Source of the DNA: Ulva prolifera
Taxonomy: Eukaryota > Chlorophyta > Ulvophyceae > Ulvales > Ulvaceae
Direction: 5' to 3'
Assembly: GCA_023078555.1 (NCBI GenBank)
Contig: CM041196.1
Span: forward strand, 5,405,658 to 5,469,657
Length of the DNA: 64,000 bases
Positions within the stretch are counted from its first letter, which is position 1. Every line of letters begins with the position of its first letter. Both the position numbers and the translations under genes were made by a program. The notes below the pieces were generated by a model that worked only from the letters and a program-made list of their open reading frames with translations, did not search any database and had not been told where the DNA came from. Shown here piece by piece: positions 1-64,000 of this stretch.

Positions 1-432
1 CCACCGGTGCGCCAGACACGCAGGCAGGGGCACTGAAGCAGCTTCTGTTGCAGCCTTCTCCATGTACAGCCCGGCCAAATGCAAGATGCATCTGGCACCT
101 TGCTTCAGGGTCGTGCATGACGCATCTCCCAGGCCTGACCTCCTTCAGGCTCACGGTGCATGTTCAGACCCACCGAGATGGCAGGCCTGCAGAGGCGGTA
201 CTACATTGACCGCAAATGTGGAACATCGCAAGGGGTTGAGCAGTGCCGCTTGTGGCGTGTCCCTTCAATCGAGCTGCCATATGCATGACTGTTCACAGCG
301 CGGCCGCGGCCAACAGCGTAGCTACCTACTAGTAGGGGCTGCTCCAGCGATGGTCGAGGCTTGGCGCCAGAAATCAGGCAGCCAGGCCCCGTGGCGCCCA
401 GGGTAGCAGAGGACGTGACAGGCGTAAGGGTA

Positions 433-568
433 CTACTGGTATTTGCCGGTGGCAAAGCCGTACGCAAGCCGGGCCTCTGCCAGCAGTACCCCCAGCACCG
501 CTATCGTGATGACCAGAGGCACCCACATCTTCAGCAGCCATGCGGCACGTGAGTACGTCGCCATGTAC
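433..568 (-). CDS. Last exon of an unknown small membrane protein (candidate)
   Basis: This minus-strand stretch follows a good acceptor (GCGTGCAG at its upstream edge) and ends at a TAG at 433-435. It reads about 44 codons in phase 2. The middle is a strongly hydrophobic helix (core WVPLVITIAVLGVLL), followed by a short polar tail ending GKYQ. That fits the C-terminal anchor or last membrane span of a protein whose earlier exons I could not find. An in-frame ATG lies two codons after the acceptor, so a stand-alone 43-residue peptide is possible. It is not clearly part of the GT2 gene upstream, which has its own stop at 989. No family is recognised. Confidence 0.35.
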
Positions 569-988
569 CTGCACGCACCCATCTCTGTTGTCCGCGGCAT
601 CACTGTCTAATGATGTACCGGTTTTCAAAGTGGAGTTTGATCAGTATTTGATAGGGCTTGTCCGTGTGACTGTGCGGCTTGTGCACTACCGACAAATTCA
701 AATCTCGATGTACATGTGAGACAGTGACGCTCACTAGCACTGGGCAACTGCTATTTGAGAGCACAATTTATCAGGCACCATCTGGCAAGTTCCAAAAAGC
801 TCTTATCTTCAACCAGGAGTGAGTTGCGTACGGTCGTCTGAGGGGGGTTTCCAGGTGGTTTACCCCTTCCGCATATGTGGTCCCGTTAACTCGGATTTGT
901 CAATGTCCAGTAGGATACTCAGTAAATTCAGATTTACTTTACTTTACCAGGACAAAGTCAGTTACGCGTCTTTGTTGGGGTTCAGGGA
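569..988. other. Spacer with one dispersed-repeat copy
   Basis: No coding signal stands out. Positions 870-950 carry a copy of the dispersed repeat also found near 48.2 and 52.9 kb (described separately). Repeat-derived sequence ends just before the GT2 stop codon. Confidence 0.5.
870..950 (+). repeat. Dispersed repeat family R1, copy 1
   Basis: The copy contains GCATATGTGGTCCCGTTAAC, then a CAATGTCCA(G/A)TAGGATAC block, and ends in a TTTACTTTACTTTAC tract. A minus-strand copy at 48154-48237 matches along almost the whole length, and a more diverged plus-strand copy lies at 52873-52931. It carries no ORF and no visible terminal repeats. It is probably a short non-autonomous transposon or SINE fragment. 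Confidence 0.75.
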
Positions 989-2590
989 CTACACTGCAGC
1001 GCCCTTCGGCATCAGCGCCAGTCCGTGCATGATCGCTTGCGAATGCCCATGGACAAAGTGCTCAACCATGCTGGTAGAGATGTGAGCAGCAGCCATATGC
1101 CTTAGTGCCTGCACATTGACGTCGACAGGTGCATGCACGGTCACGTACCCGAAGAACAGGAGGCCGGGGGTCATCTCCACGAACGCAAACACAATAGCGA
1201 CCCACTGCAGCGCTTGCCGCTTGTCGATATTATCCAAGCGCATCGCATCACCCGCTAGTCGATTCAGCGCTACCCCAATCGCTGCGGCGCTCATTGCAGT
1301 CGTCACCGCCAGCATCCAGAAATCAAGGGTGCCGTCCAGCGGCATCACCGCCCGCCGCGCCTCCGTCGCCCGCGACAGCATACGATGCGAAAAGCAGGAA
1401 GCCCAACTGCAGCCGCTCGCAAATTCTTTGTATTCCTCAACGTTGGGCGTCTTGTGGCTCCTGTATGTAGCCAGGCCTTGAACACCTGGCTGCGCACTGG
1501 GACCCTGCCGCTTCTCTGTGATCAACTTCAAGTTGCCATCATCACGCTGGTCAGCGGCAGCTGCAGCATCACCCATACTGCTGCTGTCGCTGCTCTTCAA
1601 GGCGCCAGCGCTGCCGGACCGGTGCTTATTTGCGCTGCCACTATCACGTGAATCTGCCGTCAGGCCGAGCGCCACGTCTCCGACACGAGCTGTCGCCGGA
1701 TCGTCCAGGTTCTTCACGACGGCAGCACCGGCCTTCGGAGTCACGATGAAACGCCCCCGCGGCTTCCAGCCGGCGAACACCATCGCCGTGTTGATGCACG
1801 CCTTGACGTGCGAGAACCAGAGGATGCGGATCGTCGTGCGCACGGACATGCCCGCCCAGGCCCGCTCCAGGCTGCTGTGGTACACCGTGATGAGGAACGT
1901 GATGCCCACGAACGGAACGTGGGTCCAGAAGAGCAGGGGGTCCATGCCGTAGGGGCAGAGCTCACACACGATGCATAAAAAGGGTAGGGTATGAAACAGT
2001 GGGGCGAACAGGAGCTGGATGATGCTGTTGACCGCAAAGCTTGCCCAGATGGACCTCTGGTAGAGGGTCACGTAGCGCTCGCGGCGCCAGAAGAAGGAGT
2101 CGCGGTCCAGCAGGAAGAGGTGGCCACTCTTGATCCACCGCAGGCGCTGCCGCCAGATGTCACGCGGCGGCAGAGGCACCTGTACGTGAGCATGCATATA
2201 TACGCATATGCACGTGCACATAGGCTGACTCGAGAGATAATCATGACTCTTGAGGACCCTGCACTGGCTGCACCACACTGCAGCCATGATCAGCATGGTG
2301 CTGAGGCTGGCACCGTGTGGTGATCACTCTCGTGAGCATTGTGCCTGAACGTGTTCAGAACTACTGCCACCACCAGCCGTCCGCACCTCCCCAGTCGCGA
2401 GCTTTTGGTCGATGAAAACCGATTTGAATCCTGCTGCCTGGAGCCGAGAGCCCATCTCAAAGTCTTCACCCACTTGAAACTCTGAGAAGATCTCTCGGAT
2501 GTCCACGCCCTCCTCTGGATCCGCCGCCGCCTCGCTCACCGTGTGCCGTTTCAGCAGTCTGCTTGTAGCGAATGCTGCCTTTGCACGCAC
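989..2590 (-). CDS. Cellulose-synthase-like glycosyltransferase (GT2), 3' half
   Basis: Two exons join in phase 0: an upstream exon from about 2570 or 2590 down to 2387, and 2179-989 (396 codons plus stop). The intron runs from GTGCGG to TACAG. The first exon carries VGEDFEMGSRLQAAGF, equivalent to the third catalytic aspartate (TED-type) motif. The second opens with the QRLRW acceptor-binding motif of processive GT2 enzymes. About four hydrophobic helices follow, split by a Ser/Gly/Asp-rich insert of roughly 120 residues. This arrangement matches membrane-bound cellulose-synthase-like (BcsA/CesA/Csl) enzymes that extrude beta-glucans. The N-terminal half with the first two catalytic aspartates was not found upstream. 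A tandem palindrome array begins about 700 bp away, so the gene may be truncated, split over distant exons, or a pseudogene. The substrate cannot be told. Confidence 0.75.
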
Positions 2591-2593
2591 CAT

Positions 2594-3294
2594 GCAGTTA
2601 GTGCCTACACATGAGATCTCATGTGTAGTCTCTCTAGAGGACCTGTGGCGAGAGGCGGGGCAGCGCCGTTGTCTCCGAGGGTCTGCTCTGAGTCATTGCA
2701 GATCTGAACTCACAGTAGTACTCACAGGAGTATGTTCATGTAACGTGCACTCACTAGGAGAATGGCGACACACTGAAACGGATCCGGGTGTCGTCCGCCA
2801 GATTCCGAAAGTCCGTTCACTCTCTGATACCTCTCCGACGTCATCGGATGCGAGCAGTCGGATGGACCTTGGACTTTGGCACCGAACCATCCGCCGACCC
2901 AGGTATATTCCGCCGGACTGTGGACGTACCTTACCGCTGCAAGTGGCCTTCGCATGTCTGCGCCGGCTGCCATGATACGAGGTCACTTCGGGCCAAGCCC
3001 GCGCTGACAGTGGATCGAATGATACTATTGGTTACTTTATTACTACATGCGGATCTGGAAACGACTGGATTGGACACGGTGCAGGTATATGTGGACCCAT
3101 ACTCATGGCAACTGACATCGACTTTGGGCAGGAGACGAAGCGGCAGGAAGCTGGAGGCAGGCTCACAACAGCGGTGACTTTTTGCATCGCCCAAGATAGC
3201 GTTGGTCCGGATGTCAGGCTCGGCAGCAGTCCTTGTAGTGTTGGTCGTCGCCCTGTGAAAGGTGGCCGGGAAAGCGTGCCCATAGGTTCCTGGA
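2594..3294. other. Spacer upstream of the GT2 exons
   Basis: This is where the missing N-terminal GT2 exons would be expected. I looked for DxD-type motifs on the minus strand and saw none. The short ORFs present have no recognisable domain. Confidence 0.4.
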
Positions 3295-3952
3295 CACGAA
3301 TGCATGCGGTGGTCCAGAGTGGCCATTCGGCGAATGGCCACTCTGGCGGAGTTACGTCATCATGCTCCAGGTAAGGCGTGCGCCCGTCCTCCTGGACACG
3401 AATGCATGCGGTGGTCCAGAGTGGCCATTCGGCGAATGGCCACTCTGGCGGAGTTACGTCATCATGCTCCAGGTAAGGCGTACGCCCGTCCTCCTGGACA
3501 CGAATGCATGCGGTGGTCCAGAGTGGCCATTCGGCGAATGGCCACTCTGGCGGAGTTACGTCATCATGCTCCAGGTAAGGCGTGCGCCCGTCCTCCTGGA
3601 CACGAATGCATGCGGTGGTCCAGAGTGGCCATTCGGCGAATGGCCACTCTGGCGGAGTTACGTCATCATGCTCCAGGTAAGGCGTGCGCCCGTCCTTCTG
3701 GACACGAATGCATGCGGTGGTACAGAGTGGCCATTCGGCGAATGGCCACTCTGGCGGAGTTACGTCATCATGCTCCAGGTAAGGCGTGCGCCCGTCCTCC
3801 TGGACACGAATGCATGCGGTGGTACAGAGTGGCCATTCGGCGAATGGCCACTCTGGCGGAGTTACGTCATCATGCTCCAGGTAAGGCGTGCGCCCGTCCT
3901 CCTGGACACGAATGCATGCGGTGGTACAGAGTGGCCATTCGGCGAATGGCCG
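3295..3952. repeat. 102-bp tandem array, each unit with a perfect inverted repeat
   Basis: Six full units plus a partial seventh start at 3295, 3397, 3499, 3601, 3703, 3805 and 3907, a strict 102-bp period. Units differ by only a few substitutions. Each contains CAGAGTGGCCATTCG, one G, then the exact reverse complement CGAATGGCCACTCTG. Later units have TACAGAG instead of TCCAGAG, which slightly breaks the outer flank. Since 102 is divisible by three, long ORFs run through the array in several frames on both strands (up to about 313 codons). These look like a by-product of the period rather than genes. Confidence 0.97.
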
Positions 3953-5377
3953 CTCCAGCGCGGTTGATCTCACCCTGCCCTACCCGAGTGATCAGGCGCC
4001 TTTGCATTCGGGGCCCCCAACTTGGGTCGTGCTTCATGAAAGGGACAAACGGTGGATATAGTGTATGATACGGCTAACTTCCAGCGTTTGGAGTTCACCT
4101 GGCGTTTAAGTGCACCGCGTCCCTGCTGGCGTCGTATTCCTTCGCCTAGCTGCGCTGCTCGTGACCAGTTTCCGCTTCCGGCAGTGACCAAAATATTTAT
4201 TTGCATACAATGGATCCGCGCCATGCTGCAGCAGTTGCAGGACTGTCAAGTACCCAGAATGGGCCTACTTCCGCTCGCAGCGGAGACTTACTCGTTGGTC
4301 GCATGCGTACTCAGAGAATCCCTGTAGTGGGTACTTTAATTTCAAGGGACGGGCGTTTTACGGATCGTGCCCGCGTCGGCCGCAACGACGGTCCACTGTC
4401 CGGTCCTGGGGTGTCGGTGTGGTGGTCCCTGGGGGTGGTTCTGCGAGACGACGTGGTGGAGAGTCGGACGAGGGAGCTGGGTACGGCCAAGGAAGTGATT
4501 GTCACTACCTGTCTCGCGCTCTCCTCCTGGCTGCACGAGCAGGCAATGCTCGTGTCCTCGTGGGAGGGCACAGGGAAGACCCCACATGGCTGCCTTGTGC
4601 CCCGGCGGTGGAAGCCCCTGTTGGGAAAGAAAGAGGTGTGTGTGCCCGGTGTGCTGGTGGATCAGCTGAGCGCGATCTGCATTTACTGCCAGTCCACTGA
4701 CACGGGGCCCAGCTAACCTGTGGAGTGGGGCCAGGACTCAGTGCCGCCATTTGTGCAGGTTGAGATCACCGGCCACGTATGTGAGTCTGGCCTCCCTAAG
4801 ACCAGAATCACAGCGGAGAGAGATCCGGAACTTCGCCAGCGGTTCGATCTTCCTCAGATCAACGTGGGGGAAAAAGCGCAAAGGCCCGGACCCCCCCGCC
4901 TCCAGACGGTGTGCTCTCTGCACGCATGTTGTTATGTAACGCAGTCACGTATGCTGTCCCCACATCGTGCGCGGCATGGCCTCCGCATTCGTGCACAAGT
5001 GACATGGGTGTTCTCGGTGCAGTGTTTCATTGCTCCACCCCACGACACGTCGTGTGGGCCTGGGCTTCCTTCATGTCTGGGCTGTCCCCTCATCGCACCA
5101 AGTTGTGGACAGCCGGAAAGGCTTCTCCCGCGGTGGAGGGTCACGGGTCCTCCAGGAGCAGGGAGAGACCCACATCCAACCTCCCAGAGGACCTGAACCC
5201 GCTGGTGGCGTGGGTGCTGTATGAACACGCACACTGCGCCCAGCTCGAGAGCATGGATGAAGATGAGCTCGAGCCGTGTCAGTCGATAGCACGCACATTG
5301 GGGACCGGTGCCCCAGGATGTTGGCGAACACAAACGGGGTCCCTGCACAGCCGGTTTTCCAGCTGACCTCGGGCGCG
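3953..5377. other. Spacer with no recognisable gene
   Basis: Several ORFs of 80-170 codons exist on both strands, but none shows a domain, a splice pattern or a biased composition that I can support. Downstream exons of the LRR gene on the minus strand could lie here or in the gap, but no LRR consensus is visible. Confidence 0.4.
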
Positions 5378-5477
5378 NNNNNNNNNNNNNNNNNNNNNNN
5401 NNNNNNNNNNNNNNNNNNNNNNNNNNNNNNNNNNNNNNNNNNNNNNNNNNNNNNNNNNNNNNNNNNNNNNNNNNNNN
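5378..5477. other. Assembly gap of 100 N
   Basis: Exactly 100 consecutive N, a conventional placeholder for a scaffold join of unknown true length. ORFs drawn through it have no meaning. Confidence 0.99.
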
Positions 5478-5543
5478 GAATACACAATCTGAACAGGATA
5501 GCAGAGACGAGAGGGGGAAGGGTGAGGAGATTGGAGCAGGCAC

Positions 5544-5840
5544 CTTGAGGACCTCTGCGAGCTGGAAGCAGGCGGTGGCGCCGACGCCGTTGCTGGCAAA
5601 GCGCGCGGAGCGGCAGGTCTGGTTGTACGCGAGCCCCTCCGCCACAAACGCGACGCCCTCGTCCATGAGGTTCTTGCCACTCAGGTCCACCTTGGCCTCA
5701 GCACGCAGCTCGTCGACAAACTGGTTGAGCATCGTGCGCGAGGCCGCCGCGAGCTGCGCCCTGGGGCGGTCCGGGATGACAGGCGCCGCGTCGGGGTCGC
5801 CACCGGCGCCGCCCGCCGGGGCTGCCTTAACAGCACCTGC
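5544..5840 (-). CDS. Internal exon of a leucine-rich-repeat protein (partial gene)
   Basis: A 297-nt phase 0-0 exon sits between GTGCAG at 5841 and the donor GTGCCT at 5543. After an Ala/Pro/Gly-rich start and a short helical stretch, it encodes VDLSGKNLMDEGVAFVAEGL and then a second, more degenerate unit ending AEVLK. That periodicity (hydrophobic-D-L-S-G-x-N, then D/E-G, then A-x-x-L-A-E-x-L) is the ribonuclease-inhibitor type of LRR, a protein-interaction fold. The next exon would lie within or beyond the assembly gap 67 bases downstream. Upstream exons were not found. Function unknown. Confidence 0.6.
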
Positions 5841-7303
5841 CTGCACGCGGGGCGGCGTGTGGGTTGGGGGAGGGGCGCAGGGAGGCGGGAGTGGTGCATG
5901 CATGCATGTGCAGGTGAGCTTGGCTGATGTGGCTGGTGACCATCAGGCCCGCGGGGCGGATGCAGGGCATGCTGGGGATCTAGGTTTGAAGCCGGAGCGT
6001 GGGTGTTTCATGGGAGTTGCGGGGTGTCAGGTCGCAGGGCCCGTACACATCGAGAAATTGTCGATTTCTGGATCTCGTTGGAAGGCTCGACTCTACAACG
6101 AGATCGGCCGCCGCGCTCCAGCTGCTTTCACCGCAGTGGGGGCCACATGGTGTGCACACACATACAGCGTGCGGACATGCAGTGTGTTGATTTCGTTGAG
6201 GGGTGTGGCTGCACAGCAGTGTTGGGCGGGTTTGCAGCATTTTCGGGGCTGCCAGCCAAAAAATAGACCTGGATATTCAGAATTGTTCTATGTGACCGGG
6301 CCCGATGACCCAACACTGCTGCACAGAGGCGCATAAATCGCTAAAGCTGCGGCACCGGAACTTGATCAGCTTTGCGAACGCTGGGTGGCATCAGTCGCTA
6401 TAGTTGCGGCATCCAAACTTGCCCAGATGCGAGCGCCATCGGCAGACATGCTGAACACATGGTTTCACTGTGCGTTTCGGCAGTGGCAGATGCAAGTGGC
6501 CGGAGATTTGCTGGACTTGCACACAGACGCAGCTGATCTGACGATGGTGGGCACGGACGGAAGAGTGGAGGATGTGGTCGCCACGGCAAAGGGGACACAT
6601 ATCGTCCACCAGGGGCTCTCTGTGGGCTGGCCTGTCCAGCCTTGCACCTGTTGCGTACAACAGATGCACCAATCACTTGTGTAAAGCACAGAGCTGAGCA
6701 ACCAACTGGGCCACCGTGGTGCAGCCACGGGTGGACCGCACAGCCACTGGCCAGCGCCTGATTGAACACGACACCGCATGGCAATGGAGTCACGCGTCGC
6801 GTCGCGTCGCGGGGGGCCCACGTTCCGCTCATCTGCAATGCTGCTTGTTGCTGTGTTGACCACTGGGTATGCAGCACTGCAGCAGCTTTACGGGCGCAGA
6901 CTGTCCTTCCGCAGAGTGTGAGCAGAGAATCCTAGAAACTCGCCCGAATGCCGTTCGACAAGCCCTATGTGTGAGGAGTTGTATCTGAGATTCTGTGATT
7001 ATAGACGCGTAGCTGTGCATGGACGGGCGATTGGTTCAAGCTGAGCAACATGGTGCTTTGCATCTGTCGTTTGAAGCATTGACAGCTGCCTAGAGTTGGA
7101 AAGTATGGCATCAAAAGGTCGCACATGCAAGAACAATACGAAGTGATGCGGGTGAACTCATGAACGCCGGGGACAGCAGAACCAGCATGGCTGATTCTGC
7201 TGTCCAGATTGCTGCTGAGGGGAGGAGCACTTCGCATCAGCCTCGCAAACGTCCAGACGTACTTTGATGAATGCCTAGAGTAGGATGTAAGATATACACG
7301 CAC
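5841..7303. other. Spacer, mostly unassigned
   Basis: This could hold 5' exons of the LRR gene or 3' exons of the membrane-protein gene that begins at 7729, both on the minus strand. I saw no exon that joins either with confidence. A reading frame stays open from the first exon of the 7.7-kb gene to 6965, but its sequence beyond 7304 lacks protein-like bias. Confidence 0.4.
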
Positions 7304-7729
7304 CTGGCCGTTTACATCAGCGTCTGTGGCGGAAGCGTTCCGTTTTCGCCAGAAGAAGACGGCAGCTGCAAGCAAAGCTCCCACGCCTGCGATCACAGGT
7401 AACAAGGGGCTAGCTCCTTGATCAGGTTTTGCCATCTCCATCCGGAGCTCCTCTTTTGATAGTCGTGCAGGTTGTTGTGATTGTTGTTCTTCTGGTTGCG
7501 CATCCGAGGCCACGACCGCCGCATCGTCGACGACTTCCTCCCCAAATTCTTCCCAGAAGTCATCGTCCTCATCATCCAGATCGTCACCACCGACAGTATC
7601 ATCCACACGGGCGAAAGTGATGAGCGTTGTACGATCAGTGCGAATCCTGGGCTTGAAACAGCGTCGACGAGACGTCCTAAATGCACGTGCATCACGGCGA
7701 GCACTCAACAGAGCAGTACAACTCGTCAT
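7304..7729 (-). CDS. First exon of a probable plastid-targeted single-pass membrane protein
   Basis: A 142-codon exon starts at ATG 7729 and ends in phase 0 at the donor GTGCGT (7303-7298). The first 40 or so residues are rich in Ser, Thr, Ala and Arg with almost no acidic residues, as in a chloroplast transit peptide. A very acidic stretch follows (residues about 47-66, several consecutive D/E), then a Gln-rich linker. Near residues 108-128 is a hydrophobic helix (LLPVIAGVGALLAAAVFF) closed by WRKR. The protein would therefore sit in a membrane with an acidic N-terminal domain. The remaining exon or exons were not identified and no family is recognised. Confidence 0.55.
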
Positions 7730-8009
7730 GGACTACGAGAGCAGCTATAATTTCAATTGCTGCAACATCCGACTCACTGTCGCTGTTTGCCCAGAAGATC
7801 CCAATTCACGAATGACCAAAAGAGTGAACAACGTCAGTACCACCCTGCATCAACGCCATATCCTTGGCCTGGTAAGTGATAATCACAAGCGTTGTTCTGG
7901 TCTCATCTATCGGAGCTATGATCAATCAAGGAGAGCTGGTACACGATGATGATCTCGCACAGTGTCTACAAGCACACTTGGAGAAAGCTGAGCTGGTCGC
8001 GGCGGATAC

Positions 8010-8475
8010 CGCCTCATGTCGTGTGGCACAAGGACACAGCGAGCGAGGCAGGTAGCACCGCGGGCAACACCCAGGGGAACCGCGCACCCACACCACCAGC
8101 AGCACGCAGCACACACCAACACACCCATGCAACCGGGCACGCGTCAGCCCCCGCCTGGGCCAGGCCGCAGCCATGCACACAGGCCCCCACACCCCACTCC
8201 CACGATCACAGCCGCACCCCCACCCCCACCCGCACCCTGTCCCACAGCCCGGCGCCAAAGCCCCAAAAGCACACGCAGCCCAGGCAGCAAGTCCAAACAC
8301 ACAGATTTCACACCTACAACAATCCATTTCACACCCCAGCCTCCCCATGCATCCCATGGGAGCAAAACCTGGGGGTGGCCTGCAGCAAAACCCGGGGGTG
8401 GCCACCCCGCCCATCACCCGCACACGCGTACCTGCCCGCTCACCCAAACACCCGTATACATACCAGACCCCCCCC
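8010..8475 (+). repeat. C-rich dispersed repeat family R2, copy 1
   Basis: It begins near 8026 with GGCACAAGGACACAGCGAGC and AGGCAGGTAGCACC, followed by several hundred bases dominated by C, A and CCCCCA tracts. Other copies are at 37.1-37.25 kb (minus), 39.33-40.1 kb (plus) and 51.5 kb (plus, directly after a LINE 3' end). The phrase CCCACAGCCCGGC is shared with the 39.9-kb copy. It is probably the 3' region of a retrotransposon or a SINE-like derivative. Confidence 0.55.
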
Positions 8476-8586
8476 CCAACTTTCAATATTTCAATATATA
8501 TGCAGTGTGTGTGCATGACAACAGCGAACATTGCTACTGCACTGCGCCGGCACTGTGACGGCTTCAAGCACAAGTTGTTCACGAGA

Positions 8587-8854
8587 TGTGGCAATATGAG
8601 CTCTGTTAGCTGCTATGATCACTAGTCATACAGTACAGACTCCTGTCAATTGCCAGTCAAAGATCATACCGAATAAATATGCCGTGTGTCTCACCTGTGG
8701 CAATATGAGCTCTGTTAGCTGCTATGATCAGTAGTCATACAGTACAGACTCCTGCACCACGTATCACGCTCAGCACACTGTTCTCTGCTGTAGTCAGTAG
8801 ACAGACACACACAAACAGCAAAGCATTCTCACCTGTCAATTGCCAGTCAAAGAT
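8587..8854. repeat. Local direct repeats (59-bp pair and 23-bp pair)
   Basis: A 59-bp block at 8587-8645 (with ATGAGCTCTGTTAGCTGC) recurs at 8696-8754 with one difference, a period of about 109. The block CTGTCAATTGCCAGTCAAAG after the first copy recurs near 8832-8854. This is a small local duplication and no gene is visible in it. Confidence 0.85.
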
Positions 8855-8859
8855 GACCT

Positions 8860-9217
8860 GGAATTGACAGCTACGTCCTATATTCTGTGCTCTGGACAGC
8901 CGACCTACGGCCTGCCCGCAGACTCACAGCCAAATGCATGTGATCTGCTGCACTCGCGTTATCACAGCTAAGACACGCTTGCACCAGGGAAGCTCTGCTT
9001 CCCACACGAGAAGATGTGCTAGAAACGTAAGCATGAGCCAGCTGCCAGGTCACACGGTCTGACGCTCAGACGTGCCCTCATACTGCCTGGGCGGCGGGTG
9101 GGCAGGGCCAGTGTGACGCCGGCGGCGCCGCATCTGTGAACAAGCTCGCCAATCAAAACTGCTCATGTAAAACACAAACCTAGCAGCACAAGCTACCGCC
9201 GTCCGCCTTCTGCTTGC
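8860..9217. other. Spacer, nothing recognised
   Basis: No exon, repeat or RNA gene could be supported here. Confidence 0.4.
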
Positions 9218-9277
9218 ATGTGTGCTGCGTCCGGTACCTGCCGCTCCTCATCTCATTGCTGTGCTGTGGTCTTCCAG

Positions 9278-9481
9278 GCTTCTCCTGCCAACACCCCCGG
9301 CCTCCCGGTGCACCCCGCTGTCCCCACCTACCTGCCAGACCCCGAGAGCTCCAGCGATGACGAGGCAGTTCTTCCTGCTGTCCCTGCAACCATAGCCTCG
9401 GGCCCCGTTCCGTCGGCGGCTCCAACCAATGTCAGTGATCGCGAGGGCGGTGGGCGGGTGCGATCCTATCTGAACGGTTGA
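9278..9481 (+). CDS. Possible last exon of a plus-strand gene (weak)
   Basis: After a plausible acceptor (GTCTTCCAG at about 9269-9277) the plus strand reads a Pro/Ala/Ser-rich stretch with an acidic patch (ESSSDDE) and stops with TGA at 9479-9481. AATAAA occurs about 25 bases later. No upstream exon was found and low-complexity composition can arise by chance, so this is only a pointer. If real it would be the only host exon on the plus strand. Confidence 0.2.
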   Translation, partial: ASPANTPGLPVHPAVPTYLPDPESSSDDEAVLPAVPATIASGPVPSAAPTNVSDREGGGRVRSYLNG

Positions 9482-9888
9482 CAGCCGTCAGATTCTTTTT
9501 AGCGAATAAAAATACAGCGTGCAGCACAGCTATCAGCATGGTCCCGTGCTAGATGTTCATTGCTTTATATGGGCTGTGACCTGCTCTCTGTCTGCGCTGC
9601 TTTCTCGCTGGTTTGCTGCCCATTCAGCGAACCGCACGGTCTGACATTCAGACCTGTCGTCAGCAGCGGCAGGTCAGCGGCCATGGTCAGCTGGTCAGCG
9701 CATGGGCAGCAGGAGGTCAGCACGACCTTGGCGGGTCAGGAACGGATCAGCTGCAGGTCCGCAACGGTTCAGCAAGTTGGCAGCCTGCAGCGTCTGCCCC
9801 TGTCACCACCAGCATAAATCCACTGCAGTTCATCTTTCGGTTTGCATCATTACAGTGAAGAAAAGCTGCACATGCCACACCAGAGGCA
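9482..9888. other. Spacer, nothing recognised
   Basis: The phrase GGTCAGC recurs between about 9655 and 9770. There is no supported gene. Confidence 0.35.
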
Positions 9889-9889
9889 T

Positions 9890-10180
9890 GGTTGCGATGT
9901 GGCAAGTATATTTCGAAATGTAGGTGCACAGCGAACGTACGCGTGGTCGAGTCGAAATATATTCGTTGCAATTTGGGAAGAATAATGTTGCCAATGGGTT
10001 TGTGTGGTACACCCAGCACGCACCAATACTTGATGGATGAGACATTTCGTGAACATGTTGCGCTACCAGGTGGCTGCACTGTTCCATTCGCAACGTTTAT
10101 TGCAATGTATCTTGGTGATGTGTGTATCTTCTCTGTGAACAAAGCCTGGAATCTCCAGGTAGGGATCGAGATTCGATTAT
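9890..10180 (+). mobile_element. Ty3/gypsy-type LTR retrotransposon relic (reverse transcriptase fragment)
   Basis: A short stretch resembles the central reverse transcriptase region of Ty3/gypsy elements: a PMGLCGTPST-like block, then a YLGDVCIFS-like block at the catalytic-loop position. No long terminal repeats, integrase or gag could be seen around it. It is an isolated, clearly broken fossil and looks old. Confidence 0.5.
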
Positions 10181-10722
10181 AGAATTCCAATTGTTTAACC
10201 ATCATCAGCACCCCAAAGTGGTGATTCTAGGTAAGATATCTGTGTATAAACAGTGAGCCCTACTGTAACAATACATACTGCTTTCGGCATGGGTTCAGCT
10301 CATCTGCAATGATCAGGTCCGATATGTTAGCCAAGTACTTCAGAGTTTGAAATTCTTTCCCAATGGTGTGTGGCGCTCTGCAACGCTACAAGCAGCAACA
10401 CACTTCATCAAACGTTTCTTGAACCTAAAAACACCAAATTTGGACAATCTGAACGTCTACTGTTATGCTTACACTGGTGTTCATGTATGGCTCAAGCCGG
10501 CACTACAAGACTGTGCACTGGTACAGCACAGCCAACTGTTGAACAGATCGCATCGAGTTGAATACACACAATCCACAACTACAACCTCCAAATTGACATC
10601 TCCAGCGTGGATATCTGTGGAGAGGAATAGCTTCATGTATCCGACAGACTAACCTAATGATGTGCTTGCAGACGACTGCACCTGCTTCTCTATAACTTCG
10701 CCAGTTGCGCTATTTGGCAACA
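10181..10722. other. Spacer downstream of the REF/SRPP-like gene
   Basis: No ORF or motif could be supported. The 3' UTR of the gene ending at 10723 should fall here. Confidence 0.35.
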
Positions 10723-11847
10723 CTAGTCGGTGGAAGCATTAGAGGAAGGCACGGAACGTGGCTCAAGATGGTCTTCGATGGCCTTCACGTATGGTTCAAC
10801 TTTCGTGCAAACTGGGTCCACGACGCCTTTCACGCGCGGGTAGATAGAGTCATTGACCACTCCGGCAGACTTCTGCACCACGGCGAATGAAGCGATCCAC
10901 TTCGCATACTCGACTGCTTTCTGATAAAGTTGTGCGTATGTGGGATTGGACACCACAGCGTCATGAGCGGAAGCGTATCGAGTCTGAGCTGTGGTCTTGA
11001 CCTCTGACACTGCAATCCATGCCTCCAGCTGACATCATCCTCAAGGTTCACCACAATGTTCAACATGCAGTTGAAAAACACGAAACAGTCAATGAGTAGC
11101 GATCAGATCCCAACGCACCGAAATCCTTGGGCACGCTGTCTTTCACTCGCGACTGGATGCCTGCCACCGCAGACTTGGACGTGTTCTGAACGCGGGTCAC
11201 GGCCTGAGACCCCAGTCCAACTCCAGCTTCAACCTAAATTCGTGGGATGATGTCACAGTTGGCAATACAGGGACATGCACAGGGCAGGCTCGTCCAGATG
11301 ACGAGGATGGCATGCCGAACGGAGCGGTGCGACACGGACTTGTGCGTTTGCATCGATACCTCACTATCAGACACAAGGACAGTTCTCAAACAGTCAAAAT
11401 CAATGTAGGCGGCTCAGAGCACGCTTCTACAGGCACACAGGGAAAATGTGGATGTTACAATGTGTCGCGTCTCACTTCGAACACAAAGGATCAGGCATCC
11501 TGGCATGCAGCTAACGGCTTACCAGTAAGACCAACGTAGACAAGATGTATGTTCAGTGAACATTCTGGCGAATATCATCAGATATGCGTATGTCGGACGC
11601 GAGGCACGCGCGAAACGGAGCATACCAAGGTATCCATGAGCTTCAACACCGACTGCGTAAGCGTCCAATACGACTGCATAACTGGTTGCAGATGTTGTTC
11701 CGTGCCGCTGATCATTCCCTCCACTGCCTTCGGCGATATCTGCATCGTTTTGCGCTTCGCCAACTCATATCCATTCGCCGCGAATGATAGAGCTCCTTCA
11801 GCCCCTCGTTGCACAAAGCTCAAGTACTTGATGTCTTGCTCAGTCAT
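10723..11847 (-). CDS. REF/SRPP-like lipid-droplet-associated protein
   Basis: Three exons, 11847-11626, 11233-11119 and 11009-10723, join in phases 0 and 1 to 207 codons plus stop with no remainder. The introns start GTATGC and GTGCGT. The N-terminus (IKYLSFVQRGAEGAL) matches the opening helix of the rubber elongation factor / small rubber particle protein family. Amphipathic segments follow, and a C-terminal part has NPTYAQLYQKAVEYAKW, IYPRVKGVVDPV and a closing VEPYV..IEDHLEP, as in plant SRPP/LDAP proteins. Such proteins coat lipid droplets or rubber particles through amphipathic helices and have no transmembrane span. None is predicted here and there is no targeting peptide. The algal major lipid droplet protein is a related alternative. 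The structure looks intact. Confidence 0.75.
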
Positions 11848-12524
11848 AGTTGCTTTTACGATTCTTCTTACTTGATCAGGCGGACTTGCTTGCCAATCCC
11901 AGGTTGCTGCGTTTTACGTCACGGGATGCCAAGACGAGATTGCGCCGAATGTAACGAATGAAAACGTCTTTGTGGCACACGAAGACGCCTCCAGTTTAAT
12001 GTTTGGTCGTGGCCCTGGTGCGCCTGCGTCGTTCCAGCTCATGAAGAGCAGCGTGCATCTGGTCGACTGAGCGATAATTCAGATTCCGAATATTCCAGAA
12101 GCACGAGCACGCTTGTGGCCAGGACCGTCCAGGCCCACAGGGATAGAACCAATTCGCGCGTCAAGACGCATGCAACGTGTTTCTGTGGCACGAAGACAGA
12201 GCCGGAAAGGATGGTAGCAATGCAGGAACACAGCTCAACGAAGCCCCGAAATAACGTCACATCATACAGAACAGCGCCAAGGCACAGCAGCCACTCAACA
12301 TCATTCCCATGCACTTTTCGCTGTGTTACTCACTGCTAGGCGGACGGTGTCGTCATGCCGTACGATATAGGACAGCTGACACTCAGTGACAGGTATCTCG
12401 GTCCGAGATATCAGAGTCCGCTGTGCCATCCCCGACACCTTCTGGGGATCCGCTACTGTGATCAGGGCAGCCCTGAACTGCAGCTGCCCTGCCTTGTCCA
12501 GGGCAGGCTAGCTTCCCTAGGTCT
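11848..12524. other. Spacer between REF/SRPP-like and TL17 genes
   Basis: Nothing coding was recognised. It must hold the promoter of the REF/SRPP-like gene and the 3' end of the TL17 transcript (both minus strand). Confidence 0.35.
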
Positions 12525-12834
12525 CTACTTGCTCACACGGCAGCCCACCCCGGCACGTGTCTCGCCCTTGACGGTCGGGTTTGCGCACCTGCATATGCAC
12601 ACCCAGTCACCAAACACTGCATCTGTGCCACAGGCTCACCATGGCGCACCAACACCACACCCACGTGATGGCAAGCGGCTGAACACAACGCCTCCACTCC
12701 TTCACTGACACTCAACTGCAGTCTCAGCAATCTGAGAGGAGCAGCCGACTGATAAGCGGACTGTACCGGACTGGAAGTTTTGAAGATCACAGAATTAATT
12801 GGCTGGACGTGGGGCGTGCAAACCAGATGGTGTG

Positions 12835-12874
<40 letters not shown>

Positions 12875-14143
12875 CGCACAGGCGCTTGGCGTCCTCGTTC
12901 CCGATGAGAGCGTCCTCAAAGTCGGCCCCCGACAAGTCAGCCCCAGTGAACTCAGAGCCCGTGATGACGGCGTTCACGAACTTGACACCCTGCATGTTGG
13001 TGTTGCTGAAGTCGACGCGGTCGATGACGGCGTTGGTCATGTCGGCGCCGGAAAAGTCGGCATCGACGGCGTACGCCTTGGTCATCACCGCCTCCTGCAC
13101 CCGCCGCGGCGCGGCCGTCAGTCTCGGGAGTGGGCCGTGTGTATGTGCAACTGGGCAGCGGGGTTGACAGCGTATCGTGGGCACGGACACAGGTAGCCGG
13201 CGGCGCATGCTCGGTGCTGCGTCACCCAGCGACACCAGCCGGCTCGACGAAAGCATGGTGGTAACAAGCCCTGAGACCCTCCCCCTGCATCCTGGATGAT
13301 TGTTCGGGGCATGCTGATACAGAAGGGTGCGCGGGGGTCGGGGTCGAACGCAGACCAGCACCAGAACGCCACTCACGAAGAGTCTGCGAGCACTGCTCAG
13401 CCAGCATACGCCTCAACTGGCAGGGGGATGCACAGCCTGCGGGAACATGATTATGATCATGTACGTACAGTGGCTACGGAGATGAGGGCTGAGCGTGATG
13501 ACCAGCTGTCGCTGTGGGGGCAGTTGCGCGGAGGTAGGCAGGCGACGCGTGCGCTACCGTATGGCACCGGTATATACCATACCGATGCTGCACGCCGTAC
13601 CGCATACTGACCTCGGAGTGTTCGCGGTGGCGGTGGCTATGATACATGCTGCCAAGCCACAGGCATCCTCCCCAGAGAGATCTGCTCAAATCAGATGTGC
13701 ACGAGGGGCTGTCGTCCAGCCAGTAGAGCACAGACCAGATGTAGTGGACCTGCCCAGTTGGCCGGCACGCACCACTGCCGACATGACAGCTACAAGGGAG
13801 CATGATGCACGCTGCCTGCATATCCAGACATGCCACGGCTGCTTGCACTCCAGGTGCCTGTCATACAAGGTGAACAGCAAGGGAGGGGGCAAGGCTGCCC
13901 GCGAGCGCTGCATTTGATGCAGTACAAAAGCACTGAAGTGTTGCACCGTGCAGCCGTGGCGGAGGCAAACCTGCATGTTGGCGCCTGAGAAGTTGGCGTT
14001 GGCCATGAGGGCGCCAGAGAGGACCTTCGCTCGGAGGTCTGCGCCGACGTACGAGCACTGGCGCAGGTCCAGCACCTTGTCGGACACTGCATTCGCTTGG
14101 CCGATGGTGTTGCCGACGTACCCACGGTCGCAGCGGTTGGGGT
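12525..14143 (-). CDS. Chloroplast thylakoid-lumen pentapeptide-repeat protein, TL17 type (5' end not found)
   Basis: Three exons, about 14143-13971, 13094-12880 and 12588-12525, join in phases 0 and 2 to an exact frame ending LCANPTVKGETR..GCRVSK. The protein opens with DRGYVGNTIGQANAVSDK, close to plant thylakoid lumenal 17 kDa protein (Arabidopsis At5g53490). Pentapeptide repeats of the A(D/N)(F/L/M)xx kind follow (ADFSGADMTNAVID, GADLSGADFEDALIG). The C-terminal cysteine pair lies in the last 64-nt exon. Pentapeptides fold into a right-handed beta-helix, and lumenal members are soluble proteins of unknown biochemical role. The exon or exons for the bipartite transit peptide should lie above 14143 and were not found. 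Intron 2 starts GTGCG and runs at once into a 36-base C tract on the sense strand. The family call is firm. Confidence 0.85.
12839..12874. repeat. 36-base G homopolymer (C tract in the sense of the TL17 gene)
   Basis: Uninterrupted G on the plus strand, so uninterrupted C on the transcribed minus strand. It begins within the sixth intron base of TL17 intron 2. Confidence 0.97.
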
Positions 14144-17100
14144 CTGCACAGCAGTTCAGGATGTGGAACGGACTGGAGTCGGGTTGCGTGGGGTTGGCGC
14201 AATGGCTGCAGGATAGTGTATCTGGAGAAGTTTGAGGCTGCTAAAGCATGTCACTGTGACGTGAGGATGAGCGCAGTATCACATCTTGATGGCTCAAACA
14301 TGTGGTCTGTGCATGAAGCAACTTCGGACTGATTGCGGCGAGATTGATCCTGTGCTGAGCATGGGGGAAGGTGATTCGCAACGGGCAGGAGGCACCCAGG
14401 CACACATTTGTGCTCAGGACAGCATATCAGGGCTGCATGTGGAGGGTGGCATGCCTTTATCAATGGGAGGCAGCCTGAATGCTGCATCTGCTGGCATGAC
14501 GTGCAGCATCAATGCAACAGCTCCAGCTGCTGCACCGGCAAGGAATCTTTGTTGCGAGGGTAGCTGTGCATCTGCAATCGAAGGCGCCTGTCAAAAAGTT
14601 TGTAGCCGATTGTATTCGTGTTGTATGCCTGTGCGGAGACGCCGGCGAGCGCTGTAGCGCTGTCAATGCCATTTGCGTGTCAAATCACGCGAACAGAGAA
14701 GCCTCAGTGTGTTATCTGTCCTCAGCACACACAACACAAAGATCATGTGCTAGTCGGTAAGATAACGCAGTATAAACATCATTGGCTTCTGCATGCTGAT
14801 CGATCTAGACGAATTCTGAAGTTTCGGCCGGGGTCGCAGCTGCGTGTGCTACTGCAGGTCTGACGAACACTCACATGAGTACTGGGTCTTCCACCGTTTG
14901 CCAACGGGAATACAGGGCCTGCTTCACCGCTGCAACATTGCCGTAGGGTGCCTGAACTTGTTTGACTGCAGCCGTGTTCACACGAGCTTTCAGATGTAGT
15001 CCCAGAGCACACAGATCGGCAGCCAAATTCCCAATCAAACCAGTAACCTATTCCGTCCAATGAGGCATCGATGCCGATGGCGGGGAGTACAGAACCAACG
15101 CGATGGCAACAAACCGGCATGAGGACATCGCCACTCGCGGGAGCAGAGAAGGGGAAATGGAGGAGCGTACGAGCGACACAGCCACGTGGGGCTGCCATTT
15201 GCCTGCTTGGTGGTGAGGAGAATGCTTTCATCTCGACTCAAGAAATCGTGCACCGTCCTGTCCTTGCTCAACTGCGACCACAACTCGTAGAGATTGATTG
15301 CAATCACGCCGAACAAGTATCACAGTTGAATGGTGTGAAAGGGTGATTTGTCTGTCCATGTCAACGGTTAAGTGCAATTCGTCTCTGAGATCGTGCACAT
15401 ACCGTGCGTGCTCGCAGGCATGAGACACACGCCACACAATGGCCCTGAATGTATGCATGCGGCACTGCAGCGCGCTGCTGCCTTGATCGAAACCGGTCAC
15501 TCAAAACGATCCATGCAAACGGAAAATTCATGTCGACCATCCCAGACAGCCTTAGTCGGGAACACGCGCCTGGTCAAGATGGTTGTGTCTGGATTGTGCG
15601 ATATTCAGTAGACGGTGCGCTGTATCGAATTTGACAGCCTGAATTAGGTCTGGAGCATCAGTCCTGCATCAAGTGCCTGCAAGCAGTCGTTGTTGATGTA
15701 CGTCACATGTTGCTGTGCGCATGATGGGTGCCAGATACCTGATGTGCACAAGAGCTGCACAGGCTCCTGGCCAATGTACTGGTCCCTTGTGACCTGCAGT
15801 ACCAACGATCAGCATTCACTATGGCCTGTTTTAGCTGCACAGCTTCGCTCCGACCCGTCAGATGGGTGGATATGGCGTCATGCACCTTGAATCTTGAATT
15901 ATGCTAGCACATGAAAGACAAGTAGAGCAGAATTGGTACGGGGCGCCCAATCTACCCATTGCGCCCAATCTACCCATTGCCTCGGACAAGAAAATCACAG
16001 GCAGTCAATCCATACAACTATCGTGACCAACAGACAGCCGTGTGTCATGTTGCCTTGTACATTGGCCTTGTTTCAGCATACATGCTTTATGACATCCGAA
16101 CCACAGTGCAACGTCTTAGGAAACGATGCATCCAACGCACGGTGCATATACATTACGGGGATGTGGCAATCCGATTGATGAGTGAAAATGGTGACATGGC
16201 ATTTCGTGTAATGATCAAGCTCGAACAGACAGTGCGTTCTGCTGCAAGCAGGGCCACATTAATAGATATCGATAACTATCGAATGCAGATGCGCATTCCG
16301 TCACGAATCCTGGCTGGCAGTCGTCTGAGCCCTTGGAAAGCAATGCGATGATCAGATATTGCCTTCCCGAAAGTGCCGCCTGCTCTCCTTGCTGTCTACA
16401 GCACCAAGTACATGCCTGGCACGTCATAATCAGTTTACACAACCCCGGGCCTCTGTGTGGCCAGACACCAAGACAGGCTGCATAGCTTCGGAACCAAGCT
16501 CAATCCGAAGGCGCTCTAGTTCACAAATCAAAGCAAACAAACAGGCCAGCTCGGAGTGGATAATATTTGATCACTCTCCTGAACACGAATCATGCTTCTA
16601 GCTGTCCTCGGACAGAGCAGTGACATGCTGTCCACCAGCTGTTCGAAGCCAAGGCTCAGTTAATGGCATGTGGGTGTCAGTGGCTGGCTTCCAGGAGCGC
16701 ATAAAAAATGGTCTTCACTGCTGCCGAAACCATGCACTCAAGGACATTCGGATTCGGTTAGCTAGAGCCTCAGTTGATCTTGACAACTTTGGACATCCAG
16801 GATCACATGCCATACATGTCAGGATCCTTCGACCATGCGGCTCTGGGCTTTCAAGATCATGCAAGCATGTTTTTACCACCTCAGCAAGCTGGAAGACACC
16901 ATCTACCGAGACGTGTGCCTCGCCTGGCTCCATTGTAGCACCGGGTACGTGCCCTGTAGTCAATGGAACGCCATGATCTGCTACTTTCTGATGGCACACA
17001 TTACCCCACACCACCACAAGGCGATCAAAGGAAACACAACAGCCAGGTTCAGGCTAGCTGCCCTAAAAAGTTTGATGAATGCACAAAAGGTGATGCTGCA

Positions 17101-18415
17101 GAGCCGGCACTTGAAAACAAACGACCAAAAGCCTGATCTACATTACACAGACACAACATCATGTCCTCCACAACCCACTCAGTCCCACCACTAACCCTGA
17201 CCAAGAACTCTTACAAGAAGTATGTGCGGCAATGCACATCCAAGTATACCGCACATCTGCTCATCCAGTAACAGAGCCCTGGCCGGATCACATCATGCTG
17301 CAGTCCTCACTCCAATTGACCTTCAAAGGTCTCAACAGCTCTGCCAGGGCGCATTCACAGCTGCTGGAAGTACTCCAGCACACTCCTAGACACCATAGCA
17401 CAGCATGCAGCAGAGGCAGAGCCAGGGCTCGCTCGCCGAACACAATCACAGGTCCCGGGCTCGCCTGGGGACAGCCCCACAGTCCAGCTGGGCGAGTATC
17501 CGCACAGCCTCATCGCCAGCTCGCCTCCCAGAGGCCAATCATCCAAATAGAAACCATGAGAAAAGAGTGTGATAACACGCACATACCGTGGCCATATCTC
17601 GCACATACCGTGGCCGGCAGGACCGCACCTCGACACCCCCAGCCACTCCCGGCTCGAGCGGGGAGAATCACAGGCATACACAACAGGTGGCATGTGACCA
17701 GCCGGTGCCTGTAGCCACTGCCTCTGGGCGCTGGCCTGCAGAGTGATGGCCGCATGGCAGCACTCAGGCAGCACCGGAGGTGGTTCGCTGTGGCAGCATA
17801 TGATATCAGGCGCAACAGAAACCATTTATTGGAAGCTCCTGGATATGCATCTCTCGAGCTTACGCAGCATTGCATTGCTGCAACGCGGCGCCTGTGGAAA
17901 GGCGTCACAGTCCATGCCAGGGGCGCTGGCTGTTCTCATGCAGGTAACGCCGCGCGTCATCGAGGCACGCCCCAGGAGGAGCCACCTGCACCCTTCCCAC
18001 AGCTGTGACAGCGTCCACTCCAACAGTCCACCACAACACTGCCAAGCGCGATGCATCAGCGCCGGGACAAAGTGGCTGCAAGGGCGCACTGTGGCATAGC
18101 AGCGCCGGCTGCCCAGGCGGGAACGTGCTGAGCTTCAGGCCCCACACGTTTACCCACTGGCAGAGGCAAAGGAAGTGCTCAGCATCTGAGGCACCGCATG
18201 TGGCACAACATTGGGCACAGAAGGCGGTTACACGGGCAGCAGGCTTGTCCACTCCCCGCGAGGTCATGCATGTGTGCCACATGCACACGGGGTGCGCAAT
18301 CACACTCTGTGCCCAGTTCTCGATGTGTCCTGGATGCGCTGCGACCAGACAGATGCCGTCTGAATTTGAATGGAGGCCACACCTTTCCCAGCACGCAGCA
18401 CGGGCGCGGGCTCAG
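14144..18415. other. 4.3-kb spacer, essentially unassigned
   Basis: The TL17 transit-peptide exon should be here. One minus-strand stretch at 15047-14875 reads an alanine-rich, protein-like segment (KARVNTAAVKQVQAPYGNVA) between a TAG acceptor and a GTGAGT donor. It could be an isolated exon, but I found no partner exons and give it about 0.2. The rest holds short ORFs without recognisable content. Confidence 0.35.
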
Positions 18416-19207
18416 CTACATCGGCACGTTGCCGTTGTCAAACGTGCAGAAGTTGTTGCGGTCACGCACGATGTTGGGCATGCTGCACGGCACAGCCCCT
18501 GCACAGCACCCCATCGCCCGTGAAGCCCTGACAGCGATCAAGCGGCTGCGGCAACCACGCAGATCGCCGCCAATGTGGTAGCACAGGCCGGCCGCAAAAA
18601 CGCAGCCCATCAGCACGCAGCGCAGCAGACGCAGCACGTGTTATTTGGTTCAGCATGCAGCACAGCATGTGTCACAGCATGCACAGCATGATGCACAGCA
18701 TGTGCAGCATGGGTCGCACCGGTGCAGGCGGGCCCGCCATCAAAGCCGCACTGGATGCAGTCGCCGTCGAAGCACTGAGCAACGGTGGTGTCATCGCACA
18801 TGCCGGCGTTGAGGTCGTTCTCGGGGATCATGCAGCACGCCGTGCCGAGCTGGCCGCAGGGGTCGGCGTCCGGTAGGAAGACGATCTCGGTGGGGGGCGT
18901 GCAGATGAAGTTCACGGCCATGAGGTCGCCCTCGCACTCCTCGTCGCCTGCACATGATCATGAAACTCACGCACAACATTTTGCTCCCACGTGCCTGAGA
19001 AGGGGGGTTTTGTCGGAGGCACGCAGGCAGGCCGGCGTTGCCCGACAGCGATGCACGGCTGGCATAAAGGGCACGTGGTGCAGGTCAGATGCATGCGTAC
19101 TGCACTCGTATTGCATGCATAGTGCACTCGTAGTGAACACTGCATCCCGCTGCAGCAACAGGAAACGCCCCCCCCCCCAATCGCTGAACCCCGAGAGAGT
19201 TTCAGGG

Positions 19208-19244
<37 letters not shown>

Positions 19245-22200
19245 GGGAGAGCGCACCCATGCAGATGCGATTGCCGCGGGTACCACAGCGCTCACACCGG
19301 CCATCGTCGCAGATGAGAGATGTCATGTTGCACGTGCCGCCGTTCGGGTCGGTGGCGGGCAGATCGCAGCACGCCTGGTTGAGTTCGCCGCAGTCCGGGC
19401 CCACCTGAGGTGGCTGTGGGGGCTCCACTTGTGGGGGCTGCTCAGGTTGCTCCGGCTGTGGGGGCTCCACTTGCGGAGGCTGCGCGGGCTGTCCGGGCTG
19501 TGGGGGCTCCACTTGTGGTGGCTGCTCAGGCTGCTCGGGTTGTGGTGGCTCCACTGCTGGCGGAGATGGCGGGGGGGTTGGGGGTGGCACCACAGGGGGT
19601 GGTGCTGCGGGTGGTGTTGGGGGTGGCACCACAGGGGGTGGTGCTGCGGGTGGTGTTGGGGGTGGCACCACAGGGGGTGGTGCTGCGGGTGGTGTTGGGG
19701 GTGGCACTACAGGGGGTGGTGCTGCGGGTGGTGTTGGGGGTGGCACTACAGGGGGTGGTGCTGCGGGTGGTGCTGGGGGTGGCACCACAGGGGGTGGTGC
19801 TGCGGGTGGTGTTGGGGGTGGCACTACAGGGGGTGGTGCTGCGGGTGGTGTTGGGGGTGGCACCACAGGGGGTGGTGCTGTGGGTGGCAGAGGTTGCTGG
19901 CAGACGCCGTCCCTCACCACCAAAGAACCTGTGCAGGCCCTGGGACCTGCAGAGCAGCAAAAGCTTCAGCATCACGGTCGCTGACAATTTCGCTGCCACC
20001 CTGGCGGCCATGCATGGCCGTATGGCCTGAGCGGGGCGGTCGCCCTGGTCAGTAACCGCCGATGCAGGCGCCATGAACGTCGTGACCGTCTCCCCAAAAC
20101 ATCCCCCCACGGGAAGCGCCACACTCCTGCAGCGTGGCGGGGGTACATGCATGGCGCGCTGCAGCTGCACAGTACGTGTTTGTCCTGTTTGATGGACTGT
20201 TTTGGTTTGGGAGCCTACCGTGGCCGTGGGGCCTCCGCTCACACCACCGCTCTTTGCAGGCTTTGAGCAAGTCGCCATACGATTCCGCGGTGCCGACACT
20301 TCAAACGAAACAGTGCTGTACAGGCCGCTTGCGTGTTTGTTGTGAACAGATTGGCGGGAACCTGACCATGCTCAAGAGAGAACCACAGGAGTGTGACCAC
20401 GTCATGCATGCGCTCTGCTTGTGATGATGTGCTGAGTCAGCACACCTCTGCTGCTCGACCACAACCCTGGGTCATTGCGCCACAGGTCCATGCAAGCCCA
20501 CACGTGTGTTGCAACAGTATGGCATGGTATGCAGCCACAGGCGACGGGTCCAATAGACATACAGTCACGGTTGCTGAAGTGCAGCTGGGGAGGGGGGGCC
20601 AGGGGGTCTGTACCTGCGCAGGGTCGGCCGCCGCTGAGGCCGCAGCGTTCGCACGTGAAGCCGACGCACGCAAACCTGGTCGGGTCATCGCACTCGCCGC
20701 TGTCTGGTAGCCCTGGGGAGAAGTTGCAGCACGGCGCATCTGCCACGCCGCACACGGCAGGCGGCGGCGTGGGGGGGGGTGCCGGTGGGGGGGTTGGGGG
20801 CGGCAGAGGTTGCCGGCACACGCCCCCTCGGACCACCAGGGTGCCTGTGCATGGCGTTGGCCCTGCAAGCAGCGGGATATCAGCGTTGCACGCTCTGATG
20901 GCAGCTGGCTATATATCGTACTAAATTAAATGCATTGACATGTAACGTGTTCCGCTGGGTTTTCTAGGTACTCAGCTAGGTATAGTTTATCATGGCTCTC
21001 TGGGCTGACTGAGCCAACAAAGATTACAGGTTTTAAACCTAGACCCCATGTAGCGCAGGCTAATCTGATTATTTAGTACGGTATAAAAGGTACACCCTGC
21101 TGCCAGTAGGCCGCTGCCAGTGGGCCTGCAACTCGGAACACAGGTCTCGCAAACGAGTCTTGGCGGCTCCACAGCTCAGCTGCAGCCGAGGTGTGTGCAA
21201 GCATGCGCCAGCGTTGTGCGAGCCTGCGTTCAGAATGCATGAGCAGCTGTTGCGTGTCAGACTGGGCAGGGCGTCTCCCCATGAAACAGGGGGGGGCACA
21301 CACCTTCGCAGGGCGGCCGGCCACGCAGGCCGCAGCGCTCGCACGTTGTGCCGACGCACACAAAGCTCGTCGGGTCATCACAGTCACCGCTGCCTGGCTG
21401 GCCTGGTGAGAGGTCGCAGCACTCTTCACCGCCACCGCCACACACGACAGGAGGAGGAGCCGGAGGAGGCACCGGGGGCGGGACCGGGGGCGGCACCGGG
21501 GGGGGAGTTGGGGGCGGCAGAGGTTGCCGGCACACGCCCGCGCGGACCACCAGGGACCCTGTGCATGGCGTCGGCCCTGCAAGCGGCAGAACCCTGAGCG
21601 CCCCGAGCTCAGATGGCAGCTCGCGTTGAAGAGGGCGCCCTGCTCAGGCTGGCAGAAGGATTGCTACCCGGAGCACACGGTCTAACCAAAGTTACTCTAC
21701 TTTACTTCAGCACCGGACCTTGGCGGCCCCACCGCTCAGTTGTCGCCATGCAAGGTGTGTGCCAGCCAGCCAGCATTGGCGTGCTGGCAAACACACCAAT
21801 GCTGGCGTGTTACGGCAACAGCAGAGCCGATGCTGGAGGGGGAACGTCAACGCTGCTATCACCACGACGGCGCTTGCTCCAGAGCCAATTGAACACACAG
21901 CAGCACTGCACGAGTCACAAACCAGGTGTAGCTGGTGCTTGTTGCATCGGTCAGGGCCACTCCTGCGCTCAAGTGTTTCCACGTACGACCACACCACAGC
22001 TGCAAGGTTTAAACCAGCAGCAGCATGTGAGAGCCACCGCCTCCGTTCCTCCTGGTGCAGCCTGAGCATGTGTGGCTGGCAGAGGGGTGCCAAAGGGCCA
22101 TGAGTGACCTTGTACGAGAGCAGCAGAGGCTTGCACGGCGTGGCTTGTACGGGCGGCAGCGCAAGATTCTGCTGTTGAGACCAGATCATTGAGCACCATT

Positions 22201-23346
22201 TCTGGCATACATCTGAAGTAGGGGAGGCACACCTTCGCAGGGGGCCCGGCCACGCAGGCCGCAGCGCTCACATGTCGTGCCGACGCACACAAAACTGGTC
22301 GGGTCGTCACAGTCGCCGCTGCCTGGTTGGCCTGGGGAGAGGTCGCAGCACTCTTCGCCGCCACCTCCACACACAATAGGAGGAGGTGCAGGGGGAGGCA
22401 CCGGGGGAGGCACTGGAGGCGGCACTGGAGGCGGCACGGGGGGCGGCACGGGGGGTGGGACCGGAGGCGGCACCGGTGGCGGCACTGGAGGCGGCACCGG
22501 AGGCGGCACTGGGGGTGGCACGGGCGGTGGGACTGGAGGCGGCACCGGTGGAGGCACTGGAGGCGGCACCGGAGGCGGCACCGGAGGCGGTACTGGGGGT
22601 GGCACGGGCGGTGGGACCGGTGGAGGCACCGGAGGCGGCACTGGGGGAGGCACCGGAGGCGGCACCGGGGGAGGCACAGCCACACAAACAGTGCCTGTGC
22701 TGTCAGGCACGAATCCCTCCGCGCAGCCACCTGCACGCCACAACGCACTGTAGTGGTATGGCCTTGGTCCGCTGCCGGCGGCTCCGGGGCTTCCACGGCT
22801 GTTCTGCCGGCACCTCGACGCATCCATGCATGCACCCTCAAACCGCCAGGATGAGGGCAGGATGAGGGCTGAGTGATCGTGCCAACACAGTGATCGTGCC
22901 AACACAGACAGCGGTCAACAGATGGACACAGTGCAGCATGCAGACATCGACCGCTGCGCCGAGCGCCTGTTATGTATAATCGCCCTGCCTCAAAGCCCAG
23001 TTGCATGGCTGGGAGTCAGTTGAGGTAGAGGATCAGCACAGGACGACGCACGGTCAAGGCGTGCAATGTCAGAGTGGAGCGAACCGGAGCAGACGGGCAG
23101 GTCGAGGGTACCACACGGCACACAGAGACCATCCGAGCAGACGTTGGCGGCGCCGTGGCAGAAGTTGTCTGCGCAGCAAGCGCCCGCCTCGGCGCCGCAG
23201 AGGCCGCCGACGGTCAGCGAAGACATCGACATGGCCGTGAGGGTGTCAGTGCCCGCTTTGGCGCCTGCGGCATGCGCGGTCGGGCCGACGGCCGCTGCCG
23301 CCAGCAGCGCCGACACGGCTCTCATCAGCATCTGCATGCGTGCCAT
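18416..23346 (-). CDS. Secreted modular cysteine-rich protein with proline-rich linkers (gene C, six cores)
   Basis: Seven exons join in phase 1 throughout: 23346-23085, 22730-22233, 21576-21304, 20862-20614, 19946-19257, 18947-18720 and 18498-18416. Together they give 760 codons plus stop with no remainder. Exon 1 encodes a signal peptide and a first core (CGAEAGACC..CHGAANVC..C..C..C). Exons 2-6 each start with a two-cysteine tail (such as GPTPCTGSLVVRAGVC), pass through a linker, and end in a core with spacing about C-x6-CC-x10-C-x7-C-x4-C-x2-C-x7-C. Exon 2 has a long VPPP-repeat linker and exon 5 about seven 45-bp repeats of VVPPPTPPAAPPP type. Exon 7 supplies the last tail (NNFCTFDNGNVPM). 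Proline blocks suggest hydroxyproline-rich wall or matrix rods between disulfide knots. No known domain is recognised and the function is unknown. Two sister genes lie at 31.2 and 43.7 kb. Confidence 0.85.
19209..19243. repeat. 35-base G homopolymer (C tract in the sense of gene C)
   Basis: It lies about 14 bases into the intron that follows the fifth exon of gene C. The donor is GTGCGC followed by TCTCCCTCCC and then the pure C tract on the sense strand. Confidence 0.97.
19560..19890. repeat. 45-bp coding minisatellite (proline-rich linker)
   Basis: About seven copies of a 45-bp unit on the minus strand encode VVPPPTPPAAPPP-type repeats within exon 5 of gene C. Copies differ by single bases (ACCACAG/ACTACAG, GTTGGGG/GCTGGGG). 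The frame is preserved because 45 is divisible by three. Confidence 0.93.
22395..22676. repeat. 12-bp coding microsatellite-like array (VPPP linker)
   Basis: Over 280 bases of a 12-bp unit encode VPPP more than 20 times in exon 2 of gene C. Codons for Pro and Val vary, so the array is not freshly expanded but is held at the amino-acid level. Confidence 0.93.
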
Positions 23347-26300
23347 CCTCGCCGGGACGTCGATTTACAGGGTGCAGGCGTCAGTGACTGCAGATGTTTA
23401 AACAATTGGCCCCAGTGACCTACATGGCTGCTCGCAGTGTTCCGATTGGAACACGGAAGTACAGCATCCCAAAGCAGTGCACTGACCCACACACGTGAAC
23501 GTTGTGCTCCTCCCCGGGCTAGGAGGACCAGATGCCAGGCTGCAGCTGTGGAGCACGCCAAGTTACAGAAGAGCAAACGGGTGCAGGCAGATACAGCAGA
23601 CGTATTGCTGCCGTGCAGCTGTACACGTGGCGCTGCAAGTGCGGTGTGCGGCATGCTGACGGCGCCACAGCCTGCGCTGCTCGAAGGCGACTTCTGAGGT
23701 GGCATGGGGCGTATGGCATAGTGCGAACACAGGACTCAGAACATGCCCGATTCTCGTGGGTCCGATAAAACGCGTCTGCTGCAACCGCACCGTCGAACTT
23801 GCACGTGGCGTTACTAAAGCATGAGCTCATATGCGCGCAGCGTCGACACGGATTTCAGGCCAGAGTTCGCAGGCAGACCGTGCGTTATCGCAGCCCAAGT
23901 CACAGCGCGCCGTGCAGCTGAGCCTCCATGCACGGTGATAGCGTGATGAAACGATGGTGCACCATCATGGTGCAGCGCACAACCACGTCTGCGGTCGAAG
24001 ACGCTCAACTCGGCCTCGGAGGCGATGAGATGCGAACCGTCATGGTGATGCTCACGCTGCGGCCTTGTGGAGCCCAGGCGACATGGGTGGAGCTGCCTGT
24101 CAAGCAGAAGATTGCGCAGTGGCGCGGAATCTCAATTCCTCGTTGGTCATGCTGTGCTACGCATGTGCCAGAAGTTCAGCAATGCACACTGACAGGACGC
24201 CGCGATGGACATACGCGGCGAACCAAAGATGGCGCAGAAGGGGCATGCCCTGACACGCACAGAGCGGCAGGTAAGATTTTCTGCGAGCCATCTACTTACG
24301 GCTGCTTCACAGTAGACGCGCTGCTGGCGGGACGACCGGGGAGCTGTGCATCGCGGCCGCGATGCATCGCGGTGTACAGAGCGCGAGCGTCACATGTGTA
24401 TGCAACTACCGACGTGACGAATCACTGCTACCGACGTGACGAACCTCTGCTACGCGCGCGATCGCGCACCCACACACCGCGCGCATCAGCAGATCAATCG
24501 GCGCTCCGACGTCCTTCCATCTGTTTAAATGCGGAAGCTGCTGTTGCATGTGAGTGCTGAGACCACAGGCGCGGCGGGCTGAACGGAATACGCTGGACGT
24601 CAGGGATACGTGTCTCAGTGCTGACTGCATAGGCCGGCCCAGCGTCATGACGCGCTGAAGTGCAGGGCACCGTTACAGAGTACCGAATCAAACGGATAGC
24701 GACCACGCCACGATGCGGCGTGCCCTGTGATGCTACCTCCACGAACGGCGCACCATGCCATCACATCGCCGCAAGTGTGCTGCATTTGAGCTGCCCGGAC
24801 TCTCCTTGCGCGTCTTGCGAGACCACTGGCAAGCTCATCACTGGATCCAGTCACAAGCAGCTGCAGCTGCGGCAGGTGAAGGAGACACACCTTCACGCAC
24901 GCTGGAGGGTCAGTGAACAACTGAGGTGTGCAACAGAGCTTCGGGCCGTGTCCACGGGGAGTCTGGTTTTAAATGGCGCTCTGCACGCACCCGGCTTGCC
25001 GTGCCATGGCAGTCGGGGCAGACCCCATGCATTCACCAGTCAATGCATTGCCCGTTCACGGCCAGGGCCCCATGGCGAGCCTCCCGCTCACTGCATCCCG
25101 GACCAAAATACGGCCATGCGGATGCTAGCGCGAGTGTGTACGATTATCGTCTGCACGCGCCTGATCACAGACGCCCGATCGCAGACGCGAACGTGATGAC
25201 AGCTCCCATTTCGCGCAATTTGAACACCGTGAGCGATTCTATAGTGCCTGCGCGGCTGCAGTGACTTCAGTGCTACACTGGATTCCAAATCATTTCTGTG
25301 TCCTATCTCCGACGGGATTGCTGGAGGTTGATTGCGTAGCACGGCGATTGGCCATGCTAATAGAATAGTGCTAGTACACCTTCAGCGTCGGTCATCGCTT
25401 GCTGCACGCTCGAGGTGATCCCTGCATGCAAGGCCATAGTGACGACTGTAGTCGCTGAAGAAAACTATTGATTGCATCGGCAGAATCACTCGAAAACTTG
25501 CCATGCGTAGAAGATGCATCGCATGGACAGGCTCACTATAAAAACTCGCCATGCGCGCGCAGGATGACCCTCTGCATCCTATCCTGCGACCCACCAATCG
25601 GCATATTCTCTTTTGTAACATGTACCAATCGACAATATGACTGCAGTATGAATTGTAGTAAGCTTTTGTAATTGCTGTTCCCTTCGTTCCACACACATCT
25701 TCCAGTGGTCTCCACCACATGTTCCCGAATTTTGTGCTCAGTCGCTGGGCTGTTCGTACTGCTGACAGACTGTCGTGCATGAATTCTTTCCATTATTACA
25801 GTTGATCTCTACAATCCTGTGCTTTGAAAGCTCGTGACCTGCGAATGGGCCTGAGAAACAAGGGTACACACTCGTGGCTGCTTCATGAACATGTGTGTGT
25901 CGGTAGATCACTTGTCAATTGCGAACCATGGCAAAGCTTGCTGACTTGATGCAGAAAATGGTGTCATCGGACCTTTCAAGTCAACACGCATGCCATGATA
26001 GATGTGGAAGCATTGTTTTCAGGTTTGATGAAAACCCGATGGGGACCAAGGGCCAATCGCAGCATGCAGCATGCAGCACACGGGCCATGTCCCTGGTAAG
26101 ACCTCGTATAGCACTTGCGCATATGAATCTCTTGTATTCCTGTTTGACGCTACGAATACAAAGCATACTACGTCTGCAGTGGTCTGTGCCTACTTGCAGC
26201 TGCGCCATGCTGCACACGATGAACAGGTGCCTGAGAGCTTGACGATCAGGTTATATATATCAACAGACAGACAGGAGTGCAAATGCGTTCATCTTGTGCA

Positions 26301-29300
26301 TGTTACAAGATACACCTTGTAAGGTGATAGGCGATGGCTACGAGATGTGGCTACAATATTGATGATGCAATGCCATATGGTATCATGTGGAGAAACAGAG
26401 CATGCCATAACGCATTTATCATAGCAATGTGGCCCTCAAGGCATATGTTTGAGAACACATGTATTGCAAGGTGACCCCACGGACATGTGTATGTGCATGG
26501 TGTCACCATGAGTGTGTAACCCAGCAGGCACTGAAACCAAGAAGAGACCAGTGCAGGCAAACCTGCAGCTGATTGCAGAATGTTAGGTCGCGAAATTCCT
26601 ATAGGGCACAACCAGTGAAGGTTCACAAGCTGTAAACTTGTGACTGTGCAAGGTGAAGTGGCTTCAGAGTGTGTGGGCTAGTACAGAGCATGCTTCCACA
26701 CGAATGGATGCCTCTGCGGGGGTACGTAGCATCGATGTTCGAACTATTGCTTGAATCGCCTGGTCAAGGCTGCTTTCCGGGTGGGCTGCTCACTACTGCA
26801 TGAGTCAAACCAGTTAACTTGCAATCCCAGCTTGACGAACAGAACTTCATGCGTGGCCGCAAGAGCTGGCATGAACATGGAAGGTACTGCATCATGTGAC
26901 TGAATCAATGATTCAGCCTCTTGTTTGATAGTCGGAGGGCCATAGAACAGCTGCCCCGCGCCTGGGCCACCGCTGAAGCGCACGACCCCAGCGCTCATCA
27001 GGGCATGCGGCTTCATTATGTTACTGGCCAGTAATCCTATTTAATCATCTGATATGAATTCGCATGCGCTCGGTAAACTTTCTTCTTTGGACAGCATTCG
27101 GCGGTTCGTGCTCTGAAGATGGAACATTGTATCGGTGATCGAAGTGCACAAGCAGTTGGATGGCCACGGGGGCATTCGCTAGATGGAACGTTTTGTTTAA
27201 ATTGCCTCGAGCGCCCCGGCCTCTGGGCTTGTTCGGCCATTATCTCGAGATACGTTCGGTGAGCATAGTACTGGCCAGAGCTAGATGCATGTCAATGCGT
27301 CACAAAGACATGGCATGGAAGGCGATGTGCGTGTGCCATGCTGTCCGATCACATGGCTTCTGTGCTCCGTGGAGCTGCCTCTGTATTTGCTCGGTTCTGG
27401 CCATTGCTTCTGAGAGTTTTGCATGGCTTGAGCTGTCCAGCATGACGTGCTGCCAGTGGGACACGACGTCGACACATCGCGTATCATGCAGCAAAGTACC
27501 CATAACACAATGCACACTTCCCAAAGCAGCACTGTTTGCTTATTGGACTTGCTCCACCGACCTCCCTGAGGGCTTCTCTGGAGGAGGAGGGCTAGGCAAT
27601 ATGAATTGTCCTGAACGCCTTAGGCATGTGTAACAATAACATGAGTAGTGTTGGCCCTGCAAGTGTTGCAGCAACTGCTGAATTGATTGGCCCTTTAGCA
27701 GCAGCATAACGATGGCATACAAATTCAGTTGCAGGCTGTATGAGTTCCAGTTGCCATCTTCACCACGGCGGCATTTTTTAGCATTGGTGAAGGAGACAGA
27801 CGCTTGCATGCGCAGATGACAGCAGTGGCATGATAGCAGCACCCTTCCATGATGTGCCTTGATGTGTTCCATGATATAATGTGCACATATGTGCCCAATG
27901 ATGTTCGTGGAGTTGATATTCTGGTGAGTTTGTATGCTCTTGCCCCACACCCCATGATTGTAAGCTGTAGCATGGGTACCGGCTGCTGCCTGTGAGCCAC
28001 ATGTAATTTCGAACCTGGCAGTCGTTTTGACGAAGAACTGAGCCACATGGACCAATGATCATGCAACTGAGGAGCAGACTTTGTCTAGTGGCACTGCCAG
28101 CTGTGTTGTTTGGAGTGCTGACGCCAACACAGCCACCAGACAATGCCAAAATCACAGAAACCGGGGCCTATCCTTGCATTGGTGCCTCGGGTGTCACTAC
28201 TTGATCAGGATTTTTCTTCAAGCGAGCACCATACTGGAGCACGTGGAGTTGTGCAGTGTGCTACATGGAGCATCTCCAGCATGACGGATACGATTCCATA
28301 TGACAGCCTTTCTTTAGTGCTGTGTTCGTAGGCCACTTCAGGGCAACGCTGTTGCAATCAGGGGCCAATTGCCACTGCAGCTCCACCGGTGGTTTGGAAC
28401 GTAAAGGCAATTACAAGACCCCGACTACTCCGATGTCAGACCAACTTCCGTGCAACACACTCCATAATAATCGTGGAATCAAAATCACGTTGGTGATAAT
28501 CTATCCCGGTCCCACGGTGAGCGACCAGAGTGTGCCTTCTTCCTGCAGCTGCTATCATGATCAGACCTTTTCTCGAGCTCGAGGGGAAGCGCTTGAACGC
28601 AACTCAATGCACTGCCACTGATTACAGCACAGCGGAATGTTTTTCCAAAGTGATGCCATCTGCCACAGAGAGCACGGCAGGCTTTGCCGGGCGTCAACGT
28701 GCTGCCAGTAGTATCCGCTGTGGCAATGACGCAGTCGCCATGGCGCAGAGCACCTCGGCCGTACCCCTGCGAATCTGTAATGACGATCCACTCAAACAGT
28801 CAGTATTGGCAAAGCAATGCTCGCAGCTTATGATGTCGCTCACTGGGGCCTCGCGCACTCGACCAAATATTAATGTTGCTGGCTGCGCCTGAACATAGAA
28901 GTCACATAGTATGCCAATCCGGTTGCAGACAACGACGCGTTTGACAACGACCAAGTCATTGGAAATCGCCTGGCAACACAATTGGGCATCAGGTGGTGGC
29001 GATCACGGCGATCAGACAGTGTTTTCACGGCTGAACTTGTATGCTCTTTGCGATTTGTCGATGTTTGTGCCTCGGTGCGTCCCGACGTTCACACCGCGAC
29101 GGGTCGTTCACACCTGGCTGCCGATTGTGTGAATTACACGAGCGCGGGTCATTGCATGGCAGGCCAACGGAATTGCAGAGCCCTGCCATTTGAACATCTT
29201 GAAGGTGCACCTAGCACATAGACCAAAAACCATGAACCCACCAGGTCACATCAGATGCCCCCGTAGCTGCAGCTAGCTGTCGTCGTCTTCCGTAGCAGCA

Positions 29301-31211
29301 CTAGCAGCTGGCCATGGTAATGTCTCAAGATTGTTGTGTTGTCTCTGTCAAGACCCGTTCAATCTTCTGCAATTCCTACAAGCAAAACATTTCTATCAGC
29401 GCACTCGCAACTCATTCATCGGCTGATCAAATCGTTTTGTTGGCTGACTTGACACAAGTTGTGCTCTGACATGCAATGCTTCAACTTTAAAGCTTCAACC
29501 TTAAATTCGTATAATCTATTCAGCAGTTCTATAACTCATCCACCGTCTATCTGGAGCCTGGGCTCCGCAGGGATGCAATCATCTTCTGACAACCGGTCTG
29601 GTGGTGATTATATCGTGACACGCTGGTGCACCCATGTATACTATAGCACCACCGAGACGTCAATGTATACCGAATAAACACCATGACCGTGAGGGCAACA
29701 TCAACACAGGGCTACTGGCATACTGGCGTATGACATATTTTTACTGGACTCACGGGACTTGGTTTGGATGGGAGAGCCCAGCATGCTGCGGCATGGCCAT
29801 GCTGGCAACCATATGCATCGTTCACAACGCATTGCAATTGCAACGACCGGTGCACCTAGCGAGAGGAAGCCGTTCGACAAAGACAATGTAAGGATGATGT
29901 ACCGATTACATGTTGTGACGAGGTGGACTTTTCGAACTGTTCGTATGTGATTGCAGACACGATCATACTTGACGTGCTCTGCGTCAGCTATCTACTCTCA
30001 GGTGTGCAATGATCCAGGCGCAGCATTTACCTTGCTGTGAGCGTACCTGGCACTCTGCGAAACTGTGAGCTGCTGCTATTGCTAGCTGCGATTGGAAGAG
30101 TGGTCGTGGACATAGAGGCTTTACACAAGAGTGAACGGGAGAAGACAAACACCAAAAACGAATCTCATCCGAATAAACAGCAACACATCGGTCGTGGACC
30201 CTGTTCTCCATTAAGCAACGCGTACATCTCAGGTTCCGTGGCATGTACCAACGGCTGACCGGCGAAACGGACTGCAAAAAGCGCCTTGCGACGCGGACAT
30301 GCTGCGCAGAATAATTCCTGAATTTCGAATTCATAGCGATGATCGGTGAAACAATGCGCCGAAAACTTCCGAGTGGCATGATGGATCTTGAGGGCTGCAT
30401 GTCACGAGCGATATGGATTTCGAGTACAGTCGTTGAGACAAATGAAGAAGTTACAAAATGAAAGACTGCACATTCTATCTTGTCACATGACTAGTCTTGT
30501 GCGGTCTAACCAGCCAGTGTCCCCTGGCAGAATGCTTAGATCTGACCAACAGTATCGTCAACCAATCAAGGAAGCCGGAGAAATACAGTCCAGCAGACAA
30601 AATCAATTTCTAGCAGATACATCCTGGTGGCGGTCTCCCATCACTCTGCATCCGTGTCTTTCCACACTAATCAGCACGTTCAGCACCTCTGCTTAACGGG
30701 TTCTGATCATTTCAGGAGCCCAACTCCTCTTGTTTATTGCGAGCACAGTCAGTGTGATGTGTTTATTGCAGGTTGCAATTCGGTTTCCCCTTCTGCCACA
30801 CCTCCGCCACAGCCACACTCACAGAATGTTGGTCACACTCAGCAACTCCAGCCTGGGGTGGCATGCCGGCTATGGCATCGCAGAATCCTTCATCCAACGG
30901 CTGTACCTGAGTTGTGTACATGCACGGTCCTGTTTGCAGGACTACACCTGCACGACCCAGACGAGGTATCAGAGCACATGCTGGCAGGCGTGTTTTCATC
31001 AACCAGGCCCATCATCGCTCATCTTCGTCACCTAGTGTCAGGTGCTGACAATGCAAATTCCTGACATGCGCGCTTTGCCTACCCAACCTTGCACAGACAG
31101 CTTGAGCCCTGCCACAGGCCAATGGACAGCAACATGCAGAGGGCAATGATAACGCCCACAGTGCATGAGCTTGCACACAGGTCTGATCAGCGACGAACCT
31201 GGGGTTTAGGA
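23347..31211. other. 7.9-kb spacer with no supported gene
   Basis: Many short ORFs overlap on both strands. The least random-looking is a minus-strand frame at 28055-27540 (171 codons, with a CHCC patch and a Leu/Gln-rich end). It has no recognisable family and could be a decayed transposase or chance. A partial copy of the terminal-inverted-repeat element sits at 30118-30190. I see no tRNA or rRNA. Confidence 0.4.
30118..30190 (+). repeat. Solo end of the TIR element family
   Basis: It contains AAGAGTGAACGGGAGAAGAC, AAACACCAAAAAC, then GAATCTCATCCGAATAAACA and GCAACAC. It matches the ends seen at 59.7, 60.2 and 62.1 kb. No opposite end is visible nearby. Confidence 0.85.
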
Positions 31212-32821
31212 TCAGGTCAGATACCCGTTGTCATATGTGCAGAAGCCCTTGTGGATGGCCAGCTTGCCAGTGCAGGGCTTGGAACCTGCATCCCACACCT
31301 CACCCTGAGGCCAGACATGTGTGTATGTGTCATCCCCAATTCCATGTCCCCACACGCTGTGCAGCTGTTGCTATGTCATTGCACCAGGAAGGCAGGCGGC
31401 TGCTCAGTCATGCTGAAGCCACACAGCAGTGCTGTAGGAACCACATGCACGATCCATTCCAAGCACCGACGATGTATGCACCCCCGACTCGACCATGACA
31501 TGCTGTCTTTATTCAAGTGGCCAATGCGGTTAACCTGGGCCCGCAGCGCGGCTGAGCCCAGGGGCCATCAGGTCTGGGCCCGTCCGTTCTGCTCCGGCAA
31601 CACACGGCATGCCACAGCACTCCCCACACGGCCGGCCTGCATGACATTGCGAGACGGACGGTGCGAGAAATAAGAGCTCCACGCACCAGCACAGATCGGC
31701 ATGCCGTCAGTGCCGCAGCGCTTGCACTGACCCTCCCAGCACGTGAGCTTGGTGTCGTCGCGGCAGGTGCCGCCGTTGGGGTCGTTGTCGGGGATGTCGC
31801 AGCACGGCCACTTCAGGTCGCCGCAGGGCAGCTCTGCCGGTTTGTCGTCTACCTTGGGGGCCTTGGGGGCGGGCGGGGGGGTGGGCTTGGGTGCCTTCAC
31901 GGTGCCGCGGGGGGCCTTGGGGTTGCGCATGCGTGTGCGGCGGCTGCTGCGGGGCGCCTTCACCTTGCCCGGCCTCCTGCTGGGGGGCTTTGAGGGCTTG
32001 GGGGCGGGTTTAGGCGTCGGCTCGGGGGCCGCAGGCGTGACGCTGTTGTCAAAGGTGCAGAACGTGCCGACCTGGATGATGTTCTTTCCAGTGCATGGCG
32101 TCGGGCCTGCACAAGCAGTCACGCCAAATAGACTCGGCTGTTGACAGGAACTTGGCACTCTGAGTGGGCGAGGTCATGCGGCGTGGTGTCTGATGACTTG
32201 GAACAGGCTGCTCAGTCAAACTACTGTCCTGATCTAATTGAATGCAGGAGAGCCGTCTGTAGCGGCCCTTGCAAGGAGCATGGATCAGCAGTCAGGCGGA
32301 CCCAGCGGCAATGGGTTCAGGGCCGGCATGACAGGACGAGCTGTGATGACTGACTGGAAGCGAGACCGTCCTGTGTGGCCACCCACGCTGCATGCTGTTG
32401 CACACGTCCGCAGCGTCTGCTCAACATGCATCAACCCGCAACACTTTGCCACGCTGGCAACAGGCATGCATGGTGCTCCGCATAGCTCAGGTGCAGCCGC
32501 ACCGGTCAGCCACAGCAGCGGCTGCATTGGCAACCGGGCGTCAAATGGCCAGGTATCAAAATAGATGAAGTAAAAAAAAAAAGTGGGGCGTGGCGCACCG
32601 GCGCAGACAGGCATGCCGTCGGTGCCGCAGCGCTTGCAGAAGCCCTCCCAGCAGGCCATGAGGGTGTCGTCACGGCAGGTGCCGCCGTTGGGGTCGTTGT
32701 CGGGGATGTCACAGCACTCCCAGTTGAGGTCGCCACAGGACGTGAAGGCGGCCGTGGCGCCACGCGCCGCCGCGAGAGCGAGGGCGACAGTGTACACGAA
32801 GGAGACCATCTGCGTGGGCAT
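31212..32821 (-). CDS. Secreted modular cysteine-rich protein (gene B, two cores)
   Basis: Three exons, 32821-32599, 32106-31687 and 31285-31212, join in phase 1 to 238 codons plus stop with no remainder. Introns start GTGCG and end TGCAG. Exon 1 has a signal peptide (residues about 1-26, hydrophobic VALALAAARGATAAF) and core 1 with CGDLNWECCDIPDNDPNGGT. Exon 2 has a tail (GPTPCTGKNI..FCTFDN), a basic, proline-rich linker of about 60 residues (Lys/Arg/Ser/Pro, unlike the acidic or neutral linkers of the sister genes) and core 2. Exon 3 gives the closing tail (SKPCTGKLAIHKGFCTYDN) and stop. This is the smallest member and shows the minimal plan: signal, core, tail-linker-core, tail. Function unknown. 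It is presumably extracellular and disulfide-rich. Confidence 0.87.
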
Positions 32822-33142
32822 GGCTCAGCTGAGACACGTCAACGTCCGGCAAAATATGGCGGAATCACCCCAACAAGCTTTACCTTGAAGGCACAACATG
32901 CGAGCACTGAAAGTAGGGCTCATCTGCAACAGATGGTGGCGTGTGCTTGCCACACCGAAACCGGATACCGCTTGCATTCCTTGATTGATTACATGAGAGA
33001 TCCAATGCGGGACGTCTTGACTACAGCTGCGGGATGTCTGGACAGGGGGCAGCTGCAGGCTGTCCTCTTGGCACAGAAATCTGTCCTTTTGCCACACTCT
33101 GGCTTGCAATGTCTTCACCACGCAGCTCATGCTCATGCGCAG

Positions 33143-33197
33143 CTTGATTGCGCTGAAAAGCTAGCAGCTTGATAGCGAGCTTCTCAGCGCAATCAAG
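33143..33197. repeat. Inverted repeat / hairpin
   Basis: CTTGATTGCGCTGA at the left pairs exactly with TCAGCGCAATCAAG at the right, and AAGCT/AGCTT extends the stem inward after a small mismatch. No gene is attached. Confidence 0.85.
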
Positions 33198-35705
33198 TAG
33201 CGGCTTTGATGAGGCAGGTAGATGTCACGTATTCACGCAGGCAGGTGTTGGCCGCTGGGTACATCAGTGGACAGTATCGTGAAGGCTGTGTGCAGCGCCA
33301 GCGTCTTGTTCGAACGGATACTACCGACACTGCGTCCGAACATAAAATGCTCATGAACATTCTAGTTGATGATGAGCTGAGCAGCTTTCGGACCCCTCTG
33401 CGCCCCCGTCCAGTGCTTGGACCAACGTCCAGGTCCAGGGCAACCACGCCCGGCTGGCCCGATGAGAATGGCGCCCATATGCTTATACGGAGCACCAAAT
33501 ATGCAAAATGATTGGCAATTTCCGGCATCAGGTTCTGAGGAAAAGTGCGTTTTTCATTATACACAGGGAGAGCAATGCTTGCTGGCCATCAACAGCAACA
33601 ATTTCAAGCATCTGTCTTGGCTGCTCGAGGCGCTCAGATATCAAATGCTTGACCTGATTCATGTCAAAACAAATATTACGTTGCAGCGAGCGGTTGAAGC
33701 ATCATTTTTCTGACCGCGACAGCATATGAACAAGCGCTTTGGCGTTCGGCATGTGCGGATGGCTCATCAGAGAAGTTGTCAAATGCCGTCGAACGGTGAT
33801 ATAAGCGACCCCGTAGCGCCGCTGTTCGATGGTTCTGGACTGGATAATGCACAGCTGTGACACATGCTGGTGGAAAGCGTGCACGCTTCCTCGATCACCC
33901 GATGGCCGCGAGAGATGCCCCGCTTGGCATATGCATGTGCCTGCCACATGGGCTGTGCACGCAGCCGTGGCCAAGCATGCGTGGACCCCCAAACCTGAAA
34001 GCGCAGCGGCATTCTGCCAGATTGTATCATTCTCACATCCAGACATCATCGAAAGCAGCATGCAGGTGCGCCGAAGTGGCGCAGTGCATAGCGATCGTGC
34101 CGAGAACATGATCTGGAGCGGCAACGGCCAGCTTGCAAACTTGCCCATCGGTGTGCGGTTTCTGAGGAGAGCCATTACGAGCGGGGCAGAGCCGAACAGA
34201 GCGGTCCCAACCCTCGCCGCGGTATACCGATCCTCTTGCGTCGTTCGGCGTCGAAAGGAGGGCTCCGGGCCGCATGGCAACAAATGTCAACAAATTCCAT
34301 CCGAGCTGCGGATTACGGCGATTCATATCGATCGATGGCCCGTGTGGCTGGGCGGCCACCGGCGCTTGGCCAGCGATCGCGGGGCATCCTGGATTTTACG
34401 TCTTCGGATTCAAGTCAGTAGGGGTCAGTACGGCATGTCGTCACGACTCTACGGTAGAGTCGTGTGCATCAGGGCGGTCGTGCACGAGATAGCGCAGCCG
34501 CTGCGCATGCATGCTGCGACGTCACAGGCGGATGCGGGGATCGGCGCGTAAAACCGCAAACTCGATGCACTACAACTCGCCCGGATGGGCGCCCATCCGG
34601 GCCCAGCGTGCGCCTGACTGATCCCACTGGGAAGCATAACCTTCAGCACGGTCACAAGAGAGTTCATCATGATCAATACAAGCATGCTACTGCACAAGTA
34701 AGCGTACTCGTGCACAACTCGAAGCACAGGCCGGACGTCACGACACGAGGCTGGTCAAGGCCACGACATGCATGCACAAACGTCACGGAACGACCTCATG
34801 CATGTGGCCCAGCATTGTCAACGGGTCAAGCAAGACCCGCCACTTGTGATGACTTCGCGGGCGCTGCATGTAAGTCGCTCGCGACACACCTACGATCGCT
34901 GACAGCTTCGCACGTGCCGATGCAGGTATGCACCGAGTCTATGCAAGTGTGCAAGTACTCCGCAAACATCTCTACTTCACTTTCGCCACGCCACGTCACG
35001 CCTGTTCCGGAAGACATGAAGAGTACAACGGGTCAGAACAAACACAGCACAGGCATGTATCACGAAACAGCTCCCGTGCACACAACCACACGGCAGCGCC
35101 ATTTGCACCGATGCAGGCCGAATTCGAGAGACAGATTGATTGCGTTGTATTTGATCAATCCCATGCACTGCCCTGCGATGTTCGCGGCTGCAAGTGTTTG
35201 TTCACGCCCGGGCCCGTTCTGTAGCACAGCATTTACGGGTGACACCGACACACTATAGTTGCGTGCAGCTGCGCAGCTGCTCCATGCGTCGCTGGCCGCC
35301 ATACTCAGTTGATTATATGCATGTAGACGTCATGCGATCGCACCTCTCAAACGGCGATCCTGGGCGAAAAAACGTATGAATGCGGACGCGGAATTCGAAG
35401 GGTACACTAGTGAGCGGCCTTCAATGAACGTGCGAAGGATACCTGGGTCTCGGGAGGGCAGACATCAAACGCCTAATCGTGAGCGTTTTTTCCGGCGCCG
35501 GGCGTATAAATAGCACCTCATGCAGCCGAGCTGATCGAGGCGGGTGCGTCCATGCCTGCATGAAAACGCTCGTGCACGCCCGGCTCGGCCCCCGTGAAAA
35601 TGAGGGTCACATGCATGCGCCGTATGGGCATGTGCGTACGGCTAAGCATGCGCAAGGCTCTCGAAATTCGCATCGCAGCGCGCTGCGCAGGGTGCCATCG
35701 TGATG

Positions 35706-35731
35706 CATATGCATGGATATCCATGCATATG
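35706..35731. repeat. Perfect 26-bp palindrome
   Basis: CATATGCATGGAT followed directly by its reverse complement, with no spacer. Confidence 0.95.
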
Positions 35732-37099
35732 TTTTACGAGGCCTGCACATCACTGATCACGATTCAATCAAGTTGCGAACGCCCCGGGACGAATCGGCAT
35801 CAATACCGATGGGCCATGTGCATCGGGGCCGCCATGGCCATGCCGGCCCGGGCATTCAACGTGAATGCAACTGCGCGCACGTACACATGTACGTGCACAC
35901 CCCCGCCGCGCGCCCAGGCCGGCCGGCGCGAGGCGGCATGCATGCATGGCCATGAACGAAGAGATTCTTGTGTCGTGTTTGTTTGAGCCTGTTCACGTTC
36001 CTGCCCACCACGTGCACATCAGCGCCCTTGTTGTTCCTGCTGTGGGCCTGCTGATGGTTCAGCGGTGCTACGTGCCTCCTCGTCGTTGTCCTGAACGGCA
36101 TGTATACATATGTACACAGTTGTAATGCATGTGGCCATTGTACACACGAGGTTGCTTGCAAAGGGGTAGCGTCGAGGCCCCTAGGGGCAGCACGGCCAGC
36201 ATGGGAAACTTTGGTATGGTAGAGATTGGTGAGAGGTTGCAGGCGCTGAGAAGACAGGGCTGTAGTTGACAGGGCATTCTTGCAGCATGAGACAACTGTC
36301 CAGCATTCAGTGGAACTGCAAGCAGACACAACAACCCACAAGGAGAGTAGCAGGTAGCAGGTTGTCTCTCTGTTCTATGGTGCACCTGCAGGTGGTGCGC
36401 TTGCACAAGGAATATTATCGGGTATAGTATCTATCTTGGGAGATACAGGTAGGTAGATCTTTTCCACAAGCCTAGGCCTGTGTGAAAAAGATCTTGTTCA
36501 CACTCTAGAGCAGCGCAGTTGGGTACAGAACAACTGGCCAGCCCACACTTACCTGTTGCAACAGTGAACTGCATGCAAGACAAGGTAGCTGTGACCGTGA
36601 CAACGAAGCAGTTGCATTGGCAGACATATGCAAACAGGTGGAGGTACCTGCACCATGGTGCTGTGCTGGTGCCCTCACAATGCCTTGCAAGATTTCTTAT
36701 GTGTGGCAAGAAATCATATGAGGGACAACATCTAGTCGTCCGTCCCAGACTGCGGGGACTGATTCAATGCATTGATGATTCTACATATCTCGGAGTTATC
36801 ACAGACACGGCCCATGGGCACCTGGGCACCATGCATCTTGTAATAGCCAATGTTCGCCTCTTGATCTGAGGTACATGGAAGAGCATAAGGCCGGGCGCAT
36901 GCTGAGGACTGAGGACTCGAATCACATCACATAGAGCTCAACTGTACAGCATGTGCACTATCTTGCGCCACTGCAGTGAATTTCAAGTTGTCCCTCTGCG
37001 TGCCTTCCAGAGGAGCAGGCCATGGTGCACAGTTGAAGGCATCAGTGCAGGTAGCACCCTTGCATGATCATGATCATGTGATTCACACACTGCAGGCCG

Positions 37100-37255
37100 G
37101 TTATTTTTTATTTTTTTTTGGGCGTGGTGGGTGTCGCGTGCGTGGGTGTCTGTGTTTTTGTGGTGGGTGTCGCGTGCGTGGGTGTCTGTGTTTTTGCTTC
37201 GTTTGTTTGCTTCTTTCGCGGTGCTGCCCGCCTTGCTGCCTTTGTCCTTGTAACA
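37100..37255 (-). repeat. Dispersed repeat family R2, copy 2, with 36-bp duplication
   Basis: On the minus strand it begins GTTACAAGGACAAAGGCAGC, then AAGGCGGGCAGCACCGCG, as in the 8.0-kb copy. A 36-bp unit (containing GTGTCGCGTGCGTGGGTGTC on the plus strand) is duplicated, and the element ends in an A-rich tract near 37105-37120 on its sense strand. An A-rich end is typical of a retroposed sequence. Confidence 0.6.
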
Positions 37256-39330
37256 CACTGCAGCCCACACTTCGGCCACTGTGCCAGGTGACTGGCAGAA
37301 AACATCAAAGGCCCCCCAACAGAACGGCGCAGGTGCTGCAAACCTCTGCCTTTGGCACAGCACTCACTGTGCTTGGGTGTACGTGGTCCGTCGGTAAATC
37401 CACAATTACTTCACTTGACTGGTGACAGTGCCACAGGGGGTGCATGTAGGGTGGGGCAAGGGGTGAACAAATCCAGTCAGCAAAGCGATGCTGCATTACA
37501 AGTCTTATCCTCTTTGAGTTCACATTACACAAGTGCAGTTGAAGCCGTATGTAGACATGGGTGTTGACAGACACACAGTGTAGCATTACTTTCTGCACTC
37601 TCACATGAGCTGTGACCCCATGGTAATTCCATGCATATCTCATCTGAGACGCTCTTGCAGGCAAGGCCTCAGCGATTGTGCAGGGCAGGGCTCTGCCACA
37701 GCAGCAACATGCTGTGCCCTGCACATATGCACGCAGCATGCACACAGCACATGCTGCACACGGCACACAGCACACAGCATGCTGCTTCCTTTTGGTGCTG
37801 TAAGCCTGCGTCTTCTCTGATTAACAATACACTTTTGTGGTTGCTTGTATGGTTTCTCATGGGTACGCAAGGAAGGGTAGTCTAGCATATATAGACTCCT
37901 CCTGCGGTGATACATGTGATCATGCCTGGCCTCTAGATGTTCTTTGTAAGCACACAGCACATGCATGTGCAGCAGCGCTGCTAGCGTGTGACATTAAAGA
38001 TGGATTCCTACAATGCCACCTGCCTTATCACCGCCTCCTGCCTTCGCACTGGTGTAGTTGGTTAATACAAAACACATGATCTGTAGATCACACATTCACA
38101 TGCATCGGTACACATTCACATGCACTGGTAGGCCTGTACTCCCCAACACATCCACATGCACCTGTACTCCCCAAACTCCCACACACACACGTCCGGCAGC
38201 CACTAAGCCCCAGTCTAGGGCCACAAAGCCCCACTTTAGGCCCCATGGCCACTCTAGGAACGTGCCCCCATGGCCAGCCCCAGTGTTTTGGTGAGTTTGT
38301 GTGTGTGTGGGGCTCAGGGTTGTCTGCATGCATGCGGGTTTTGCGGAGAGGCTGCAGTGCTGTGGAACTGTTCTGAGTTGGGTGGGTGGCAGCAGTGGTG
38401 TGGCGTGCGCTGTGTTCCTGTGCTGAACTATTGTGTGCACAGCACCATGTGTTCGAGAGGTGCATGAAAACCCAGTGTAACGTTGGCACCGGCCACACAT
38501 GCACACAATGCATCCGGGACCACAGGCGATCCGATGCATCCGATCCCACAGGCGATCCATTTCCTGACATAGCGGGCAGAGACAACCCCCCCCCCCCCGC
38601 ACGGGGCCGCAGCCCTCATGCATGCATGCGCCCCTGGTGCAGGAGGCATCCAGCCCTCCATGGCCAGACACAACCTGCCCTTCACAGCATGCATGCTGCG
38701 AGCGGCAGCAGGCGCCTGCATGCATGCAGGCCCACACAGAAGCGCTCAACCCGCACACCCCGGCCGCAGGTGAGGCTATCTACAGTCCCGGAAGGGAAGG
38801 AGTATATATCGGAGGCCCTGCGGAGGCGTTCTGCCAGAGGTGGTGAGCTCCTACAGGCAGCAGCCGCGGAGGCGTGGCGGGGAGTGGCCTGCAGGAGGCC
38901 CTTCCGCTTCGGCCGGCGTCGTCACACAGCCGGCAGCCCGCACGTATTGCCGCAGCGAGACCGCCGCCGGACCGATGCTGGCCTGTAGGCTCAGGCCTCG
39001 GGCGGAGGGTGCCGGGGGTCATTGCATGCATGCGCTTTGCACCTGGGGCGGCTTGGCGGCTGGCGGGCTCGTGCGTGCGATAGGATTGGATTGCTTACAT
39101 GGAGGTGTGCGAGTGGCTTGATCTTTATGTCGCCTTTGCTCCCGTCCGGACGCAACGAGGCTGGAGGGAGGCTTGATCCTGGGGCCTAGGATCCAGGCAC
39201 ACACTGTTGGGGTGCCCCAACCCAGTGATCTGACCGATGAATCACAGCCCAACCATACCCCTAGACTGCCGCAGTGGGAGTGTATGCTGGAGTGTGTGAT
39301 GCAGCATGCGTACTGAAACCTAGAGCTGAT
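37256..39330. other. Spacer between R2 copies
   Basis: No gene could be supported. CATGCATG-rich sequence is frequent. A weak tRNA-like promoter sequence lies at 38046-38110 (see findings) and a 13-14 base C tract near 38586. Confidence 0.4.
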
Positions 39331-40145
39331 TACGTGTTGCAAGGACAAAGCCTGCGAGGCAGGCAACAGGGGCACCTCACACCCACGCAACGCCAACACC
39401 AACACGCAACACAGACCAACACAGACCAACACGCCCATGCAGCCGCACACGTCAGCACCCTGCCTAGCCATGCACACACCGGTGGGCTGTGGTGGGGTGC
39501 CGTGTGCGGGTGTTTGTTGTGACTTCAAGTTGGCCCTGAGTTCGGCCGGATTCGAGGTGGCTGTTGCTCTCCTGGCGAGCATGCTCTGCGTTGTTCGTGC
39601 GCTGCCTCGATGTCCAGGCGGTACTACCTGCCCCTCTGGATTTGTCAGTGTAATACACACAGCGGTGGGTGTCTGGCATGCTGTGGTTGGGCGCCGTGTT
39701 CGGGTTCGATGTGGGAGTGCATCTCCCGCCATGCATGCATTGGTGCGTTGGCATGCCCGTTCGTTGCCCTGGCAGTGCACTCCGGCTTTGTAAACAAGAG
39801 TAAGTAATTACTCTTGTGCCATACACACAAAGGCCCCCGCACCCCTGCCCACAATCACACCCCCGGGGGTGTGATTGGGTGGGGGGTGGGGGTGGGGGTG
39901 GGGGTGGGCCCACCCCCACCCCCACCCCCACTCGCACCCCGCCCCACAGCCCGGCCCCAGAGCCCGCGGGGGCAGCACAGGCTGGAAAGCCCAACACCCC
40001 GAGACACCCACAACAACCCCGGGGAGGCCCCAGAGTCCCCCAGCAAAACCCACCCCGTCTATCAGCAGGCCCCCACCCCCACTCGCACCCCGCCCACACG
40101 TGCGGGTGAGCAGGGTGGTGTGGGGGTGGGGGCCTGCTGATAAAC
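39330..40145 (+). repeat. R2-related C-rich block with three perfect inverted repeats
   Basis: It starts near 39335 with GCAAGGACAAAGCCTGCGAG (R2 head). A palindrome with a four-base centre lies at 39794-39817, then a perfect 26-bp palindrome (39852-39877, CAATCACACCCCC and its complement) and a perfect 44-bp G/C palindrome (39887-39930). A third has 22-bp arms at 40060-40081 and 40121-40142 (TATCAGCAGGCCCCCACCC). A block with ACTCGCACCCCGCCC occurs twice (about 39928 and 40080). No coding content. Confidence 0.8.
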
Positions 40146-43100
40146 ACCCGGACCCCGAATCGCGAATCCCAGCCCTCCTTTCCCAAACCCCCCCTCCCGC
40201 TTCCACCCTCCCAAGGCGGGCTACACGCGTCAATGCAATGCAGCGGAGCTGATGATGTGAGATTCCTGAAGTGCTGCCCGCCTCACCTGTGCCTGTCATT
40301 GTCACGCTGACGGCTCTCGACCTCATTTGGGGCTGTTGTAGTTGCCGCCGTTCTGACCACTGAGGCTGGCTATATGCAGCCCTTGTGGTGTCAGCTTGGT
40401 CTGGCCTGATTACATGCTTAACATCTGATGAACAACACGTCATTGCGGCCTTCAGGGTGAGCCACTGCTTGGAGCCTCAATGCTCACAAACGCGAGCTTG
40501 AGTATCACAACTACCACAACATACATTCCAGAGTGATTAGGCCCATGCAGGGCAGGACAACAACAGACCTGTGTTGACACTGATCCGACTCAACAGGATT
40601 TTTCCAACACACACTCTGCACGTACGAAATGAAAGACCCACGACCCACGAGCGGGCTCCTGTTTGGCAATGGCTCAGGTAGGGTAGTGCATTGCTTCTGT
40701 TTTGGGCACTTGTCTCAACTGCCAGCAGCCATGCTTCTGCCCAAAAAGAACCGCCTGATATGTCATGATAGCATGTCTGAGGCCCCATGAGGGCCTTGAT
40801 CAGCATCTGTGCACCTGGAAGCTGCACATTTGTCCATCAGCAACTGGATGTGGCCACAGCAGCTGCAGTGCACTGCTGTTAGAGCTGCTGCACTCACCCA
40901 CCACAGTAGGGTCACAGACAAGCTTCTCCTAGCTGGATAATCATGAGGTTGGTGTGAACAAGCCAATCAAATGGTGAGACTTGGTTCTCCAGATCAGATC
41001 AGGGCAGAGCTGCTCACGACTGTGCTGCTCATAATTGTTCACTGAATGCCAGTGCAGCTGAGCAGCAAAGGGGAAAACTCGATTTGCGGCAGTGCAGCTG
41101 CACAGCAAAGGGGAAAACTCGATTTGCGGCATGCAGGGCGCCTGAATTAAAAATATTAATATTGACGCACGCAGGGAGAGGATGTGGAGGATGTAGAGGA
41201 TGTGGAGGATGTAGAGGTTGTGGGGGATGTAGAGTGGATGTAGAGTGAATGCTGCAGTGTGTGGTTCTGTGCTGGCATCTGCCTATCCGAGCCCGAGTTG
41301 TTGATAAAACTCAATATGCTGAGCCATTGCTATGCCGAAGGCTTGTGGCTATGGGTGGAGATTCAGAGGTGCATCATGTATCATGGAGGACATGGGGAGT
41401 GCTGCAAACATCAAGGGTGCATGGCCTTGCTTGGTTTCAGAAAGGAACCAGGGCTGATCTATTCGGGATACAAGAGCATGGTCTTTCCACAGCAGTGCGC
41501 TGTCAAGATTGATGGGCTCCACAGTGACATAGAAGATACACACTGTGTAGAGCAGATATTCCACTTCAGATAGCGAGCGCTGTTTTTCCATACATGGCCG
41601 AGGTGTGCGGATCTTTGGCTATAGCAGTGTGTTCATCAAGCACACATGCATCCTCTGTAAGTGTGACCAGGAAGGCAGGCCACATTATACCAATTGCAAG
41701 AGAACGTTCAGGCGCGTAGTGTGGCTGGCAGCAGGCATGGGGCTGATGCAGCACAGCAAAACCCCAGAAGCGACTGGCGGGCACGAAATTTCCATCGCCT
41801 CCTACAGATGCAGAGACATCTGCCTGCTACTCCAGGCCTTTGCAGTACAGATTCGAAAACACAACATACTTTTGGTGGCTGACGCAGCCGATGCAGGCAG
41901 GTCACAGGTCAACGTGCACTGCAGCTGTGTTGCATTGCCTGGGCCAGTGATTCAAGACTAACTGCGAGTCCTGCACCAAAAGCAAGGCCACGATGCCACC
42001 ATACTTACTTCGGCTGCAAGGCTTCAAGTGGAGAGTTCCTGGCGCACAGACGACCGCTCTCGGCTGTGATCACAGCCGTTGATGGCGCTAAGGGCGCATG
42101 TAAGGGCGCATGTAAGGGCGCATGCTGTCACCACGCTGCAATCTGCAGAGGATGTGCCTATCGCGTTGACCGAGCTGCGCTCGCTGTTGCAGTGATTCTG
42201 TCGCTGGGCCTCAACACGCCTGCGGCATTGACGGTGTACATGCTTTGCTGTTCTGGGTGCACATCGTCGCAGAAGGTACTTTACGCTGCTCCGTTGCGCA
42301 GTAGTTCTCTCGCGTGTGTACAACGCAGCTTCTCTGCACCGAGATAAGTTCCTGACATTCGCCCTGCGCGCGTGCGCTCGCTTTGAGCACATCGATGCGC
42401 TCGAACAAAGGTCGCTCGGGCCAAGGTCGACATGTGGATAAAGCGGTACCGTTGGAAAATACACACGGAAGCTGGCGCAGCTCAGCATGAGACACCAGAA
42501 CCTCGCATTCAGTCGTTATTTACACGCGCACCTACATGGCCCTGAACGCTTGCCTGCCGGCAGCTCCTCTGCATCGCTGTCGCAGGCCCTCGGCCGGTGC
42601 CTAGGGGCCTAGGAGCTCAGGACGGTGCACACGCCCGCCGAATATTTGATTTGAGATCCATTTGGTAAAGTACTTTGAAGAACAAGAATGGCTACTAAGT
42701 GCGTCTCAGGTCGGGCCTGCCACCATTGGAGGCCACTAAGCGACAAGGTCGCGCCCTGGGCCACTCTACCCCGGGCCCGCGGCGCCCCGTGTATGAGGTA
42801 GCGCACTCAATACCAGCTCTGCCCCCTGTGCCCGACCGATATTATTAGCCGCATTCTTCTCCCACTTGCCAGGCTCATGATGCGATGCCAGAACGTGCAA
42901 GTCAAACCCATTGCTGCCTGATCAGCTGACCATATGCTGACCAAATATATATATATAAAAAGCAGCTGTGGGTCAACCAGCACATGGCAAGCAGACAGCA
43001 GCGCTAGCTCCTTTGAATTGACCCACAAGCCAGCAGCATACGCAGCCAGAGTTTATCCACCCATATCGAGCATGCATGGGCGCCCTCCGCCTGCACTCAT

Positions 43101-43699
43101 GTGCCTCCTGCGAGCTATGCGAGCTATGCATCAATGCTGCGCCATGCCACAATGCATGGCATGCGGGCCTCTTGTGGCCCAGAGACAAGACCCCCGCAAC
43201 TGGGTGACCTTGCCGTCAGGCATCCACAGCCATTGCACGTCCTCCATGCCACGTCACACCTGCCGCACAGAGTACATCAGCCACCTCCCTGCACAGCCAT
43301 CACACGGCGTGGGGCGCTCGGCGGTTCAGTTCAACTCAAGTTGTGTCCACGTGCATTCCAACAGGCTGCATTCCAACAGGCAACACCCACGCATGTGCCA
43401 TAGCTTGCCTCGCCTGCGACCGGAGCACCTCTACACCACAGCATAGCCCTTGACCGTATGTGGCAATCCAGTGGTATAGCGGCCATATCACTGGATGCCA
43501 CACCGTATCACGGATCAGCTTGAAGGCAGTGACCAGTCACTGACAACGGTTCATGGTTCATTGGTGTCAGGCATGCAGGTGGACATGCAGGTGCTGCAGG
43601 TCCAGGCCGGGCGCCATGCTGCACATCTGAGGCATGCCACGTACGGCACGCCGAGGAGCACACCTGTGCTCATCGCGCCAGCATGGCAGCATCGGGTAG
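40146..43699. other. 3.6-kb spacer with small repeats
   Basis: It contains a 40-bp tandem duplication at 41051-41130, a GGATGTAGA/GGATGTGGA minisatellite at 41180-41240, a 13-bp triplet repeat (AAGGGCGCATGT) near 42090-42122 and a hairpin at 43460-43501. A plus-strand ORF at 41605-41961 has a CxC..H..C patch but no recognised family. Confidence 0.4.
41051..41130. repeat. 40-bp tandem duplication
   Basis: Two adjacent copies with period 40 share the run CAGCAAAGGGGAAAACTCG and differ at one or two bases near GCTGAGCAG/GCTGCACAG. Confidence 0.93.
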
Positions 43700-46600
43700 C
43701 TAGTACTTGCCATTGTCGAAGGTGCAGAAGTCATTGCTGACGATGAGCTTGCCTGTGCAGGGCTTCGGGCCTGCACACCACCGAGTTTCAGTCGAAGCAG
43801 CTGTTTGCTTTGGCACTCGCTGGGCGCCCGGCCGGCCAACGGCATGCACAAAGCAGCCATACATGTGGCAGCACAGGCCACCCGCAGCACTTCCACTTTC
43901 GTGAGCCTGCCTACCGCCGGCGGCGGCGGCGCGCAGAAACTCTCCTTTGTGGAGACCATCAGCAGATCACGTCTGAATTCTGCTGCGATGTATAATCGTT
44001 ATGTTCTATTCCATACTGCGAGTCATGCATGGCATGCAACACATCAGGGTTGCTCGGCATGCCCGTGAAATCTAGCGTGGCAGCAGGAGGCGTCGCACCA
44101 GCACAGATCGGCATGCCATCAGTGCCGCAGCGCTTGCATTGGCCCTCCCAGCACGTGAGCTTGGTGTCATCACGGCAGGTGCCGCCGTTGGGGTCGTTGT
44201 CGGGGATGTCGCAGCACTCCCACGCCAGGTCGCCGCAGCGGAGCGCCATCGCACGCGCAGGCGAGGGCATCTTCTTGCTCTTCGTGGCGGTCGGCGGCGT
44301 GGGAGTCTTTGCTGGCACTGGGGGCACAGGCGTGGGCGCAGGGCCGTTGTCAAACGTGCAGAAGTTGTCCTTCACCTTGAGGGACTTCTCACATGGCTTG
44401 GGGCCTGAACAGCGATTCCATGTCAACGCCTCATTTGCGCTAGCTAAGATGTTGTAATTCAGCCGCAGACAGCAAGTAATTCTGTGAGCGGTGCCGCCCT
44501 GCTGCCGGTGAAGAAACTGAGTGATGTCTAGTGGCAAAGCCAAGGGATTACGCCGCAGAGGTCGGCTGAAGACCGCACCCAGCTGCTCGGTGCACCCTTC
44601 TGTGCGACGGCAGATCAGCACACCGCAACAGGCATGCAGGGACGCAGGAACAGTGATACACCAAGCATAGCGATGCATCGGAGCCCCAGGCAGTGGACAC
44701 TCTGTTCAAAGTGTGACTCGCGGCCGCCATGCATTGCCTCAGGTGCAGCATGGTCATTTGCTCTGCACACCATGCAGATGCCCACACGGAGCAGTGGCCA
44801 CGCAGTCGTCTGTTGCAGAGTCAGCGGAAGCTGAGGGCCGCACCAGCACAGATTGGCATGCCGTCGGTGCCGCAGCGCTTGCAGACGCCCTCCCAGCAGG
44901 CCATGAGGGTGTCGTCACGGCAGGTGCCGCCGTTGGGGTCGTTGTCGGGGATGTCACAGCACTCCCACTTCAGGTCGCCGCAGCGGAGGGGCCCGTCGTC
45001 GGTGATCTTGGCCGCCTTGGGGGCGGGTTCAGGAGCAGGCTTCGGGGCCGGCTCGGGGGCCTTGGCCATGGGTGGGGGGGCTGGGGGCTGGGAGTTGTCG
45101 AAGGTGCAGAAGTTGTTCTTGTCCACGATCAGCTTGCCAGTGCACGGCTTGTCGCCTGCAGGCGTGGCGACAGTACATATGCTTGCTGCGCGGACAAAGT
45201 TAACATGCGCTTGCAGCAACTACTACATTCATGATTGCAATGTGCACGCTGTCGCCAAGCAAAGTGAGCGCCTTCGAGGGGCATTTCGCATGCGCATGAG
45301 CAGCATGCATTGTGCGACAGCCGGATGGCTGGAGCGCCGGAGATGCCAGAGGTGAGTGTGAGTTTGGTCGGCGGACTGTCGCCAACCCGCCTCGCATTCT
45401 GCTGCATGCATGTGAGTAAGCTGCTGGTTAGGAGGGAAATGCATGCGCCAACCCACTAGTCACAACGCCTCTCACCCGTGGCTATTCTTGCTGCAGGAAA
45501 TTGGACCACAGTCTGATCAAAGGCAGCTTCGGTGTGGTTCTACGTGCAGCAAACGCCGCCAGCGCATCATGCGCTGGCGGGGCGAACAGCTCTGCCTTCG
45601 CCATGTGCAACGTTTCACACAAGCTCAATTGGCAGAATGGAGAATCTGAGCTATGTGCCAATCCACGTAGCGTGACACACATCAAGTCAAGGGATCAGCG
45701 TTTCTCGCTGTTGCAAACAGATCTGAGGCTGCGGCAATTGCTAGCCAGGCGGGTGCAGCCTACCTGCACTCTCAACATTCACATGTACTAGCTTGTTGCC
45801 CAGCTGGAAACTCAAATGAGTTCTGATCTACTGGTTTGACGTTTTGGGTTGACAAGGAACGCACCGGCGCAGGCGGGCATGCCGTCGGTGCCGCAGCGCT
45901 TGCAGACACCTTCCCAGCAGGCCATGAGGGTGTCGTCGCGGCAGGTGCCGCCGTTGGGGTCGTTGTCGGGGATGTCACAGCACTCCCACTTCAGGTCGCC
46001 GCAGCGGAGGGGCCCGTCGTCGGTGATCTTGGCCGCCTTGGGGGCGGGTTCAGGAGCAGGCTTCGGGGCCGGCTCGGGGGCCTTGGCCATGGGTGGGGGG
46101 GCTGGGGGCTGGGAGTTGTCGAAGGTGCAGAAGTTGTTCTTGTCCACGATCAGCTTGCCCGTGCACGGCTTGTCACCTGCAAACAGCATGGCTGCCAAGC
46201 GTTGATAGGACGCAGTGCGTTCATGCGAGCCCTAGGAGCTCATGCCACGGAAGGGGCGACAGAATCCACATATGCACATAGCTGTCAGTGCGCGTAGGGC
46301 CTGGTGCACTGACACTGTCAGTCTGACAGCCGCAGGTGGAGGAATGTCGGCACATAGGGCCTGGTGCACTGACACTGTCAGTCTGACAGCCGCAGGTGGA
46401 GGAATGTCGCACGGTGCGACAAGGCCGGTTCTCGCATAACAGACCAGGTCATTCCCCGATACATCTGTGCACCTGGTCTTCCACAACATGATCGGAAGCA
46501 CTGTGTGTGTTCGATGCTACAGGATGAAGCGGTGCATCACAACAGCCATTCGTTTGAGAGTGGATCCTCGACACCTTGGCCAGAGACACGCAGCAGCATC

Positions 46601-48703
46601 GGCAGCACGCTCATGTCACCGGCCTGGGCACATGAAAGACAAAGGGGGAACTGACATCATTTCCAGGCGGCAGCCAAGTGAGCACTAAACCCGCTGCTGA
46701 CCAGTCGAATGTGAGCTTCACGGTGCATCAGCGCCCAAGCACACACTTTCGAGCCATCGCCGGTCATGCACTGCAAGCCAGCACTCACCATGTGCGTCCT
46801 GGCAGCAGTGCAGGTGGAGGGGGGCCGCACCGGCGCAGGCGGGCATGCCGTCGGTGCCGCAGCGCTTGCAGACGCCCTCCCAGCACGCCATGAGGGTGTC
46901 GTCACGGCAGGTGCCGCCGTTGGGGTCGTTGTCGGGGATGTCGCAGCACTCCCACTTCAGGTCGCCGCAGCGGAGCGGCCCGTCGTCGGTGGTCTTGGCC
47001 GCCGTGGGGGCGGGTTCCGGTGCGGGCTTGGGGGCCGGCTCAGGGGCCTTGGGTGGGGGGGCTGGGGGCTGGGAGTTGTCGAAGGTGCAGAAGTTGTTCT
47101 TGTCAATGATCAGCTTGCCAGTGCACGGCTTGTCGCCTGCAGGCTCAACAGCAGCTCAAGCACAGCTAGCACAGGTCAGTGGGCTGCATGCACAGCCGCG
47201 CCTGCGCATGTTAGACGCCGTAAAGCTTCTAATGCAGCGCAACACCATGTCCAGCTGAAGCATGTGGCAGCAGTCGGCTCTGAGGCCCCTGTCAGTCCCA
47301 TGTAGCCGGTGTAAATGCAGATTCAACTGAGCACAATTGTTGCATCATGCAGCACCCATACCAATCAGACCCCTTGCACCACAGCAGAATTATTCGTGGA
47401 CAGAAGCGCCCAGGCCCAGGTTCCTCGCGCTGGGAGTCTCAGCCTTCACAGCTGACACTGCAAACCCAGTTCGATGCTGCGGGCGATGGACCCAGCCGCA
47501 GCGACAGTGCGTGCACCACACAGGAGAATGTGAAGGCTCCCGACCCAAAACATAGCACTATTCGGGTAACCATTTGTGCATTCAATGCCGCACAGAAGTC
47601 ATTGAACGCGGAGATAGACCACAATGCCAGACGCCTCCGCAGCCTGGCCTATGCAGCAACACAAGCGGCGGCAAAGTCCCAGAGGTGGGCCGCACCGGCG
47701 CAGGCGGGCATGCCGTCGGTGCCGCAGCGCTTGCAGACGCCCTCCCAGCACGCCATGAGGGTGTCGTCACGGCAGGTGCCGCCGTTGGGGTCGTTGTCGG
47801 GGATGTCGCAGCACTCCCACGCCAGGTCGCCGCAGCGGAGCGTCTCCGCCGCTAGAGGCGGGTCCTCGACCACGGGGTCGAGTGGCGGGGCGGTGTCGGG
47901 CACGCAGAAGTCGTCCACCTCGACGAGGCCCTCTTGGCAATGGGGCTCCGCTACACCCCGCAGAGGGTTAGTGCTGGCCTGCTCACGGTGAAGAGGGGCA
48001 TGCATGCGACAGTCAGGGCACTCCCTGACAGGCCGTCCTAGCTGATTCATGCCGAATGCCGGAGAATTCGGCGGTCCAGCTGATGTCTGTGATGAATCGA
48101 CCTTGCACATTTGAGAGGTCTCACGGTCAATGCGATCCGCTGCCAGTGTACTGTAGTAAAGTAAAGTAAATCTAAATTTACAGAGCCGTATCCTATTGGA
48201 CATTGAAAACTCCGAGTTAACGGGACCACATATGCCGTAGTCAGCGAGAGGTCTCCACACAACCCGTAGCCGAGATCCCATGGCCGTTCATGTGTACAAT
48301 GAATTGACGGGAGATGCCCTGCTGTGAGGGGCGCCTAGCGTGCCATTTAGCAACCTGGCCTGCTCACGCATGAACGCTCGCTTCCGCCCACAAACGTTGG
48401 TCACATCTTGCAAAGCCACTGTTGTTTGTTTATTGAAAGCCGTCGGCCAATCAGAGCTAGCGAGCAACCCTTCAGCATGCAGAGGGTGGGACGGGACGGG
48501 GAGGGCGCACCAGCGCAGGCGGGCGTGCCGTCCTTGCCGCAGGGCATGCACAGGCCCTCCCAGCACGCGAGGGTGCCGCTGCAGTAGCCGGTGCCGAAGC
48601 CGGAGTACTCACAGCACTCTCCGTTCTCATCGCCGCAGGCCAGCACCACGGCGGGCGCAGCGGCCAGTGCCACAGCCAAGGTAGCACGAAACAACATCTG
48701 CAT
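43700..48703 (-). CDS. Secreted modular cysteine-rich protein (gene A, six cores)
   Basis: Seven exons in phase 1: 48703-48511, 47950-47696, 47136-46831, 46176-45865, 45155-44844, 44404-44099 and 43770-43700. They sum to 1755 nt, 584 codons plus TAG. Exon 1 has a signal peptide (residues about 1-22, LAVALAAAPAVVLA) and core 1. Exons 2-6 each run tail (GDKPCTGKLIVDKNNFC), Pro/Ala/Lys linker (PAPPPMAKAPEPAPKPAPE), then core (CGDLKWECCDIPDNDPNGGT..C..CWEGVCKRC..C). Exon 7 ends KPCTGKLIVSNDFC..DNGKY. Core spacing is C-x6-CC-x11-C-x7-C-x4-C-x2-C-x7-C. Internal exons are 255, 306, 312, 312 and 306 nt. Exons 4 and 5 are almost identical in nucleotide sequence, yet the introns beside them are unrelated. 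No known domain is recognised. Ten cysteines per module imply five disulfides and extracellular residence. Confidence 0.9.
46296..46415. repeat. 60-bp tandem duplication between gene A and exon 3
   Basis: Two adjacent copies with period 60, each containing GGGCCTGGTGCACTGACACT and GTCAGTCTGACAG, lie within the intron between exons 3 and 4 of gene A. Confidence 0.93.
48154..48237 (-). repeat. Dispersed repeat family R1, copy 2
   Basis: The minus-strand copy shares GCATATGTGGTCCCGTTAAC and TTTACTTTACTTTAC with the copy at 870-950. It lies inside intron 1 of gene A. Confidence 0.8.
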
Positions 48704-50759
48704 GGCGCCACAGACTCAGTTTATTGTTTCTTGTTTTGTCACAAAACGCACGGTGCGGTTTTGGCCGCACTGCGTGGCTGCAAGGGATTGCGGGCACAGC
48801 CCGAGACTGCGAAATGGTCACTACTTAACTACTGCAATTGCGGCGCAGATGCGATGGGCCTTGTTTGTTTGGGTTTTGGTCAATTTCAAATACCAAAAAC
48901 ACGCCACAAAAAAAGCATGTGCACAGCTGCAGGGTGTAACGTGGGCACGACCGTAATTCAACGCGATGCATGGCATGGACTCCTCAATGTCTATGCCAGC
49001 AGTGTGCAGGGCTGTCAGCAGGACGAGAGGAGTTTGCACGAAGAACGTAAGCTGTGACTCTGCCATGATTTGTATCGAAAAATGCCCGACGCCGCAGCAC
49101 GTCGTGCCTCGGATGCGATTGCTCGAGCTATATATAGCCTGCTTTGGAATACAGACCGCAATTCCATCACAAGGTCCAGGACATTTCCAGCGTCGCAAAG
49201 GTTCGTGCGCGATCGTCTGTAGTTGCACGTCGGTTTGACGGTGCGTGGCCGTGACAGCTGCCTGGCTTCCGGCCGCGGTGACGACATGCATGCGCATTAT
49301 ACTACGTACGAGACGACCCGGAGCCACGCGGCGCGCCACGTATACAAGCCGAACAGCACGGACCAACTCGGTAGAAATATTGAGTCCCTGCCAGTGCGCA
49401 ATACCGCTTCAAGTACTACAGTCCCGCGCACATGCGCAGCTGCGTGCGTCAGAATCGCTTTGGCGCCGGATGCATATACTTTGGGGCGTCGGAGGCGGTC
49501 ACGATACGCTGATCTCGGCCAGCCCTGACCGCAGCTGCGGTGAAATGCAGTGCCCTGCATATGCACTGCAGTGCATATGCAGTTTGATGCGCATCGCGAA
49601 GAGGCCATGACGCGGCCGCCCGCCGGTCGGGCACCGGATTTTGTTCGCAGATGGACCTGCGGGTGGCTACCTGTCTCGTCGATCGCGCCCCGCCGACCTG
49701 CCGCCGCAAGCTTGCTTCCAGGTGTGGCCTGTCAACAAGCCCCTGGGCCATCTCGGCCATGCCGCAGCCAGTGACCGCAGCCGGGCATGACTTCACGCGA
49801 GGCACAAAAACACATCAACATCAGCGACGACTGCTGCTCCATGACAATTGTGAAACGCTTCAGGTATGCATAGGCCCAGGCAGCTCGTGCGATCGATCGA
49901 GGCGTGCACAAGTGCTACCGCTACTGCAGCACGCGCGTGGCTGCACCGCCATGTGCATGCGGTTTGCAAACCGGCTCGTCGCGGCAGCGCTTGACCCACG
50001 GCCAGACCTCAAGGAGATGCTTTGTGAGCTGTTTCTTGGTTCGCACGTAGCCGCGAGTCGGCATTGGTACTGTTCATGAACGCTTTGGGTATGGCCGTGA
50101 GGCCCTAGCGATTGCCGCAACCGCCGCGCGCTCGAACTGCGAAGCGCTGGAGCTATCTCCGAAGCAATGGAATAGCCGCACGTAGCCAGCCGAGCGCCGT
50201 CGGTCTGACGCCGATTCAACAAGCATACCATGCGACACACTCGCATCTGCGCTAGCCAGCTGGCATGCAAGCACGCGAAACAGTCTGTGACGGCTGCCGT
50301 GCGCGATGTGAACCGGGGGACTGCACCTTAAGCTTGCACCTTGCGAATTAGGATGGTGCCAGCAGGAGCGCTAGCGGAACGCACGGGGTCAGTGGTGCGC
50401 CAGGGCTGTCCGACCGGGTTATGATTGTTTGCTGTAGAACATGGAAGCTGCTGAAGGATTACGGATGCGGGCCTCGCGAGGAAGCGTGCGCGGTGTGCTG
50501 TGTCCACTTGCATGCAGCGGATGCATGTGTGACCGAGCTCTGCAGAGCCTTCCAGCGAGCTCCAGCCCAGGCGTCTACGGAGGCTTGCAGTGCCAGGGGT
50601 GACCCGGTAACCACTAACCATTCCACAACAGCCAAACTGTGTTCCGGGCCGGCCACTTCATGACTGCGGTGCCATGACTGCAGCATCATGCCGATGTTGC
50701 CATTGGCCACAGCAGTCATGCCCTGAAAAACAATGTGCATACTATAGATACACGCATGT
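48704..50759. other. Spacer upstream of gene A
   Basis: It holds the promoter of gene A (not recognisable by eye) and a perfect 28-bp palindrome at 49555-49582. No supported gene. Confidence 0.4.
49555..49582. repeat. Perfect 28-bp palindrome
   Basis: CTGCATATGCACTG followed directly by CAGTGCATATGCAG. Confidence 0.96.
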
Positions 50760-51416
50760 GTGTGTATTTATACACACATGCATACTGCTCCGGCCGCCGA
50801 CGCCGATGCCGGACACAGCGCCCAGCCGGGGCGCCACGCGCCAGACGCAGCGCAGGCTGCGGCCCTGGCGGCGGCAGCGGCGCCGGTTGGCCAGGATCCG
50901 GCGGGGCCTGGGGAGCAGGCCGCTGCCGCGCAGGCAACGGCGCTGGAGCAGGTGTTCAGGGCAGTGGCCCAGGAGAAACTGGGGGACATCATGTTTATGC
51001 CGCCAGGTGACCCTTTGTGCATAGGAGATGTGTCGGTTGTGAACCCCTGTGCTGCTTCCTATTGCGGCCATGCGGCTCGGGAGGACGGGGGTGCTGCGGA
51101 GACGCGGGACGTGCAGAAACGCACTGCTTATCGTTTGTACGACCCTGATGCGTATACTTTTGTGCCGTTATCGCATGAGACGCATGGTCGCTTGGGACGG
51201 CCTGCCATGAATCACTTGAATCGGCTGGCGGCGGTTGCGTCTCGGTGTGGTAAGGTGAACCGTGCTTTGTTTGTGACGAATGCTCTGCGCCGGTTGAGTG
51301 TGGCGTTGTGCAAGGGGAATGCTCTTGTGCTCCGTGCGGGGCTTCAATCTTTGGCTGGCATCACCGGCCGAGCTGTGGAACGTGCTCGTACCCGGCCTTG
51401 TGCCATGACTGCGTGA
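50760..51416 (+). mobile_element. LINE-type retrotransposon, 3' coding end
   Basis: A 218-codon frame is alanine-rich at first. It then carries GDVSVVNPCAASY, R..VQKRTAYRLYDPDAYTF and FVPLSHETHGRLGRPAMNHL, ending at TGA 51414-51416. This order (D-x-S/T-V-x-x-P, then K-x-x-x-Y, then F-x-P-x-x-x-E-x-x-G) is the C-terminal region I associate with a non-LTR reverse transcriptase family common in algae and protists. It may be an endonuclease-like domain, but that is inference. The reverse transcriptase part is absent, so this is a 5'-truncated insertion, the usual fate of LINEs. The frame is open throughout, which suggests a fairly recent copy. An R2 repeat head lies about 110 bases after the stop. 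Confidence 0.65.
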
Positions 51417-51519
51417 GTACTAGTGGATTTGCGTGTGTATTCCTGGCAACGGCTCGCTGCCCGGCCTCTGTCCTTTGTAACCACATGCATACTGGCGAAT
51501 GAGTGTCATGACCAAGCTC

Positions 51520-51570
51520 TTACGTGTTTGTTACAAGGACAAAGGTGGCTAGGCGGGCAGCTCTCACGTG
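51520..51570 (+). repeat. Dispersed repeat family R2, copy at LINE 3' end
   Basis: GTTACAAGGACAAAGGTGGC, then TAGGCGGGCAGCT, starts about 110 bases after the LINE stop codon. This is the only R2 copy here directly attached to recognisable retrotransposon coding sequence. Confidence 0.6.
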
Positions 51571-53567
51571 TGTTTGTGACACTAGTATACTAATGTGGGC
51601 ACTCTTCATCACGATATGCCCTCACTGGCACCCTAGGCAGGGGAGCTCGCGAGCTCCAAATGTGGATCCAAACGCCGTCTGCGGCGGCCATGCATTAGCA
51701 GCACTTCCAGCTGCCAGCAACCACAGTAATCGTGAACCCGTGCACAAGGCAGCTCAGCGAAACAGGCGCCTGCATCACTTGAAGCGCAAGTGCTGCAGTT
51801 GCAGGGCCTTTGGGTCGACAGCTGTCCTACGGCATTCAGAAATATAAAGGCCCTTCTGCATGCATACAGCCAGAAGGGCAGCCTGGGTTGAAGCCTCATC
51901 AAAGCACCAATGATGCGATTCACTCTGCACTATGTATGTATGTAGACCCGCGTTAGGTGGGGCTTCCAGCCATATATAGTCGGTTGTAGCAATGAGTGAT
52001 ACTCTAGAGCTCTGTCCAGCATTTAGCTAGGGCACAGCTGTACTGTCGTCGGATTTTGATCAGTGGTAAATAACATCTTATTGTCGTCTATATCATACTC
52101 GTATTACAAAATGTCTTCAACCAAAGATGCATGCACTAGTACATCGTCCAGGTTTCCATCGCGAACCGTGCCACGGCGGTGTAGGTGGCACCGCAGAGCC
52201 AGTGAGCAGCTCAGACACAGGGTGCGGCAATGGTGTGGCCGCTGTACCTCAGGATTGCCACACAGCTGCAGGCCCGTGGCAGACCCGGCCGGGTCATACC
52301 AAACAGAACACATCCCAAAAGCTACCACCTCATGCAGCACAGGATCCTGCGCAGGAGGCGCTGTGCCTCAACTCAAAGTTGCGGGCAGCTGTGTCGGAGG
52401 GGGCCCCGGGTTGTCTCGCTGCAGGACTCCAGCGGCATGGGCACGTGCACCATCATGAAGCACATGATCCCGTGCTTTGAAACCAAAAAAGATTCTTTCG
52501 GATTTTTCAGTTTCCTCTAAGGGATGCAGCTATGCCACCACGCCGGCGGCACTCGTACTACGTACATCCAGAACTAAAGTATACTTTACTCTGCTTGCCA
52601 ATTAATTAATATTAAGTGAATTCACATTCAAGCCATAGTCTCCCCCCCCATGCGGCACTTTGTGGCAAAAATCTGCCTACGCGAGCACCGTGGTGAACAT
52701 GAAGCTGGCCTTGAACGTGCGTCGCGGTCTGTCTGGGCATCGTGCGACACCAGCACACAACTGACGCAACAGCTCATGGACCAAACCGGAGCCCCTAGGC
52801 CTACACAGCACTCCCATCTCGGCATGCACAGCAACTCACCTAGGACTTGGCTGTGGCACTGCAGGAGCACACGTCAATGTCCAACAGGACACGGCTCAGT
52901 AAATTCAGAATCACTCTATTTATACTTTACACTAGCCCTGGATTCGAAGGTGTGTGTGCTTTGCAGTCCTGAGTATATACAATTTTGTTGCAGTGCAGCA
53001 CTGCACATACCCATGGGCATGTCCAGCCAAGAGGCGATCGAGGTCGGCTGGCTGTTGGTCGATGATTACATAATCCGGGCGCTGCAGCATCCCCATGGGA
53101 GACCCGGAAAAAAAGGGTAATCCAGTTCACCCCACCCATAGGGGCCTCATCCCCCTCTCGGGATGTGGGGAACGCTCCCCGCTAGCTGCCGCAGCTGCAG
53201 GGACATTCCAAGTCTACAGGGTTGGGACCAGACAGAACAAGACAGCAACAGGCCACTATTCCGAATGCAGTGGAAAGAGCGGACACAGTGGACACCTGGC
53301 TCAAGTAGTGGGCACCCAGTTACAGCATGCGCATACCACCATCGCGAGCAACAGAATCACAATGCTATATCCACGTCATCGTGCTATTGGCTGCAATGGT
53401 CCAAAAAATTATTAATATGCGAGTAACAATGGCATGAAGCGAAACTGCTGCCAGGATGTTTATAATACATTCATCCGTGCATAGTTCCATAACATAACTC
53501 TTGCCTAACACAAAATCCACAGCCGGTGGAGGTGACTGAAGCATGTTTCAGCTCGCCTTGCTGCAGC
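51571..53567. other. Spacer downstream of the PhoX-like gene
   Basis: It contains the third R1 repeat copy (52873-52931). No gene recognised. Confidence 0.4.
52873..52931 (+). repeat. Dispersed repeat family R1, copy 3 (diverged, partial)
   Basis: It shares GTCAATGTCCAACAGGACAC and CTCAGTAAATTCAGA with the other copies. The 5' block GTGGTCCCGTTAAC is missing. Confidence 0.7.
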
Positions 53568-56500
53568 CTACACATTGCCATACCCACCCATTTCACCAAA
53601 CATGGTGTCAGCCAGGTTAGGGAAGTCGTTCCAGAGGCGAGGACCGGACACAGGAGCAGCCATGTCCACGGAGTTGGGGTGGGCCTTGAAGGGCCCGATG
53701 TAGCCGCACCACGAGTCATCGCCAGTAGCCTCCGGCTCATCGCTGCACACACACTGGCACATGAGACATGCAAGAGAAGCTCTGTCGCAACTGCAGTGTC
53801 GACACTGTGTATGCAAAACAACGACAAGCGAAGCCAAGATGGCCCAAAACATTGACCATTGCAGGAAGTGCAAGCTCGAGCTCGAGATCTGCACGAGTCC
53901 AGAGGCAGCACATGCTAGATGCGCATAGCGCAGCACACGTCATGCCAAGCTGGAATGGGGACGGTCAGCATAGCAGGCTACTAGTAGACAGCCCCGGGGC
54001 CGACTCGGTCCGCGCTGGCAGATCAGGGTGACATCTGAAAAAGCGTCGGCAGAATCAGCAACGCACAGCTTGTCCTCGTCGGACTCGCCGTACGGGTGCT
54101 GCACTACGGCCATGATGTACGACCAGCCGTTGATGTTGGGGTACCAGTACGGGCTCGTCGTCTCGGAGCCGTACGGCGTGGACAGGAACCGTGTGATGGA
54201 GCCGTCCTCGAACTTGTACCACCACAGCACATCATTCTGGTGTTCATCTGTGTCCTCACCTGCACACAAGGCGTTTGACGGCCTGCAAAGCTGCCATATA
54301 TGCATGGACAGCACAGACTGAGGCCGCCTGGGCCCAGGCGGGTACAGCAGTGTATACTTGCCAACAAGCATAGGGGATCCCCGATGCATGCGCTCGGGAG
54401 GCTCATGCATGGGAGGCCGTGCAGGTGGCTGCGCGCACCAATGATGAGGCCGTCATGGCCGCTCACGTATGCAACGTTGTCCGGGCCGGCGATGCCATCA
54501 ATGTTGCACTCGTTGTACTCGTCCGTGCCCGTCTCGGTCGTGCCGCAGATGAGCTCGTACATGTTGACCGCCATGTACTCCGCGTCGACGTCCATCACGT
54601 AGACACAGCCGCATGGGTTGTGCGCAAGGCGCACGTCATTCGTGTCGCCGAGGTCGAACTCGTTGCTGGGTTCGCCCTTGTCTGCAAAGTCCTCCATGCC
54701 CTCGCGGATCTCGGACATGGCGGTGTAGATGCGGCGGCGCTTCGTGTCGAATGTGATGCCCTCCCACTTTGAGAACTCCACGGTGGCGCCCATCACGGCT
54801 GAGACTCTGCACAACATGCATACATATATGCGCTGCCGTGTGAATGACGGTGTCGATGACAGTGACATGCGATGCCAGCAGCTGGCTGCCGTGCACGGAC
54901 CACGTGGTCCAGCCATGAAACGCTGTGCGCGTCAAATGCAAGGCTGCGAAAGAACATATGTCATCAGAAATGATACGGTTGGCGCAGCTAGCGCCAACAG
55001 AGACTGCTTCAATTGCCAGGGCATATTGAAGTACGGGGGCGCACCGGCGGAACTCAAAGCGCGCCGCGAGATCATGCATGCCCTCCTTGATCGACAGGCA
55101 CTCGAGCCCAGCCTGCGCGTTGATTGACGTGTAGCCCTTGGGGCATGAGCCTGTGTCCATGTTGGGCTCAGCAACATCGAAGAGGTCAAAGAAGGTGGTG
55201 GTCTTGGCGACGGCGAGGACCTCATCCGTGCACATTTCACCGCCCACCTGAATCCACTCGACGTCGAAGGCGCCACCTGCACTAACAGACTCTGCTGAAA
55301 CTGTTGCCGTGTGCATCCGAGCAGAGGTGTTGCCGAGAGGAAGGTGATGTGGCCGGTGCGAGCATCAATGCAGGATCGTGGAAATTGTTACAAAAAAGTG
55401 AACGGGAGAAAACAAACACTGAAAAGGAAGGATCGTGGAAATACATTTGCACCATATGGCATGCATGCACATCGGGCGCAACACAGCAGTCGGCAGATAG
55501 CTTTGAATTCGATGCAGGGTGATGTGGCATGACACAGGCGTAAGCTGAAGGGGCGCACCGCCCTCGTCGCTTGTCTGCGTCATCTTGGCGGCGTGGAGGG
55601 TGCCACAGGAGAGGTCACCAGCCGTGGACATCTTGTACACGCCGAGCATGACGTTGGTGCCCTGCAGATGCATGTACCCTCAGTACAGTCGGGAGCCCAG
55701 AGAGTGCTTGCTGTTGTGTGAAGTAGCTGCGCATGCACCCGCACATCACCCTGACGCAGCATGCGCAGCACGAGTACTGCCAGGCTCGGCGCTCAGCAGC
55801 CGGCTGCATGCAGACTGAACATGCACAAACGACTGCATGTGCACGGCCAAGCAAACCTACGCTGAGTCAGAGAGAGGCTGGCGCACGTCGTCAGTGATGT
55901 AGACAGTCTGCTGGTCGGGCATCATGTACGGCAGCTCAATCGCCAGGCGGCCCATCGCCATGTGCTTCACGCGCGACTCGATCTCGCCGTCGTCGCTCAC
56001 CTTGACCTGCATACCACCCACAGCTGATCGGTCCGCCTGACGCGGTGTGCTGCGGTGGGCGCAGACGCATAAAGTCTACACGCATGTTCGCCTCGACCCA
56101 GTCGCACGCCGAGGCAGAGCGTTGGGCGCAGCATGGTGGAGGCACGGGTGCGCAGACGGCACACCGCTACTGGCCTGGAATCTTGAATGTACCCAGACTC
56201 ATGCTTGCACTGACAGGACTGTGCGGGTGCGTTGAATGCAAGTAGGCGCGCGCGCCTGGACAAGCCGCATGCGCACGTGCACCGGATGCATGCATGTACA
56301 TATGCATGTACATCGCCACTCGAGCCGCCAGGGCGCACCTCCCAGGGGTAGCCATACATGTAAGGGAAGACGACCTCGGCCACCTCGGCGTTCGTTGAGT
56401 TCTCCGACATCTTGAAGTAGTCTGTCACCCACGTGGAGATGCGCTGCTCCTTCCAGTCGGCGCCCTCAGGGTTGTCGCGCGCCGCAGCGTGCAGCACGCG

Positions 56501-58441
56501 CGCGTCGGGCTCATACTCCTCACTGCCAAAGTGCGTCTGCCACGGCGTCACTGATCCGGCGCAGGGCACCCAGACCCCGCCGTACTCGGACCAGTCGATG
56601 GGCCTGTGCGTGGTGTGAAGGGTGACCACATGTGCTGCGCATGCATGTCAGTGATGCAGGGGCCTTGACGTGCCGGTCTCCATGCACATCGAGATCGATG
56701 CATCACTCTGCTGCACAGGTGCACAATGCGCAGCGCCATTGTGGTGACGTCACAGTGCAGGACAGTGTGTCAGATCTAGAGCTTTGCTGAAAGAGTTGAT
56801 CATAATACCTATCTTGGTCAGTCTTTTTTTATTTTGCATTGGAAAAACTCAGGTAAGGGCTATCATCGAAAAGCTAGTACAAAGAAACAATTCTCATGTG
56901 TGTCGAGAGGGCGAGTGGAGGACAGGGGGCGCCGCACTCGAAGGAGTCCACGGTGAGCGCGCCAGTCTCAACATCCTGCGTCATGCGCGTGAGGTATGTC
57001 GCCCCCGGGTCGGGCGACTCGTGGTGCGTGATCATGTACACCTTGTCACCCTTTGGTACGAGCGACGAGAAATCTGCATGACAAGAGGTTGTGTCTCACC
57101 TCAGCTCTCGCCCCACACCGTTTGTGCTCAAGCGCTGTGCAGCTTGCATACACAGCATGCATGCACTCCTCTTGCATATACAACAGGCTGCGCCCATGGG
57201 CCACCAGCAGCACGCTTCAGGCCAGCAGTACCCAAGCGGCACCCACAACACCGCAGCCTCTAAAATTTTGATTATCTACAACTCTATGGCCGTGCACCTC
57301 GCCAGCGCCTTGCCGTGGCTGTGCACAGCTGCATGCATGCGGAAACAATGCCCACGCTCGGCACTGCTGGCAGCATCTGCAGCGCTGTGCACGCGTACAG
57401 CACTAGTATAGTAGTACAGCATGCACAGCGATCGCGGGGGGGGCAGGGGGGGGGGGGGGGGGGGGGGGGGGGCAGACCATTGCCGTACGATACAAATGGC
57501 TCGCCGTCACGGATGATTGGCTGCATGTCCTTGTCCAAGAGGAGTCCGAAGGTGTGCTCGCCGAGGTGATCGCCAGAGCGCACGAGCACGTTGTACCTGT
57601 GCAGCAACCGCCACCCTCACCCCCAGTACTGTGGCCTTGGAAGCCATGGGGAAGCCATGGGGAAGGCGTGCAGACTGGCCAGATCCTGTGCATGTCTTGC
57701 AACCAGGGTGAGCGCAGCATGCACGCAGTGATGAACAAAACAGGTCCTGGGCATGTGCACAAGGTGTGCATGCTCTGCATAACGCATGTATCATATGCGC
57801 TCTGCAAGAAACATGTATCATATGTGCAGCGCCACCGCGGCGCCCTTGTCTCTGGGGAGGTGGCTGCGTAGGCAACGCCACAGCTGTTGCAGGCTGGGAG
57901 CAGGCTGGGAGCAGGGCGTGAACGAGGACCCAGGAGGGGGAAGGCAGGCACAAGGACGCAGTGCACCCAAGACACCACAGCCACTCACGACCGACACAAG
58001 CAGACAGTCCCGCATCACCCAGGTGACCACCCCTAGATTCCAAGCAGTATGCACAGGCACACCACTACGGTCCTACTGTGTGTTGATGTAACACAGTCAG
58101 AGTGTTCTGCCTGCATGGCCTGGAACATGCCAGTGAGCCCATGGATGCATGTGACAGAATGTGATGACTGTGCACTCATGACTGTACATGTGCAGACACG
58201 CTAGGTCACATCACTCATGGATGTATTGACTAATGCAGCACATACAACCACCGTTCGAGACGAGCATTGTGCAGTGCATTACTGTATTGCAGTCCTCAGT
58301 GATTTTCATGGGTGTAATGCTCCTGATGGGAGCTATGCATGGCTGACAGACTGCCAATGGTGAAAAAAATCCTGGATATCCTGATGAATTCTAGTCTGAA
58401 ATTCGTCAGAAGTGGCTTTTTCACGACAGAATCAAGGCCTT

Positions 58442-58476
<35 letters not shown>

Positions 58477-59108
58477 CGAAAGCTTTTGGAACCTTGCAGC
58501 TTTTGACCGAGCCAGGCTGACTGTAATTGAATTGCGAGCTGGAAGATAGGCACCGACAGCGTGGAACATGCACGCAGCACCCATCAGACGAGACGGGAAA
58601 AGAAAAACGTCAGACGAGACACTCGTGGCCACACCACGGCAGAATTCGAGTTCGGATAACCGCCCTGCCAAACAGCACTCACCATGTTGGCAAGCCTGCA
58701 CTCTCAATCTTGACGGCTGCAATTGCAAAGAAGAGGTTATTCCGTCAAACACGTGCTCACACAGGCTAGTGGGGAGTTCACTGGCGGGGAAGGGCATATT
58801 CTGTGCCAAGATGCGACGGCTGGTACGACGACTCTGGGCTTCGGAAGCATTGCGCACTTGGTATCGTAATCGACGCCGCCAACCATGGCCTTCTCCGCGG
58901 AAACTGCTAGATGCTTTTCATCGCCTTGAGCAACTTCAAGCTCGTCCCAGACAATCTGCAGAAGGCTGCGACCAGCGGGCGTAACCGTAGGCATCTCTAC
59001 TGTCAGAGCTGCGTCCGACGCGCAGGGCATCTTGGAGCCGGCTACGGTACTTGGCCGAGCCAAAATTAAAGCGCCCGTAGCGAATAATGTCGAAGCGGTG
59101 AGATACAT
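53568..59108 (-). CDS. PhoX-type (DUF839) alkaline phosphatase, ten exons
   Basis: Exons 59108-58858, 57596-57478, 57073-56938, 56603-56339, 56006-55887, 55661-55559, 55276-55045, 54806-54439, 54259-54067 and 53742-53568 join to 653 codons plus TAG with no remainder. Eight of nine donors are GTGCG(C/G/T); the other is GTCTGC. Residues 1-24 look like a signal peptide. Diagnostic PhoX blocks follow in order: DYDTKYNVLVRSGD (about 79-92), VWVPCAGSVTPW (179-190) with GSEEYEPDAR, MAMGRLAIELPY and VYITDD (about 270-297), WEGITFDTKRRRIYTAMSE (about 420-440), GPDNVAYVSGHDGLIIGED (about 515-534), and SETTSPYWYPNINGW with VVQHPYGESDEDK. Known PhoX enzymes are secreted phosphatases using calcium and iron rather than zinc. 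Algae use them to release phosphate from organic esters. Exon 1 is joined by phase and by sense of the junction, with slightly less certainty than the rest. Confidence 0.85.
55385..55440 (+). repeat. Partial end of the TIR element family
   Basis: TTACAAAAAAGTGAACGGGA, then GAAAACAAACACTGAAAAGG, inside an intron of the PhoX-like gene (between exons 6 and 7). Only one end is visible. Confidence 0.75.
57436..57472. repeat. 27-base G homopolymer plus adjoining 8-base G run (C tract in PhoX sense)
   Basis: G at 57446-57472 and at 57436-57443, split by CA. On the sense strand the C tract begins about six bases after the donor of exon 2 of the PhoX-like gene. Confidence 0.96.
58444..58476. repeat. 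33-base G homopolymer (C tract in intron 1 of the PhoX-like gene)
   Basis: An uninterrupted run about 380 bases into intron 1 on the sense strand. Unlike the other three it is not next to the inferred splice site. Confidence 0.96.
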
Positions 59109-59683
59109 GACGCCCTGTACATCTCAACAGCAACGTGACAGCAACGTCAACGCAGTCATTCGTTAACCTGAGCACGCGTGGTGTTGCAGGACGCGTCTAC
59201 AGCCAATTTGCAAGCATGCAGGGAGTAAAACTCGTCCACGCATCACGGGAGTCAGCTGCAGAGAAATTGCAAATTTTGTCATGAAGCAGCTTCGCTTGCT
59301 TGGATCTGTCTGTCAGCTCGCGCAGGCGCCGGCACGCACCAGCGCTGTCGACGGCCGCGGCTGAAAAGAGGGTGCTTGAACGATTGCAAGCTTCGACGTC
59401 AGACTGACAGCCACAGGCAAGCGATGCAGCTAACTAATGCAATCGCCTGATAGCTCTCACGGGTAGATGATGTGAGTGTGTGTGCTGCTCGGGCTTTATG
59501 TTCGGGTGCATTATGGGACGCTGCGCGGCGTCGACGCAGACGGGGATATCGATCCCTGTGAACGTTAACCCCGGGACTTCGAGGCCTGCATTGCCAGAGC
59601 CCATGCACCTGGGCCGCGGCACATGTATGAGCGCATATTCCCTCACATATTCTTCGAGGATATTCCTCTCGGGATTTCCAGAA
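59109..59683. other. Spacer upstream of the PhoX-like gene
   Basis: This is the promoter region of the minus-strand gene. I see no recognisable element or TATA box at a convincing distance. Confidence 0.35.
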
Positions 59684-59956
59684 GAGTGAACGGACGAATA
59701 CAAACACCAAAACCGAATCTCATCCGAATCAGCAGCAACACACACATACAACCACGATTACACTATTCCTCTCGGGGCGAGAAAGCGCCCGTCGGAGTTT
59801 TGTAACTTGTGGCTCCCGTGAAAAGGGGCACAGCAGGCTGTCAGCAGCCCCGATAGGGGTATACATACATCGCACGTGCACCCAAATCAGAAGGCTGCTA
59901 CGTTTCGGTTTTGGTATTTGTCTTCTTCCGTTGACTCTTTTGTTATAGCAGCCTGG
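59684..59956. mobile_element. Short TIR (MITE-like) element, about 270 bp
   Basis: The left end reads AGAGTGAACGGACGAATACA, AACACCAAAACCGAATCTCA, TCCGAATCAGCAGC. The right end is its inverse (GGTTTTGGTATTTGTCTTCT, TCCGTTGACTCTTTTGTTA). There is no transposase inside. It is a non-autonomous DNA transposon by structure. A strong hairpin follows at 59946-59979. Confidence 0.7.
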
Positions 59957-59979
59957 TTGTTATAATAACCAGGCTGCTA
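59946..59979. repeat. Hairpin with 13-bp arms
   Basis: TAGCAGCCTGGTT, eight bases, then AACCAGGCTGCTA. It overlaps the right edge of the TIR element. Confidence 0.9.
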
Positions 59980-60182
59980 GGCTGCCAACTCCGGGGCTAA
60001 ACTCGGGCCTGAAACACAAATATGTGATTGTGCACCGCAGAGCCTAACACTTTACAGAAGTACCATGAATTGTATATCTACATGTCATTTCTACACCACA
60101 TATTGTATCACAGCTTCATGAATTATTTGTATGACGGAACAGAATACGTATCCTATAGCTAGGAGCTGTATGACACAGCCTC

Positions 60183-60722
60183 TGAGAGTGAACGGGCGAA
60201 GACGTCTTCTGTACAAATATCACAAATTTAAAGAATCTCATCCGAACCAACAGCACCACACGCACGATCACACTACAACCGCACCCACACTTCTGCCCGG
60301 CAGGATTGCATCCTCCAGGCCCGCATCGTACCGCAATTGCAATTGTTGTCAACTCTTGCTCACGCGAGATGATGAGCAACGACTTCCAATACATCTCAGA
60401 ATTTCCCTGCTGCAGCGTTGCAGCGTTAATGTCACAGGCAGCGACCGCAGCGGCACCGTAGTAGCAGTGCTTACCGATATCATGTCAATGTCGCGCTGCG
60501 TGCACACGAAGGTCCTCAAAAACGTGCACGCTGTGTGGGAGATGGTCTCGCAGGCCCGTCACCAAAGACACATGCGAACGATGGCACCATGTGCCGAGCC
60601 CACCGGGCGGCGAAAGCGCGCACTGAAGGTGCTGTAGCAGCAGTACCACAGCAGTGTGTTCCTGTTGCTTCGGATGAGATTCTTCTGTGGTATTTGTCAT
60701 CTCGGGCTCACTCTTTTGTAAC
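60183..60722. mobile_element. TIR (MITE-like) element, about 540 bp, abutting LINE sequence
   Basis: The left end at 60183 (AGAGTGAACGGGCGAAGACG, AATCTCATCCGAACCAACAG) and right end at 60650-60722 (CTTCGGATGAGATTCTTCTG to CTCACTCTTTTGTAAC) are inverted copies. LINE reverse transcriptase sequence starts directly after the right end, so the element apparently inserted at or into the LINE. No transposase frame is inside. Confidence 0.7.
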
Positions 60723-62010
60723 GTTCTCTGCCAGCGCGGCGTCCGCCAAGGTGACCCCCTTGGCCCCCTCCTGTTTGCGTTGACCCTGCAGCCTGTCTTG
60801 GAGCGCGTCGACGCGTCAGATGCCGGCGCCCCTGTGGTGGTGTACTACCTGGACGACATCAGCATCGCGGGCGGCCTTGCGGCCGGAGCTGCCGCGTTCC
60901 GGCGGCTGTGCGTGGACGCCGATGGCGTGCGCATGCTGCACAGCATCGGGCTGGAGGTGAACCCGGCCAGATGCGGCGTCCACAGTGCCGACGCTACGGC
61001 GGCGATCCTTGTGGCCGCGGAGCTCGGCATTCAGGATCTGCACACGGGCTTAAGGCGGTCCGCACGCCGCGGGGCACTCCGGAGGACGTCGCCGAGGTGC
61101 TGGACGCGTGGGCATGCGAGGTTGACTGATCATTGATCACACTCATGATTGATCAACCTCGGAGGGCCTCGTTGGGACCCTCGTGCAAATCCCGCTTTCA
61201 GTGCAGGCTCACTTCCTCCTGCTACGCGTGTCCCTGAGTGTGCGCATGACGCACCTGATGAGGACGGTGCCATATGCTGTGCTCGAGCCGCACATGCGCA
61301 GGGCGGAGGCCGCCGTGTGGCACTGTACCGGAGCGACTACACCGTGTCTTTCCCGCCTGATCAGGCCTCATGAGGTCGCGGGGGCTGCAGCCGCGTCTGA
61401 CAGCTCGGCCACGGACATTGAGATGCGGCGGCTGGCTTTTCGGCTGATGTCCCCCGTCCGCCATGGCGGGATCGGCCTGCTGATGCTGGGTGGACAGCGT
61501 CGCTGATGCGGCTTTCCTGTCGGGGGCTGGCATGCCCGAGCGTAACCTCGCCGGCCGCCCGGACCTGCTCCTCCCCCTCCGTGGCCCAAGCCGGGGCAGC
61601 CTGTTGCAGCGCTGGCAGGGGTTGTTTGAAGCACTGCATGAGCTGCTGGGGTGGGAAGCCGACGCCCGTGACGTGGCGGACGCGTTTGCTTCTGGCAAGC
61701 TGCTGGAGGCCCAGCGTGAGGTGGGGCGGGCGTGTGCGGGCCACGCTCCACCTCCAGGGCTTCAGCCCCGACATGCCGGCCGGCAGGCAGGAAGCGGCGC
61801 CTCGGCGTGGCTCATGATGTTGCTGCAGGAGCGCGTTGGGCGGACCAGCGGGCGCCTTCATGTGCCCTCTGCCGGATGGTATTCTCACCCTGGGCGACGA
61901 CATCATGATGTTCATCGTTGCGGTGTCGCACCGCCGGCAGGCGCCTGCGCATGCGGTACGATGCGGGCCTGGAGGACGCGATCCTGCCGGACTGAGGTGT
62001 GCTAGTGGGC
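60723..62010 (+). mobile_element. LINE-type retrotransposon, reverse transcriptase region (degenerate)
   Basis: The first frame (to 61129) carries RGVRQGDPLGPLLFALTLQP and VVYYLDDISIAG, the hallmark blocks of non-LTR reverse transcriptases, including the catalytic DD. A second frame (61183-61506) continues with MRRLAFRLMSPVRHGGIGLL, the RHGGxGL motif seen after the thumb in this family. A third (61490-62005) follows, and near 61840-61940 a fourth frame holds AGAFMCPLPDG. At least three frame changes and an early stop separate these blocks, so it is a dead copy. Everything before the GVRQGD block is missing, with a TIR element at that edge. It looks like the same general family as the 50.8-kb piece but covers a different part. 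Confidence 0.8.
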
Positions 62011-62054
62011 ACGGTTAACCCAACGTTGTATTGTGATCATCACAAGATGATCTT

Positions 62055-62602
62055 GTGTGTACGTGTGTGATGCTGTTGATTCGGATGAGATTCGGTTTTG
62101 GTGTTTGTCTTCTCCCGTTCACTCTTTTGTAAAGATATCACCGCAGCGGTACTGTATATATACAGTTTGTACTATAGTACAAACGCCGGCATGTAGCAAC
62201 AAAAAAAAAATAAAAAAAAAATCTATAGTTACAAAAGAGTGAACGGAACCGCAGCGGTTGTTTTGAGCCGTCATCAATCGCGCGTTCTGCACATGTGTAT
62301 CTCGAGAGACTTGTGTAGGCGACTTGAACTCGCAGTGAGCGAGCAGTTTGAGGCAGTTACAGTAGAGTGAACGGGAGAAGACAAATACCAAAAAAATCCT
62401 CAGGTTGAGGCATTTGATTTTCATACATACCTGTGTGATGCAGCAGCAAATGCATTCGGACTCCAATTCGGAACTGTAGCTATCATTCGTCAAGAAATTG
62501 CGCAGCTGTGTTGCAGCGGGAGCGCAATCTGTGTACTACAGCATCTCTGCAGCTGCATGTGCAGCTGCACGACTAGTTGCCCGTTCACTCTTTTGTAATA
62601 CA
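62055..62602. repeat. Cluster of four TIR-family ends
   Basis: Ends lie at 62055-62137 (minus, with CGGATGAGATTCGGTTTTGG), 62228-62247 (plus, AGTTACAAAAGAGTGAACGG), 62353-62400 (plus) and 62580-62602 (minus, CCGTTCACTCTTTTGTAATA). The last three could bound two nested small elements of about 250-370 bp. A perfect 20-bp palindrome GTTTGTACTATAGTACAAAC sits at 62165-62184 and an A-rich tract at 62200-62220. Confidence 0.75.
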
Positions 62603-64000
62603 TGTACATGTGCAGCTGCAGCATTTGTCTGCTCGGCAAAAGCAACCGTCCGACGGCGTCCGTACCGAACCTAAGGCTGCTCGGCAGCCGGTACGCCGGG
62701 ACATGGACGTCGCGCTGCAGCGCTGTCCTGTTGGGACAGCACACTGAAGCATGAAATAACACTACGTGTATGACTGTTCCAGGCTGTTTCGCTGCAGATC
62801 CGCACGCAGCGGCTGTGGCGCAGAGCTGCTAGATCGGTGCCGGCATCATGCCGGGAGGATTCCGGAACGATGCACATGGTCGACGCGGCCTATAGCTAGA
62901 GCTCCAGCTGGGGGTGATAGCTTTACACAAAATGGCCAGGGGTGCATATCGACACGTACGCGTGGGGAGGGGCGCCACAGTTCAGCGGCGCCTGCGACGC
63001 ACGCCGACTCTGCAGCACCGACGCCCGTATGCAGCGAGCTCGAGGATGCAGTGTCCAATGGCGCTAGCTACAGCAGAGGGGATGTGCCGAATGTATAAGA
63101 GCACGGTGTGCCGCGCTGCATGCGGGTCAGCGCAGGGCACGCGGTGGGCGCGGTATCTGGAGAGTTGGCCTACGTACCCTGAAAGCGCGTGGGGCGCGTG
63201 GGGCTTGCTGGCCAGGGGGGGGGGCGAGACGACCCGGCCTCTGGGGCTGGCCGCTGTAAGGTGGGCAACCGGTGGGCATTGCAATGATGCTGCACTCGCT
63301 CTCTGCTGGACGGGTGAGCTGCAAATTGCCGTGACCGTCACGTGACGGGGACCAGGGACACGGAAAGTCGTGTCGCTGTGGTGCGACCACCGCAGTTGCC
63401 ACACAGGCGATGTGTGCCTGACAGTCCGTTGCTGCAGCAGCATTGGTCTCATGCATGCGCCCTTGCACTTCGTTCTTCAATGGTGGCCATCATCGTCTCA
63501 CTGCAGGAGACGGCCGCGGTGCACTTGTCGTGGAAGAACACAACGTGCTGTCATCCACAAAACTGCTCCACATCAAGGCAGCAGATCTGCGGAAGTGTTG
63601 CGGACATGGCCGGCTGTCCGGTTCACTGCACATTAACGTAGGTTTACAAAGATTCAACGAAACACAAATCAGAGTTTGAGCATTGCTAAATCATCCATCC
63701 AGATCCAGAATATGTCTCTCAAACAAATGGCAGTCATCAGCAATGCGTGTGCAGCAGGCACACCTGTTATGACTGAGTAGGACCCAATAGTTTTAGACAA
63801 AGGCACCGGAATAACTGACCTTTGCAATGGAATGCAATCACGCAAACAAGGCGTTGCTGTGCGAGTGCCGCAGATGTGCCGATTTGTGTGCCGGCACAGG
63901 CATGGACGTCCATGGTGATGGCCGACCATCACCACGCACTCAACATGCAGCAGCTGAAGCTGCAGATTGGCCATCAGGCTCCCTGAAGTACATGGATCAA
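62603..64000. other. Terminal spacer, nothing recognised
   Basis: Short ORFs only. No domain, RNA gene or repeat family that I could link to the rest of the window. Confidence 0.35.

What the first reader, a model, noticed from the sequence alone, without database searches (positions are those of the whole stretch)
18416..48703. Undescribed family of secreted modular cysteine-rich proteins, three genes on one strand
Three genes (A 43700-48703, B 31212-32821, C 18416-23346) encode a signal peptide and 6, 2 or 6 copies of one module. The module is an eight-cysteine core with fixed spacing (C-x6-CC-x10/11-C-x7-C-x4-C-x2-C-x7-C) plus a two-cysteine tail ending FCTFDN. I match it to no known domain family. 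Linkers differ per gene: Pro/Ala/Glu in A, basic in B, VPPP or VVPPP arrays in C. This looks like an extracellular rod-and-knot protein family, perhaps wall, scale or matrix, that has diversified locally.
Basis: partly seen in the sequence, partly recalled or inferred. Interest (0 to 1): 0.88.

Follow-up and report, generated by a model that had tools for sequence, protein, structure and literature searches.

The report
Secreted cysteine-bead repeat proteins, probably algal
Three neighbouring genes of an intron-rich organism, probably a green alga, appear to encode secreted proteins that string copies of a ten-cysteine bead on proline-rich rods; the protein libraries searched here do not know the bead, but bead-and-rod wall proteins are a familiar kind of thing in algae.

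Summary
Spliced models of three minus-strand genes give 584, 238 and 760 aa with signal-peptide-like starts and 6, 2 and 6 modules. All 14 modules carry exactly 10 cysteines; 140 of 140 cysteines lie in modules. All 14 introns are GT-AG, phase 1 and between Cys8 and Cys9, so the repeating exon is tail-linker-core. The core pattern occurs 14 times in the window and once in total in 20 Markov windows. Corrections: the CC-to-C gap is 11 in 12 of 14 modules (9 and 4 in the others), and FCTFDN ends 7 of 14. Nothing credible turned up in Pfam, NCBIfam, PDB sequences, or viral, phage, plasmid and prokaryote collections. No eukaryotic genome collection was available, so novelty among algae is untested. 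AlphaFold models of the core are too poor to assign a fold (pLDDT 62, 54). Most likely these are secreted wall or matrix proteins, disulfide beads on proline-rich rods, working like pherophorins but with a different bead. By-product: near-identical exons of gene A are separated by essentially unrelated introns, and the end of exon A5 looks mosaic, which suggests exon-confined gene conversion.

The parts
43700..48703 (-). Gene A, 7 exons (48703-48511, 47950-47696, 47136-46831, 46176-45865, 45155-44844, 44404-44099, 43770-43700), 584 aa, 6 modules
   Evidence: spliced open frame; modules
48638..48703 (-). Gene A signal-peptide-like N-terminus; the first module follows directly
   Evidence: 19-residue hydropathy 2.02; cleavage site judged by eye
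31212..32821 (-). Gene B, 3 exons (32821-32599, 32106-31687, 31285-31212), 238 aa, 2 modules, one linker of 73 aa with net charge +15
18416..23346 (-). Gene C, 7 exons (23346-23085, 22730-22233, 21576-21304, 20862-20614, 19946-19257, 18947-18720, 18498-18416), 760 aa, 6 modules, linkers of 101, 26, 18, 166 and 10 aa
22397..22677 (-). VPPP array of gene C, 12-bp unit, about 23 copies
   Evidence: translation
19569..19887 (-). Second Pro-rich array of gene C (VVPPP type), 39-bp unit, about 8 copies
   Evidence: translation
44844..44982 (-). Core of module A5 to its exon end: like A2-A4 for most of its length, but at the last 5 variable sites (about the last 12 nt) 4 match A6 and B2 instead

Best explanation
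Genes A, B and C are paralogues encoding secreted structural proteins of the cell surface. Each module is a small domain held by five disulfides inside the module (C1 to C10). The beads are spaced by Pro-rich rods: long and probably polyproline II, hydroxylated and glycosylated in C, shorter and charged in A and B. The beads would bind partners or glycans, and the rods set distance and charge. The repeating exon is tail-linker-core, cut by a phase-1 intron between Cys8 and Cys9, so duplicating one exon always adds a whole module plus a linker in frame. In gene A the exons have been made alike by gene conversion that stops near the exon ends because the introns are unrelated. Shown: open frames, splice-site pattern, module, spacing, cysteine count, exon and intron divergence. 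Inferred: splicing, secretion, disulfides, hydroxylation, wall or matrix role, gene conversion.
For: Spliced open frames with all 14 introns GT-AG, phase 1 and at one module position. Ten cysteines per module in 14 of 14 and none elsewhere in the three proteins. Hydrophobic N-terminus and no comparable segment later. Coding constraint: cores C2 and C3 differ at 13 nt, 12 of them third positions, 1 aa change. The long linkers of C are 74% and 55% Pro. Exons A4/A5 are 98.7% identical over 299 nt, while blastn at E 1e-3 found no similarity between introns within A, within B, or between A and B. End of exon A5 mosaic.
Against: No RNA or protein evidence. Structure predictions are poor (pLDDT 61.6 and 54.4) and cover the core only. 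The wall role rests on architecture; the same make-up would fit a secreted inhibitor, lectin or defence protein. Linkers of A and B are only 26-37% Pro. In the looser comparison of 7 introns (A2-A6, B1, B2), 5 of 21 pairs scored above all 30 shuffles, four clearly (A4-A6, A4-B1, A5-B1, A6-B1) and B1-B2 just, with scores up to 47 against 584 for exons A4/A5. The mosaic rests on 5 variable sites, one of which fits neither type.
Confidence: 0.6

Rival explanations
1. The module is a carbohydrate-binding knottin related to CBM1 (its C-terminal part C6-C10), so the proteins are lectin-like wall cross-linkers.
For: The only PDB profile match up to E 10 is a CBM1 (7yhf, E 0.95, 25 residues); the spacing C-x10-C-x5-C-x9/10-C occurs 8 times in the three proteins; module C4 scores 3.4 bits with a CBM1 HMM, reached by 1 of 200 shuffles.
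Against: The PDB E-value is chance level. With cysteines held fixed, 14 of 60 (C5 to end), 21 of 60 (full module) and 23 of 100 (C7 to end) shuffles reach the profile score; with full shuffling 9 of 100. For the other 13 of 14 modules the CBM1 HMM gives negative bits, reached by 36 to 187 of 200 shuffles. No Pfam CBM_1 hit in 11 of the 14 modules scanned, of which A3 and A4 are identical.
Confidence: 0.1
2. Secreted protease inhibitor, antimicrobial or signalling proteins of small disulfide-rich beads, multivalent by repetition.
For: Disulfide-rich beads in tandem are typical of such proteins (general knowledge); net +15 linker of B.
Against: Long Pro-rich rods in C are typical of wall proteins (general knowledge); no credible family hit, though one module row matched Pfam Toxin_9 at E 7.4, chance level.
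Confidence: 0.2
3. The module is a described eukaryotic domain missing from Pfam, for example that of the Volvox VCRPs.
For: VCRPs are named as small cysteine-rich extracellular proteins of Volvox in two titles of the reference list of PMC9818292.
Against: None obtained: no VCRP sequence was available and the paper is not held.
Confidence: 0.12

Closest known systems
Pherophorins of volvocine algae (PF12499, DUF3707)
   Same: Secreted Hyp-rich proteins of wall and matrix (PMC6704257 passage); globular cysteine-bearing domains on Pro-rich rods (recalled).
   Different: No PF12499 hit; the module here is 57-68 aa with 10 cysteines, in up to six copies.
Zygote wall protein with Hyp-rich and lectin-like domains of Chlamydomonas (name ZSP-2 recalled)
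   Same: Hyp-rich domains plus lectin-like domains (title in the reference lists of PMC9832785 and PMC6704257).
   Different: Its sequence was not compared; the hevein-type pattern C-x4-CC-x5-C (recalled) is absent here.
Hybrid proline-rich proteins and nsLTPs (8CM)
   Same: Secreted, Pro-rich part plus eight-cysteine domain.
   Different: 8CM needs C-Xn-C-Xn-CC-Xn-CXC-Xn-C-Xn-C (PMC9832785 passage); no CXC in the three proteins.
Fungal CBM1
   Same: Similar spacing of four cysteines.
   Different: Not above shuffled controls except in module C4.

Membership tests
Pherophorin (PF12499) | Match to the DUF3707 profile | tested here: not met
   hmmscan of gene A up to module 3, whole gene B, three pieces of C, and 11 module rows: no such hit at E up to 10, though HMMER's filters drop most matches above about 0.1
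nsLTP / HyPRP | C-Xn-C-Xn-CC-Xn-CXC-Xn-C-Xn-C, n 8-50 | tested here: not met
   no CXC and no 8CM match in the 3 proteins
Hevein-type chitin binding (CBM18) | C-x4-CC-x5-C (pattern recalled) | tested here: not met
   0 matches in the 3 proteins; no Pfam hit
CBM1 | CBM1 profile similarity beyond cysteine spacing | tested here: not met
   13 of 14 modules within the shuffled range, C4 above it (1 of 200); profile comparisons within the shuffled range
Disintegrin (PF00200) | Pfam profile match | tested here: not met
   no hit at E up to 10, with the same filter caveat; the resemblance in spacing is recalled only
Hydroxyproline-rich glycoproteins | Signal-peptide-like start and long Pro-rich repeats | tested here: met
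   gene C: linkers of 101 and 166 aa at 74% and 55% Pro; genes A and B only 26-37%
Hydroxyproline-rich glycoproteins | Hydroxylated, O-glycosylated prolines | not testable with these tools
   needs mass spectrometry
VCRP | VCRP sequence similarity | not tested
   no VCRP sequence available; paper not held

The most novel reading that the evidence does not exclude
A ten-cysteine extracellular domain not in the family libraries, confined to one algal lineage, encoded so that each domain is split by a phase-1 intron and every exon duplication adds a complete bead and rod; its exons are kept alike by gene conversion while the introns have diverged beyond recognition.
Probability: 0.45. Interest if true: 0.55.

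Novelty: new variant of a known kind. Interest (0 to 1): 0.4.

Why it matters
Algal walls and matrices are built from bead-and-rod glycoproteins. A defined ten-cysteine bead with a countable repeat would be a new building block to look for in wall proteomes, and the exon layout is a clean case of how modular matrix proteins grow. The exon-only homogeneity would be a good test case for concerted evolution within a gene.

Tried and rejected
Family libraries. Pfam with three single modules; with gene A up to module 3, whole gene B and three pieces of C; with 11 module rows (A2, A4 and C3 were not rows, A4 being identical to A3). NCBIfam with three pieces. Best chance-level hits: zf-CCHC_2 E 0.19, 12 bits against a cut-off of 27; VlpC_Nterm E 0.17; Toxin_9 E 7.4 in 1 of 11 rows. 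PDB by sequence: none; by profile: one, a CBM1 at E 0.95. PHROGs and PADLOC were not searched.

Relatives. Plasmids: 2 records at E 7 and 10. Phages: 4 records at E 2 to 9. Prokaryote genomes: 25 candidate stretches, 2 passed, both a 17-residue match in Mucilaginibacter MAGs; the stretch read around one of them has no cysteine in 57 residues, and that genome has no match to the module profile at E up to 1. Viral contigs: three modules tried, none confirmed. 395 genomes of the phylum of G001: 7 with E 0.004-0.01, against about 4 expected by chance; 5 of the 7 have stops inside.

Folds. Two AlphaFold jobs on the core (54 and 49 residues, 14 rows; pLDDT 61.6 and 54.4). Foldseek on the first: 24 matches up to E 10, best E 2.3; the second was not searched.

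Internal duplication: half 1 against half 2 reached by 26 of 100 shuffles with cysteines fixed and 14 of 100 fully shuffled. CBM1: see rival. nsLTP and hevein: patterns absent. Disintegrin: only a recalled resemblance.

Organism. A TGTAA polyadenylation signal, recalled as typical of green algae, was sought in 700 nt after each stop: found once after gene C (188 nt), not after A or B. This does not support the green-alga guess.

Literature: ten searches, including the string FCTFDN (0 papers). Passages only were seen of PMC9818292, PMC9832785, PMC6704257 and PMC10837150; the other papers were seen in listings only. The library holds open-licence papers only.

Full report
What is there. The window is intron-rich, about 57% GC, and has no Rfam match. 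No whole genome is held for it. The 14 introns of the finding start GTGCG in 10 of 14 cases and end TGCAG in 12 of 14, which I recall as the style of chlorophycean green algae. A recalled algal polyadenylation signal, TGTAA, was found after only 1 of the 3 genes. The green-alga assignment is inference; nothing here names the species.

Gene models. Each begins with a hydrophobic stretch (19-residue hydropathy 2.02, 1.49, 1.48), and the rest of each protein has none as strong (0.62, 0.64, 1.15). No signal-peptide program was available; the cleavage sites are judged by eye.

The module. Fourteen modules of 57-68 aa each hold exactly ten cysteines in the order C-x6-CC-x(4-11)-C-x(5-7)-C-x4-C-x2-C-x7-C-x(3-5)-C-x(10-12)-C. 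All 140 cysteines of the three proteins lie in modules. The relaxed core pattern occurs 14 times in the window and once in total in 20 second-order Markov windows. A profile scan of six frames finds no further clear module; the best other hits are 13.2 and 12.2 bits.

Exon layout. Each of 14 introns (221-709 nt) lies between Cys8 and Cys9 of a module, in phase 1. The repeating exon is therefore tail-linker-core, and the domain itself is cut by the intron. Duplicating an exon adds a whole module and keeps the frame.

Evolution. Cores A2-A5 and B1 form one type, A6 and B2 another: A6-B2 differ at 9 nt, A6 from A2-A5 at 16-23, B1 from A2-A5 at 7-10. Exons A3, A4 and A5 are 93-98.7% identical over nearly their whole length, and cores A2 and A3 have no third-position difference in 45 codons. 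Yet blastn at E 1e-3 finds no similarity between introns of A, of B, or between A and B (A introns 328-709 nt); the one hit between two introns of the family is Ci2-Ci3, 48 nt. Against that, a looser local alignment of 7 of the 14 introns puts 5 of 21 pairs above all 30 of their shuffles, four clearly and one just, with scores up to 47 against 584 for exons A4/A5. At the last 5 variable sites of exon A5, 4 match A6 and B2 rather than A2-A4, and 1 matches neither. A conversion tract that ended inside the exon explains this best; simple recent duplication would have carried the introns along. Conversion is inferred, not shown.

Search for relatives. Pfam, NCBIfam and PDB gave nothing credible; the parts scanned are listed under Tried and rejected. 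Phage, plasmid, viral and prokaryote collections gave nothing beyond chance. No eukaryotic genome collection was open to me. So 'not in these libraries' is shown, and 'new to science' is not.

Fold. AlphaFold on a 54-residue core stretch with 14 rows gave pLDDT 61.6 and, on the 49-residue core of C1, 54.4; the main common element is a hairpin around C5-x4-C6. Foldseek on the first found nothing below E 2.3. A knottin fold is possible and unproven. Internal duplication and a CBM1 relation were tested with shuffles that keep the cysteines and were not supported, with the single exception of module C4 against CBM1 (1 of 200 shuffles as high).

Function. Secreted by sequence, cysteine-rich beads on rods that reach 74% proline in gene C: this is the architecture of wall and matrix proteins in volvocine algae, where Hyp-rich pherophorins and Hyp-rich proteins with lectin-like domains are reported (passages of PMC6704257 and PMC10837150, reference titles in PMC9818292). 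The family works like these by design and fails the sequence tests for membership that could be run. I put the wall or matrix role at about 0.6.

Verdict. It is most likely a lineage's own bead for a known kind of protein, hence 'new variant of a known kind'.

Noticed in passing
43771-47136 (exons A3-A6 and the introns after them): Exons A3-A5 are 93-98.7% identical while the introns of gene A are essentially unrelated; the end of exon A5 looks mosaic. Suggests exon-confined gene conversion.
   Followed up: partly
871-947, 52874-52936 and about 48142-48235 (intron 1 of gene A): A dispersed repeat, 82-90% alike over 65-80 nt, present in intron A1 and at two other places in the window.
   Followed up: no
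56000-56647, minus strand: Possible exon of a PhoX-type phosphatase: weak Pfam PhoX match, 15.7 bits, below its cut-off of 24; the coding-like frames at 54107-55387 had no Pfam hit.
   Followed up: no
992-2692, minus strand: Glycosyl transferase family 2 gene (Glyco_trans_2_3, 30.2 bits against a cut-off of 27 on 2327-2692; 17.6 bits, below cut-off, on 992-2323).
   Followed up: no
12840-13121, minus strand: Pentapeptide repeat protein (Pfam E 3.7e-18).
   Followed up: no
60678-61136, plus strand: Reverse transcriptase fragment (RVT_1, 27.2 bits, just under its cut-off of 29.6), a likely retroelement.
   Followed up: no
3288-3955: Tandem array of a 102-bp unit, 6.5 copies, 98% matches.
   Followed up: no
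46295-46409: 60-bp tandem duplication, 1.9 copies with 100% matches, inside intron 3 of gene A.
   Followed up: no
5378-5477: Run of 100 N, probably an assembly gap.
   Followed up: no
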